This document shows positions 1 to 64,000 of a stretch of DNA of 64,000 nt, piece by piece. This stretch comes from Beroe forskalii. Its lineage: Eukaryota; Ctenophora; Nuda; Beroida; Beroidae. Position 1 is the first letter of the stretch; each line of letters begins with the position of its first letter. The DNA is taken from contig WFMF01000524.1 in the NCBI GenBank assembly GCA_011033025.1, positions 52,308 to 116,307 of the forward strand. The letters run 5' to 3'. The position numbers and the translations under genes are program-made. The notes beneath the pieces are model-generated. The model was not told the origin of the DNA. It searched no databases and was given only the letters and a program-made list of their open reading frames with translations.

Positions 1-3000
1 GAGTGGGATGTGGGAAAGTCAGGGATTGAGCAGCAGTGGGTTGCTCCACGTAGTTTGAGGGGAAGTAGCCCCGCTCCCCTCACTGTTCTCTCCCACCCAC
101 CAACTGAGGGGAAGGGGATTTGGTATGTGGGAATGTGGGAGTTTGGGAGTGGGATGTGGGAAAGTCAGGGATTGAGCAGCAGTGGGTTGCTCCACGTAGT
201 TTGAGGGGAAGTAGCCCCGCTCCCCTCACTGTTCTCCCACCCACCAACTGAGGGGAAGGGGATTTGGTATGTGGGAATGTGGGAGTTTGGGAGTGGGATG
301 TGGGAAAGTCAGGGATTGAGCTGCAGTGGGTTGAGGGGAAGTAGCCCCGCTCCCCTCACTGTTCTCTCCCACCCACCAACTGAGGGGAAGGGATTTGGTA
401 TGTGGGAATGTGGAGTTTGGGAGTGGGATGTGGGAAAGTCAGGATTGAGCAGCAGTGGGTTGCTCCACGTAGTTTGAGGGGAAGTAGCCCCGCTCCCCCT
501 CACTGTTCTCTCCCACCCACCAACTGAGGGGAAGGGATTTGGTATGTGGGAATGTGGGAGTTTGGGAGTGGGATGTGGGAAAGTCAGGGATTGAGCAGCA
601 GTGGGTTGCTCCACGTAGTTTGAGGGGAAGTAGCCCCGCTCCCCCTCACTGTTCTCTCCCACCCACCAACTGAGGGGAAGGGATTTGGTATGTGGGAATG
701 TGGGAGTTTGGGAGTGGGATGTGGGAAAGTCAGGATTGAGCAGCAGTGGGTTGCTCCACGTAGTTTGAGGGGAAGTAGCCCGCTCCCCCCTCACTGTTCT
801 CTCCCACCCACCAACTGAGGGGAAGGGATTTGGTATGTGGGAATGTGGGAGTTTGGGAGTGGGATGTGGGAAAGTCAGGGATTGAGCAGCAGTGGGTTGC
901 TCCACGTAGTTTGAGGGGGAAGTAGCCCCGCTCCCCTCACTGTTCTCTCCCACCCACCAACTGAGGGGAAGGGATTTGGTATGTGGGAATGTGGAGTTTG
1001 GGAGTGGGATGTGGAAAGTCAGGGATTGGGCAGCAGTGGGTTGCTCCACGTAGTTTGAGGGGAAGTAGCCCCGCTCCCCCTCACTGTTCTCTCCCACCCA
1101 CCAACTGAGGGGGAAGGGATTTGGTATGTGGAATGTGGGAGTTTGGGAGTGGGATGTGGGAAAGTCAGGGATTGAGCGGCAGTGGGTTGCTCCACGTAGT
1201 TTGAGGGGAAGTAGCCCCTGCTCCCCTCACTGTTCTCTCTCCCACCCACCAACTGAGGGGGAAGGATTTGGTATGTGGGAATGTGGGAGTTTGGGAGTGG
1301 GATGTGGGAAAGTCAGGGATTGAGCAGCAGTGGGTTGTCTAATGTAGTTTGAGGGGAAGTAGCCCTGCCCCCCCTCATTGTTCTCTCCCACCCACCAACT
1401 GAGGGGAAGGGATTTTGCATGTGGGAGTGTGGGAGCTTGGGAGTGGGATGTGGGAAAGTCAGGGATTGAGCTGCAGTGGGTTGCTCCACGTAGTTTGAGG
1501 GGAAGTAGCCCTGCCCCCCTCACTGTTCTCTCCCACCCACCAACTGAGGGGAAGGGATTTGGTATGTGGGAATGTGGGAGTTTGGGAGTGGGATGTGGGA
1601 AAGTCAGGGATTGAGCAGCAGTGGGTTGCTCCACGTAGTTTGAGGGGAAGTACCCCCGCTCCCCCTCATTGTTCTCTCCCCACCCACCAACTGAGGGGGA
1701 AGGGGATTTGGTATGTGGGAATGTGGGAGTTTGGGAGTGGGATGTGGGAAAGTCAGGGATTGAGCAGCAGTGGGCTGCTCCACGTAGTTTGAGGGGAAGT
1801 AGCCCCTGCCCCCCTCACTGTTCTCTCCCACCCACCAACTGAGGGGGGAAGGGGACGGTATGGGAATGTGGGAGTTTGGGAGTGGGATGTGGGAAAGTCA
1901 GGGATTGAGCAGCAGTGGGTTGCTCCACGTAGTTTGAGGGAAAGTAGCCCCGCTCCCCCTCACTGTTCTCTCCCACCCACCAACTGAGGGGGGAAGGGAC
2001 GGGTATGTGGAATGTGGTTTGGGAGGGGATGTGGAAAGTCAGGGATTGAGCCGCAGTGGGTTCATGTAGTTTGAGGGGAAGTAGTTCTCTCCCACCCACC
2101 AACTGGGAGGGGGAAGGATTTGGCATGGGAATGTGGGATGGCTTGGGAGTGGAAAGTCAGATTGGCAGCAGTGGGTTGCCCAATGTAGTTTGAGGGGGAA
2201 GTAGCCCTGCCCCTCACTGTTCTCCTCCCACCCACCAACTGAGGGGAAGGGACGGTATGTGGGAATGGGAGTTTGGGAGGGATGTGGGAAAGTCAGGGAT
2301 TGAGCTGCAGTGGGTTGCTCCACGTAGTTTGAGGGGGAAGTAGCCCGCCCCCTCATTGTTCTCTTCCCACCCACCAACTGAGGGGGAAGGGATTGGTGTG
2401 GGAATGTGGGAGTTTGGGAGGGATGTGGAAAGTCAGGGATTGAGCAGCAGTGGGCTGCTCCAATGTAGTTTGAGGGGAAGTAGCCCCTGCCCCCTCATTG
2501 TTGTTCTCTCCCACCCACCAACTGAGGGGAAGGGATTATGTGGGAATGGGAGTTTGGGGAGTGGGATGAAAGTCAGGGATTGAGCAGCAGTGGGGTTGCC
2601 CAATGTAGTTTGAGGGGAGAAAGCCCCCTGCCTCATCATTGTTCTCTCCCCACCCACCAACCGAGGGGAAGGGGATTTGGTATGTGGGAATGTGGGTTTG
2701 GGAGTGGGATGGGAAAGTCAGGGATTGGGCAGTGGGTTGCCCACGCAGTTTGAGGGGGAAGTAGCCCTGCCCCCCCTCACTGTTTCCCTCCCCACCCACC
2801 AACTGAGGGGGAAGGATTTGGGTATGTGGGAATGTGGAGTTTGGGAGTGGGATGGGAAAGTCAGGGATTGAGCTGCAGTGGGCTGCTCCACGTAGTTTGA
2901 GGGGAAGTAGCCCCGCTCCCCCCTCATTGTTCTCTCCCACCCACCAACTGAGGGGGAAGGATTTGGTATGGGAATGTGGGAGTTTGGGAGTGGGATGTGG

Positions 3001-6000
3001 GAAAGTCAGGGATTGAGCAGTGGGTTGCTCCACGTAGTTTGAGGGGGGAAGCCCTGCCCCTCACTGTTCTCTCTCCCACCCACCAACTGAGGGGAAGGGA
3101 TTTGGTATGTGGGAATGGGAGTTTGGGAGGGATGTGGGAAAGTCAGGGTTTGAGCAGCAGGGTTGCTCCACGTAGTTTGAGGGGAAGTAGCCCTGCCCCC
3201 CTCGACTGTTCTCCCACCCACCAACTGAGGGGGAAGGGGATTTGGTATGGGAATGTGGGAGTTTGGGAGGATGGGAAAGTCAGGGATTGAGCTGCAGTGG
3301 CTGCCCAATGCAGCTTGAGGGGAAGTAGCCCTGCCCCTCATTGTTCTCTCCTCCCCACCCACCAACTGAGGGGGAAGGGACGGGTATGGGAATGTGGAGT
3401 TTGGGAGTGGGAGGGAAAGTCAGGGATTGAGCAGCAGTGGGTTGCTCCACGTAGTTTGAGGGAAGTAGGCCCCTGCCCCTCATTGCTCCTCCCCCACCCA
3501 CCAACTGAGGGGGAAGGGATTTAGTATGTGGGAAATGTGGGAGTTTGGGAGGGATGTGGGAAAGTCAGGATTGGACAGCAGTGGTTGCTCCAATAGTCGA
3601 GGGGAAGTAAGCCCCGCTCCCCTCACTGTTCTCTCCCACCCACCAACTGAGGGGGAAGGGCAGTGTGGGAATGTGGGAGTTTGGGGAGGGATGAGGGAAA
3701 GTCAGGGATTGAGCTGCAGTGGTTGTCTAATGTAGTTTGAGGGGAAGTAGCCCTGCCCCCTCACTGTTCCCTCCCACCCACCAACTGAGGGGAAGGACGG
3801 GTATGTGGGAATGTGGGAGTTTGGGAGGGATGGGAAAGTCAGGGGATTGAGCAGCAGTGGGGTTGCCCCAATGTAGTTTGAGGGGAAGTAGCCCTGCCCC
3901 TCATTGTTCTCCCCACCCACCAACTGAGGGGAAGGGGATTTGGTATGTGGAATGTGGGAGTTTGGGGAGGGATGTGGGAAAGTCAGGATTGAGCAGCAGT
4001 GGGTTGCTCTACGTAGTTTGAGGGGAAGTAAACTCGCTCCCCTCACATTGTTCTCTCCCACCCACCAACTGAGGGGAAGGGGATTTGGCATGTGGGAATG
4101 TATTTGGGGTGGGATGGGAAAAGTCAGGGATTGAGCAGCAGTGGGTTGCTCCACGTAGTTTGAGGGGAAGTAGCCCTGCTCCCCCCTCATTGTTCTCCCA
4201 CCCACCAACTGAGGGGGACGGTATGTGGAATGTGGGAGTTTGGTGGGACATGGGAAAGCCAGGATTGAGCTGCAGTGGGTTGCTCCACGTAGTTTGAGGG
4301 GAAGTAGCCCTGCCCCCTCACTGTTCTCTCCCCACCCACCAACTGGAAGGGGAAGGGATTGGCATGTGGGAATGTGGGAGTTTGGGAGGGGATGGGAAAG
4401 TCAGGGATTGAGCTGCAGTGGGTTGTCTGCACGTAGTTTGAGGGGGAGCAGCCCGCCCCCCTCACTGTTCCTCCCTACCCACCAACTGAGGGGGAAGGGA
4501 TTTGGTATGTGGGAAATGTGGAGTTTGGGAGTGGATGTGGGAAAGTCAGGATTGAGCGGCAGTGGGTTGCTCCACGAAGTTTGAGGGGAAGTAGCCCCGG
4601 CCCCCTCACTGTTCTCCCACCCACCAACTGAGGGGAAGGATTGGTATGTGGGAATGTGGGAGTTTGGGAGTGGGATGTGGGAAAAAGTCAGGGATTGAGC
4701 AGCAGTGGGTTGGGTTCCAATGTAGTTTGAGGGGAAGTAGCCCTGCCCCTCACTGCCCCTCCCCACCCACCAACTGAGGGGAAGGGACGGTATGTGGGAG
4801 TGTGGGAGTTTGGGAGTGGGATGTGGGAAAGTCAGGGATTGAGCAGCAGTGGGCTCCACGTAGTTTGAGGGGGAAGTAGCCCTGCCCCCTCATTTCTCCC
4901 ACCCACCAACTGAGGGGAAGGGATTATGTGGGAATGTGGGAGTTTGGGAGGGGGATGGGAAACAGGGATTGAGCAGCAGTGGGTTACACGTAGTTTGAGG
5001 GAAGTAGCCCTGCCCCCACATTGTTCTCTCCTACCCACCAACTGAGGGGAAGGGGATTTGGCAATGTGGGAATGTGGGAGTTTGGGAGGATGGGAAAGTC
5101 AGGGATTGAGCAGCAGTGGGCTGTCTAATGGGCCGCAGGGGAAGTAGCCCTGCCCCTCACTGTTCTCTCCCACCCACCAACTGAGGGGAAGGGATTTGGT
5201 ATGTGGAATGTGGGAGTTGGGGGAGGATGGGAAAGTCAGGATTGAGCAGGGTTGTTCAATCGGCGTTTGAGGGGGTACCCCCCTGCCCCCTCACTGTTCT
5301 CTCCCACCCACCAACTGAGGGGGGAAGGGATTTGGGTATGTGGGAATGTGGGTGGGATGTGGGAAAAGTCAGGATTGAGCAGCAGTGGGTTGCTCCACGT
5401 AGTTTGAGGGAAGTTCCTGCCCCTCTCATTGTTCTCTCCCACCCACCAACTTGAGGGGGGAAGGGATTTGGTATGGGAATGTGGAGTTGGGGAGTGGGAT
5501 GTGGGAAAGCTAGGGATTGAGCAGCAGTGGGTTGCTCCACGTAGTTTGAGGGGAAGTAGCCCTGCTCCCCTCACTGTTCTCTCCCACCCACCAACTGAGG
5601 GGGAAGGGATTTGGTATGTGGGGAATGTGGGAGTTTGGGAGTGGGATGGGAAAGTCAGATTGGGCAGCAGTGGGTTGGCTCCACGTAGTTTGAGGGGAAG
5701 TAGCCCTGCTCCCCTCTGTTCCTCTCCTACCCACCAACTGGGGAAGGGATTTGGTATGTGGGAAATGTGGAGTTTGGGAGGGGATGTGGGAAAGTCAGGA
5801 ATTGAGCTGCAGTGGGTTGCTCCACGTAGCTTTGAGGGGAAGTAGCCCCGCTCCCCTCACTGCTCTCTCCCACCCACCAACTGAGGGGGGAAGGGATTTG
5901 GTATGGGAATGGGAGTTTGGGAGTGGGATGGTGGTCAGGATTGAGCAGCAGGGTTGCTCCACGTAGTTTGAGGGGAAGTAGCCCCTGCCCCTCATTGTTC

Positions 6001-6720
6001 TCCCTCCCTACCCACCAACTTGAGGGGAAGGGTATTTGGTATGTGGGAATGTGGGAGTTTGGGAGGGATGTGGGAAAGCCAGGGATTGAGCAGCAGTGGG
6101 TTGCTCCACGTAGTTTGAGGGGGAAGTAGCCCCTGCTCCCCCTCATTACTGCTCTCCCACCCACCAACTGAGGGGAAGGACGGTATGTGGGAATGTGGGA
6201 GTTTGGGGCGGGATGGGAAAAGTCAGGGATTGAGCAGCAGTGGGTTGCTCCACGTAGTTTGAGGGGAAGTAGCCCTGCCCCCTCACTGTTCTCTCTCCCA
6301 CCCACCAACTGAGGGGAAGGGACGATTTGGCATGGGAATGTGGGTGTTTGGGAGGGATGAGGGAAAGTCAGGATTGAGCAGCAGTGGGTTGCTCCACGTA
6401 GTTTGAGGGGAAGTAGCCCTGCCCCCCCCACTGTCTTCCCACCCACCAACTGAGGGGCTTTGGCATGTGAATGTGGAGTTTGGGAGTGGGATGTGGGAAA
6501 GTCAGGGATTGAGCAGCAGTGGGTTGCTCCACGAAGTTTGAGGGGAAGTAGCCCTGCCCTCACTGTTCTCTCCCCACCCACCAACTGAGGGGGGATTTGG
6601 TATGTGGGAAATGTGGGAGTTTTTGGGAGGATGTGGGTCAGGGATTGGGGCAGCAGGTTGCCCTGACGTAGTTTGAGGGGAAGTACCCCCGCTCCCCCTC
6701 ACTGTTCTCTCCCACCCTCA
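1..6720 (-). repeat. SH3-half-exon minisatellite (146-bp unit), main block
   Basis: About 46 tandem units of about 146 bp occupy this block and continue past the left edge. Read on the minus strand, each unit holds a pyrimidine tract and acceptor (CCCTTCCCCTCAG), then a coding stretch of about 60 nt beginning T|TGG TGG GTG and encoding WWVGENSEGERGYFPSNYVE, then a C/T-rich spacer. That peptide is the canonical C-terminal half of an SH3 domain and fits in phase onto the SH3 exon at 7895-7989. Many copies carry 1-nt indels, so only a subset keep the SH3 frame; copies with CTCCCCCTCAC on the plus strand keep it, and those with one C fewer do not. Units near the left edge are more uniform than those from about 2 to 6.7 kb. 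The minus-strand frames are almost free of stops, which produces long proline-rich ORFs that are not independent genes. Confidence 0.9.
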
Positions 6721-7346
6721 TTCGCAATATGTCTACTAGAATGTTCAAAAATTGAACGAACAATACTTAGGTAAAATACTCTCTTTTGTTTTCTATCCAA
6801 TGTAAAATGGCATGTACGCATTAACAACCCTAGCTTTTAGACCGAAGTTAGCAACAAGCTTTATCACAGTGATCCTTCCATGAGAGTTTCCCATTAACAT
6901 ATACCCCAGATCCTTCTTGAGAGTCGATATAATCAATAAAAAACACGACCGAGTTTTATAATTAAATACTGTACATGGGAGATTATGGTAGGATATTGAT
7001 TTTGTTTTGTAGACTGATAGGCTTACATTTTAAGGGTGAATTTCATCTTGTTTTTGGTGGCCCAAGCCTGGAGGTTATCTATATCAGTCTGGAGAGCAAA
7101 AATGATCATCCGATGTGATGATTTCCATATTTTAGAAGGTGTCGTCAGCGTACAAAACAATTTGGGTTCCCCAGAGATACAGGAAAACATGTCGTTAATA
7201 AATAATACAATAGATGGGCCGAGGATGGAACCGCGGCACACTCTGAATCTATATACTGAGGGGTCGATGTGGCCTCCTAAGACTACTTGCTGCAGCCGAC
7301 CTTCCAGATAAGACTTATGAACCCTAAGCCCAATTAAACCCAATTC
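6721..7346. mobile_element. Retroelement-derived insertion splitting the SH3 array
   Basis: This non-repetitive block of about 626 bp sits between two stretches of the 146-bp array. Its left border follows the unit word cccaccc and its right border precedes cacccaccaactgagg. It contains the reverse transcriptase remnant at 6750-7335. No clear target-site duplication or poly(A) tail was identified. Confidence 0.65.
6750..7335 (-). pseudogene. Non-LTR retrotransposon reverse transcriptase fragment
   Basis: A broken reverse transcriptase lies on the minus strand. The frame over 7023-7355 contains GSILGPSIVLFINDM, the fingers/palm motif of non-LTR reverse transcriptases (family form PQGSxLGPLLFLIYINDL). 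The catalytic YADD box follows in the +1 frame near 7150, so there is a frameshift before it. Further 3' (6870-6960) GVYVNGKLSWKDH matches the post-thumb region of Jockey/CR1-type elements. Stops and frame changes show that it is inactive. It interrupts the SH3 minisatellite, which resumes at about 7347. Confidence 0.8.
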
Positions 7347-7850
7347 ACCCACCAACTGAGGGGAAGGGATTTGGTATGTGGGAATGTGGGAGTTTGGGAG
7401 TGGGATGTGGGAAAGTCAGGGATTGGCAGCAGTGGGTTGCTCTACGTAGTTTGGGGAAGTAGCCCTGCCCCCTCACTGTTCTCTCCCACCCACCAACTGA
7501 GGGGAAGGGATTTGGCATGGGAAATGTGAGTTTGGGAGTGGGATGTGGAAAGTCAGGGATGAGCAGCAGTGGGTTGCTCCCACGAGGGAAGTAGCCCGCC
7601 TCCCTCACTGTTCTCTCCCACCCACCAACTGAGGGGAAGGGATTTGGTATGTGGGAATGGGAGTTTGGGAGTGGGATGTGGGAAAGTCAGGATTGAGCGG
7701 CAGTGGGTTGCTCCACGTAGTTTGAGGGGAAGTAGCCCTGCTCCCTCACTGTTCTCACCCACCAACTGAGGAAGAGGGATTGTGGGAATGTGGGAGTTTG
7801 GGAGTGGGATGTGGGAAAGTCAGGGATTGAGCTCAGTGGGTTCCTTTTCG
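7347..7850 (-). repeat. SH3-half-exon minisatellite, right-hand block
   Basis: Three to four more copies of the 146-bp unit lie here. In the direction of AHI1 transcription these are the first copies reached after the SH3 exon at 7895-7989. They differ from the consensus by several indels: the second copy is frameshifted, whereas the first (7711-7765) stays in frame with two fewer codons. Confidence 0.85.
7711..7765 (-). CDS. AHI1: AHI1 exon 14 candidate: second half of SH3 domain (first array copy)
   Basis: This is the first acceptor-plus-exon copy downstream of SH3 exon 13. The exon reads T TGG TGG GTG ... and ends with GYFPSNYVE, the last beta strands of an SH3 domain. The two bases left over from exon 13 (GG) plus T make Gly, giving DTDG|WWV across the junction, as expected for an SH3 n-Src/distal region. 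Dozens of other copies to the left could serve instead, so the copy actually spliced is unknown. No stop codon or downstream donor was assigned, and the 3' end of the gene may lie outside the window. Confidence 0.55.
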
Positions 7851-7894
7851 CTTATTTGGCGTTGGAAATAAACCCGTAATTAGTAGTTAATTAC

Positions 7895-7989
7895 CCGTCA
7901 GTGTCGATGTAAATCAGCTTCACGTATTTGCCTGCCATCAGTGATATCTCGTCACTTCTTTGAGAGGCGTAATCGTGCAGTATCTGCAG
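7895..7989 (-). CDS. AHI1: AHI1 exon 13: first half of SH3 domain
   Basis: The translated exon contains ILHDYASQRSDEISL, which matches the SH3 opening of jouberin (ALYDYxANRSDEL), followed by GKYVKLIYIDTDG. An acceptor, CCCGTTCAG, precedes it and a donor, GG|GTAATT, follows. It enters at phase 0 from exon 12 and leaves at phase 2, which fits the WWVGEN coding segment of the array exactly. In human AHI1 this C-terminal SH3 domain mediates protein-protein interaction; the partner is not visible here. Confidence 0.85.
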
Positions 7990-8196
7990 CTGAACGGGGT
8001 TTCAAGTGTTACTAAGTCAAGTGTTTTTAAGTGATTTAAGTGTTAGTTATAAACTTAGTTTTGACTTTTGATCTAAGTTCCGTCCAGAATATACCCCAAG
8101 TACCTTAAATTTGATTATCCAAAGCTTTCTTGGATATAACCCACCTTTTTTCGTGTTGTGGAACTGGGCAATAACAGTGTTTACTATGTAACCCAC

Positions 8197-8390
8197 CTTG
8201 ACATAGTTAGCGGATGAGATGCCGGTGACTTGAGCCGCTCCAGGCGTCAGAGTGATGTTCATACCTCCTCCCCCTCCTCCCAGGGTGGCAGTGTTAAGTG
8301 GCAGTGTGGCGGCGTTAAGTGGCAGTGTGGCGGCGTTAAGTGGCGTGCTGCCCAGCAGACCACTGTTCAGCGGGGGCAGCCGCAGCCTTC
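8197..8390 (-). CDS. AHI1: AHI1 exon 12: low-complexity linker before SH3
   Basis: The exon has acceptor ATCATTCAG and donor AAG|GTGGGT, and its entry phase (1) and exit phase (0) fit both neighbours. It encodes a linker with a near-tandem PLNAATLPLNAATL motif, a run of six glycines, and then MNITLTPGAAQVTG. The peptide repeat comes from a 22- to 24-nt DNA duplication (8290-8345). The linker between propeller and SH3 is poorly conserved in this family, so identity rests on position and phase. Confidence 0.65.
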
Positions 8391-8740
8391 CTGAATGATT
8401 TAAAGTGATTTCGCCTTTTCTGGAATATCCTCTTCGTGAGTCAATGCTTCATTGAGTTTCAGTGGGATCATTTCATTAGTTCAACTGCTGTGCAAAGCAT
8501 TCTTTGAAATGCCACTTTTCAGTCAATCCATGATACACTGACATAAAAAATGGCGATTCGCTGATTCGTCTAGATCGCATAATATAATGGCCATATATGG
8601 CAATGAATGAAAATGAATAAAAACCACCGGTTTCATCTAATAATGAAAAAATCCCGGGTTTCATTTGAAAATAGATAAAATCACCGGACCCATTTGCAAA
8701 TGAATAGGATCACCGTTTCAAAACATTGCCGTATAAGCAC

Positions 8741-8845
8741 CTGCAGTTCCTGAGACGAGGGGAGTGGGGGAGCGGGAGGAGGGGGATCTGGAGGGGGAAA
8801 CAGTGAGGAGCTTCTCTTTGATGGCGTCCATCTGCACTGTTCCTT
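8741..8845 (-). CDS. AHI1: AHI1 exon 11: helix and Ser/Pro linker (copy with donor)
   Basis: The exon has acceptor CCCCTCGCAG and donor CTGCAG|GTGCTT. It encodes EGTVQMDAIKEKLLTVSPS followed by a Ser/Pro-rich tail. The MDAIKEKLLTV helix lies where jouberin has a similar helix (KMQLVKQRLETV) between propeller and SH3. Entry and exit are both phase 1 and match exons 10 and 12. A second copy of most of the exon lies at 8900-8999, inside the adjoining minisatellite. Confidence 0.65.
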
Positions 8846-10245
8846 CTGCGAGGGGTGTTGTCAAGGGGGGGGGTGTCATTTGAGAGGGGGTTGTCAAGGG
8901 TTCCTGAGACGAGGGGAGTGGGGGAGCGGGAGGAGGGGGATCTGGAGGGGGACACAGTGAGGAGCTTCTCTTTGATGGCGTCCATCTGCACTGTCCCTTC
9001 TGCGAGGGGGGCTGTCAAGGGGGGGGTGTCATTTGAGAGGGGGTTGTCAAGGGGTGTGATTTGAGAGGGGTTGTAAAGGGGTGTGATTTGAGAGGGGGGT
9101 TGTCAAGGGGTTTGATTTGAGAGGGGTTTTTCAAGGGGGGGGGGTGTGATTTGAGAGGGGGTTGTAAAGGGGTGTGATTTGAGAGGGGGTTTGTAAAGGG
9201 GTGTGATTTGAGAGGGGTTTGTCAAGGGGTGTGATTTGAGGGGGTGTCAAGGAGGTGATTTGAGAGGGGGGTATGTCAAGGGGTGTGATTTGAGAAGGGG
9301 TTGTCAAGGGGTTTGATTTGAGAGGGGGTATGTCAAGGGGTGTGATTTGAGAGGGGGGTTGTCAAGGGGTGTGATTTGAGAGGGGCTGTCAAGGGGTGTG
9401 ATTTGAGAGGGGGTTGTCAAGGGGTGTGATTTGAGAGGGGGTGTCAAGGAGGGTGATTTGAGAGGGGGGTTGTCAAGGGGTGTGATTTGAGAGGGGGGTT
9501 TGTCAATGGGTTTGATTTGAGAGGGGGTTGTCAAGGGGTGTGATTTGAGAGGGGAGTTGTAAAGGGGTGTGATTTGAGAGGGGGTTTGTCAAGGGGTGGG
9601 GTTTGTCAAGGGTGTGATTTGAGAGGGGGTTGTCAAGGGTGTGATTTGAGAGGGGGTTGTCAAGGGGTGTGATTTGAGAGGGGTTGTCAAGGGGTGTGAT
9701 TTGAGAGGGGGGCTGTCAAGGGGTGTGATTTGAGAGGGGGGTTGTCAAGGGGTGTGATTTGAGAGGGGGTGTCAAGGGGTGTGATTTGAGAGGGGGCTGT
9801 CAAGGGGTGTGGTTTGAGAGGGGGGTTGTCAAGGGGTGTGATTTGAGAGGGGGCTGTCAAGGGGTGTGATTTGAGAGGGGGCTGTCAAGGGGTTTGATTT
9901 GAGAGGGGGGTTGTCAAGGAGTGTGATTTGAGGGGGGTTGTCAAGGGGTCTGATTTGAGAGGGGGTTGTAAAGGGGTGTGATTTGAGAGGGGGGTTGTCA
10001 AGGGGTGTGATTTGAGAGGGGGTGTCAAGGAGGGTGATTTGAGAGGGGGTATGTAAAGGGGTGTGATTTGAGAGGAGGGCTGTCAAGGGGTTTGATTTGA
10101 GAGGGGGTTTGTCAAGGGGTGTGATTTGAGAGGGGGTTGTCAAGGGGTTTGATTTGAGAGGGGGGTTGTCAAGGGGTTTGATTTGAGAGGGGTATGTCAA
10201 AGGGTGTCGTTTGAGGGGGGGAGGTTGTCAAGGGGTGGTGTCATT
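8846..10245 (-). repeat. Minisatellite upstream of AHI1 exon 11 (about 28-bp unit)
   Basis: Roughly 45 units occur, with plus-strand consensus TGATTTGAGAGGGGGTTGTC followed by AAGGGGTG. Indels in the G runs are frequent. The array runs up to the exon 11 acceptor and encloses the exon duplicate at 8900-8999. On the RNA strand it is a long run of CT-rich sequence. The long ORFs on the minus strand (repeats of KSHPLTT and similar) result from the repeat and are not counted as genes. Confidence 0.9.
8900..8999 (-). pseudogene. Duplicate of AHI1 exon 11 without its donor
   Basis: This copy is nearly identical to exon 11, including the acceptor CTCGCAG and the codons for GTVQMDAIKEKLLTVSPS. At its 3' end the sequence runs from GGAACC directly into a CTTGACAACC repeat unit, so the donor seen in the other copy is missing. 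It is most simply a tandem duplication made together with the surrounding array. Confidence 0.7.
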
Positions 10246-10412
10246 TCGGATGTGTTTTGAGATTTATAATCTCAAATCCGTTAAAGAAGCTTTCTAAATA
10301 GAGATGTAAATTTGCTTCTTTTTAGTAGATTTTGTGCTGACATGACATAATGAACTTATGAAGTGAGATATGAAGTGAGATATGAAGTGAGATATGAAGT
10401 GAGATATGAAGT
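10246..10412. repeat. AT-rich spacer with (GAAGTGAGATAT) tandem repeat
   Basis: The stretch begins with AT-rich sequence and ends in about four and a half copies of a 12-bp repeat, GAAGTGAGATAT (10360-10411). Nothing coding was seen. Confidence 0.7.
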
Positions 10413-10413
10413 G

Positions 10414-10612
10414 TCAGTGGTGTAGTGGTATCGAGTTGAGCACAGGATCGAAAGATCCTGGGTTCGATTTCCGGCCAGCGCTACTGAGCTAAGGGTGAGA
10501 GATTCATCTTGAGCCTATATTGACAGTTCACTCAGCCGAGCGTACAAGAAACTGTGCGGGAGGGTTAGAAAGTATGGATTACACTTCCTTAACCGTCACT
10601 GGCTTTATTTCA
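10414..10612 (+). mobile_element. tRNA-derived SINE, copy 1
   Basis: A polymerase III A box, TGGTGTAGTGG, lies at 10418-10428 and a B box, GGTTCGATTT, at 10461-10470. A non-tRNA body follows (TCAGCCGAGCGTACAAGAAA, CGGGAGGGTTAGA). The body matches the second copy at 57660-57890, which establishes a dispersed family. The intact tRNA cloverleaf is not maintained, so I call it a SINE. Confidence 0.8.
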
Positions 10613-10883
10613 CTTGAATACCTGGAGTATTTATTGTTGGAATAGAAGTAAAACCTTCAAAATAAAAAAAATGATGAATTGTCACAAAATCACCCTCTCG
10701 CAATATGGCGATTTTACTGATGGTTCGTTAGCACAGAGACCTTCGATATGAATATTGACAATTAACAAACATAAAGCAATCAACCACAGCACCATGGACT
10801 GACAGTTCTACGTCATCAATAAACTACATTTAACTATTCCAATTGATGACGTCATCTCAATAAACCCACACACCCCCTCATAC

Positions 10884-11045
10884 CTGGCAGCTTTGCAGTA
10901 TCTTGCTTCTTCCCCTCCCTCCTGTAAACCACAACAGGCTGCGCGGACCCGAAGGCTGCTACCGCTGCAAAGTTATCATGCGGGTGGAACTTAACATCCG
11001 AGGTGCTGTGAGGAATTCCTGTCTTGTACGTATACGTTACTTCGC
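10884..11045 (-). CDS. AHI1: AHI1 exon 10: last WD40 blade
   Basis: The exon encodes GEVTYTYKTGIPHSTSDVKF, then HPHDNFAAVAAFG and QPVVVYRREGKK. It matches the final jouberin blade (GEQVAMY..., [24 protein letters not shown]). Acceptor CCTTCAG and donor CAG|GTATGA are good, and it enters and leaves at phase 1, fitting both neighbours. Confidence 0.9.
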
Positions 11046-11236
11046 CTGAAGGATGGTCGACGGTTAAATTAATGATTTGAATTAATCAATTAGTCGAATA
11101 AATTAGTCAAATTAATTGGTCAAATCGATGAAATTCGATGCATAGATTTGAATAAATTTGTAGTCGCATTAATTATCATTTGCTAACAATCCAACTTCTA
11201 TGAAACCTCGTTAATTCCTGAGCATTTTCTAGTTAC

Positions 11237-11315
11237 CTGTTTCTACCAGCCACACGTACACATCGCCGTCCTCACTGGCAGATAACACGTACGTCCCACA
11301 GGGAGACACTGAACA
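11237..11315 (-). CDS. AHI1: AHI1 exon 9: WD40 blade (SEDGDVYVW)
   Basis: The exon encodes CSVSPCGTYVLSASEDGDVY followed by VWLVETG, close to human [22 protein letters not shown]. Acceptor CTCCCCAG and donor ACAG|GTAACT are present. Entry is phase 0 and exit phase 1, consistent with the neighbours. Confidence 0.92.
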
Positions 11316-11945
11316 CTGGGGAGGGAGGGGGTGTTATCACAGGCTGCAATTGCTCAGACCTCGGGTGGAAATTATAACAGATCTGGTATGAGCCAAGACT
11401 GCAAGCGGTAAAACTGTAGAAGTTTAAACGAATCGATACTTCAAGCAGGAACTAGCTGAATCAAGCCGGAAGCAAAATATTTGTTTTCTTGACAAGCGCA
11501 ACAAGCCAAAACAATTGCAAAAAAGCGAAACAACTCGGGTTAGGGTTAGGGTGTGGTTTGATTCGGTTTGATTTGCTTGTTTCGGGTTGATCTGCTTGTT
11601 TCTGACCGTTGTTTCCGATCGTTTCAGCTTGTTTCAGCTTGTTTGATAAATTTTCATCAATAAATTCCGGGGATCGAATTTTTGGGGGATATTTTTGGGA
11701 ATATTACGCATGCTAGTGTTAACGTATGATGATTATGTCATTTTGAAATTTTGTGGCAAACGAAAATATGGAGATTTTCTCGAAAAATCCCCAAATGTCG
11801 TACCATACAAATTTGTCTCGTATAAGGGATTGCATAAGTTTGTCTTATACACAGTACACATATTATTATTATGTTGCCATCTGTAACTGAGATATGGACG
11901 GATCAAACTACAGTATTTCTGTAGTTTGTAGATTAAAATACCCAC
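11316..11945. other. AHI1 intron, AT-rich
   Basis: No gene is seen. The intron contains the interstitial telomere-like word GGGTTAGGGTTAGGG near 11537 and alternating GTTTC/GCTTG words (11570-11645). Confidence 0.6.
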
Positions 11946-12095
11946 CCTGATATGTTCCCTGACGTTGGTATGTCCCGTGTAGCGCTGAGTCACAGCTCGA
12001 ATCCTCAGATCCACCAGTCTCACGTGGTTATCACGTGACTGTACGAACATCCGTCTCTTGTTGGGGTGGAGGAGCAGCTGGGAGATGGGAACATC
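11946..12095 (-). CDS. AHI1: AHI1 exon 8: WD40 blade (PISQLLLHPNKRR)
   Basis: The exon encodes DVPISQLLLHPNKRRMFVQS, RDNHVRLVDLRIRAVT and RYTGHTNVREHIR. It matches jouberin ([34 protein letters not shown]). The acceptor is CCCGCAG and the donor AGG|GTGGGT, and the length is 50 codons at phase 0. Its acceptor and first 20 nt are repeated about 30 times in the array immediately upstream. Confidence 0.93.
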
Positions 12096-14010
12096 CTGCG
12101 GGAGAAGAAATAATGGGGATTTATCAGAGGGGGGAGGGGGACTAGCTGGGAGATGGGAACATCCTGCACAGTACAATGATTTATCAGAGGGGGGGGGGAC
12201 TAGCTGGGAGATGGAACATCCTGCGGAGGAGAAATAGGGATTTATCAGAGGGGAGGGGGACTAGCTGGGAGATGGTAACATCCTGCAGAGGAGGAGGGAT
12301 TTATCAGGGGGAGGAGGGGGGCTAGCTGGGAGATGGGAACATCCTGCGGGGGGAGAAATAATGGGGATTTATCAGGGGGGACTAGCTGGGAGATGGGAAC
12401 ATCCTGCGGAGGAAGAGGAGATTTAGAGGGGGGACTAGCTGGGAGATGGGAACATCCTGCGGAGGAGAAATAATGGGGATTTATCAGAGGGGGGAGGGGG
12501 ACTAGCTGGGAGATGGGAACATCCTGAGGAGGAGGGAGGATTTATCAGGGGGAGGGGGGCTGGAGATGGGAACATCCTGCGGAGGAGGAGGGGATTTATC
12601 AGGGGGGGGACTAGCTGGGAGATGGGGAACATCCTGCGGGGGAGAAATAATGGGATTTATCAGAGGGGGGGAGGAGTAGCTGGGAGATGGTAACATCCTG
12701 CTATGGAGGAGGAGGATTTATCAGAGGGGGGGACTAGCTGGGAGATGGGAACATCCTGCGGAGGATAAATAATGGGGATTTATCAGAGGGGAGGGGGGAC
12801 TAGCTGGGAGATGGGAACATCCTGCGGAGGAGAAATAATGGGGATTTATCAGAGGGGGGAGGGGGGACTAGCTGGGAGATGGTAACATCCTGCAGAGGAG
12901 GAGGGGATTTATCAGAGGGGGGGGCGGGGACTAGCTGGGAGATGGGAACATCCTGCGGAGGAGGAGGGATTTATCAGGGGGAGGAGGGGGGCTAGCTGGG
13001 AGATGGGAACATCCTGCGGGGGGAGAAATAATGGGGATTTATCAGGGGGGACTAGCTGGGAGATGGGAACATCCTGCGGAGGAAGAGGAGATTTATCAGA
13101 GGGGGGACTAGCTGGGAGATGGGAACATCCTGCGGAGGAGAAATAATGGGGATTTATCAGAGGGGAGGGGGACTAGCTGGGAGATGGGAACATCCTGAGG
13201 AGGAGGGGAGGATTTATCAGGGGGGAGGGGGGGCTGGGAGATGGGAACATCCTGCGGAGGAGGAGGGGATTTATCAGGGGGGGGGGACTAGCTGGGAGAT
13301 GGGAACATCCTGCGGGGGAGAAATAATGGGGATTTATCAGAGGGGGGGGAGGAGTAGCTGGGAGATGGTAACATCCTGCGGAGGAGGAGGGGATTTATCA
13401 GAGGGGGGGGGGACTAGCTGGGAGATGGGAACATCCTGCGGAGGAGAAATAATGGGGATTTATCAGAGGGGGGGGACTAGCTGGGAGATGGGAACATCCT
13501 GCGGAGGAGAAATAATGGGATTTATCAGAGGGGGGGACTAGCTGGAGATGGGAACATCCTGCGGAGGAGGGGGATTTATCAGAGGGGGGGACTAGCTGGG
13601 AGATGGGAACATCCTGCGGAGGAGGAGGGGATTTATCAGAGGGGGGGACTAGCTGGGAGATGGGAACATCCTGCGGAGGAGAAATAATGGGGATTTATCA
13701 GAGGGGGGAGGAGCAGCTGGGAGATGGGAACATCCTGCGGGAGGAGAAATAATGGGGATTTATCAGAGGGGGGGGGGACTAGCTGGGAGATGGGAACATC
13801 CTGCGGAGGAGAAATAATGGGGATTTATCAGGGGGGACTAGCTGCGAGATGGGAACATCCTGCGGAGGAGGAGGGGATTTATCAGAGGGGGGAGGGGGGA
13901 CTAGCTGCGAGATGGGAACATCCTGCGGAGGAGGGGGGGGGGATTTATCAGGGGGGGGGGGGGACTAGCTGGGAGATGGGAACATCCTGCGGAGGAGATT
14001 TATCAGATGG
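12096..14010 (-). repeat. Minisatellite of acceptor plus first 20 nt of exon 8
   Basis: About 30 units of roughly 60-65 bp occur. On the minus strand each has CTCCTCCGCAG followed by GATGTTCCCATCTCCCAGCT, which is exactly the acceptor and first 20 nt of AHI1 exon 8, and then AGTCCCCC and a TGATAAATCCC spacer. The array ends at the genuine exon boundary, after which the true exon continues into GCTCCTCCACCCC. Long ORFs on both strands here arise from the repeat. Confidence 0.93.
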
Positions 14011-14892
14011 GGAGGTGATTCCAGGAGAAAGTATGGGGATTACCACGCTGAGAATAGGTAATTGATGACTGAAAAGGAGTGGGAAGTGAAATCATAATCA
14101 GGGAAAAGAATGGGGAGCTTCTCAGGGAAAAGGATGGGGAATTTACCAAAGTTGAGATGTGGGAGGTTATCCAAGGAGAGGAGTATATTGAGTAATTATC
14201 AGAGAAAAGGATAGGCAATTTACCAAAGATAAGCATGTTGAATTGATGACCTGTAAGTACGCCTATTTATTCTGCATATGAGTAGTTGTTGTCTGCTGTT
14301 AAGGGGGCTGGGGGGTCTTTGATGGGGTAAAAACCTACTGGTAGCTGGAGTTCTGCTCTATCAGAAACATCAAAAACCGGAATTCGACCTCCCCTCAAGG
14401 TTCGAGAATACTATTGTAGCGTGATGCAGGCTGCTCAAGAAGAGATTTGACAGCTTCACAGCACCGTTTATTATCCACGTAACGATGATCGAAAGTAAAT
14501 GTTTCTCCAGATTAAGTTCTTAGTATTACAAGAGCAATTATTTGACTTTTCATAGATTGTGAAAAGTCAGTAAGTCACAGCACCATCCGATTATGACAAA
14601 AGCTGAATGGATGTCATCAAACGGGGAACAGACATTTCATCTCAAGACACATCCTCTCATGATACTTTATCTCACAATACATCAACTAAGCAATAAGCAT
14701 TAAGCAAAGGTTAGGGTCTGGGCTAGGGTTAATGTTATGGTTACGGTTAGGGTTATGGTTAGGACAGGGAGATGAAGTGTCCTGAGATGAAGTGTCCTGA
14801 GATGAAGTGACCTGAGATGAAGTGACCTGAGATGAAGTGACCTGAGATGAAGTGTCGTACCCCCTACTTTTTAAATAATCTGATCTCCCTAC
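14011..14892. other. AHI1 intron remainder with short repeats
   Basis: No gene is seen. At 14040-14230 there are weak repeats of AGGATGGGGAATTTACCAAAG type. At 14290-14400 lies a fragment related to the foldback element at 19090-19690 (GGTAAAAACCTACTGGTAGC). Telomere-like GGTTAGGGTTA variants lie at 14700-14763, and six copies of a 15-bp repeat, GATGAAGTGACCTGA, at 14770-14852. Confidence 0.6.
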
Positions 14893-15113
14893 CTGCATCT
14901 CCGGAGGGTGTATGGTTTCCACCTGACTCCAGCTCCCTCCCGTCCCTCCCCACTCGATGATCTGCCCCTTGCTGTCCCCGCTGTACATGGTGTCCAGGCC
15001 CTTGATGACGATGCTGTTCACGTGACCTACGTGACCGTGCAGCTGGGAGAGCAGCGCGCAGTGCTCGCCTCTGCTGTGCGTGTCCCACACCCGGATTATA
15101 CGGTCGTAGCTTC
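14893..15113 (-). CDS. AHI1: AHI1 exon 7: WD40 blades (YDRIIRVWD, MYSGDSKGQIIEW)
   Basis: The exon encodes SYDRIIRVWDTHSR, HGHVGHVNSIVIKGLDTMYS and GDSKGQIIEWGG, ending ETIHPPEMQ. It matches jouberin [32 protein letters not shown] and VIVVWN. The acceptor is TTCCCAG and the donor CAG|GTAGGG. It leaves at phase 0 into exon 8. Its acceptor and opening bases are repeated dozens of times in the upstream array. Confidence 0.93.
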
Positions 15114-17120
15114 CTGGGAATCACATGTGAGGGATGTGAGAACAAGTTAAAATACGGCCGTAACTTCCTGTGGGAACAAGTTAAAATACGGTCGTTGCTT
15201 CCTGTGAGAACAAGTTAAAATACGGTCGTAGCTCCCTGTGAGAACAAGTTAAAATACGGTCGTAGCTTCCTGTGTTGGGAATCACATGTGAGGGATGTGA
15301 GAACAAGTTAAAATACGGTCGTAGCTTCCTGTGTTGGGAATCACATGTGAGGGATGTGAGAACAGGTTATTATACGGTCGTAGCTCCCTGTGAGAACAAG
15401 TTAAAATACGGTCGTAGCTTCCTGTGAGAACAAGTTAAAATACGGTCGTTGCTTCCTGTGAGAACAAGTTAAAATACGGTCGTTGCTTCCTGTGAGAACA
15501 AGTTAAAATACGGTCGTTGCTTCCTGTGAGAACAAGTTAAAATACGGTCGTTGCTTCCTGTGAGAACAAGTTAAAATACGGTCGTAGCTTCCTGTGAGAA
15601 CAAGTTATTATACACTCGTAGCTTCCTGTGAGAACAAGTTAAAATACGGTCGTAGCTTCCTGTGTTGGTAAACACATGTTGTTAAAATTACAGATGTGAG
15701 AACAAGTTAAAATACGGTCGTAGCTCCCTGTGAGAACAAGTTAAAATACGGTCGTTGCTTCCTGTGAGAACAAGTTAAAATACGGTCGTAGCTTCCTGTG
15801 AGAACAAGTTAAAATACGGTCGTAGCTCCCTGTGAGAACAAGTTAAAATACGGTCGTAGCTCCCTGTGAGAACAAGTTAAAATACGGTCGTAGCTCCCTG
15901 TGAGAACAAGTTAAAATACTAAAATACGGTCGTAGCTTCCTGTGAGAACAAGTTAAAATACGGTCGTAGCTTCCTGTGAGAACAAGTTAAAATACGGTCG
16001 TAGCTTCCTGTGAGAACAAGTTAAAATACTAAAATACGGTCGTAGCTTCCTGTGAGAACAAGTTAAAATACGGTCGTAGCTTCCTGTGAGAACAAGTTAA
16101 AATACGGTCGTAGCTTCCTGTGAGAACAAGTTAAAATACGGTCGTAGCTCCCTGTGAGAACAAGTTAAAATACGGTCCTAGCTTCCTGTGAGAACAAGTT
16201 AAAATACGGTCGTAGCTCCCTGTGAGAACAAATTAAAATACGGTCGTAGCTTCCTGTGAGAACAAGTTAAAATACGGTCGTAGCTTCCTGTGAGAACAAG
16301 TTAAAATACGGTCGTAGCTTCCTGTAAGAACAAGTTAAAATACGGTCGTAGCTTCCTGTGAGAACAAGTTAAAATACGGTCGTAGCTTCCTGTGAGAATA
16401 ATTTAAAATACGGTCGTAGCTTCCTGTGAGAACAAGTTAAAATACGGTCGTAGCTTCCTGTGAGAACAAGTTAAAATACGGTCGTAGCTTCCTGTGAGAA
16501 CAAGTTAAAATACGGTCGTAGCTTCCTGTGAGAACAAGTTAAAATACGGTCGTAGCTCCCTGTGAGAACAAGTTAAAATACGGTCTTAGCTTCCTGTGAG
16601 AACAAGTTAAAATACGGTCGTAGCTTCCTGTGTTGGGAAACACAATATTTTAAAATTACCAACAATAAATACAACAAGTTAAAATACGGTCGTAGCTCCC
16701 TGTGAGAACAAGTTAAAATACGGTCGTAGCTTCCTGTGAGAACAAGTTAAAATACGGTCGTAGCTCCCTGTGAGAACAAGTTAAAATACGGTCGTAGCTC
16801 CTGTGAGAACAAGTTAAAAATACGGTCGTAGCTCCCTGTGAGAACAAGTTAAAATACGGTCGTAGCTCCTGTGAGAACAAGTTAAAATACGGTCGTAGCT
16901 CCCTGTGAGAACAAGTTAAAATACGGTCGTAGCTCCCTGTGAGAACAAGTTAAAATACGGTCGTAGCTCCCTGTGAGAACAAGTTAAAATACGGTCGTAG
17001 CTTCCTGTGAGAACAAGTTAAAATACGGTCGTAGCTTCCTGTGAGAACAAGTTAAAATACGGTCGTAGCTTCCTGTGAGAACAAGTTAAAATACGGTCGT
17101 AGCTTCCTGTGTTGATAAAC
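15114..17120 (-). repeat. Minisatellite of acceptor plus start of exon 7 (34-bp unit)
   Basis: More than 50 units occur, with plus-strand consensus CTGTGAGAACAAGTTAAAAT followed by ACGGTCGTAGCTTC. On the minus strand each unit reads TTGTTCTCACAG|GAAGCTACGACCGTA, which is an acceptor plus the first 15 nt of exon 7. A few longer variants carry GTTGGGAATCACATGTGAGG (15264 on), matching the sequence next to the true exon. Divergence between units is very low. Confidence 0.95.
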
Positions 17121-17357
17121 ACAATATGTTAAAATTACCAACAATAAAATCGTTAATAACTGCAATTAAGTTCTTCATTTTCCTTTTCCGTGAAATGAAA
17201 TCATCATTTCAAACAATGCATATGATTATATTATGGGGCGGGTTGTAGGGCATTTTCTTGACTTAAGACTACGGGGTTGTATCCGATTCTGCAACGATCT
17301 AGCATGCCAATGCAAAAAACATGTACTCATACCACTAGAAATAGTTAACTACCAGCA
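17121..17357. other. AHI1 intron, unique AT-rich sequence
   Basis: Nothing coding was recognised. The stretch joins the exon 7 array to the 184-bp MITE and appears to be ordinary intronic sequence. Confidence 0.5.
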
Positions 17358-17541
17358 GATGTTGACTTTGCGATCGGCGCCGATCAGTGATGATCAGCGC
17401 CGATTCACCGCGGCCAATAGGCGCTGCTCGGCGCTGATCAGCGATACTGCCGATCAGCGCCGATGAAAAAATTTTAAATTCTCATCGGCGGTGGATCGGC
17501 GCTTATCAGCGTTGATCGGCGCCGATTGCAAAGTCAACATC
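17358..17541. mobile_element. 184-bp MITE with GATGTTGACTTTGC termini
   Basis: The ends are inverted repeats: GATGTTGACTTTGC at the left and GCAAAGTCAACATC at the right. The arms extend inward for about 50 bp with a few mismatches through GATCGGCGCCGATCA-type palindromes. The interior is dense in GGCGC and GATCAGCG words. It lies 15 bp from the exon 6 donor. No target-site duplication was clear. Confidence 0.8.
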
Positions 17542-17556
17542 GCTGCCTATAATTAC

Positions 17557-17644
17557 CCGTGACGACCCTGAGCAGCGTACACGAACACCGGATGTGACAT
17601 TTGCTTGTCCTGCTCTCCATTACGCCAAATCCTGGCAGTGCAAT
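17557..17644 (-). CDS. AHI1: AHI1 exon 6: WD40 blade (TARIWRN, SHPVFVYAA)
   Basis: The exon encodes CTARIWRNGEQ, KQMSHPVFVYAA and QGRHG, matching jouberin DGTARIWKNE and LPHPSFVYTA. With the G left by exon 5 the first codon is Asp (S-S-D, as in the family). The acceptor is CTCCTCAG. The donor is uncertain: GG|GTAATT gives the end used here, whereas G|GTCGTC at 17567 would restore phase with exon 7. Either way the family segment equivalent to KFHPAVRELVVTG is missing, so a microexon was not found or the exon is truncated. Confidence 0.8.
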
Positions 17645-19089
17645 CTGAGGAGAGTATGGTTACTACTTAGCTACATGTGTAGAGGGTTGGTGCATACAAA
17701 GTGTGTAAAACCAAACCCCTTAAACCAAAGCTAGATTGTTCTTATGAGGCTATGGAGGAATATTGACAATAATTCATGGCTGGTGCCTAGTACTATACCT
17801 ATGGATTTCTACTTTTTTACATATTGATCGATGGAAAGAATTGGTAGCTGGTGGGCAGTTGATATGTATCAAAAATGTATGATATGTTGGTATTTTCTTG
17901 GTTCGTTAGGGGGGCCGATCCCCGGAAAATTTTTGGGTTTTTCAATGTCTGAAAATGAATTTTGGGCTACAGAAATGGGTAAGAATCGTTAAAATGATAA
18001 GTTGGCCCCCTGAGTTGTATACAAGGTACTTGGACAATTCTTGGGGAAGTTTTCTTGTTAGAAAATCCGTTTGCAGTACATTCGTGCCTCATTATCACCC
18101 TTGCCCAACTTAAGACCCATTAATTAATAGGCCCAAAAACCAACAAGTGCTCTGGGCTAACAATTGTTAGCCCAGAGCACTTGTTGGTTTTTGGGCCTAA
18201 AATCATTACTAGTGCATTTCATAATGATTTGCATGTTAGCAATTAAGCCTGCCAGAATAACGAAACTGAAAAACGACTTTCCCAACTTGTAATATGAACC
18301 ACTCCGGTATTTCTTGGCGCTCGGCAGGGTTCTAGGAGCTTTAGAGGCTTTATGACAGATAAATCAATGACTGGGGTCGGTTATATCGCTTTGCGTCACC
18401 TAGATTCCCCTAGTAGAGTGATCTAAATCCCTCTATATCGTTATGTGCTAACTAGTTAGACTCACGAGGACTTCACCATGTTGTAGAGCTTAAAATTCTG
18501 ATCTAAGAGAAGTATTTTCAAAGGAATCCACCCAAACCAAGACGACCAATGAAAATTCAAAACTCGCTGTTAGAAAATGAGGTCGGGAAATTTGAGAAGC
18601 TTTATAACCAAAAGGCAGAAAATGTCCATAACATGTTCAACTATGGTTGCACATACGTCTCGTTTGAAACGTATGTTGAGCATATCAAGCACCACAAATG
18701 CTGTAAAAATGAGGAGGTCACTCGTGTTATTTATACCTTGGATTGGTATGAAAATCTTTAAGATCAGACAACCACAATTTGAATTACTTTCGTTCCAAAA
18801 ATATGGGAAAACTATTTTGTTAACAGTGACACAAAGCGGTGATGGAATCAGAATTCGAAAGATACTTCAATCAGCTATTGATTCTATGATAAAATTAAGA
18901 TGAATGACTGTTTCTAACGTAAAATTGTCTGAAATTATCGCTCAACCATTATTTTTTAGTTTACTGTTACAGGTTTTGATCTATGATCCAAGTGCAAATC
19001 ATTATGAAATACCCTTAGTATTTAATTAAGTTAGAGTCATTAACGAGCTACACCCTATGAAATGCGTCCTTGAATATCAGTAGTATCAA
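17645..19089. other. AHI1 intron, mostly unique
   Basis: No recognised gene lies here. A 70-codon ORF starting at ATG 18549 has no recognised domain. A perfect 72-bp palindrome lies at 18128-18199. Confidence 0.5.
18128..18199. repeat. Perfect 72-bp palindrome
   Basis: The two 36-bp arms are exact reverse complements with no spacer, centred on AACAATTGTT. They start TAGGCCCAAAAACCAACAAG and end with its complement. No target-site duplication was recognised. Confidence 0.9.
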
Positions 19090-19690
19090 AATCGGAAAAG
19101 GGGGAGGGGGGTCCGAAGTCGATTTCCGGTTTTTTTGGTGTTTCTGATAGAGGAGAACGCCAGCTACCAGTAGGTTTTTACCCCATAAAAAGATATTGTT
19201 CCTAGTTCGCGAGTTCGCCTGTAATTACAGTGGGCGCACAAACTTATGATACATTTTGCCGAAAATTAACTTTAAAATCTATCTCCTCCAACAGTTTTAA
19301 TAAGGGCATAAACAAAACTTTTGATTTTTGATTTATGCCTCAAAAGTGAAAATATGAATTTTCAAAGTTGGCTCCGGTCCAAAAAATGGTCAAAAATGAC
19401 GATTTTCAAATTTCAAAAGCACATATCTTCACTTCTGAGGCCTAAATCAAAAATTTGACCAATCGAAAGTTTTGTTTCATGCCCCAGAACATAACTACCA
19501 AGTTTTAAGGGGTTTGCTCAAAAATTGTAGGAGGAGATAGATTTTAAAGATGATTTTCGGCAAATCGCGTTAGAAGTTTGCGCGCGCATTGTAATTACAG
19601 AATTTGAAAAATTCATAACTCCGGCTAGGAACAATATTTTTACATGGGGTTAAACCTACGGGTACCCTCTAACAACAAAAACCGACCCCG
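19090..19690. mobile_element. Foldback element of about 600 bp
   Basis: The left arm runs through GGTTTTTACCCCATAAAAAG, ATTGTTCCTAG, TGTAATTACAG and AAAATCTATCTCCTCC. The right arm has the inverted counterparts GGAGGAGATAGATTTT, TGTAATTACAG, CTAGGAACAAT and ACATGGGGTTAAACC. The centre holds a second inverted pair around ATTTATGCCTCAAAAGTGAA and CACTTCTGAGGCCTAAAT. Fragments of the family occur near 14290-14400 and 55185-55215. No transposase was seen. Confidence 0.75.
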
Positions 19691-19767
19691 GCCCGCTTAA
19701 ACTGTAGATAAGAGTAAATTTTAGGGATCAGTGGTTTGGAATTTTAATAGGGAATTTTAATAGGGGA

Positions 19768-20150
19768 TGAATTTAATCACCGTAGATGAGAAATAGGCGG
19801 TTAGGATGACGTCAATATCATAGCTCAACGTAGTGAGTTGATGACGTTGAACCGCCTATTTCTCTTATGAGTCAGGTGGCCTCGCTAATCACACAATTAA
19901 AATAGCTAATTAAAGTTTCTAAAACATAAAGAAGGTTCGACATACTCCCACCATCCGGAAATTATTGATAAATTTATTTCGTCGCTGAGTTACAACTCAT
20001 ATAATTACCTTTACTCTTTAAAAGTTTTATTTTGTAATTTCCCCGAATTGGTTACTTATTCTCAAGGCGCCTGATGGCTGCTGCCCTAATAAAACAATTC
20101 AAACTCTTTTACTAGGCTTAAAGAGCTCTGCTGTCTGATAATTATAACAA
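19768..20150. repeat. Segmental duplication A, left part
   Basis: The stretch starts GAATTTAATCACCGTAGATG and matches 22054-22465 with a few indels, through AAGAAGGTTCGACATACTCC, TAATTTCCCCGAATTGG and the AGAGC(T/C)CTGCT words. It includes a copy of the palindromic CRE-bearing MITE at 19788-19864. Confidence 0.8.
19788..19864. mobile_element. Palindromic CRE-bearing MITE, copy 1
   Basis: A 77-bp inverted repeat starts GAGAAATAGGCGG and ends CCGCCTATTTCTC, with GATGACGTCA and GATGACGTTG near the middle. At least six related copies occur in the window. Confidence 0.85.
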
Positions 20151-20324
20151 CAACTAACTGCTGATTAAATGGTAATTACTTAACCAATCGAGTATTATGT
20201 TATAATCATCAAGAAACATAGCTGCTGATGTGCTGGTGCCAAAAATCTGCCTGTAATATGTTCAAAATTGTAGGCTAAAGTCTGACCTTTGCGTGATGAA
20301 ATGGGACAAAGCAATATTTCTACA

Positions 20325-20360
20325 TTTAAAAGAAGGGGAGGAGGACTAAAATTTCAGTTT
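20325..20360 (+). promoter_or_regulatory. TATA-like box and initiator of peptide gene
   Basis: TTTAAAA at 20325-20331 is followed 31 nt later by an initiator-like TCAGTTT at 20354-20360, with the start codon at 20412. The spacing is typical of a polymerase II core promoter. This is inference only. Confidence 0.4.
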
Positions 20361-20411
20361 GTCAAATCTTCAACATCGTAGCAGTATACCATTTGTCACT
20401 TGTTAGCCAAC

Positions 20412-20588
20412 ATGAAGCTTCACTTCCTGGTGTTGTGCACACTTATTTCAGTAAGTCTGTCTTACTATGACGAGGATTGGCCGCAGCAGAAACGGCAAGT
20501 TGACGAGGCGGATTCTGTTCTAAAACGAGCCCAGTTGGATGAATATTATGAAGATTGGCCGCAGCAGAAACGGCAAATGGGTCCTTAG
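20412..20588 (+). CDS. Putative secreted neuropeptide-like precursor, 58 aa
   Basis: This ORF has an ATG at 20412 and a TAG at 20588. Residues 1-17 (MKLHFLVLCTLISVSLS) form a signal peptide. The remainder is divided by dibasic KR sites at 27-28, 38-39 and 53-54 into YYDEDWPQQ, QVDEADSVL, AQLDEYYEDWPQQ and QMGP. The repeated core (Y)YxEDWPQQ-KR-Q, encoded by near-identical DNA, the acidic spacers, the absence of cysteines and the small size are typical of neuropeptide or peptide-hormone precursors. No glycine precedes the KR sites, so amidation is not predicted; Gln after KR could form pyroglutamate. It lies in an AHI1 intron on the opposite strand. I do not recognise the peptide family. A GTAAGT inside the signal peptide codons could be a cryptic donor. 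Confidence 0.65.
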   Translation: MKLHFLVLCTLISVSLSYYDEDWPQQKRQVDEADSVLKRAQLDEYYEDWPQQKRQMGP

Positions 20589-20931
20589 AACAATCTTCGG
20601 AAGCGCATCTACATACATCCCTGTCCAAATTTACTCTATACGAATTCCGGCCCGGTATCGGGACAATTGGGACAAACCAAAGATTTAAAAAAAGAAAAAA
20701 CAGGAACTGTGTTATTAATAAGGTATTAGCAGCATAATTATTTTTAATATTGTGTTAATTAATTAGTTACATATTGTCTAGTATAGTGGGTATGATAATA
20801 TTTTGTTTTGAAAAAGAAGTGACTTGTTTCTTACTGCCTTCGGCTCTTAGGTGAGCGCTTTACCAAGGGGAGGGAGTTCAAAAAATAAACTGGGATATGT
20901 TACCAATTCTCAATACATGCTGTGATGAAAA
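20589..20931. other. 3' region of peptide gene and AT-rich spacer
   Basis: An AATAAA word at 20884-20889 could be the polyadenylation signal of the peptide gene. No other feature was seen. Confidence 0.35.
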
Positions 20932-21175
20932 AAGGTGGGCTCAGAAAAATAATGGAGGGATTGCAGCCCAAAAATAACCAAATAACAAACAAAAAACCCA
21001 GCCGGAGATCCTAAAAGTAGGGTAGGGTAGGGCTTGTTTTTTGTGTTTTTCTTTGTCTTTTTGGGTTGGATTTTTTGAACTTTTTGGACATTTCACTCCA
21101 ATTGTGTTACTTACATGTTCTTATTGATACCTAATGGTCTCCAATCATTACAGATGGCTTAGTTCACTATTCTGT
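20932..21175. repeat. Segmental duplication A, right part
   Basis: The stretch matches 23334-23560: TGGGCTCAGAAAAATAATGG at the start, a tract around AGTAGGGTAGGG and TTTTTTG(A/T)ACTTTTTGGACATTTC, and TGATACCTAATGGTCTCCAA at the end. Together with 19768-20150 it suggests an old tandem duplication of about 1.4 kb. Confidence 0.8.
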
Positions 21176-22053
21176 AGTGTTCATGAGGTACTAACTCTCG
21201 TTCCACCGCTCTCAATTTCACCACTTTGGTTCCGGGTTCTTTGGCATCACCGTTAGAAACAATTGAGACTATTCGTATGGTCAAAAGTAATAAAAGTTTA
21301 GCATAGAACCGCAAGAGTCACAATACACAGACCAAGACGTACATCAGTCTCTGCCACCTCTTACACTGCCAGAGTAAAAAACTCTATCTGGAAATCTGAG
21401 AAAGTCTTCTAAAATCTTCTGAGCTCTCGATCATAAAGCTCGTTCTTAAACCTTCGAGATAATCATCTCATTATTTGATAACTAGATCGAATTAGCCGTA
21501 AAATAACCAAAACAAGAATCTTAACAATAATATCAGTGATTGGTTGATCCTCACTCAGGGATAGATTGGTAATTAGATAAGGGCTTTGCAACCGTGAAGA
21601 ATTAATTGCTACGAACAAATCAATTTGTTATTGGATCAGGGAGCGAATCCTAAGTTTAATCTATTAAAATAAATAATACATTTTAAGGCACTCTCGAATA
21701 ATTATGAAGTCTTGCCAAAAATGAAAGGTTTTTAGAAATCATGCACCGTACAAATTGAATTTGATTTTTTATATTTTAGGAGTGGCAAAGAATCTTCCCA
21801 CTTGCCGGTAGTAAGTAATCTTCCTACTTCCCAGTGATAACGAATCTTCCTACTTTCCAAAGGTTAGGAATCTTCCCACTTCCCAGTGGCAACGAATCTT
21901 CTCACTTCCCAAAGGGTTAGGAATCTTCCCTCTTCACAGTGGCATCGAATCTTCCTACTTCCCAGTGACATAGATTAATCAGTCCACAATTTAAGTATCC
22001 TGGAAGATCACTTTCACGAAAAGCCCACCCAAAACAATGTTCCGTAAAAGTTG
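21176..22053. other. AHI1 intron with GAATCTTCC(T/C)ACTTCCCAGTG repeat
   Basis: No gene was seen. At 21790-21970 a degenerate repeat of about 30 bp (AATCTTCCTACTTCCCAGTG with variants) occurs about seven times. Confidence 0.6.
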
Positions 22054-22465
22054 TGAATTTAATCACCGTAGATGAGAAATAGGCGGTTAGGATGACGTCA
22101 TTATCATAGCTCAATGTGGTGAGTTGATGACGTTGAACCGCCTATTTCTCTTATCTTCTTTAGTGTGTGGGTCAGGTGGCCTCGCTAATCACCAATGAAA
22201 GACACAATCAAAATAGCTAATTAAAGTTTCTAAAACATAAAGAAGGTTCGACATACTCCCACCATCCGGAAATTATTGATAAATTTATTTCATCGCTGAG
22301 TTTCACCTCATATAATTACCTTTACTCTTTGAAAGTTTTATTTTGTAATTTCCCCGAATTGGTTACTTATTCTCAAGGCGACTGATTGATGCTGCCCTAA
22401 TGAAACTATTCTTTTACTAAACTAAAGTAATTAAAGAGCCCTGCTTCCTGAGGCAGGATGATAAT
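22054..22465. repeat. Segmental duplication B, left part (with MITE copy 2)
   Basis: This is the counterpart of 19768-20150. It includes a second copy of the palindromic MITE at 22074-22150 and about 20 extra bases after it (TTCTTTAGTGTGTGGGTCAG). Confidence 0.8.
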
Positions 22466-22774
22466 TATAACTGCTAATTAAATGTTAAAACACGTTTCTG
22501 AGGTAATGGCTGACCCTAAAGGTACAACCCGTGGTCCAACTGTTTGGCCGGGTTGGTACACCCACTGGCGCCGGCGTCAAAAGTGCGTCCAAAATGGGCG
22601 CATTTTACAAAAGCGACCTCGACGCGGTCTGAGGTGTGCAATCGAATAATCGATAGATAATGGTCCCCTGAATTTGAAGTCGATATCTCAAGAAATGGCT
22701 GAGTTATGGCCGAAACGGATGCCCATATATGGGCATACACGCGTTGCGCAAACCTATTTTGGCCCATAACTTTC

Positions 22775-23355
22775 ATTATTTTTCTGGGCCCGAACTTTTG
22801 ATGATTATCACTTGGCTAAATATCAATATTTTTGGATGATGCCAACTTATTCAATAAATAACGTTGAATTTCGTATTCTCTGCAAGTTTGGGGTTGATTG
22901 CTGCTAAAATGGCGATTTGAGGTCCATAAAACCTCTAAATACCACAAAATCGCCATTTTCTCAGTTCGCGTTTTTTCCAAAGTGCACTTTACTCAAACGC
23001 TTATAACTTCCGCTACGATTGATATTTTTGCATAATTCTTTTTTTACGTGAAACTAGACTAAATTCCGCAGAAACTAATAGATCCGGATTTTGAGTTATG
23101 CCTTCAAAAAATTTTTTGCCAGGCGTTGCCTGGCCCCCCTCGCGCGCGCGCCCCGACTGGCAAAAAAATTTGGCGAATTTGTGGTTTTTAGAGGTTTTAT
23201 GGACCTCAAATCGCTATTTTAGCAGCAATCAACCCCAAACTTGCAGAGAATACGCAATTTAACGCTATATATTGAATAAAGTGGGTCTCATTCGAAAATA
23301 CTGATATTTAGCCAAGTTATAATCATCAAAGGTTGGGCTCAGAAAAATAATGGGG
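22775..23355. mobile_element. Foldback element with arms of about 180 bp
   Basis: The left arm (TCTGGGCCCGAACTTTTGAT, then GGTTGATTGCTGCTAAAATG) is mirrored on the right (CATTTTAGCAGCAATCAACC-type words at 23215-23245, then ATCATCAAAGGTTGGGCTCA). The spacer holds AAAAAATTTTTTGCCAGGCG and its partner CTGGCAAAAAAATTTGGCGA. No coding capacity was recognised. Confidence 0.75.
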
Positions 23356-23560
23356 GGATTGTAGCCCAAAAAACAAACAAAAGACCTAGCCCAAGATCCT
23401 AACAGTAGGGTAGGGGTTTGGTTTTTTATTGTTGTTTTGGATTTTTTTGTCTTTGTGGGCTGGATTTTTGAACTTTTTGGACATTTCCCTCCAATTGTGT
23501 TACTTACATGTTCCTATTGATACCTAATGGTCTCCAATCATTACAGATGGCTTAAACCAC
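23334..23560. repeat. Segmental duplication B, right part
   Basis: This is the counterpart of 20932-21175 and overlaps the outer end of the foldback element. Confidence 0.75.
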
Positions 23561-23716
23561 TATTTAAAGGACTTCAGTAGCATTTTAAGAGCCCTCAGTT
23601 GCAGTGCTTTTTGATAACAGATAAGGACCTTATATGTTATATAAAATCTTGGGAATTTACTTTCCTGATGTTGTAAAAGTTTAAATACTTCTCAAAGTAA
23701 GATTTCTTATCGTCAC

Positions 23717-23868
23717 CTGAAGAGGCAGAAAGGAGTGAGTTCTTGTGCCACTTGAGATCGTAGACAATGTTGTGGTGACCGTGTAACGTGTAGAGATGGC
23801 TCCCATCCGGGATACTGTAAACCAGGATGGGGTTCCCACATTTCGATACGCACCCACAAGCCAGAGTC
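23717..23868 (-). CDS. AHI1: AHI1 exon 5: WD40 blade (HGHHNIVYDLKWHKN)
   Basis: The exon encodes TLACGCVSKCGNPILVYSIP, DGSHLYTLHGHHNIVYDLKW and LLSASS. It matches jouberin [36 protein letters not shown] and ILTSSSDG. Acceptor TGCCTGCAG and donor TCAG|GTGACG are present. The entry codon AG|G makes the Arg of DGR with exon 4, and the exit (phase 1) makes Asp with exon 6. Confidence 0.93.
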
Positions 23869-24444
23869 CTGCAGGCAGGTGAGAGGCTCAGGATCCAATG
23901 ATTGCTGTGTTTTAGTATTTTATAGCTTTTTAGTATTTAGTATATACTTATAGTGTAGAATTTTATAGATGGATAACTTTGTTTTTGTGGAAATCTCAGA
24001 TAAGGAGTACCTTATTTCGACGCTATGCAATTTAGAAGAATCTGTTGACTGTATTTTCGTCGCAAGTGGATACTAAATTTCTATGCTACACAATTAAACC
24101 GTTGCAAATAGTATTTTATTGTAACAGTTCATCTATTCCAGTTACAGAAGTGGATATTTGAGTCGAAATGAAATATTTGAACGCTAAGCAATCGAATCAA
24201 TTAATGATTAATTGCATTAATGATGCAATTATAATGAGATTAAAATCAAATCACCATGATTAGAAGTAACTTTAACGAATTAGAAATGGTCGCATGCATG
24301 CGCGCGCGCGACGCAAACTGTCACACAAACTGCAGAAAAATTCATCTTGGTATATAAATTTTGCAGAGCGCGTTACGCAAACAAATTTTAAGATGGTGAC
24401 TGCCCCACAGTAAAAACAAATTAAATCAGCAATCCTTTATAAAC
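23869..24444. other. AHI1 intron, AT-rich
   Basis: Nothing coding was seen. A short alternating run, GCATGCATGCGCGCGCGCGA, lies at about 24292-24311. Confidence 0.5.
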
Positions 24445-24578
24445 CTGCCATCTGACGAGAATGCCATAAGTAGGCACCCGAGTTCTGGGGTTGGGATTTC
24501 AAAGGCGGGATGCTTCGGGATCTTACACATCTGCCCAGGGGCTCGGGACCACGTCGGTTTGCTGTCTTGCGTTTCCGC
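24445..24578 (-). CDS. AHI1: AHI1 exon 4: start of WD40 propeller (APGQMCKIPKHP)
   Basis: The exon encodes AETQDSKPTWSRAPGQMCKI, PKHPAFEIPTPELGCLLMAF and SSDGR. It matches jouberin WKRLPGQACRIPN, GERGCFCLDFSHNGR. Acceptor TTTTTCTCAG and donor GGCAG|GTTTAT are present. It enters at phase 0 and leaves at phase 2. Confidence 0.9.
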
Positions 24579-25405
24579 CTGAGAAAAATTTGGTTGTGAA
24601 TTAGTAAGTATATCCAGACAATTCAGATGGGTCAAACTTGAATAGCAAAAAGTTTAGGCGAAAAATTACAGGGCCCACACAAATGGTCTCTGAATCTTGT
24701 CCGGAAACAATTTCGTACCCAATCGATCATCAACATCAGTATTACGGCTAAAAAATTGGTGGACTTTGGTCCACGGCGGACCCCACCAAAGTCCACCAAA
24801 ACTTTTAATGGTAGACTCAAGTGGAGTCCGCCACGGAATAAAGTCAATTCTTTTATTAGCCAGTATTACATCCACGTTTTCCACAAGATGTTGACACCAA
24901 TTCGAACCCTAACCCCTAACTCAGTCAAGCATTACCTCAATCAGTAATATCGATATGTACGCTATGTAATGTGTATTTCCTGTAGTAGTATCCACTACTC
25001 CCCCTGGTTAAAGTTGGGACTGGTGTTTGTCATTAATCTCTAGAATTTAAAGTATCCGATTGACTCAGAATTATTACTGTAAACGTCACCAATAACTAAG
25101 TCATGATAAAAATCTTGAATTTTAGGAGTGGCTGCAATATTATCTTGCTCACCATGGGATTTTGAATTATCACGATTTCCTACCTTTCCACTACTCTAAG
25201 AAAATATCTGACTTAACTTCCTTAGTTATTCAGTACCAACGCTCGAATCATCAGAAAGAAGCAACACTTATGAGCTTTTGCTTCTATAGAATTTATGGGC
25301 ATGGGAACTGACACAATCTTTCGTTTGAGTATCGGTGCGTAGGAAGAATTTCCTGTCATGTGACGAGTCATGTGACCGGCTTATGCTGTGGACATTCCAG
25401 TGCAG
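24579..25405. other. AHI1 intron with a hairpin
   Basis: A hairpin at 24760-24800 has arms GGTGGACTTTGGT and ACCAAAGTCCACC, probably a small foldback remnant. The ORFs over it are explained by the inverted repeat. Nothing else was recognised. Confidence 0.5.
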
Positions 25406-25545
25406 TCAATTCACCATTATAACCCCTGATAATGACGTCATCAATTCACCATTCTAACCCCTGATAATGACGTCATCAATTCACCATTCTAACCCCTGAT
25501 AATGACGTCATCAATTCACCATTCTAACGTATGACAATGACGTCA
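25406..25545. repeat. CRE-containing 36-bp repeat upstream of calmodulin-like gene
   Basis: Four near-identical units of TCAATTCACCATTCTAACCC followed by CTGATAATGACGTCA occur. Each carries TGACGTCA, the consensus CREB/ATF site. Single related copies lie near 43650, 54310 and 61440. The block ends 65 bp before a TATA box. Confidence 0.8.
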
Positions 25546-25610
25546 TTCTCAACCGCCCACTGTTGAGCGGTACAGATAACGCGACGACCAACACCTCGCA
25601 GAAACATGGC

Positions 25611-25617
25611 TATATAT
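25611..25617 (+). promoter_or_regulatory. TATA box of calmodulin-like gene
   Basis: TATATAT is the best TATA match upstream of the calmodulin-like start codon and lies just downstream of the CRE repeats. A start site near 25640 is inferred. Confidence 0.4.
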
Positions 25618-25818
25618 GAGCGGAAATTCACTTGATACAGCACTTTTAGCTGTGCTTTTCTACGGGCGTTTTGCAATTGAGTTTTCCGTTCTTAAAATCA
25701 TGAGCACTCATTTGAACCATCCCTAATACTAATTGAATTCAATACATATTTTCAATAACCCCTCTAGTCAGTAGTCGCTATGTGATTGAAAACACGCCTC
25801 TCTCCCCAGCCCTTAACC

Positions 25819-26073
25819 ATGACATATACCATGACCCCGGAAGCGCACAACAAGATGAAGAAAGCTTTCAACCTATTCGATAAGAACGGGGACGGCCACA
25901 TCTCCCTCACCGAAGTGAGCACTGTACTGAGCGAGCTGGGGGAGCCCATGTCAGAGGCTGACATAGCTGACATGATCGCCAGTGTGGACAAGTCACGTGA
26001 CGGCATCCTGAGCTTCACAGAGTTTGTGGAAATGATGTCAGGCTTCAGGACTCGCCGCAAACTCGACCCTAAG
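25819..26073 (+). CDS. Calmodulin-like protein, exon 1 (EF-hands 1 and 2)
   Basis: The exon begins at ATG 25819, preceded by a possible acceptor, CTCCCCAG at 25802-25809, so a 5' noncoding exon is likely. It encodes residues 1-85. EF-hand loops lie at residues 21-32 (DKNGDGHISLTE) and 57-68 (DKSRDGILSFTE), both with Asp at position 1, Gly at 6 and Glu at 12, so both should bind calcium. Total protein length is 150 residues, close to calmodulin (149), but the sequence is clearly divergent. The donor is AAG|GTAGGC, phase 0. The gene is nested in the AHI1 intron between exons 3 and 4, on the opposite strand. It may be a calmodulin-like or centrin/troponin-C-like sensor; its target is unknown. 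Confidence 0.9.
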
Positions 26074-26288
26074 GTAGGCAACGACCGGTTAACTGAAGCC
26101 AAAATACCGGTTAAAATCGGACGTTTTTAGCCAACCGTAACCTTAACCGTTTGTTTTGATTTCACAATTAACCGTTTAGTGGAAACGGTTGGTTGACCGA
26201 AGTTCCTTAACCAAAAAATCGGTAAACCGGTACTTTTTGCCAAATTGGATCCATTGAAATACTGTTAACCGGTTATTTGCTACCCCAG
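26074..26288 (+). other. Intron of calmodulin-like gene
   Basis: A 215-bp GT-AG intron (GTAGGC to CTACCCCAG). It is rich in AACCGGTTA and ACCGTTT words in both orientations, which resemble the subterminal repeats of the Merlin-type element at 31142-33545 and may be a decayed fragment of one. Confidence 0.7.
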
Positions 26289-26486
26289 GAGGAGCTAAGG
26301 AAGCTATTCGTTGAATTTGATCAGAACGGGGACGGAGTGATGACGGCGGAAGAGTTAAGAGTGATGTTGAGGCAGATCGGGGACGGGGACTGGACGGAGG
26401 AACAGATTGAGGACCTCATAGTACAGGCGGATGAGGATGAGAGTGGGAAGATAGACTTCGAGGAGTTTATCAAGCTCCTAGAGTGA
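26289..26486 (+). CDS. Calmodulin-like protein, exon 2 (EF-hands 3 and 4)
   Basis: The exon encodes residues 86-150 and ends with TGA. The loops are at residues 96-107 (DQNGDGVMTAEE) and 133-144 (DEDESGKIDFEE), both with intact calcium ligands, so all four sites look functional. The last coding bases, from GAGTTTATCAAGCTCC through the stop and the following AAGTAAGGGG, are duplicated directly downstream, where the minisatellite begins. Confidence 0.92.
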   Translation, partial: EELRKLFVEFDQNGDGVMTAEELRVMLRQIGDGDWTEEQIEDLIVQADEDESGKIDFEEFIKLLE

Positions 26487-26960
26487 AGTAAGGGGGAGTT
26501 TATCAAGCTCCTAGAGTGAAGTAAGGGGGAGAGAAGTAGAGACTAGGGTGAAGAAAGGAGGGAGAGAAGTAGAGACTAGGGTGAAGAAAGGAGGGAGAGA
26601 AGTAGAGACTAGGGTGAAGAAAGAAGGAGAGGAGTAGAGACTAGGGTGAAGAAAGGAGGGAGAGAAGTAGAGACTAGGGTGAAGAAAGGAGGGAGAGAAG
26701 TAGAGACTAGGGCGAAGAAAGGAGGAGAGAGACTAGGGTGAAGAAAGGAGGGAGAGAAGTAGAGACTAGGGTGAAGAAAGGAGGGAGAGAAGTAGAGACT
26801 AGGGCGAAGAAAGGAGGGAGAGAAGTAGAGACTAGGGCGAAGGTAAGGGGGAGAAGAGTAGAGACTAGGGTGAAGGTAAGGGGGAGAAGAGTAGAGACTA
26901 GGGTGAAGAAATGAGGAGAGGAGTAGAGACTAGGGTGAAGAAATGAGGAGAGGAGTAAAG
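26487..26960 (+). repeat. Minisatellite starting at the calmodulin-like stop codon
   Basis: A 35-bp direct duplication of the last codons plus stop (26462-26532) is followed by about 13 units of AGAGAAGTAGAGACTAGGGT followed by GAAGAAAGGAGGG, about 33 bp. The word TAGAGTGAAGTAAGGGGGAG of the gene end resembles the unit, so the array appears to derive from it. It would form the 3' UTR. Confidence 0.85.
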
Positions 26961-27289
26961 ACAGAGTTTTAGGCAAAAACATGGATAGTGTTTCGCCTTT
27001 ACCACTCGAGCGTTCAGTTCTTTGTTTTGTACTTGTTTGTTGAATTATATTTTGATGAAAATATCATATTTTGTATTCCTTTCACAGTTTTATTGATGTA
27101 ACAATCTGGCGAATCCCTTCTTACCGTGATACAATACTGTGTCATCAACAAGATGATAATAAGTTCCATATACTGAGGTCCTAGCAAGCGCGGGGGCCCA
27201 GGGGGCATCACTAACCCGATATCTAGAATTCTTAAATGGAACCCGGGGGATTGCATTCATTATTCAAGGGGAAAGATGACACGAGGACA
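26961..27289. other. AHI1 intron, no recognised feature
   Basis: Unique sequence. A minus-strand ORF over part of it (27014-27256) shows no recognised domain. Confidence 0.4.
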
Positions 27290-28391
27290 AGCAATAACCT
27301 GATTGTTGGGGGCTGCGTCATTAACCACCAATAGTTAGGGGGTTGCTCCCCCAGCAATAGTTAGGGGTTGCTCCCCCAAGAAATAACCTGATTGTTAGGA
27401 GCGGCGTCATTAACCACCAATAGTTAGGGGGTTGCTCCCCCAGCAATAGTTAGGGGGTTGCTCCCCCAGCAATAGTTAGGGGGTTGCTCCCCCAAGAAAT
27501 AACCTGATTGTTGGGAGCGGCATCATTAACCACCAATAGTTAGGGGGTTGCTCCCCCAGCAATAGTTAGGGGGTTTCTCCCCCAAGCAATAACCTGATTG
27601 TTGGGAGCAGCGTCATTAACCACCAATAGTTAGGGGGTTGCTCCCCCCAAGCAATAACCTGATTGTTGGGAGCAGCGTCATTAACCACCAATAGTTAGGG
27701 GGTTTCTCCCAAGCAATAACCTGATTGTTGGGAGCATGTCATTAACCACCAATAGTTAGGGGGTTGCTCCCCCAGCAATAGTTAGGGGTTGCTCCCCAAG
27801 CAATAACCTGATTGTTAGGAGCGGCGTCATTAACCACCAATAGTTAGGGGGTTGCTCCCCCAGCAATAGTTAGGGGTTGCTCCCAGCAATAGTTAGGGGT
27901 TGCTCCCCAAGAAATAACCTGATTGTTGGGAGCGGCATCATTAACCACCAATAGTTAGGGGTTGCTCCCCAGCAATAGTTAGGGGTTTCTCCCCAAGCAA
28001 TAACCTGATTGTTGGGAGCAGCGTCATTAACCACCAATAGTTAGGGGGTTGCTCCCCCCAAGCAATAACCTGATTGTAGGGAGCAGCGTCATTAACCACC
28101 AATAGTTAGGGGGTTCCTCCCCCAAGCAATAACCTGATTGTTGGGAGCAGCGTCATTAACCACCAATAGTTAGGGGGTTGCTCCCCCAGCAATAGTTAGG
28201 GGGTTGCTCCCCCAAGCAATAACCTGATTGTTAGGAGCGGCGTCATTAACCACCAATAGTTAGGGGGTTGCTCCCCCAGCAATAGTTAGGGGGTTGCTCC
28301 CCCAGCAATAGTTAGGGGGTTGCTCCCCCAGCAATAGTTAGCGGGTTGCTCCCCCAACCAATAACCTGATTGTTGGGGCAGCGTCATTAAC
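27290..28391 (-). repeat. Minisatellite abutting exon 3 donor
   Basis: About 13 long units of about 62-90 bp are built from GCAATAACCTGATTGTTGGG, AGCAGCGTCATTAACCACCA and one to four copies of a 26-bp subunit, ATAGTTAGGGGGTTGCTCCC. On the minus strand each long unit has GGTG|GTTAATGACGC, the same bases that follow AHI1 exon 3, so the array begins at the donor. GGGGGTTGCTCCCCC is a small hairpin in each subunit. Confidence 0.9.
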
Positions 28392-28547
28392 CACACTGTC
28401 GATGTAGTGGGAGAGGGCGGGGTTCTGAGCGGACACTTGGTCTACGTAGAGAGAAGAGAGCGCTGTCCTGTCCGTCACATTGCCAACTGTAACGTACAAA
28501 GTGCTGGGGTACTTGGTACGGGATACGGACAGCAGGATGTCAGACAC
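28392..28547 (-). CDS. AHI1: AHI1 exon 3 (KYPSTLYVTVGN)
   Basis: The exon encodes VSDILLSVSRTKYPSTLYVT and VGNVTDRTALSSLYVDQVSA, ending HYIDSV. It matches jouberin NHYPSTLYVTVRGL just before the propeller. The acceptor is CTCTCAG. The donor GTG|GTTAAT gives 52 codons at phase 0, fitting exon 4; an alternative, CAG|GTTATT (end at 28366), would break phase. It is flanked on both sides by minisatellites. Confidence 0.88.
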
Positions 28548-30240
28548 CTGAGAGGGTGGGTAGAAAGGGGCTGAGTCAAGGGAGGGGGGTTAGTAAGGGT
28601 GTCAGCAGGATGTCAGACACCTGGAAGGGGTAGAGAGGGGCTGAGTCAAAGGGGGGGGGGGGTTAGTAAGGGTGTCAGCAGGATGTCAGACACCTGGGGG
28701 TAGAGAGGGCTGAGTCAAGGGGGTTAGTAAGGGTGTCAGCAGGATGTCAGACACCTGGGGGTAGAGAGGGCTGAGTCAAAGGGGGGGTAAGGGTGTCAGC
28801 AGGATGTCACAAGGACACCTGGGGGTAGAGAGGGGCTGAGTCAAAGGGGGTTAGTAAGGGTGTCAGCAGGATGTCAGACACCTGGGGGTAGAGAGGGGCT
28901 GAGTCCAAGGGGGGGGGGGTTAGTGGGGTGTCAGCAGGATGTCAGACACCTGGGGGGTAGAGAGGGGCTGGAGTCAAGGGGGGGGGGGGTTAGTATGGGT
29001 GTCAGCAGGATGTCAGACACCTGGAGAGGGTAGAAAGGGGCTGAGTCAAGGGAGGGGGGTTAGTAAGGGTGTCAGCAGGATGTCAGACACCTGGGGGTAG
29101 AAAGGGGCTGAGTCAAAGGGGGGGTTAAAGGTGTCAGCAGGATGTCAGGACACCTGGAGTGGGGGCAGAAAGGGCACAAGGGGGGGTAGTAAGGGGTCAG
29201 CAGAATGTCAGACACCTGGGGGGTAGAAAGGGCTGAGTCAAAGGGGGGGTAAGGGGTGTCAGCAGAATGTCAGACACCTGGGGGTAGAAAGGGGCTGAGT
29301 CAAGGGGGGGGGGTAGTAAGGGTGTCAGCAGAATGTCAGACACCTGGGGGTAGAAAGGGGCTGAGTCAAGGGGGGGTAGTAAGGGTGTCAGCAGGATGTC
29401 AGACACTGGGGGTAGAAAGGGCTGAAGGGTGTCAGCAGAATGTCAGACACCTGGGGGTAGAAAGGGCTGAGTCAAGGGGGGGGTAAGGGTGTCAGCAGGA
29501 TGTCAGACACCTGGAGGGGCAGAAAGGGGCTGAGCCAAAGTTATGGGGGGTAGTAAGGGTGTCAGCAGAATGTGGACACCTGGGGGTAGAAAGGGGCTGA
29601 GTCAAGGGGGGGTTAGTGGGGTGTCAGCAGGATTTCAGACACCTGGAGGGGGCAGAGAGGGCTGAGTCAAGGGGGGGGTTGGCAAGGGTGTCAGCAGGAT
29701 GTCAGACACCTGGGGGAAAGGGGCTGAGTCAAAGGCGGGGGGGGTAGTATGGGTGTCAGCAGAATGTCAGACACCTGGGGTAGAAAGGGGCTGAGTCAGC
29801 GGGGGGGTTAGTAAGGGTGTCAGCAGGATGTCAGACACCTGGAGGGGGTAGAGAGGGGCTGAGTCAAAGGGGAGGGGTTAGTAAGGGTGTCAGCAGAATG
29901 TCAGACACCTGGGGGTAGAAAGGGGGCTGAGTCAAGGGGGGTAAGGGTGTCAGCAGAATGTCAGACACCTGGGGTAGAAAGGGGCTGAGTCAAAGGGGGG
30001 TAGTGCGGGGTGTCAGCAGGATGTCAGACACCTGGAGGGGGGTAGAAAGGGGCTGAGTCAAGGGGGGGTAGTAAGGGTGTCAGCAGGATGTCAGACACCT
30101 GGAGGGGGGTAGAAAGGGGCTGAGTCAAGGGAGGGGGAGGGGGTAGCAAGGGTGTCAGCAGGGTGTCAGACAACTGGAAGGGTAGATTGAGAGGGTAGAA
30201 AGGGGCTGAGTCAAAGGCGGGGGGTAGAGAGGGTCTCAGC
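28548..30240 (-). repeat. Minisatellite of acceptor plus first 18 nt of exon 3
   Basis: About 28 units of roughly 55-63 bp occur. On the minus strand each has CCCTTTCTACCCCCAG followed by GTGTCTGACATCCTGCTG, exactly the acceptor and first 18 nt of AHI1 exon 3, then ACACCCTTACTACCCCC and CTTGACTCAGCC. In some stretches the unit is a multiple of three and reads on as repeated VSDILLTPLLPP. G-run length varies a great deal. Confidence 0.93.
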
Positions 30241-30681
30241 GTGGGTCATAGGATTGAAACCAATGATGGGCCCCAAAACGGGCTTTGAAGTTAATATCAC
30301 GATTGAAATAAAATCACGAAATAAACCACAGGCCCATTGATCCAGTTCTAAACACAAAGTAGGTTGGATGTTTGATTAGTCAGCTGCTTAAGAAGGCAGT
30401 TTCTGGTTTCAAGCCAAGGTTAGAACTATCTAGATATTTCAGCGTACAGTAATACAATTCGACAATAATTATACGGCGTCTCGCTTTAAATCATTAATCA
30501 TTATCAACCCACATGATTCTGTTCCACAGTGAGAAAGTTTAAATGTCAGATGAGGAGCTTAAGCATTGCGCAGCCAAAGACAATTCCACCTTTTCAGCTA
30601 TTCCACTTAAGTACTAAAAATGTGTGGTTACACAGCATCTCGCTACATGACTTAATTACTTAATTAGTATAATTAACCCAC
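30241..30681. other. AHI1 intron, unique AT-rich
   Basis: Nothing was recognised in this stretch. Confidence 0.5.
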
Positions 30682-30840
30682 ATTCTGTTCCACTATGGGG
30701 TATTTGTAGAGCTGCAGTCGCAGCTTCCTATCCACGTTATGGCCCCCTTGCGCTGACTTCAGCTTGAGGAAGGCCCAAGCGATGTGCATCCAACCTGTCT
30801 TGTGCTTCTTCAAGCCTCGAGCAGGAACTATGTCTACGAT
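30682..30840 (-). CDS. AHI1: AHI1 exon 2 (HIAWAFLKL, RKLRLQLY)
   Basis: The exon encodes IVDIVPARGLKKHKTGWMHI, AWAFLKLKSAQGGHNVDRKL and RLQLYKYPIVEQN. It matches jouberin FRKIAWAFLKLLGANG and SKLRLQLYYPP. The acceptor is TTGTTCAG and the donor AAT|GTGGGT. It is 53 codons long with phase 0 at both ends. Confidence 0.93.
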
Positions 30841-31133
30841 CTGAACAAGGAAGAGAGGATAATGAGGGCGGGCGATGCATCTCAGTTGCAGAGAGAGAGA
30901 GCTGACGAAATGAATCAACGATCAACTGCGCGAGAGGTGAAAATAACATCATATTCTCATATTGTTAGCCCCTAATACCAATTGGAGCCGAATTTATAGT
31001 CGTGTCCTTTTACTGTATCACCCTAGACGTCCAGAGGCAATAAAGCGGTGAGACATGCTACACTATAGTGCACAGCTTCTGCCTCTGATGGGTTCATTCT
31101 AACTCAATAAATGTTATAAACTTCACAACACTA
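30841..31133. other. AHI1 intron between exon 2 and the Merlin-type element
   Basis: Unique sequence with no recognised feature. Confidence 0.4.
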
Positions 31134-31141
31134 CTTTATAC
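31134..31141. repeat. Target-site duplication, left (CTTTATAC)
   Basis: CTTTATAC is repeated exactly at 33546-33553 on the far side of the transposon. An 8-bp duplication is the size expected for Merlin elements. Confidence 0.9.
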
Positions 31142-33545
31142 GGCAACTTGGTAATCTGTCGACGGACAGTTACCGGTCGGTAACCGGTCGGTTACCGGCC
31201 ACTTAACGGTCACTTAACGGTCGGTTAACGGTCGGTTGACGGACGGTTACCGCCCACGGACAGTTACCGGTCGGTTGACGGATACTTAACGGACGGACAG
31301 TTACCGGTCGGTTACCGGTCACTTAACGGTCGGTAAACGGACGGTTACCGCCCACGGACAGTTACCGGTCGGTTAACGGTCGGTTACCGGTCACTTAACG
31401 GTCGGTTAACGGACGGTTACCGCCCACGGACAGTTACCGGTCGGTTAACGGTCGGTTACCGGTCACTTAACGGTCGGTTAACGGACGGTTACCGCCCACG
31501 GACAGTTACCGGTCGGTTAACGGTCGGTTACCGGTCACTTAACGGTCGGTTAACGGACGGTTACCGCCCACGGACGTTACCGGTCGGTTACCGGTCACTT
31601 AACGGTCGGTTAACGGACGGTTAACGCCCACGGGCGTTACCGGTCGGTTTAAGGTCACTTAACGGTCGGTTAACGGTCGGTTACCGCCACGGGCAGTAAC
31701 CGGTCGGTTAACGGTCAGTAACCGGTCACTTAACGGCCAGTTAGTAATGCAATCAATTGGATGCCTTATATATTATTTAACTAGCATATTATCTAATTGA
31801 TAAACTATCGTTTACACTAACCTCTAGTTTACACTAACCTTTATTAACCTCTAGTTTAGTAAGGCGAGAAATACCAATTTCATCATCATATAGCTAGTAA
31901 TGTCGTTGTGCCATAACATGAAGGTGTGAATCTCACGATAGGAACATGGGGGATTTCTTAATGAGGATTTTTGTAGCAATGGTTAGTATCATTGAAAAAT
32001 AGCACCTTTTCCGGAGCAGAGTTAACCCTTTCAGCTTCATAATTTCCTTTAATCGTCAGTGCAGTTCTCATCTCTTCAGTTCTACTACGAGTACATGACA
32101 TGTCCTGGAGGTTGATGCGAATCCAAATTCGGGAAGAGGAAGTATACTCAGGGACGACGTGTTAGGGAAGTGGGTGCTTGGTAGTTGCTGTCGGAACAGC
32201 GGGACTGTTTCCTTGGTAGTGTCAGGAACAGGCAGGACAAATACACTCATCCGTCTCATCAAGTAAAGTTTAAGCAGGAACTGTCATCTGACAGGGGCTC
32301 CCTTTCATCATGGCTTCACCCGTCTGGTGGTCAGCAAAGAAAGAGGCTTCATTGGGACCTACTCACTGTTGAACACACCAACACCTGTGAGGGCATGTGG
32401 TTTCATGCCAAGAAGCACAGGCGGCTTGGAACTTGACAAAAGCCAAATCAAACTCCTCTAACGCTGGATTGCTCTGTGTGTATTCATGTGGGTGAAGAAA
32501 CCTTACCAGATTGGTCCTTCCATCATACAGAACTTCCTTGAGAGTCCCTGAACTGATGAGACAGAATTTTTGATTAAGATATATCATGTATTTGATGAAT
32601 GAATTTTTTTACCAAGATATATAATTGATTTAAACTTTGTTTTATTAGCTGATGCTCTGATGCGGCATGGGAGGCTATTCATATAATTTAAATATTAAAA
32701 TTTCTACTTAGTACAACATTCCTTACCCATGATAAACGGATGGCAATTTTTACTCATCAGTTAAACGGTGTGCCATATATTATATTTATAAGTGTTTGTC
32801 AATGCTTCAATGGAAATATATTATTATACATCATCTAATAAGTGCCATTAAAGCATTAAAATTGGTTTTAACTAATTACATAATCATGTAGCATCCGAAA
32901 TGGAGAGGTTTGCAATTGCTTTGACTGAAGAGGGGTTTGAGGGTCTGGAAAAACAATTGAGATGCTTAAAACGGCCTTTGGCGACCAGTAACTGACTTTG
33001 GCGGTAACCGTTCTAAGTTCGTTAACCGACCGTTAAATGACCATTGGCTTGGGTAACCGACCGGTAACTGTCCGTGGGCGATTTACCGATCGTTAACTTT
33101 CGACGTTATGTTTACCACCGGGAACCGACCGGTAACTGCCCGTGGGCGTAACCGTCCGTTAACCGACCGTTAAAGTGACCGGTAACCGACCGCTAACCGA
33201 CCGTGGCTTTAACTCGTGGGCGTTAACAGTCCGTTAACCGCCGTTAAGTGACCGTAACCGACCGTTAACTTTCTCTGTGGGGTAACCGTCCGTTAACCGA
33301 CCGTTAACCGATCGTTAAGGGACGTAACTGTCTGTGGGCGGTAACCGTCCGTTAACCGACCGTTAAGTGACCGACAACCGAGCCGTGACTGTCGAATAAA
33401 TTAAGTGTCCGTTAACCGGCCATAACTGTATTGGGCAGTAACCGTCGTTAACCGACCGTTAACCGACCGTTAACTGACCGGTAACCGACCGATAACCGAC
33501 CGTTAACCGACCGGTAACTGTCCGTCGACAGATTACCAAATTACC
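31142..33545 (+). mobile_element. Merlin-type DNA transposon with tandem-repeat inverted termini
   Basis: A 2404-bp element lies between exact 8-bp duplications CTTTATAC. The tips are GGCAACTTGGTAATCTGTCG and, inverted, GGTAATTTGGTAATCTGTCG. Each terminus is then an array of several hundred bp (31160-31740 and 33000-33530) of GGTCGGTTAACGG, CGGTTACCG and CACTTAACGG words in opposite orientations, which makes long structured inverted repeats. The centre holds a broken DDE transposase at 32085-32520. It lies in the AHI1 intron between exons 1 and 2. Confidence 0.88.
32085..32520 (+). pseudogene. Merlin/ISXO2-like DDE transposase remnant
   Basis: Pieces in different frames match the DDE domain of the ISXO2/Merlin family: GKWVLGSCCRNSGTVSLVV, LSSDRGSLSSWL (second catalytic Asp), VEHTNTCEGMWFHAKKH (catalytic Glu) and CVFMWVKK near the C-terminus. 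Frame changes and stops break the gene, so it is not functional. The family moves by cut and paste and makes 8-9 bp target duplications, which agrees with what flanks the element. Confidence 0.85.
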
Positions 33546-33553
33546 CTTTATAC
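33546..33553. repeat. Target-site duplication, right (CTTTATAC)
   Basis: This is the exact partner of 31134-31141. Confidence 0.9.
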
Positions 33554-33749
33554 AATCAAATTTGAGACTTGAAGATGTTGTAGAACGACGAAATTTATTG
33601 TCATTGAAGAACCGCATCGTTTACATTTGTACTCGTACCAATGAATCAAAAGAGATTAAATAAAGTACTCATTAATTTTAACATTTTAATCATGCGACTC
33701 TTATGCAACAACCCTTCGTGAAATCAGTATACTCAACCTTCTCTCTCAC

Positions 33750-33903
33750 CTCGAAGAAGAGCAGAGCGTTCTCGTTCTCAATAACACTCTCGTATGTCTC
33801 TGGCACTAGGACTTGCTCCTCCCAACAAGGCGACATTGTCTTATGTTGACGTAGGTCAAAAGCCTGGGTCAGTAGGGGCTGTACTGTACTGAACCTTGCG
33901 TCT
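33750..33903 (-). CDS. AHI1: AHI1 exon 1 of those found (LLTQAFDLRQHK, CWEEQV)
   Basis: The exon encodes DARFSTVQPLLTQAFDLRQH, KTMSPCWEEQVLVPE and ALLFFE. It matches jouberin ILPIMTQPYDFKNLKS, PEWEEQVIFNENF and VILFFEI. The acceptor is CCCTCTCAG and the donor GAG|GTGAGA. It enters at phase 2 and leaves at phase 0 into exon 2. It is not the true first exon; the N-terminal coding exons were not found to its right. Confidence 0.9.
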
Positions 33904-34734
33904 CTGAGAGGGAAGCTAGTAATACTACAGGACTACCTAATACTATTAAACAAGGGGAGTGTTTACTGTTATGCCTTCCCTGTTTATGCTATGTATTCAA
34001 AACCCTATAGGCACCAGGTACCGTGTGCAATAAGTGCCCTGTAGTGATATCCGGACTCCTTGCAATAAGTGTGACATAATAATTTATTTCACACAGTTGG
34101 GCCAAGTTTAACAGTGATCATAACAATTTTATATTTGCAGTAGAACAGTTGGGCAATTTCAGTAGTTGGGCAAACAGTACCTTCAAATCTTGATTTAAAA
34201 CATTTCCTTGTGTTTGAAAATATAATATTTTTTCGGCCTAATTATAGTGCATAATTCAGTTTAATAACTCGTAAAATTACTAAACTCAGCATTAAAAAAC
34301 CTCAGCCTTCGGCCTCGGTTTTTAATGCCATAACACACACTCGGGCCTTCGGCCTCGTGGCTGAATATTACGTTAGTAAAGACCGTTACTAAACCCTTCA
34401 GTAGTGCTCCTTTCTACAAGACAATCAAACTGCTGGCTGCAGGTCAAAACTATCTCACTAGCGGCTGTCTACAACTACAACGAACCGTGCGTCTCTGAAC
34501 TTTGTTACACCCCAGATACAGGACTATCTACAACTACAAAACTATCTACTACTACAAAACTATCTACTACTACAGGACAATCTACAACTAGCAGTTGACT
34601 AGGCTACTACTGTGTGGATATAAGGTATTTAAAACTGCCAAAGCTTCAGTGAAAGATTTTCTGTAGCTCAATTTGATCCAGTTCATAATCCCAGGCAGTT
34701 AAAATTCCTATGAAAGTATGAAGTTGAGGTCAAA
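33904..34734. other. AHI1 intron with a diverged copy of the exon 1 acceptor region
   Basis: AT-rich sequence. At about 34440-34510 a diverged copy of the exon 1 start (minus strand CAGAGACGCACGGTTC) is followed by ACTATCTACTACTACAAA repeats. CCTTCGGCCTCG words occur at 34300-34355. Confidence 0.55.
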
Positions 34735-34959
34735 GGCCTAACCCGAGTGTGGAGGGGAGGTGTTTACCACTAACCCGAGGGTGGAGGGGAGGTGTTTACC
34801 ACTAACCCGAGTGTGGAGGGGAGGTGTTTACCACTAACCCGAGTGTGGAGGAGGTGTTTCACTAACCCGAGTGTGGAGGGAGGTGTTACCACTAACCCGA
34901 GGGTGGAGGGAGGTGTTTACCACTAACCCGGGGTGGAGGTGGTACCACTAACCCATTAG

Positions 34960-36240
34960 GGAGGTGTTTAAGTGACCAGTGTAACCGGAGGTGTTTGCCA
35001 CCGGTAACTTGGTGTGGAGGAGTTTACCACTAGTTAGTGTGGACCGTTAAGTGAGGGGTGTTTACCACTAACCCTCAGTGTGGCGGGAGGTGTTTCCCGT
35101 TAACCGACCGTGTAACCGATCGTTTACCACCGGTAACTGTCTGTGTGGAGGTAAGGTGTTTACCACCGACCGTTAAGTGACCGTAACCGACCGTTTACCA
35201 CTAACCGAAGTGTGGAGTGTCCGTTAACCGTGTGGAGTAACTTCCGTGATTGTGGAGAGGAGGTTTTACTAACCCGAGGGTGGGGAGGTGTTCGGTAACC
35301 GACCGAGTGTGGAGGAGGTGTTTACCACTAACTTGAGGTGGTGGAGGTGTTTGCCACTTACCCTTTGTACAATCAGGTTTGCCACTAACCCGAGTGTGGA
35401 GGAGGTGTTTACCACTTGCATTGTGGAGGGGGTGTTTCGTTGTTGTACTCGGGTGGATCAAGGTGTTTAAATAAAGTGTGGAGGGAGGTGTTTACCACTG
35501 TCCGGAGTGTGGAGGGGTGTTTGCCACCTTGAAGTGTGGAGGGAGGTGTTTACCACCTTCGGAGTGAAGGGAGGTGTTTACCACTAAGCGAGTGTGGAGG
35601 GAGTTCGTAGCACTGGCACTGGAGGGAGGTGTTCCCAACAAGGCGAGTGTGGAGGGTTGACGTAGGTCAAAAGCCTGGGTCAGTAGCGGCTGTACTGTAC
35701 TGAACCTAGCGTCTCTGGAAGGGAAGCTAGTAATACTACAGGACTACCTAATACAGGACTACCTAATACTATAACAAGGGGAGTGTTTACTGTTAGTAGT
35801 GCTCAGCACATACAAGACAGTCAAACTGCTGGCGTAGGTCAAAAGCCTGGGTCAGTACAAAAAACAGTGTGTACTGAAACCACTCTGGTGGAGGGAAGCT
35901 TTAATACTACAGGACATAATGTTTAGGACTACCAGTACTATAACAAGGGGTTTACCAGTTGGGCAAGTAGTGCCTTCAAATCTTGATTAAAACTGCTGGT
36001 GTGTTTCAAAAGCCTAATTGCCATTTGGCTGTAATGGGTACTGAAAGCACTAAGGACTCATGCAAAAATTGTCTTATGTTTGCATTAAAAACCTCGGTGT
36101 GGAGGAAGCTCGGTTTTCACTTAGTAACACTCTGGAAGGAGGTGTTTAATACAGGACTATTTAATACTTTACTCACTATAACAAGGGAGTTAGTAGTGCT
36201 GTTATACAGACAGTCAAACTGCTGGCAGGTCAAAAGCCTG
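34960..36240. other. Mosaic stretch mixing minisatellite with 33.0-34.5 kb sequence
   Basis: Units of the 32-bp repeat alternate every 20-60 bp with pieces resembling 33000-34450: CCGTTAAGTGACCG words of the Merlin terminus, the exon 1 start (35655-35720, 35830-35860, 36225-36245), TGCCTTCAAATCTTGATT, and AGTCAAACTGCTGG. The order follows that of the source region. A consensus of two different reads, or a real nested duplication, would look like this. Confidence 0.7.
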
Positions 36241-39200
36241 GGTCAGTGTGGAGGGAGGTGTTTACCACTAACCCGAGTGTGGAGGGAGGTGTTTACCATA
36301 ACCCGAGTGTGGAGGGGAGGTGTTTACCACTAGCTTGAGTGTGGAGGGGAGGTGTTTACCACTAACCCGAGTGTGGAGGGGAGGTGTTTACCACTAACCC
36401 GAGTGTGGAGGGGAGGTGTTTACCACTAACCCGAGTGTGGAGGGGAGGTGTTTACCACTAACCTGAGTGTGGAGGGGAGGTGTTTACCACCACCAGTGTG
36501 GAGGGAGGTGTGGAGGGGAGGTGTTTCACCACCAACCTGAGTGTGGAGGGGAGGTGTTTACCACCAACCCGGAGTGTGGAGGGAGGTGTTTACCACTAAC
36601 CCGAGTGTGGAGGGGAGGTGTTTACCACCAACCCCGAGTGTGGAGGGAGGTGTTTACCACTAACCCGAGTGTGGAGGGAGGTGTTTACCACCAACCCGAG
36701 TGTGGAGGGTGTGGAGGGGAGGTGTTTACCACTAACCCGAGTGTGGAGGGGAGGTGTTTACCACTAACCCGAGTGTGGAGGGAGGTGTTTACCACCAACC
36801 CGAGTGTGGAGGGGAGGTGTTTACCACCAACCCGAGTGTGGAGGGAGGTGTTTACCACCAACCTGAGTGTGGAGGGAGGTGTTTACCACTAACCCGAGTG
36901 TGGAGGGAGGTGTTTACCACTAACCCGAGTGTGGAGGGGAGGTGTTTACCACCACCGAGTGTGGAACCCGAGTGTGAGGGGAGGTGTTTACCACTAACCC
37001 GAGTGTGGAGGGAGGTGTTTACCACTAACCCGAGTGTGGAGGGGAGGTGTTTACCACCAACCCGAGTGTGGAGGGGAGGTGTTTACCACCAACCGAGGTG
37101 GAGGGAGGTGTTTACCACCAACCCGAGTGTGGAGGGAGGTGTTTACCACCAACCCGAGTGTGGAGGGAGGTGTTTACCACCAACCCGAGTGTGGAGGGAG
37201 GTGTTTACCACCAACCCGAGTGTGGAGGGAGGTGTTTACCACCAGTGTGAGTGTGAGGGGAGGTGTTTACCACTAACCCGAGTGTGGAGGGAGGTGTTTA
37301 CCACCCAACCCGAGTGTGGAGGGAGGTGTTTACCACTAACCCGAGTGTGGAGGGGAGGTGTTTACCACTAACCCGAGTGTGGAGGGGAGGTGTTTACCAC
37401 TAACCCGAGTGTGGAGGGGAGGTGTTTACCACTAACCCGAGTGTGGAGGGGAGGTGTTTACCACTAACCCGAGTGTGGGGGAGGTGTTTACCACCAACCC
37501 GAGTGTGGGAGGTGTTTACCACTAACCCGAGTGTGGAGGGGAGGTGTTTACCACTAACCCGAGTGTGGAGGGGAGGTGTTTACCACTAACCCGAGTGTGG
37601 AGGGGAGGTGTTTACCACTAACCCGAGTGTGGAGGGGAGGTGTTTACCACTAACCCGAGTGTGGAGGGGAGGTGTTTACCACTAACCCGAGTGTGGAGGG
37701 GAGGTGTTTACCACTAACCCGAGTGTGGAGGGGAGGTGTTTACCACTAACCCGAGTGTGGAGGGAGGTGTTTACCACCAGTGTGGAGGGAGGTGTGGAGG
37801 GAGGTGTTTACCACCAACCTGAGAGTGTGGAGGGGAGGTGTTTACCACTAACCCGAGTGTGGAGGGGAGGTGTTTACCACTAACCCGAGTGTGGAGGGGA
37901 GGTGTTTACCACTAACCCGAGTGTGGAGGGGAGGTGTTTACCACTAACCCGAGTGTGGAGGGGAGGTGTTTACCACTAACCCGAGTGTGGAGGGAGGTGT
38001 TTATAACCCGAGGGTGGAGGGAGGTGTTTACCACCAACCCGAGGGTGGAGGGGAGGTGTTTTACCACCAAGTGTGGAGGGGAGGTGTGGAGAGTGGGAGG
38101 TGTTTACCACCAACCCGAGTGTGTGGAGGGGAGGTGTTTACCACTAACCCGAGTGTGGAGGGGAGGTGTTTACCACTAACCCGAGTGTGGAGGGGAGGTG
38201 TTTACCACTAACCCGAGGGTGGAGGGGAGGTGTTTACCACTAACCCGAGTGTGGAGGGGAGGTGTTTACCACTAACCCGAGTGTGGAGGGGAGGTGTTTA
38301 CCACTAACCCGAGTGTGGAGGGGAGGTGTTTACCACTAACCCGAGTGTGGAGGGGAGGTGTTTACCACCAACCGAGAGTGGAGGGGAGGTGTTTACCACT
38401 AACCCGAGTGTGGAGGGGAGGTGTTTACCACTAACCCGAGTGTGGAGGGAGGTGTTTACCACCAACCCGAGTGTGGAGGGGGAGGTGTTTACCACCAACC
38501 CGAGTGTGGAGGGGAGGTGTTTACCACTAACCTGAGTGTGGAGGGGAGGTGTTTACCACTAACCCGAGTGTGGAGGGGAGGTGTTTACCACTAACCCGAG
38601 TGTGGAGGGGAGGTGTTTACCACTAACCCGAGTGTGGAGGGGAGGTGTTTACCACCAACCCGAGTGTGGAGGGAGGTGTTTACCACCAACCCGAGTGTGG
38701 AGGGGAGGTGTTTACCACCAACCCGAGTGTGGAGGGAGGTGTTTACCACCAACCCGAGTGTGGAGGGGAGGTGTTTACCACTAACCCGAGTGTGGAGGGG
38801 AGGTGTTTACCACTAACCCGAGTGTGGAGGGGAGGTGTTTACCACTAACCCGAGTGTGGAGGGGAGGTGTTTACCACTAACCCGAGTGTGGAGGGGAGGT
38901 GTTTACCACTAACCCGAGTGTGGAGGGGGAGGTGTTTACCACCAACCCGAGTGTGGGGGAGGTGTTTACCACCAACCCGAGTGTGGAGGGAGGTGTTTAC
39001 CACCAACCCGAGTGTGGAGGGGAGGTGTTTACCACTAACCCGAGTGTGGAGGTGTTTACCACCAACCCGAGTGTGGAGGTGTTTACCACTAACCCGAGGT
39101 GGAGGGGAGGTGTTTACCACCAACCCGAGTGTGGAGGGGAGGTGTTTACCACTAACCCGAGTGTGGAGGGAGGTGTTTACCACCAACCCGAGTGTGGAGG

Positions 39201-40499
39201 GAGGTGTTTACCACTTGAGTGTGGAGGGAGGTGTTTACCACTAACCCGAGTGTGGAGGAGGTGTTTACCACCAACCCGAGTGTGGAGGGAGGTGTTTACC
39301 ACTAACCCGAGTGTGGAGGGGAGGTGTTTACCACTAACCCGAGTGTGGAGGGGAGGTGTTTACACCACCAACCGAGTGTGGAGGGAGGTGTTTACCACTA
39401 ACCCGAGTGTGGAGGGGAGGTGTTTACCACTAACCCGAGTGTGGAGGGGAGGTGTTTACCACTAACCCGAGTGTGGAGGGGAGGTGTTTACCACTAACCC
39501 GAGTGTGGAGGGGAGGTGTTTACCACTAACCCGAGTGTGGAGGGCTGAGTGTGTTTACCACTCAACCCGAGGTGGAGGGAGGCTTACCACCAACCGGGAG
39601 TGTGGAGGGGAGGTGTTTACCACCAACCCGAGTGTGGAGGGGAGGGGAGGTTCACCACCAACCGGGAGTGTGGAGGGTTTTACCACCAACCCGAGTGTGG
39701 AGGGGAGGTGTCACCACCAACCCGAGGTGGAGGGGAGGTGCCACCACCAACCCGAGTGTGGAGGGAGGTGTTTACCACCAACCCGAGTGTGGAGGGGAGG
39801 TGTTTACCACCAACCCGAGTGTGGAGGGGAGGTGTTTACCACCAACCCGAGTGTGGAGGGGAGGTGTTTACCAACCCCTGAGTGTGGAGGGAGGTGTTTA
39901 CCACCAACCTGAGTGGAGGGGAGGTGTTTACCACCAACCTGAGTGTGGAGGGGAGGTGTTTACCATCAACCGAGTGTGGAGGGGAGGTGTTCACCACCAA
40001 CCCGAGTGTGGAGGGGAGGTGTTTACCACTAACCCGAGTGTGGAGGGGAGGTGTTTACCACTAACCCGAGTGTGGAGGGGAGGTGTTTACCACTAACCCG
40101 AGTGTGGAGGGGAGGTGCTTACCACCAACCCGGAGTGCAGAGGGGGAGGTGTTTACCATCAACCCGAGTGTGGAGGGGAGGTGTCATCACTAACCCGAGG
40201 GTGGAGGAGGTCACCACCAAGTGTTTTACCACCAACCCCCGAGTGTGGAGGGGGGAGGTGTTTACCACTAACCGAGTGTGGAGGGGAGGTGTTTACCACC
40301 AACCCGAGTATGGAGGGGGAGGTGTTTACCACCAACCCGAGGGGAGTGTACCACTGAGGGAGGGGGCTTACTACCAACCCGGGAGGTGGAGGGAGGTGTT
40401 TACCACCAACTCCGAGGTGGAGGGGGGAGGTGTTTACCACCAACCGAGTGTAGAGGGGAGGTTACCACCAACCCGAGTGTGGAGGGGAGGTGTTTCACT

Positions 40500-41850
40500 T
40501 ACCAACCGAGTGTGGAGGGTGTGGGAGGTGTTTACCACTAACCCGAGTGTGGAGGGAGGTGTTTACCACTCAACTCGAGTGTGAGGGGGGAGGTGTTTAC
40601 CACTCAACCTGAGTGTGGAGGGGGTAAAGCTACCACTCAACCCGGAGGGTGGAGGGGGAGGTGCCACCACCAACCTGAGTGTGGAGGGAGGTGTTTACCA
40701 CCAACCCGGAGTGTGGAGGGAGGGCTTCACCTCACCAACCCGAGTGTGGTGTGGAGGTGGGAGAGGTTTTTACCACCACCAACCCGGAGTGGAGGGAGGT
40801 GTTTACCACTCAACCCGAGTGTGGGGGGGAGGTGCTCTACCACTCAACCGAGTGTGGAGGGGGAGGTGTTTTACCACCAACCCGAGTGTGGAGGGGAGGT
40901 GTTTACCACCAACCCGGGAGTGGAGGGGGAGTAAAAAGTTTACCACCAACCCGGGAGTGTGGTGGGAGTGTGCTTCACCACTCAACCCGAGTGGAGGGGG
41001 AAGGCCCAAAACCCAGGGGGGAGGAGGGTTTAAAATGGGAGGGGGTTTACCAACCCGAGGCGGGAGGAGGGAGGTCAACCCCAAACCCCAGGGTGGAAAG
41101 GGAAACCAACCCCCAAAGGGGAGGGGTCACCACCAACCCGAAAATGTGAGGAGGGCCCCCAAAAAACCCAGGTGGAGGGGAAAATACCAACCGGGGGGGA
41201 ACACAACCCGAAATGTGGGGGGAGGCTTTAACATCAAAACCCGGGGGGGACCCCTGTCCCAACCCCGGGGGGGAGGCAAAAAAACAACCCGGGGTGGAGG
41301 GAGGCAACCCCCCAACCCGTGAGGGGTTTTACCACCAACCCCAGTGGGGAGGGGGGGCCACCAACCGAAATGGAGGCAGGGTCAACCCGAGTGGGCCATT
41401 TAAACAACCCCAAAGGGGAACCCCTTCCCCAGGTGGGGGGGAAGGGGTTTCCAAACCCCATGTGTTTTCAAATTTTAGGCCCCCCAACCCGAGGGGGGGA
41501 GGTACAACCCCTTTGAGGGGGGGAAACCACCCAAACCCCCCGGAGGGTTCCCCCAACCCCAGGGAGGGAAATTTGCACCCAAACCCGAGCGTGGGGGGTG
41601 CCAGGAGGGGGGTGTTTCCCAAACCAGGGGAGGGGTTTTAACCCGGGAGGCCACACAACCCCGAGGTGGGGGAGGGGCTCCCAAACCACCAACCCGGGGG
41701 TGGAGGTGCCTTTACCAACCCGGAAGGGGAGGAACCCCCAACCCGGGGTTGGGGGGCCCCCAAGGTGGAGGGGTGCCCACCAACCCGGGGGGAGGGGGGC
41801 CACCTGGGGCCCCCCGAGGGAGGGGTCCAACCTTTCCCCCTCCAAACTCC
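40500..41850. other. Degraded end of the 32-bp array
   Basis: Unit identity declines rapidly toward the right, with homopolymer runs (GGGGG, CCCCC, AAAA) and lost spacers, until only AACCC and GGTGGAGGGG words remain. It resembles low-coverage long-read consensus rather than normal divergence. Confidence 0.6.
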
Positions 41851-43570
41851 CGATCCCTCATCAGTCCTTTATGACTCATTCCACGCTAACAGAGAGAAAT
41901 CTAGCGTAGAAATGCTGGCAACAAATCCAGGTCGATTCAGGACTTTTATTATTGGTAAACTGAGAATATTTTGGGTCGATATTTTTGCTCGACTAAAAGT
42001 TGTTTTGGACTCAAGGAAATAAATGAATCTTTCGATTCCTGTCATTGTCCGTTACAGCTGTTGCAATAGAAGTAAAACCTTCAAAAACCAACAACAGACA
42101 GAAAAATGACAACACTGTAATGAGATCAGTTGATATTTACAATCATTGAATAAAATGACACCAAAACAGGAGAAATCAAAATATTTTATTGATTCCCCGT
42201 GCTGACAACAGACACTAGAAGCTTTCTATTTTTAGTAGACTAGCGCTTAATTAAGCAACCTAGCCAATTAGTGGATAATTATAGCCACTTATCAGGATGA
42301 AAATACATAAATAACAGTCCTACATTTCACTTAGAGTAGCTTAATTAAGCTTACCACCCAATTAGTTAATTAGTTGCTAATCATAGTCACTTTTCAAAGA
42401 GTTGAAAAACAAAAATAGCAATCTTATGGACTGGACTACTTGGAGGACCAAAACAAAATGTCTTGTCAGAAAGTGATGAAATATTGCACAAAACTCTGTT
42501 GAATATAATTATACATGCAGACTCTAATTAATTAATTAGCAGACAATTTCTTTTGGGAGGAAGCCGGAGGGTGCGTAATTAAAACTGAGTAGGTATTAAT
42601 TAAATAACCTAATAAGTGCTTATTTATTATTCATAAATAAACTCTATTTTTGTGTATGGGCGACGAGTGATAATTGATAATCATCGAGAAATAAAATTAC
42701 TCAAATAATATTCTTCTGTTCAAGTAACTAAGCTAAAAACCCATCTTGTTTATCAATTCATTCCCCTTAATGAGTGTTTGAAAGGTATGGTTTTCTAATC
42801 AAAGCAGAAACGTCTAATGAACCAACCAGCTGGTGGTAAATTATGTGGATTATCCATGAAGCCATGAGCTCTGAAAGCTGGTGTCTGCCGCAGAGCAATA
42901 AACTATTTGCTCAGATTACATTCCCATTTCCCAGTTATATATTTAAATCGGGGTCGTATGAAATATGCTCAGGAGATATTCAGCAATCTGTTGAAAGTTC
43001 GAGACTCGCATTTCTCGCATTATATGCTTGATTTAATACTAGCAGCCCTTTCCCGCCGTATACTGTCCTAGAAGTGCACACATATTACAAATACCAGAGA
43101 ATACTCTCCGGTGTCACATAAACGGGGGAGATGTTTTACTGTTACTTCACTATTTCATTCTACCAAAGATTTTCACTGGTTTTGCAAAAAATCGTGCAAA
43201 CTATCCATCACCAACCTTTTATTTCAGACCTCCCCGTTTGCAGAGAGTTTGAAAATTCACTACCCAAAGACATTTATTTCAACCCCCCGCCCCCTAAAAT
43301 TTGCCACCGGAGAATAACAGGCTACTGTATGATCGGCATGTTTGAAATACGAGTCTCCAGACAACTTCTGTGCAACCCATATTATGTGTGCACATGGAAT
43401 GATAAAAACGCGTAAAAAGGACAGAAATTCTATGAAAATCAGATTGCGCGCACTGTAAAATGTGCGTCTTTATCGATCCCTTGGCATTTATTGATCGATG
43501 CATGTACACACACATGGAAATTCGTGCCTCAGGGTAAAAGTGTAAAAGTCAAGAATAGGTAGATCCCACA
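41851..43570. other. AT-rich noncoding stretch
   Basis: No gene was recognised. TTAATTAA-type words and several short unrecognised ORFs (42843-43031, 43111-43317) are present. Confidence 0.45.
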
Positions 43571-43700
43571 GTGCACGCCCCAAGAAACCGGAACATTCGC
43601 TCCCTCGATTGAACATTGTACTATTCTAAGCCGTGATAATAACGTTGACATCAATTCACCATTATAACCCCTGATAATGACGTCATTCTCAACGTTGATT
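43571..43700. repeat. Dispersed repeat copies (CAGTGCACGC... and CRE repeat)
   Basis: CAGTGCACGCCCCAAGAAAC through ATTCGCTCCCTCGATT recurs at 44923-44970. At 43650-43690 lies a single copy of the CRE-containing repeat seen upstream of the calmodulin-like gene. Confidence 0.7.
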
Positions 43701-45800
43701 GGCGCGCAGCAAATAGGCAGCCATGTCTTGACATAGTTGAAACTATTTGATTAGTGTTGAGAGCTTATCTTGCCAAGAATGTACGAAGCATAACAAAGAA
43801 TAAACTATTGATTCGTCGGAAAATGGGGAAAAAATTAGGATTATGAGAGAATAAGAAACTTCGAAAAACTGGATCGACGAATAAAACGGCATCTGTCGTG
43901 CGTATTGAGTTCATTTACAGTCAAAATGCCTGCGTTTCGGAAAAAGTGACAGTTCTGGGAGTCAAACCTAAGCCGATACATATTATTTTACCTTAAAATA
44001 TGATGTGTCAGCAGTATGATTTTATGTTAAGCATTCCCAAAATATTTCTAAATATACAAATATATAGATATATATATCTTCCCTCCGACAGCGATTCGAT
44101 GATATCGAATATATGTGTTATTACCTTGTGCCGATTCCTTCCACGATAATACAAGCTGTTAGTGTTACAATCCTCCACAGTTAATAAAGTCGGGGAAAAT
44201 TAACTGGATTTAAAAGTCGGTATATATGCTTATTATTAAGTTCTGAATGACTTACTAAGCTTGAAGGTTTCACTCATAAACTTCAAGATTATTGTCTTGG
44301 CTTTAATATGGGTCAATAAACCTACGGAACATTAATTGGTGTATGGATTCTAGCCATATCCTTTGCCCCATCAGTTTTCACCAAACTAATAGCCTGTTAT
44401 CAGCCTGTTGTGCTCTTGCGTAATTAGGTCAGAAGTGATTTCTCAATAAATTCGAAACATTAGGTACTTTATGACCGGAGGAGATTTATCTATATATAGA
44501 ATTAACGGTGAGATTATTGTAGACGGTGTCAATACATTCAGTTGACAGTGATCTTACAGTAGACCACTTCAGCTAGACACGACAAGGTAATTCTCAGAAT
44601 TCTCGGAAGTAAAGGCGAAAACTAGAGCCTTTTTTCATATGAGAGTTGAAAATTCTAGCACCTTTGGGTGGGTCTGCCAATTATAAAGCTAGGATGGACG
44701 CTGTAATCTCCCCCCTCAAAAACATATAATTTCACCCTGAAGACGATTAACACATGGTACTTGGAAGGTGCTGAACTCCTGACCAAACAATAACATGCCA
44801 ATTACAGTCTTAATACTTTAATAACCAACCAACACTGCTTATTATAATCAAAGCAGCACCTAAACCATTGATACCTGCCAATGCTATTCAAATCTGCTGT
44901 ATTTGAATAGCAAAAGTCAATAACAGTGCACGCGCCAAGAAACCGAAACATTCGCTCCCTCAATTACATTCAATGTTATCTATCAAAGGTTATCATGACA
45001 CTATTTTTCACAGGTTAAACCATTTACGTGCCAATTCAAATCTGCGGTATCAAGGCTCATTTCCGAGATAATAGATCAATGTTATCTATCAAAGTTAATG
45101 ATCTACTAAGGGCAAATCACAAACGACACAGAAATAGATCTATTGGTCGAGTTAATTCACTGCAAATCAGAACGACACAGATTAGTAGGTCGTCAAAAGC
45201 ACGACTGCAGGGAAAGTTTCTTTGTTTGAGAGCAAAGAGAAAAATAAATAAAGCACGGATATTTGCCGTATACTGAGCAGCCAAGTACACGGTAATAAAT
45301 AGTTAGGGGTTAGGGCACTCGTAAACAAACAAACAAACATACATACAAACACTCACAAACACACTCAGATACAGACACTCAGTTCTCAGTGAACCCATAG
45401 ATCCAACTGCAGACAGTATAATTTAAATAAAATATATTGTGATAATAATATAAATTATAATGCAAACACTGACACTTCGAGTATAAGAAAGAGGCAGATA
45501 TCAGTGAATCTGCAAATCTACAAATATCGACAGTCGACACTTTTCGTTCGAAATATAAATTCCAAAATAATCGAAATGAAAAAAAAACTTTTATCACGAC
45601 TATATTATTATGGGCAAAAATATACTACAAAAGCAAATAATAATAATGATATGTTTAAAATAAATCTATGTCTATATAATGTATGCAGTTAAGTATTTGG
45701 GGTGTCAACACCTTCACCCATGTGACCCTGAGAACTCTGTTCAGACAGGAGTAATACGCGGATTGAGGTCTCAACATTGATCAGGTTAAACCTCGCGCAG
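43701..45800. other. AT-rich noncoding stretch
   Basis: No gene was recognised. It contains the second copy of the CAGTGCACGC repeat (44923), a duplicated AATGTTATCTATCAAAG word (44972, 45078), and a CAAA/CATA/CACA-rich run at 45325-45375. Confidence 0.45.
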
Positions 45801-45877
45801 GAGAAATAGGCGGGTAAGATGACGTCATTATCATAGCGCAATATGGTGAGTTGATGGCGTTGAACCGCTTATTTGTC
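45801..45877. mobile_element. Palindromic CRE-bearing MITE, copy 3
   Basis: GAGAAATAGGCGGGTAAGAT to the diverged end CCGCTTATTTGTC, with GATGACGTCATTATC in the left arm. Confidence 0.8.
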
Positions 45878-46080
45878 GAGCACGGGGTATAATCCCTGAT
45901 AATGACGTCATTTGGAATGGCGTATCATTCGAGGGTGGCAAGTTGTTAGAATATTATATGTTCGCAGGGCAGAGTTGAGTTTATTGCCGCCAACATTGGC
46001 AGAATAGTAGGTGGAGTAAAACAAGCAGCATAACTCTGAGGAGAGGGCGAAAAAGTGGGCAAGTAAATGGGGAGGAAATA

Positions 46081-46600
46081 GGGTGTTAGAAAGAGAGTTA
46101 GAAAAAGAGTGAGAAAAAGAGTGAGAAAGAGAGTGAGAAAGAGAGTGTTAGAAATAGTGTTAGAAATAGTGTCAGAAATATTGTTAGAAAAGTGTCAGAA
46201 AGATTGTCAGAAATATTGTAAGAAAGGGTGTGTTAGGAAACGGCGTTAGAAAGAGTGTGTTAGGAAATAGTGTTAGAAGAAGAGTGTTAGGAAATAGAGT
46301 TAGAAAGAGTGCGTTGGGAAATAGTGTTAGAACGATAGTGTTAGAAATAGTGCTAGAAAGGTGTTAAAAGGGTGTTAGGAAGATTTTTAGAAAGAGTGTT
46401 AGGAAATGGTATTAGAAAGTGTGTTAGGAAGTAGGGTTAGAAAGAGAGTGTTAGGAAATAGTGTTGGACAGAGTGTAGAAAAAAGAGTTAAAAAGAGTGT
46501 AGAAAAAAAGTTAGCTAAAGAGTGTGGAAAAGAGAGTTAGAAAGAGTGCAGAAAACAGAGTTAGAGATCCAGTTAGAAAGATAGTGGGAGAAGGGAGTGC
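46081..46600. repeat. Degenerate (GTGTTAGAAA) array
   Basis: Many imperfect copies of GAGTGTTAGAAA or GTTAGGAAATA words, unit about 10-24 bp. Purine-rich; no coding signal. Confidence 0.8.
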
Positions 46601-48006
46601 TTTGATATTTAATTAGGTGACGATTATATGAATGTATGTGGGGTCAGGGGTAGATTTATCGAAGTATTCCATACCCATGAAATATGAACAAGAAATATGA
46701 AATATGAACAAGAAATATGAGTCAAGAAATTATGATGAAGTATAATGCTGAATGTGGTATTATTTGAAACAATTGTAGTTTGATTCTAAATGAGTAAATA
46801 GTTGAAAACATTCAATTTTCAGGAAACTGATGGGTACGCAATGGCCCTTACTCCCTTATATTGATACATTGATAAAGTTGAATTTCCATGCCTTCTTGCC
46901 TCGGGAGAGTCCTCATGAACGTCGTGTCTTACCATTATATAGGAGCTCTTGCTCTCTTGAACTCACGCCAGTTCATTGAGCTATTAACCCCGGTTTGGCG
47001 CCTATGGATCATCTTGAAAAGGATGAATATACCTACACACAGGGGGGCTAGTAACTTGACGCACTGTAATTATAATCACTTCCAGATCAATTCATCACGC
47101 ACTTCCGCTAATCATGGATGCTTTTATCACTACTCACTAGCGGTTTACCGTAAATACCTTATAAGACATATTTAAAAAGTATGAAATTTGGGAATTTTTC
47201 GAAAAATCCCCATATTTTCGTACCCCCAAAAAATTGAACTCCCAAAATTATTTTCCCCAAATTAGTTAATTGCGGGTTTGTGATGTGACTTACAGACTAC
47301 AGTGCATAAAATACCATAAATATATTACGAAAGATAAGAATAGATTTAGGGTTGCGTAATGCGTAAATAATAACATAATTTGACTATGGAAGTATGGAAG
47401 TATGGATTTTATATTCCCAACGGAGTTTTGTCTTCAACTAAATTTAGTTCTTCTGTACAAACCCTTTAATGAAGATTAGATACTAACAATATTAATTGTA
47501 ATTATGACCTATATATTAGGAAGTTATGAATAAACTCACCAGAGGTTGAGGGCGGACTTTCACTTGTCATTTCCCATCGCCTAAACAGACATAGGGGTTA
47601 GTATAATAAAAATAAATAAAAATTGAAACTTTGAAAATAATAAAAATTCAAGAAAAACAAAATTAATTTCACATCAAGTCAAATATAATATCGAAAGGTA
47701 AATTCACGAGGCTAATTCAATATTCATGCTAATTTCATTGGTGGAAATAACTAAATAAACATAAATTCAAATAGATTAAAATATTAAAAACCTAGTGTTT
47801 ATTAATTGCAACGCTTGACATAGCTGCTACTGCTAGTGATGAAATGATCGACTTGAAAACTTGATGAATTGAAATGGGAGACAACATCTACTCACCTAGA
47901 AACACCTTCATTGGCAAGAAAACGAAATAAAATAAAACAGATTAACAAAAAATTGGGATTCGATGAAAAGCGGAAATTATAAATGATCCGGTTCACATGT
48001 TGTACC
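46601..48006. other. AT-rich noncoding stretch
   Basis: A 95-codon ORF at 46888-47175 (non-ATG start) has no recognised domain. A triplicated AGAAATATGA word lies near 46690. Confidence 0.4.
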
Positions 48007-48086
48007 GAAAACAAAAAAGTGCCGTCTTTTACCAATCCAGATTATCAATAATCTGGATTTGTAAAAGACAACACTTTTTTGTTTTC
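48007..48086. repeat. 80-bp imperfect palindrome
   Basis: Arms GAAAACAAAAAAGTG and CACTTTTTTGTTTTC with inner AATCCAGATTAT and ATAATCTGGATT form one long hairpin with a few bulges. Probably a MITE. Confidence 0.8.
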
Positions 48087-48239
48087 AGTGCAATGTAGAA
48101 ACGGAGCAGATGAAACATGTGAGAGCCACACGGATATATTGCATAACTAAAGGGCTAAAGGACATCATTGAGATGCATATTAATGCATATTTTACGAGGC
48201 GAAGCCGAGTTCAATATGCACAATATGCATCGAAATGAT

Positions 48240-49190
48240 GGCCAAATGTGTACCTATAAGGTGTATATTATGGTATGTGCGTAGATGAAATATTTGGGCT
48301 CTCTTTCTGGCAAAATTTCATTTTTTTCTCATTTTGGAAAGTTTCTTATTAAATAGTACAGGCCTTAAATTGTCACGTCTTGCTAAGTACAACTAAGGCA
48401 TTGTGTATTATTGTGGCATATGTGCTTATGTGTGAATAAAATAGTTAGGCTATCTTTCAGCTTTCTGGCAAAATTTCAGTTTTTCTCATTTTGGAAAGTT
48501 TCTTGATTAGCACAGATCTCACCAACGACAACTAATGCATAGGAACTGGATGGTTCTTATAAGTCATAAGGCAAGAGCAAACATACCCTTACTCACGAAA
48601 TTTTCTAAATTCGTACGCCGAAATGATGGTCTTGATGCAGAAAAGTAAGTTGTGGTCTAGGTCTGTTTAAAAGTGACAATTCAAATACCAATATATGACT
48701 ACAATTGACAACCATATTATTTCAATTTTGGTTAATTTACCAAATTTGTGAGTTTGTGATTTAATTTTATCGGATGTCATAATTATTTATTAATATTGTT
48801 ATTATTTATTCTATAACATATATATTGATTGATGTTTATGACGGGCCTCCCTGTAATAATGGTTAACGCTGTGTTGGGAGTTTAGCCCAGATTTTGCACT
48901 TGATTTATATTTTACTGTGCTATTTTGGCTAAGTAGGAAAGACAGAATGTTTTAACCTGAATGACATTGTAAAATATATTTCATGTAAAATTTGAATTTT
49001 GAAATAAAAAAAGTGTATTATTGTGGTATGATAAAATACAGAGGGCAACGCGCACACACCAGAAAAAAGAAAAGCAGGACAATAGGACAAAGAGAAGAAG
49101 AAGAGGAGAGGAGTACATGAATAATATGCGTCATTACATTGTACCTAGTGTGGAATATTATGTAGACTGATACACCTCATCAAATGGGTG
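48240..49190. other. AT-rich stretch with an internal duplication
   Basis: TTTCTGGCAAAATTTCA(T/G)TTTTT with TCTCATTTTGGAAAGTTTCT occurs at 48304-48352 and 48463-48514, marking an old tandem duplication of about 160 bp. No gene was seen. Confidence 0.5.
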
Positions 49191-49194
49191 TGTT

Positions 49195-49590
49195 GAGGCA
49201 TGATAATGACGTAATGTAATGTCTCAACCACCATGGGCCATGTGGACAATACACCGAGCACCTGTGAAAATATAGTGGGCCATGGTGAGTTATAAACATA
49301 GGGCCTTTTTAAACACGGGCCTGTTGTATAACTGTTGTGGGGATGTGTGTGAGGGTGATGTCATTATCATGTGTTATAGTGGTGAGTTGATAATGTCTCA
49401 ACTACGGGCCATGCGATGTGGAGGGTGATAATTAACCGAGCACCTGTGAAAATATCGTGGGCCATGAGGATATAAACTGATAAACATATGGCCTTTTTAA
49501 ACACAGGGCCTGTTGTATTACTGTTGAGGGATGTGTGTGAAGGTGACGTAATTATCATGTGTTATAGTGGTGAGTTGATAATGTCATTAT
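49195..49590. repeat. Tandem duplication of about 190 bp
   Basis: Two diverged copies run through CCGAGCACCTGTGAAAATAT, GTGGGCCATG, GGCCTTTTTAAACAC and GGCCTGTTGTAT. Both contain ATGACGT or GTGACGTAATTATC words related to the MITE arms. Confidence 0.75.
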
Positions 49591-52300
49591 TAACATGCGT
49601 TAGAAAGTTAGAATGGATATTTTACAAAAATGTGTAAAATATCCATGCAGATAGGCACGTGTCAACGTAAATTGGTATGCTGATACAATAATCTACTAAT
49701 CTAGGCGGCGTATTAGCTTACCCATAAGATCCCGGAATCTTCACGAAATTGACCAATCAGCGCGCGAGTTTACAGTCAACTCGCACCCTGATTGGTATTC
49801 GACGAAACAACAACGGGTAAACGGGTATTACGCCGTTGATAGAGGCTGCGCAAAAATGGGCACTTCTATGGAATATCACTTAGCAACTTTAAGCTTTGAT
49901 GATGACGTCATCTTTTCAGTCACGCTTCATTCATCATGTAATAACTTTGCAAAGAGCACATGGCACAGGACATGGTGGTATATGAATAGAATGTCTAAAC
50001 TGAGCTATATTTGTTTATACTAGACGAATGTAGTCGTCTTAAACTCTCAAACAAAACAGTGGTAAAATTACCTACTATACTCCGCGTTATTATGAAAGTA
50101 TGAATTGACGGATTGCTCCGAATTTCCGCATCCTAACACGAAATGGACCAACCAGATGGTTGTATCTGACTTTGGTTATGTAAATATACGAGATGATTTT
50201 CCTCAAGACGTATTAATTTACAATGATCGTTAAGGCGTGAAATGTGAAATACACAGGAACCAGCAGTGCGAATTTTAATAATAAACTGGTGGAAAATAAC
50301 CTAATATCAAATCAAATTTCAAAATGATTAATACTTTATACTTTTATATCATATATTGAAGAATAATCTAATGTCAAAAAATAAGACTCTATAGTAAATT
50401 AAAAATATTAGAGGTCCAAGAGAGAAGATCACGCACTGCGATAATGAGAATAAATTTATGGTTAACACGCTCCAAGGAGCTTTGAGGCTTTGGGGCAGTG
50501 CATTAGCCCGTGGTCTAGCTCAGCACTTGGTATATTATATATTAAAGGAGGAGAGGAGGAGAGGAGGAGGAGAAGGGGGATGAGAGAAGGGCAGAAGGGG
50601 GATGAGAGAAGGAACACTGAGAGCAGGGAGGAGGAGGGGTAGGGAGGGGGGAGGAGGAGGAGGGAGGGAGGAGGAGGAATGGAGAGGCTACTTCCTGAGG
50701 AGCAATTCTATCAGAGGAGGGGAAGGAGGAGGGAGGCTAGGTACTTTCTAAAATCTTAAAATACAAGCTGCTCTCCCACATTACCAATGCTATACAAAGG
50801 GTGTCGTCAGTATACTCTTCATGGTTAGCCCTGGTAATCCCCTCATTTTACAAGGTCTAATCTCCTAATATGTGTGGATTAAAAGCTAGCCCTCTCTCTC
50901 TATACCTGTGATGTAGGGAATTTGAATAGCTCTCCCCCTCCCCCCTCTTCGAGGCAGTGATTTGACCAAGTTAACAAGAGATACAAAGGCTGCAGGAAAG
51001 CAATAGGCAGTGCTCCACCTCATCAATTCACTACTTTCAGCTGTAACAATGACGTCAGTTTCCCGCATGTATGCGAGTATTATGCCTATACATTGGTCAT
51101 TTCTACATGCGCACTGGGTGAATTACGTACCGACTTTTGTATAATTACACGATGCAGATGATGTGGCCTGTGCTAGCTTCGAATATATAAAATTGCTGAT
51201 GCTGGATTATAAATGCGTCTTGTACCCGCAGATTCCAGGAAATTAAATTTCCGCATTGAAAATAATTAATGAACTAATTAAACGCTACTTCTAATCACTG
51301 CGACTAAGGATTGTAGCGTTGTCTTGTAGGCACGTTGCTGATCAGATGGCCCCTCAAAGCACTGATTTATCAACATGTCATTGGATTTAGTGAGGGTAAA
51401 TATTTCCTTATTTCCAAGGTATCAATTGATCTGTGTTTCAAAAACTCTCATTTATAATTCTGCAAGTTAACTTTCAAGTTAAATAGTTAAATTTCAGATT
51501 CGATCGACTGTTCCGTAACAAATTTTCACATTCATACTTTCAAACATAAATCACTTAATTTAGAACATTTTTGAATGAAACCTTACCGAGGGATAACTGT
51601 CAGTTCAACCGACAAAACACTGATTTCAGCTTTCATCAACATCAATTTGTCAAATATTCGAAGTTTAACATAATATTGGCATATTTTTTGACATCTTGAA
51701 ATTGTAAAATATATGTAGGTAATACTAACATATCATTATCATAATAATATGAAAGGTCGTAAAATCAGTAGTTTTCACCCTTGATAGGCATGCTATTTCC
51801 ACAATAAAAGAAGAATGCAAGTGCCGTGTTAAAACAAGCGAATACTTTCAACAGCACTTATACAGAACAGCACTTATATAGAAGGCATGCATAAAACATA
51901 GATATTATGAATAAAACATAGATATAATATTATGAATACCATATAAATATCATATTATGATGTTTAAATGACTGTCATATTATGAAGGTGGGAGTTAATA
52001 GCTTGATAATAGACAGTTAATCGGAGAATTCAGACAATTAACAGGCGTAGATCTCCAAACAGCCGTATAATGCCATTTTGCCGAAGCTGCATTGGTCTAG
52101 TGCAGGGCTAATGCTGATGCCAGTCTATTGGCTTATTGGGAGAGTAGCAAGTTGATGCTCGAGAATTGGACAGCACGCAATAAACTTATTATTATTTTTT
52201 TATAACTTGATAATTAAGCATAAAAGTGTGATTTCAACGCCGGATGTTAATAATTAATAAAAGCAAGTAAATCGTAGTTTCGGCCGTCAATCAAAGTACT
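49591..52300. other. AT-rich noncoding stretch with a purine tract
   Basis: No gene was recognised. A GGA/GAGGA-rich tract lies at 50545-50750. TGACGTCA occurs near 49906. Confidence 0.45.
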
Positions 52301-52480
52301 AATGAAGTCGAGACGTATCCTATTCGTATATGAAAGTACGAAGTCAAAACACGTATCCTATCCGTATACCAAAATACTGACGAAGTCAAGGCACGTAACT
52401 TATTCGTATACCAACGTACTGACGAAGTCAGGGCACGTACACATACGTACACACATTAATGTAACGTACTGACAAACGCG
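52300..52480. repeat. Short tandem repeat, about 56-bp unit
   Basis: Three imperfect units of GACGAAGTCA(A/G)GGCACGTA with TATTCGTATACCAA occur. Confidence 0.65.
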
Positions 52481-52804
52481 CTGACGCACTAAATGACCGT
52501 CGCTGAATAGTGAATGGACGCCAGAGCACTAGGGAACAATGTAATTAAAGTGCATGACTACCGGTTACGCGTGAAAAATACGCGGATATCACGGCGTTCC
52601 TTCCCCACGCTAAACCGTGATAATTACGTCATTTCAGAGCACGCCTGATCGCCTACTCCTCACTCACGACGCCGTGTAATGTGTGTATAGAGCTGGTCTA
52701 AAGCACGTTCACATGGTATCACGCTGCAGAAGAATAGACGGTACTGAACAGTGGAATTTCAATGGTTTGGAGTGGAGAGTTGGTGACGTTAAACTCCGCG
52801 CCAC

Positions 52805-52881
52805 GAGAAATAGGCGGTTCAACGTCATCAAATCACTACATTGAGCTATGATAATGACGTCATCCCAACCGCCTATTTCTC
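52805..52881. mobile_element. Palindromic CRE-bearing MITE, copy 4 (inverted)
   Basis: GAGAAATAGGCGGTTCAACG to CCGCCTATTTCTC, in the opposite orientation to copies 1-3. Confidence 0.85.
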
Positions 52882-53446
52882 GTATGACATAAACGCCAGT
52901 TTCTCCCGCAGGGACCATTTTAAAGATTTAATGATTGAGACATGGATCAGGGACAATGTATACTGTGTACACGGGGCATGTAGGTATCCGGTCTTCCTGT
53001 GAATCGACCAATAAGTTAACAGAATATTTGACACATCTTTAGATGAATTATAATTGGTCAATTAATGTGTTTCTTGATCACGTAGCTCTATTATATTGTT
53101 CAGGAGTTCTGGGGACAAGGATACTTGGAAATTATAGAAAGTCTGAGTAGTTAAATTAGCAAAGATTGTCAATGGACAATGTCTCCCTCAGCACTGGGCG
53201 ATTGAACGACCAAAAAATCATGAACTAGAAGATATTTATAACGGTTTTATTTAAAAAAAAGCGTAACAATCTTGATGAAGCAAAGGCCAAATATGACCTT
53301 TATATCTTAGAAACATGAATGCGAACATAAGAAACAACAAATGACTCTTAGCAGTTCTTCAAGAAACAATAAAGTAATCAGACCTAAGATGGTCACTTCT
53401 AGTTAGTTATATCATTTCTTCGTCTGTTACAAGGGACTATCGATGA

Positions 53447-53887
53447 TTGTTCCATCTTTTTAAGTTTTTAGCTCAGACGCTTTCTGGATATAGCATCAAG
53501 AGGCACAGAGCGCAACTATCATACACTTGTGAGCAGAGTATTAGTCAAGCCTCTGATCATAAGAGGAGAGGCTCTTCTGGGCAGGCCCGTATATTATTGA
53601 CAGTACTAGATATAGAATACAATAGGGGGAAAGAATCGGTCGTATTCCCTATCAAAAACAAGACAAAACATGAAATTAGCGGACTCAGCCCTCATCACAT
53701 CGTCTGTTTCAATGAAGTTGATAGCACAGAATTTGAGCAGGACCACAGCTTTGAAACACAAGCACGCAGCCAGTGGTCAGAAAGACCTGATGCTACTCCT
53801 TCACGTAGCATCGCTTCAGCCCTCCCAGGTCACGCACTGTATACATACCACATACCACTACATACTTACATAGGTCTCTCTTACTGA
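53447..53887 (+). other. Unrecognised ORF
   Basis: A 146-codon open frame with a non-ATG start and no recognised domain. An overlapping +1 frame is also open. Composition is ordinary; it could be chance or an exon of an unknown gene. Confidence 0.2.
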
Positions 53888-54804
53888 TACACATATACAA
53901 CTCTTCACACACACTTTTATACACCTGAACTCCCCTGAGTCTCTCTCTTATTCCTCTGGAGATCACTCTCTCTCTCTGGAGCTTAGGAGAGCTCTCCTGT
54001 ATAGCTCATCAGTCTGATTAACATGTTTCATTAATTTCTACAATCTCCTCCCCCCTGAGAGATATATATGACACACACTACAGCTACGTTATAGGTCGCA
54101 CTACAGCTACGTTTAGCTGTAGATAATGACGCTGTTATTGTGGTTTGGAATAGTGTGCTGGTGACGTTTTGTCGTTTATTTTTCACGAATTCCCACTATT
54201 CCTCCTCTTTCCTCCTCCTCTGGTGACAGGTACGGTGTGCTAAGTGTCCGGTCTGTTGTCACACGTGCAAAATAAACGTCGAATTGTCACGTAAAATCAT
54301 TGCACGACATCAATTCACCAGTCTAACCCCCTGCTCCCCTGATAATTATGTCGTTCTCAACAGCCTGCTGTTTCTGCACACCAGATGTACGCATAGTTGT
54401 TGCATTTGTCCAAAATCTAGGAAGAACTCGTTAAATTCGGCACTTGTTACAAATTCCGTTTGAAAGTTCGACAAAATTCTGTAAGGCAAGAAAATGTATA
54501 AGTTTCGTTAAATCACAACAGTAATTTACGTTTCAAAAAAAAATTCCTGATGAGTTTGAGACCTATGATCTCAGAAAAATTCGGGATAATTATTCTCCTA
54601 GGGCTTCAATTAAAATTCATAAAATTTGTCACCGTTTACTCGTTTAGAAATGTCAAATATTCGTCACCGTTTAAAAAGTCGTTACCAAGGCATGTATGTA
54701 ACAACTCTGATGTACGTGACCGTGACCGTGCTTCATTCCACAGGAACACATCAAGTCAGTCAGCAATACCTTGTCAAAATCTAATATTATCCTGGTCCAC
54801 GGGA

Positions 54805-54882
54805 GGTCTGTCCGAGTGTCCGGAGGTCCGTGCAGTGGTCCGTGCATTGGTCCGTGCGGTGGTCCGTGCGGTGGACCAGTGA
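54805..54882. repeat. GTCCGTGC(G/A)(G/T)TG short repeat
   Basis: About five units of GGTCCGTGCGGT occur in a row. A minus-strand frame reads as repeated RTTART residues only because of the repeat. Confidence 0.7.
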
Positions 54883-55411
54883 AATGGATGTGGAAATGAG
54901 CAGTGTGGTAAAGAGCAGGGGAGTAGGGGGTGTGATGTCATCTGTTTGCAATGCTGAGTCATGATGATGACGTCATGATCTCAAGAGTTAGTCCTAAGCT
55001 CAGTGAGTATACTACTCCTTTCAATGTCATATGGGTCACGTGATAGTGGATTTCGTGAAGAGGATGTAATCAGCTAATAAAACTCTGTCAAGTGGGTTTC
55101 TCGACATCTCTCCTTGTCAAGGATTTATCAAGTGAGTTTCTCAAAGCTTCAAGGTGTTTCTCAAAGTCAAGTAAAAACTTCATGATCTATTGGTAGCTGG
55201 CGTTATCCTCTATCAGAATCAAGCAAAACAACAGGGAGTTTCTCTTGAAACTTGAACCTGTATAGCAGAAGGAACGTGCTTTATAACCAATATAGCGAGA
55301 CAGTCTCGCTATAAAGCAATGCTGCCAAAACAACCAGTATATAGTGAGACAAGTAGACAACCATCTCTGAACACAACCTAAACATCGCGACACAGACTAA
55401 ACGCCGCGCAC

Positions 55412-55488
55412 GAGAAATAGGCGGGTAGGATGACGTCATTATCATAGCTCAATGTAGTGAGTTGATGACGTTGTACCGCCTATTTCTC
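55412..55488. mobile_element. Palindromic CRE-bearing MITE, copy 5
   Basis: GAGAAATAGGCGGGTAGGAT to CCGCCTATTTCTC, preceded by CGCCGCGCAC. Confidence 0.85.
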
Positions 55489-55561
55489 ACATCGCGACAC
55501 AAATACTGTCACTTTTTAGTTGCGACAATCATAAAATTACCAGTATACTATAACACGGGAA

Positions 55562-56360
55562 ATTACCTTATTACAGGAAATTAAGTTTACATATAATTAA
55601 GCCCTAAGGTCTCAAAATGGGCTTAATTTCATGCACCTTAATGACATGTATTCTTAATTTCATGAGGACTAATTTTTCAAGAAAATCTGAACATAATAAG
55701 TTCGAAATCATTGATGTTTTTCAATTATTTATCATTCAGTATTGATTAAGCTTTGAATTGATGCCGGATGGAAAGCCACTGGTATTTCCAAGACTATCAA
55801 TAATGCAAGAGACACATCGTGGAGCTCACTCCTTGACACTCCATCATATCTTCAAACCTTCATACCTGAATTTACATAGCATGCAATGTTTCCAAGGCCG
55901 TTATGATTATCAGCTATTATGAGGTGTTTTGTGAAACATAATATTCGATAATTGATTTGATGTACCTGATAAGATTCTCATGATGCTGTGATAATTTATT
56001 CTATAGGTTATTTTGTCATAGTAATTATCGTCTCTGAAAATTCCCCAATTGTGATTGATTTTGTTTAAAGTGGTAATTGGAGAGTAATTTAAATTATCAA
56101 AGTGTCAAATGAAGAAATAAAGCCAAAAATTCCTAATTCGTAACATATAAAGTCTTAATCATTCGCATAAAAGGCTAAAATTTCTATCTCATGAAATTCA
56201 TATCTCCACAATGACAATTTGACTGCATGTATATAAGAATGCATTAAATTCGGCTTACATGTAATTAAGCCCTAGGGCCTCAAAAAGGGCTTAATTTCAT
56301 GTAGCTTAATGACATGTAGGCTCATTTTTCTGAAGGCGATATTTCCTGTAATAAGGTAAT
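55562..56360. mobile_element. Nonautonomous TIR element, 799 bp
   Basis: The ends are exact 20-bp inverted repeats, ATTACCTTATTACAGGAAAT and its complement. Just inside both ends lies a palindromic motif, TAATTAAGCCCTA(A/G)GG(T/C)CTC with GGGCTTAATTTCATG. Related motifs occur again at 56460-56580. No coding capacity was seen. Confidence 0.75.
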
Positions 56361-57658
56361 CATTGTAAAGTATGTGAGGAATTCTGTGTGTATTATTTAC
56401 TGTCGAGATCAGTGTCTAGGGAGAACATATTACATATCATTACAGTCCGGAATTATAATCTTACATTTAATTATTATTAAGCCTAAAGGCCTCAAAGAGG
56501 GCCAAATTTCATGTGACTTAATTAAACTAAGATTACATGTACTTTGAGAAACTCCGCCTAAAGGGCCAAGTTTAATGCAGCTTAATTACATTTTTTATGC
56601 GAGCTTCATTTTTTGTATATTTCATCCTATGGCAGCCGATGAAACTGAGGGTCAAAGTAAGGATCTTGGAAAATATGTCGGTATGGAACAAATATAACTG
56701 CTATAACCATCGCTCATGAAAGAAAACCTGTCTCGTGGCACGTAAAACTAATTATTTGAGTGTCAAAATGTCGATATCTGGAGAGCTAATGAACAATTTG
56801 TCAACTTATGTCTTTATATTATTAAAGAAATCTGTGACTATGAATAATTCTTTCGACAACAAGAATTTCACGTGTTTTTCAAAACTTGGGTCGATTTGGA
56901 TGCATGGCATGCCCTCACCCAAATATAGACCCAACATGTCAGAAAACCCATAATCTTACATTGGGTAAAGCCCTTGCAGACTTATATAATACTCAAAAGT
57001 GAGCAGTAAGTAACCTCATAATACTCCTGGTATGAAACATTTATTAAATTGTTTGAATGGAGAGGACTGAAGAGCTGAAGATATTTAATCGATACAATAT
57101 GTGCCCCGACCTCAGTGAATTACCAGATTATATCGATTGATTCGACTTAATAATATGGACAAGAAACAGGCGGTAAGTAGATGACGTCATTATCGTTACG
57201 CAATGTTGAAAGTTCATGTTGTCATTATATTCACGAAATTTGGCAAGTTGGTGTCGTCATTATCATTACGCAATTTGGTAAGTTGATCTCGTCATTATCA
57301 AAGCGTAATGTGTTACTGTGTGAAGTTGTTAAACCGTGGGTACAACTTGAAGCTCCCTCAACAGTCAACATTCAACAAATAACAAATACAATATACCCTA
57401 CAACTCCACAATCCACAATAATAATACTCAACAATAACAACCTAATTTTAATGGGAATTACGAATAATTGAGAATAATGATAATCGAGCACACATCGCAG
57501 TTTGGGTATAATACGAATATTTTCGCTGAAAACAGTACGCATATTATTATCGAATTAGCGAAATAATCAGAGCATATTATGAAGTTATGAGAGAGTGTGA
57601 ACAGTGAATAGTCCAGGGGGAAAGGTCATTGTGTGAGTGTGTGTGAGCGATTTCATGT
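56361..57658. other. AT-rich noncoding stretch
   Basis: No gene was recognised. At 57180-57310 GTCATTATC(G/A)TTACGCAAT words repeat three times at about 60-bp spacing. Confidence 0.45.
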
Positions 57659-57892
57659 GGTTAGCTGGTGTAATGGTATCAAGTCTGACTCGTGATCGAA
57701 AGATCCAGGGTTCGATTCCCTGCCATTGCCAGTTCCCACTATATGCTAGGGGTGAGATCTATCTCAAGCCTATGCAGCCACACGGTTCATTCAGCCGAGC
57801 GTACAAGAAACTACGCGGGACGGTTGAATGAGAAGCTGCCCATCGCAGCGAAGTCTCGGGTGAATGAAGTATGTCTACTCCAGGTTAATGTT
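57659..57892 (+). mobile_element. tRNA-derived SINE, copy 2
   Basis: A box TGGTGTAATGG at 57666-57676 and perfect B box GGTTCGATTCC at 57709-57719, followed by the same body as copy 1 (TCAGCCGAGCGTACAAGAAA). A further 3' segment, GAAGCTGCCCATCGCAGCGA, is present only here. Confidence 0.82.
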
Positions 57893-58598
57893 TGAGTGAG
57901 TAATTTCATGTTGGGCGGGCAATATTATAGTCGGGGTATTCAAAACATTTGTAATAAATTATTGATGGCAAAAAGGAGCAAGAAATAAGAAAGGGGACAA
58001 GAAGGGGACAAGAAGGAAGCAAAAGGGGGACAAAAAGGAGAAAGAGGGGTCAAAAAGTGGCCGAAAAATGGGGCGTTGACGGGGCAGTCAATGACCAAAT
58101 ATTTTGCCTCGTACAATGCATCGTACAGCATATTTTGTTGAGGAAGCAGAAGTTAAAAACTACAAAAAGAAAAAAACTGCATTTTTAATACAAATAAATA
58201 CCATGTACAGTACTGCCCATTACGTTATGACGCAAAGAGAGAGTAAGTACACGCATTATTTTACGAGGAGGAGTCTTTTGTAAAACTACAAAATGTAATG
58301 ACCATTACATTCCTGCTCTTTATATTTTCCAAGATCTCATGAAGCAAAGGTAGGCGCAGCTGCCTTACTCTGATGCCACTAAATACATGGTAAAGACGAT
58401 GCTTCCCAGCTCGTGTATCATTCAGGCACGACACATATATAAATGTAAAATATTTTACTAATTACTAGTCTGTCATATGCGTTTTCCTCGTAATACGTCA
58501 AAGATTCTACGTTTCATTCACATTTTGCAGAGCTGCTAACATTGGAATCACAGTGGCTCGTGTGACTTCACCAATGCACGGCACTAAACGCCACGCGC
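57893..58598. other. AT-rich noncoding stretch
   Basis: A short AAGAAGGGGACAAGAAGGGG-type repeat lies at 57970-58050. Nothing else was recognised. Confidence 0.45.
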
Positions 58599-58645
58599 GA
58601 GAAATAGGCGGTTCAACGTCATCAATTCACTACATTACTCTATAT
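58599..58645. mobile_element. Truncated copy 6 of the palindromic MITE
   Basis: The GAGAAATAGGCGGTTCAACG half is present, but the element stops where the TIR element at 58648 begins. The other half was not found at the far end. Confidence 0.65.
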
Positions 58646-58647
58646 TA

Positions 58648-60199
58648 ACACTTAAAGTGTTTGGTGGGCATATTCTGCCCAAACTCAAAATTAAATAAAC
58701 TTTACACAAAAATGCAAATAGTTAGCGGCATCAATTTCTCAGTAGCTTCCTAAATATGGCCCATTTGAAGGTAGCTCAATTGGCAATCCCCGAGAGTGTT
58801 TAGATTTCAGAATATGAAAACACCACTTTTGGGCAAATTTGCCTACCAAATTTGCCGAATTTGGGTTGGGTAAATGCTGCCCAATTGGGCAAAATAATTC
58901 TGTGGGCAAGATTTGCCCAACTGTAGTGGGTGAAAAGTGTCCACTCCAAAACTTTTGGGCAAATTTCACCCAATTCTTGGGCAAACTGTGACCAATTCTT
59001 GGGCGAATCGTGTCCAATCCTTGGGTGAATTTGTCCAATTGATTGGGCGCATTATGCCCATTTCCCCTAATACCTCAGAATATGTCTCAAATAATTGGCC
59101 AGTAATGTCAAAAAGTTGGGAAATGACATGGAAAACGTCACAAATTCAATAGATTTAACCCGTTGCATTTTTAAACAATTTTATGGCATTTGTCACTTTT
59201 CTAGCGTTTGATTTGAATTCTCAATTAATTGTTCAACTCTTATCAAGACAGTTCAAGAAGCAAGGGGTTACTGAAATTCATAAAAGCATTGAAATTGCCT
59301 TTGAAGGCATGTAAAATGTGGCGGTCTTTAAATTTGTATACCTAACATAGAAATTAGCATAAATCCGAATCCTTGGAGCTACTAAGAAGTTCGATGCTCA
59401 GCCAGCAGATTTTTTTTAGTCAAGGGAAGTGAAATCGATAATATGCATGAGATTTATGGGGTGTGGATCATCTCATCTGAAGGAGTTCTTGCGTTTAATT
59501 CAAATATCAACCATAGATGATCATGAACATGAAGTTTTTTCACTTTATTAGAACATCCATCAAAAGTGTGTGATATATTTTTCAAAGAAATTTCACTTTT
59601 CTTCTCATAAGTCCATAATGATTAAAAAAATGGAGAAACAACGTTGCAATCTATTGAAATACACCTTTGAAGTGATTTGGGCAAATAATACCCAAGCAAT
59701 GAAATTGGATATAAATCGCCCAATTATTTGGGCACAAAATGTCCAAATTCCTTGGGTAAAATACAACCAAACCTTCATCGAGAATATCTCTATTATTCTT
59801 CCCAATTTTTATCCAAAAATTTTGTTGTGAGTTTAAAGAACAATTTCTAACTTATATCAGCATGCTTTTAAGTTGCAATTTGAGTAATAAAATGTTCGAA
59901 ATACAAAAGCTAAATTTGGTAAAATGAGTTGGGCGAATTCTGCCCAATGGGCAGTTTTTGCCCAATACAGTATCACCCATGAAAGTGACCAACAGAGACT
60001 CAAAATGAAATATTGTAGCTCCATACTCCAATATGCCACCAAATTCGGTTGTAACATAATGTTAGATACCTTGTTCTATATTTTTCCTGTTTTTTAACCT
60101 CTATCATGATTTATCTTTCTGATATACGAACTTAAAGATTGGGCAAAATTTACCCACCAAACACTTTACGTAAGTTTAAAAGCCAAACACTTTAAGTGT
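58648..60199. mobile_element. Nonautonomous TIR element filled with TTGGGCA words
   Basis: The ends are exact 17-bp inverted repeats, ACACTTAAAGTGTTTGG and its complement at 60183-60199, and the right end carries a second partial copy. TTGGGCAAA and TTTGCCCAA words occur about twenty times inside, mostly clustered in the outer thirds. Open frames inside are short and unrecognised. Confidence 0.7.
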
Positions 60200-60310
60200 A
60201 CCGAGAAATTTAGCTAGATTGTTCTAAAATTTGTCAAACAACGAAATTATTCGAGAAATTTAGCTAAATAGTCCTACAATTTGTCGAACAACGAAATTAT
60301 CCGAGAGTAA
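60200..60310. repeat. Tandem duplication of about 60 bp
   Basis: GAGAAATTTAGCTA(G/A)AT and AATTTGTC(A/G)AACAACGAAA occur twice in a row. Confidence 0.75.
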
Positions 60311-62256
60311 AAGAGTATAATACTCTCCTCTGTAAGTACACTGTACACGGCTGTACAAGATTACAGGATTACAGTAACTGTAGGGTAAGAGTTACTGTAG
60401 GTTAGTTACTAGGTTAGTGACTTGGTTCTGGGAGGTCAGAATTACAGAGCGATCAAGTGTCAGCATTTGGCAAAATTACTGCATTTTACAAACTTATTGA
60501 CCACATTCCAGCTAATAGGTTTAAAACAGCGATACAGCATGAAGCTATGGTAGTTCCAGACTTCCAACTTGGAAGTAAGGAAAGAAGGAACTTCCATAGC
60601 ATCATGCTATGGTAGTTCCAAGAGATCAATTGACATTCAGTTCAAAAGGTTGAGCCCCAGGTTGTACAATCTGACATAATTCATTTAAAGCAGCTATGGA
60701 AGATTCAGCCAATTACAGAAAATGCCCTGCAGTACAAACAGCTCAAATTGGCCTGGCAAATTATGCGTGGTTCATCATCTAAGAGTGCCATGTGATTGGA
60801 AGTTCAAAGGTGTCAAGTGAATCATATATTCAGAGATGCCAATGTGTATCAGGGGTGATTCAGGGGTGTTAAGTGAATCAAGGGTGATTCAGAGGTGCCA
60901 AGTGTATCAGGGTGATTCAGGGGTGATTCAGGCATCAAGAATGCTATATAAATCAAGAATGCCATATAATTCAAGGGGTGCATATATTTCAGGGGTTCTG
61001 TGTCCAATCTTCCCTCAGTCCGTCAATTCTCAATCATTAGGTTTTAAGATGACACTATAATATGTAGCTGCGCCAACATTTTTCGAGCATGACCACTGAC
61101 CATCTTAATAAATCAACATCCCAAACTTTGGAGGAATCGCTCAGTTTTCACTCAGTATCCGCACAAACTCTTACGACGATAATCACATGATTTTCGAAAG
61201 CTTCTGAATACAGTTCTCTCGTATCAGTTATTTCGTTTAAACTTCAACCTCTTGACCTCTTACAAAGTATTAGCTGTCGTAAACACACTCCTAAATCACC
61301 CACTTTTACTTTAAAGAGCAGCAGCAGATGTTACGTTCCCAGAGTCCCCAATACAAAGATCTCTTCTACACATTGGAACAATCCGGTAGATATCACATGT
61401 GATGCGCGCATCTCAGAACGGCTGTGTTTTCGTTATCAACTCACCATTCAAACCCATGATAATGACGTCATCACCCCACCACCTATTGGAGTATACTGTA
61501 CGTGGCGAGGATACCTACAACAGGCAGCAGGTGTCCACAAAGGCAGGGAGATAATGTAAATTCTGGAATTAGTTGTACATTAGTACAGTGGTTTTCAGAT
61601 CAAGCCTGCTCTGGGTATATAATCTTATGTTATGAGATACGGGAAATTACACTGAAGAGAGAGAGAGGAGTCTGAACATGGCTTTATAATTTCAACAATT
61701 CTAGATGCGCTCTGCACACACACACGGGGGGAGAATAAATCTTCGTGTTTGATAAAGAGCGGAATCTCACTCACATCTGTCACAAGCGCTATGTAAAGAT
61801 TACGGAATCTCTCAGTGTTTTAGTTAATTGCTGCAAGGATGTATATGACGGGAATAGCGAGTGCAATGTAAGAAACACTGAGTGCAGTGATTAGCGAGTA
61901 AGAGGTGACAGGAAATAACTTTGCAAAGGAGCGTGAGTGTGTAATTTTCAAGTCATACGTACTGAATCTCGCAAATTTTCTTATCGGTATAAAAAGGGCA
62001 CCTTACTGCTTTACTGTTTGACATGAAAATTACGCAACTTTCAGCCATATCTTATCTCATCTTTGCGCTATGGTCTAGGCGGTTTCCTAGGGGCACGAAG
62101 TGCTCAAAACGTCTCCAGTCTTCACCATAGTTACGTTCTGTCTACTTTGACATAAGAGGGTACGTTTCACTATAACAAGTCCATGGTAATTGCACACCCC
62201 TTGTTGTGTACCCTAACTGCTAGTGGTAGCTAAACCCTGTGTTATACGCCGCGCAC
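60311..62256. other. AT-rich noncoding stretch with minor repeats
   Basis: CATGCTATGGTAGTTCCA occurs twice, at about 60538 and 60604, with its complement between them (60540-60620). Degenerate GGGTGATTCAGG repeats lie at 60850-60935. A CRE repeat copy lies at 61437-61475. No gene was recognised. Confidence 0.5.
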
Positions 62257-62333
62257 GAGAAATAGGCGGTTCAACGTCATCAACTCACTACATAACTCTA
62301 TGATAATGACGTCATCCTACCCGCCTATTCCTC
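62257..62333. mobile_element. Palindromic CRE-bearing MITE, copy 7 (inverted)
   Basis: GAGAAATAGGCGGTTCAACG to CCGCCTATTCCTC, flanked by CGCGCAC and GTGCGGG, which suggests the inverted repeat extends a little further out. Confidence 0.85.
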
Positions 62334-62524
62334 GTGCGGGGAGTTTAGTGGTATTGCACCTACACTCTGTGTTGGTGGAATAGGACCTATAATTACAGGG
62401 GAATACACCCCGCCCCTCATCATCATATGACCCATTATTACGCCCCATCATATGACCCATTATGTACATTTGCATAATAGTCGCGGGTAAAGTCACCATT
62501 TTAACCTGTAATAATGATGTCTCA

Positions 62525-62764
62525 CTCCTAAGTCCTCCAGCTCAACTATTGTATGTGGTATACCCACGTATATTTTCACGTAAGAAACCCGTTGGGTTGT
62601 ATAGTCAATTGGACGAATTACAGAAAATAGAATCGGAATTTTGTAAATTTAACCGTTTCACGTTATGGTTATCTGACGTATTGAATTTATGTAACAAACA
62701 ACTGCCTCTAGATAATTGCACTTATATGCGGACTCAGCTGGCCACACAGAGTATGTCAGTGTGA
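62525..62764 (+). other. Unrecognised ORF with protein-like composition
   Basis: The open frame contains YVVYPRIFSRKKPVGLYSQ, DELQKIESEFCKFNRFTLW and CNKQLPLDNCTYM and ends in TGA. It has an acidic/basic helix-like pattern but no domain I recognise. It could be a terminal exon. Confidence 0.25.
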
Positions 62765-63140
62765 TAATACGCCCTGATGTATTCTAGGGGGATGTTTGTG
62801 TGGTAATGTACCACATCGGATTGTTATATTATACGCTAATCTAACGACGCATAGTGGTACGGTTGCTGTAATTGCACGAGGAGAAGCCGAGTGCCGTTTA
62901 ATAATGTACTAATTATCCGAGGCGAAGCCGAGTGTTGATTGATACACTAATTGGCACGAGGCGTCTATGTTATCAGATAGCAGCACTTCTGTACTGTGGT
63001 TTGTATCTATGAAAATTGCATCAAAATCGAAGTGATACGTTCAACTTCAAATATCTTAATGAAGCATTTCAATGTATCCGAATACAGATGTGACTTGCAC
63101 AGTGAAGATTGACATCATTATCATAGTTTAGAATAAGAAG

Positions 63141-63443
63141 TTGATGACTTCACCCACTAAATTTTTAAATCGCGGTGTTGATAGGGAAATACACCGTGTA
63201 TATCATGATGGCAAGAGAGTAACGTTCATACACACAGTAACGAAGAGATATAGGTATGTATCAGCAGAAGCAGCAGGTTTTACAGCAGAAGAAAAAAGAC
63301 ATGATCTGAGTGATAAAATCCTCAGAACAAATGTAAGCGATGTGGTTCTTTGTTACTTGTGGCCCAGCCTTGGCCCAGCCTTGGCCCAGCCTTGGCCCAG
63401 CCTTGGCCCAGCCTTGGCCCAGCCTTGCAGTTGTAAGCTGTGA
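63141..63443 (+). other. Unrecognised ORF ending in a GCCCAGCCTTG repeat
   Basis: The frame starts MMTSPTKFLNRG and includes HDGKRVTFIHTVTKRYRYVS; the last 30 codons are produced by six copies of CCTTGGCCCAG (63362-63426). No domain was recognised. Confidence 0.2.
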
Positions 63444-63476
63444 GGGGTACGTGGGCCGAAACCCCTCCGTTTCCCT

Positions 63477-63974
63477 TTGTTACCTGCTGATGGTACACCT
63501 ACATCGCAGATGGCAGGGAGACCTTACAACTGTAGGGTAACCGCTGATGATTCACAGTTTAGTCTCTTCCGCCTCTTATGTCAATCCTTGAATCAGAAAA
63601 TCGATATGCAGTATTTTGTTATGTTTGTAGTATACCCATACACCTCTATAGATAAGACATTGGATTGTTTGTCGTTATATAATGCAGTCTTTTTAAAAGG
63701 ACATAACTGCGAACATCGCCCTCCGTCATACAGAAACAGTAGGCGCGTTCCTAACCCTAACCCTAACCAGTCCCCATTGCCTATTTTTCCTATGCGACAT
63801 GAGAACCGTAGTGTTTGGTTTGGAGTAATAATGCAGTCTTCTATATATAAGAGTGCTTTCTTCACATACTGTACAATGTCCGGTAAATTTACAAGTGCGT
63901 TCCAATTGTGTAAGCACAGTAGTAATGTGACTGGCGCAAACTCGAGAGCGACTCCCAAATTTTATACAAATTAG
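63477..63974 (+). other. Unrecognised 165-codon ORF at right edge
   Basis: A long open frame with a non-ATG start, crossing CTAACCCTAACCCTAACC (63750-63767). The opposite strand is open as well (63593-63958). No domain was recognised on either strand. Confidence 0.2.
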
Positions 63975-64000
63975 GTAATAATCATTTCAAAATTTTTTTA

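Follow-up and report, generated by a model that had tools for sequence, protein, structure and literature searches.

Several minisatellites in the AHI1 (jouberin) gene of the ctenophore Beroe forskalii carry, in every repeat unit, a copy of the exon border beside which they lie. They are probably boundary-spanning arrays like the 'mirages' of amphioxus, produced by duplication of a splice site and ordinary minisatellite growth, and tolerated through the copy nearest the exon. In a small sample of other genes from the same genome, arrays at exon edges clearly exceed chance.

The AHI1 gene and its exons

The window, a 64,000-nucleotide stretch of contig WFMF01000524.1, carries AHI1 on its minus strand. 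The exons are collinear in tblastn with a human AHI1 query, which also gave weak out-of-order matches. The first half of the SH3 domain is encoded by an exon at 7895..7989, found by tblastn and its splice borders; the terminal exon, with the second half and the frame WWVGENSEGERGYFPSNYVE, lies outside the window to the left. The joined SH3 peptide matched PDB entry 4esr, 'Jouberin' (6e-12), as well as Pfam SH3. Two WD40 exons, at 11947..12095 and 14893..15113, rest on tblastn and splice borders; joined and compared with a protein database, they gave three weak WD40-type matches from metagenome sources, and AHI1 was not found. The exon at 28392..28547 has a weak tblastn match (E 0.34), in order, and splice borders on either side. 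That at 8741..8845, with no match to the human AHI1 query, was assigned by position and splice signals (TRF; borders). A calmodulin-like gene is nested on the plus strand at 25819..26486, with two coding exons (25819-26073 and 26289-26486; Pfam EF-hands, PDB calmodulins, borders read from the sequence) and a stop codon at 26484-26486. Scans of the window for tRNA and Rfam families gave no matches.

Acceptor arrays

A reading made from the sequence alone had described four AHI1 arrays whose units each contain an intron end with its acceptor AG and the first nucleotides of the exon; TRF and a scan for junction cores bear this out for arrays A to D, all on the minus strand. Array A is the largest. 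Its units of ~145 bp, made up of ~55 nt of intron end and ~90 nt of the terminal exon, occupy 1..6717 (TRF) and, past an insertion, 7346..7842 (TRF; ORF list), and the array runs from 7842 leftward to 5.4 kb outside the window, where the true acceptor lies at window position -5421. An array had been placed at 1-7850; it is present there, but with a break at 6718-7345, and the exon to which it belongs is outside the window. The insertion carries a frame that, judged by eye, resembles reverse transcriptase.

Array B (12076..13997; TRF and junction scan, as for C and D) consists of ~61-bp units that run CTGATAAATCCCC..CTCCGCAG up to the acceptor and continue as GATGTTCCCATCTCCCAGCT in the exon. 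In array C (15135..17111) the 34-bp unit joins TTTTAACTTGTTCTCACAG to GAAGCTACGACCGTA at the junction, and close to the exon (15237-15392) there is a form of 59 bp; plasmids searched with this array gave no match. Array D (28558..30186) has units of ~65 bp, in which TTGACTCAGCCCCTTTCTACCCCCAG meets GTGTCTGACATCCTGCTGAC.

Copies of the junction cores were counted by a Hamming scan allowing at most six mismatches. There are 85 acceptor copies in A (49 within the window), 30 in B, including the true acceptor at 12095, 47 decoys in C, and 18 decoys in D at the threshold used, for a TRF copy number of 23. The AG is kept in 84 of 85, 30 of 30, 47 of 47 and 18 of 18 copies, respectively. No core of A to D occurred on the opposite strand, and the mean in 20 Markov-shuffled sequences was 0.0. 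Since the true site is counted once in A and once in B, decoy acceptors number 178 in the gene and 143 within the window, in keeping with the earlier estimate of well over a hundred in the pre-mRNA. The genuine exon edge lies inside the array in A (-5421) and B (12095). The nearest threshold match is 54 nt from the true acceptor in C and 146 nt in D; compared with the true junction (±25 nt), however, the units of both match it far better than shuffled sequence does.

The donor array and the remaining arrays

Arrays had further been claimed at a donor, at a duplicated exon and at a stop codon. All three are placed so, except that the short units at the duplicated exon hold no exon sequence. The donor array, F, lies on the minus strand at 27290..28391 (outer limits by eye; TRF gives 27325-28356), on the opposite side from D of the exon at 28392..28547. 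Its units of 26 to 90 bp carry the donor, with exonic ..GGTG followed by intronic GTTAATGACGCTGC; there are 12 copies of the donor core, with GT kept in every one, and the last exon base of the true donor is 28392.

Array E (9023..10237, minus strand; TRF and sequence reading) has units of 28 or 57 bp and abuts a duplicated acceptor. According to TRF, the acceptor side of exon 8741..8845 is present as two copies of 154 bp (8746-9053) around the acceptor at 8845, and the upstream partial exon copy has no donor. The 28-mers, which extend to 10237, repeat a segment resembling a branch point and pyrimidine tract. Six exon borders of AHI1 are affected, one of them (E) by a duplication to two copies with an array adjoining it.

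On the plus strand, array G (26462..26962; TRF and sequence) consists of 33-bp units that open with the final codons of the nested gene, its stop codon included. Because of this array and the donor-side arrays (F, and those of the kinesin loci L024 and L031 described below), the process is tied neither to acceptors nor to splice sites only.

Other arrays of the window lie at no known exon edge (TRF; sequences). Two, at 31169-31743 and 33052-33525 (together 31169..33525, no strand assigned), are inverted copies of one kind of unit. A large minus-strand array of 32-bp units (34738..41850) lies upstream of the AHI1 exon at 33903. The assembly has a blended or poorly resolved look at 33950-36240 and 40900-41850.

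Origin and variation of the units

Do the arrays descend from one mobile family? The units had been described as mutually unrelated, the mark of a repeated process rather than of one such family, and this holds. Among the 78 pairs formed by 13 units, only B and D, both rich in poly-C, exceeded a z of 3 (5.3, with a score of 29 where shuffles reached at most 22). Introners and other mobile intron families were rejected on the same comparison, as related sequence at independent sites was not found beyond that pair. Each unit of A, B, C, D and F matches its own splice junction, with none of 200 shuffles as good. At the far end of its intron the unit had no detectable match (p 0.61, 0.095, 0.83, 0.36 and 0.66 for A, B, C, D and F, the far borders being approximate for C and D).

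Variation within units is largely in homopolymer runs. Divergence rises with distance from the exon only in array A (rho 0.64); B, C and D have no gradient. The exonic part of A has no excess at third codon positions (substitutions 0.026, 0.051 and 0.044 at positions 1, 2 and 3), and the AG columns are not specially conserved in A, B and D, where 16-54% of columns are equally well kept; in C this comparison did not locate the junction motif. On these two grounds, nothing suggests that the copies are maintained for use. No second haplotype was found for the AHI1 exon, the kinesin exon on contig C897 or the myosin exon on contig C225; relatives of the last share 77-83% identity with it.

Exon edges in other genes

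Are exon edges hit in genes that were not chosen for their arrays? Stretches of myosin and kinesin genes were picked from this genome by homology, and most of their exon borders are based on profile matches. Acceptor arrays are found in myosin L021 (2474-2748, TTTCAG followed by exonic TTCAACCCGTT), kinesin L024 (426-872, exon part only 5 nt) and kinesin L027 (1-500, cut by the end of the locus), and donor arrays in L024 (1063-2024, exon part 18 nt) and kinesin L031 (601-915). Thus five of 11 arrays extend at least 5 nt across an exon edge, where 0.56 would be expected (0 of 20,000 simulations); at a cutoff of at least 8 nt the figures are four of 11 and 0.46 (10 of 20,000). When each array is kept in its own locus, 0.36 is expected against the five seen (0 of 20,000). 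Random placement of arrays in other genes had been named as the finding that would overturn the earlier reading, and this sample does not show it. Most edges are untouched all the same: 75 of the 80 sampled have no edge-crossing array, and five have one. Four contigs (C608, C225, C897 and C212) have arrays of differing, diverged units placed exactly at splice borders.

For AHI1 itself, a chance estimate with present residual intron lengths gives 0.87 edge arrays of nine (P for at least five, 3e-4; for at least six, 1.2e-5), a post hoc figure that serves as description only, since the gene was picked for its pattern. In 151 kb of random loci (L004-L019) there are 26 arrays of at least 100 bp. 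For 21 of these the two acceptor-type sides were extracted, those of L010, L011 and L013 being read in part, and five arrays, of L013, L017 and L006, were re-read. At least four adjoin likely acceptors: one lies ~30 nt upstream of a CG-1 exon (L017, 1777-1971; Pfam 5e-12), and those at 3091-3240 and 4027-4227 in L013 and at 7649-8412 in L006 are near likely acceptors without Pfam support. The random-locus arrays were left out of the edge statistics.

How the arrays may have arisen

The mechanism that probably accounts for these arrays would begin with a single tandem duplication of a short segment across an exon border, either intron end plus exon start or exon end plus intron start. Such a duplication would be tolerated because the exon-proximal copy retains a complete splice site beside an intact exon. 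The array would then grow and be homogenised as any minisatellite is, by slippage, unequal exchange or conversion. Through exon definition, the exon-proximal copy would be paired with the opposite end of that exon, so that splicing presumably uses the exon-proximal acceptor, and the remaining copies would end up intronic and diverge like other non-coding DNA. By itself, neutral tolerance leaves the excess at exon edges unexplained, because neutral arrays should be mostly intron-internal.

What, then, draws arrays to exon borders? Initiation may be actively biased to splice junctions, where the duplications would be seeded by damage linked to transcription or splicing, by R-loops, or by unusual structures that polypyrimidine tracts adopt. 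The edge excess requires a bias in initiation or persistence, and several arrays have strand asymmetry, with a GC skew of 0.55-0.85 in the kilobases that contain B, D and E; yet the donor arrays of AHI1, L024 and L031 and the stop-codon array G lie away from polypyrimidine tracts, and active bias of this kind is possible but doubtful. It is unlikely that the excess is only apparent, as it would be if every intron had the same rate of array births and introns were then so short that the founder unit often overlapped an exon edge. AHI1 introns minus their arrays measure 470-1571 bp for A to F, and the distance from one myosin match to the next is in several cases about 150-750 bp, but the AHI1 expectation at residual lengths stays below one edge array of nine, and keeping the motor arrays in their own loci leaves the excess in place.

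The retention of splice dinucleotides in nearly all copies could mean that the repeated acceptors are functional, with choice or delay at the intron end regulating AHI1 output. This is very unlikely, as many columns of A, B and D are conserved like the AG columns and the exon copies of A bear no sign of coding constraint. Even less probable is that the introns themselves arose from tandem duplications, as the AGGT proto-splice-site model has it. Intron birth of this kind was proposed for amphioxus globins (PMC3087553), and AG/GT occurs inside some units (D, kinesin L024 and L031); against it, all five AHI1 arrays tested match one intron end clearly and the other not, the lowest far-end p being 0.095, for B. 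A long-read assembly artefact is about equally improbable. The blended stretches and the concentration of variation in homopolymer runs would suit it, whereas diverged, differing units that sit exactly at splice borders, and do so on four contigs, correspond to no error mode known to the author. Array copy numbers may be off even if the arrays are real.

Relation to known systems

Boundary-duplicating minisatellites were named 'mirages' in amphioxus, where two reports describe them in Adh3, the globins BflGb6 and BflGb9, TnC and PGBD5 (PMC3087553, PMC3902484). As described there, tandem units span the exon-intron boundary on the acceptor or donor side, many keeping AG or GT (PMC3087553, PMC3902484), much like the arrays described here. 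Exon and intron sequence are both present in each unit of A, B, C and D (acceptor), F (donor), and the arrays of L021, L024 (5 nt of exon on the acceptor side), L027 and L031. Unit lengths given for amphioxus, 10-72 bp in Adh3 and 150-160 bp in BflGb6 (PMC3087553, PMC3902484), bracket the ~26-145 bp found here. Somatic instability and normal splicing are reported in amphioxus as well (PMC3087553, PMC3902484), the latter suggested as regular by RT-PCR (PMC3087553). The Beroe arrays differ in their phylum, Ctenophora, in striking six exon borders of one gene, in copy number, which reaches 85 against six and three in the two BflGb6 haplotypes cited (PMC3087553, PMC3902484), and in the sampled excess over chance in other genes. 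Among the titles and abstracts of the matches listed, there was no earlier report of mirage-like arrays in ctenophores or genome-wide.

Two other systems invite comparison. The Rogers model, in which AG/GT proto-splice sites are tandemly duplicated, shares duplication that includes the splice signal but, as cited in PMC3087553, needs the same unit at both intron ends; here, only one end is detectably matched. In C. elegans, the introns on either side of alternative exons are enriched in the minisatellite CeRep25B, which occurs near multiply spliced exons (PMC4039745). The available part of that report presents one dispersed family with regulatory-type motifs and describes no splice-junction copy (PMC4039745), in contrast to units that differ from site to site in Beroe.

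What was a curiosity of a handful of amphioxus genes is now found on the far side of the animal tree, where it can be counted. Of the genic minisatellites sampled, a large share sits at exon edges rather than inside introns, and this raises the question of how the spliceosome chooses one acceptor among 20-85 near-identical ones. If exon borders are germ-line hot spots for tandem duplication, this would matter for the way in which introns grow longer and change position. As a tentative proposal, somewhat more conjecture than expectation, ctenophore exon borders may be preferred birthplaces of minisatellites genome-wide, with a continuing process, tied to transcription, splicing or replication at exon edges, that keeps making splice-site arrays. 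If so, a sizeable share of intron length would be reiterated splice site, and long ladders of decoy acceptors or donors would stand in much of the genome's pre-mRNA.

The AHI1 gene and its acceptor arrays

The window is taken from C608 (C608:52308-116307), in an assembly of 216,145,372 bases and 1134 contigs. The mitochondrial cox1 gene lies on contig C1134 and TGA is read there as Trp; AGA and AGG stand at what we take to be conserved arginines and ATA at presumed conserved isoleucines, which is the pattern of code 4. The consulted portion of the mitogenome report on Beroe forskalii individual Bf201606 likewise gives code 4, with no deviation found (PMC6991124).

The jouberin gene, AHI1, is on the minus strand. 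Stretches of human AHI1 match it colinearly, starting at 33884 and ending at a terminal exon (position -5422) left of the window, in the fetched stretch L002; the match list also holds weak out-of-order matches and many within array A. A reconstructed SH3 peptide matches the jouberin SH3 structure 4esr at 6e-12 (rank 6, with neutrophil cytosol factor 1 at the top), and Pfam finds SH3 and WD40 domains in the AHI1 peptides. Between the exon at 33903 and the gene end (39.6 kb), arrays make up 55% when array A is counted as unbroken from -5421 to 6717.

Tandem Repeats Finder (TRF) bears out the array positions proposed in a sequence-only reading. Four arrays carry acceptors: A (1-7842 in the window), B (12076-13997), C (15135-17111), and D (28558-30186). 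Array A runs from 7842 to -5421, and each unit joins ~55 nt from the intron end to ~90 nt from the terminal exon, which encodes the latter half of the SH3 domain. Its insertion at 6718-7345 has a frame that, by eye, resembles reverse transcriptase. The unit of array C is 34 bp, TTTTAACTTGTTCTCACAG followed across the junction by GAAGCTACGACCGTA; a 59-bp form also occurs near the exon, and the 34-bp unit looks to be derived from it by shortening.

How many acceptors does this create? Scanning each acceptor array for its junction core with at most six mismatches gives 85 sites in A (49 inside the window), 30 in B, 47 in C, and 18 in D, and the AG is kept in 84/85, 30/30, 47/47, and 18/18 of them, respectively. 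The opposite strand gives no site in the same scan, and 20 Markov-shuffled sequences give 0.0 on average. With the true sites of A and B subtracted, the gene has 178 decoy acceptors, 143 of them inside the window, copy numbers that depend on the assembly; well over a hundred in the pre-mRNA had been proposed.

Arrays at other borders of the locus

Array F (27290-28391) is the donor-side array expected from the earlier reading: it repeats the donor of exon 28392-28547 in 12 copies, with GT kept in 12/12, and array D adjoins the opposite, acceptor side of this exon. Array G (26462-26962) begins, as had been read, at the stop codon of a calmodulin-like gene nested on the plus strand. For array E (9023-10237), said to begin at a duplicated exon at 8845, that acceptor does lie in a 154-bp segment present in two copies, the upstream one lacking a donor, but the 28-mers that follow contain no exon sequence.

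Further arrays lie away from known exon edges, at 31169-31743, 33052-33525, and 34738-41850. The first two are GGTTAACGG/CCGTTAACC-type minisatellites, mutually inverted and 1.3 kb apart. At 33950-36240 and 40900-41850, a 32-bp array unit is interleaved with letters of the 33.9-kb exon or of another minisatellite, which looks like blended long-read consensus and not real DNA. Similar palindromic GATCAGCGCT-type repeats occur at 17350-17540 and, in another stretch of the assembly (L009), at 1266-1564 and 4285-4665.

Origin of the arrays and constraint on the copies

From what did the arrays grow? The units of A, B, C, D, and F each match their own junction, with 0/200 shuffles as good, whereas a match to the far end of their own intron is not detectable (lowest p 0.095, array B). 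This points to a founder segment straddling one exon border. An array of the intron interior that spread to the exon is rejected on these matches, as is an intron born by duplication. Among 78 pairs of units from different borders only B-D exceeds z 3; the units are thus unrelated and, as had been argued, do not form one mobile family.

The exonic part of A has no third-codon-position excess (0.026, 0.051, and 0.044 at codon positions 1, 2, and 3), and the share of columns conserved to the same degree as those of the AG is 16% in A, 36% in B, and 54% in D (the consensus used for C did not show the junction motif). On this evidence the copies resemble non-coding DNA without clear constraint. 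Exonic columns are less variable than intronic ones in B and D and more variable in C. Uniformity increases toward the exon in A (rho 0.64), the pattern expected of growth or homogenisation that starts there; B, C, and D have no trend of divergence with distance from the exon.

Exon edges in other genes

Exons of myosin-head and kinesin genes were found by Pfam profile, giving 19 stretches (60,623 bases) with 40 exon matches and 80 edges. The stretches were picked without seeing their sequence, yet non-randomly: myosin ones for exon richness, kinesin ones (14/20 requested exons) mostly in score order with large or stop-containing matches skipped, and L024 as the start of a long-intron gene.

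Eleven arrays reach 100 bp and three copies, and five of them cross an exon edge. At a myosin acceptor (L021, 2474-2748), eight units read TTTCAG followed by TTCAACCCGTT. One kinesin exon has arrays on both sides: fifteen units of CTGACGTGCGCGTTTCCGCAG joined to GTTCATCCA at the acceptor (L024, 426-872), with only GTTCA from the exon, and twenty-two units at the donor AAAG/GTTAGG (1063-2024). The other two, also in kinesin exons, are a 56-mer with the acceptor and ~45 nt of exon (L027, 1-500) and a donor 36-mer (L031, 601-915). Two more arrays are near an edge, at 35 nt or less (L021, 336-1195; L027, 672-983).

The sequence-only reading had called for comparing array ends with exon ends elsewhere, and in this small sample the association recurs: five crossings that include 5 nt of exon or more against 0.56 by random placement (0/20,000 simulations reach five), seven crossings-or-near against 1.20 (0/20,000), and four crossings with at least 8 nt against 0.46 (10/20,000). 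When each array is confined to the locus it lies in, the means fall to 0.36, 0.88, and 0.28, and the observed counts are reached in 0, 1, and 3 of 20,000 simulations, respectively. Two of the four loci with edge-crossing arrays, L027 and L024, are probably one gene, judging by contig and profile order. No edge-crossing array is found at 75/80 sampled edges, arrays of 100 bp are absent from the seven last-fetched exons, and of the five longer stretches, L020, L022, and L023 have none. On contig C291 (~171200-174900), tandem duplication is seen on a larger scale and takes in whole exons: of two kinesin exon matches, one occurs three times and the other four times in tandem, ~0.8-1.2 kb apart.

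In 16 random stretches (151 kb), tandem repeats make up 13.9%, close to the 13% given in the consulted part of the Hormiphora californensis report (PMC8527503). They include 26 arrays of 100 bp or more, and at least four of these adjoin a probable acceptor or lie a short way upstream of one (L013, 3091-3240 and 4027-4227; L017, 1777-1971; L006, 7649-8412); only the L017 exon, with a CG-1 domain, has Pfam support. This reading took in 21/26 arrays and part of their flanks, and was kept out of the statistics.

Proposed tolerance and the excess at exon edges

How might such duplications be tolerated? In exon definition, a splice site is paired with the site at the other end of the same exon. Applied here, exon definition would pair the copy adjoining the intact exon with that exon's other end, and splicing that uses this copy would let the duplication be tolerated. 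Branch-point-like motifs, judged by eye against the consensus, lie upstream of the AG in B (CTGAT), C (TTAAC), D (TTGAC), L021 (CTAAC), and L024 (CTGAC), and in L027 (CTAAT) within exon-derived letters. With such a motif inside the unit, the copy nearest the exon may retain a complete 3' splice site once the segment has been duplicated; a shorter duplication would disrupt that site and disappear.

Tolerance through exon-proximal splicing does not explain the excess at edges. The excess could come from initiation that favours exon borders, from the persistence of arrays in which selection on the exon keeps the end unit constant, or from short ancestral introns. A cause confined to polypyrimidine tracts is made less likely by the donor-side arrays and the one at a stop codon.

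Comparison with amphioxus mirages

Tandem repeats spanning exon-intron borders were named mirages in amphioxus Adh3, where the consulted text gives units of 10-72 bp and somatic instability (PMC3087553). The same globin study describes acceptor-side units of 150-160 bp in BflGb6, with 6 and 3 copies in the two haplotypes; in BflGb9 an exon has a duplicate at its 3' boundary, and RT-PCR in amphioxus suggests regular splicing (PMC3087553). PGBD5 and TnC were added as further amphioxus cases, according to the part consulted (PMC3902484). The B. forskalii arrays share the structural features of mirages. As far as the earlier literature was searched, their lineage, their scale within one gene, and the sampled excess over chance are new.
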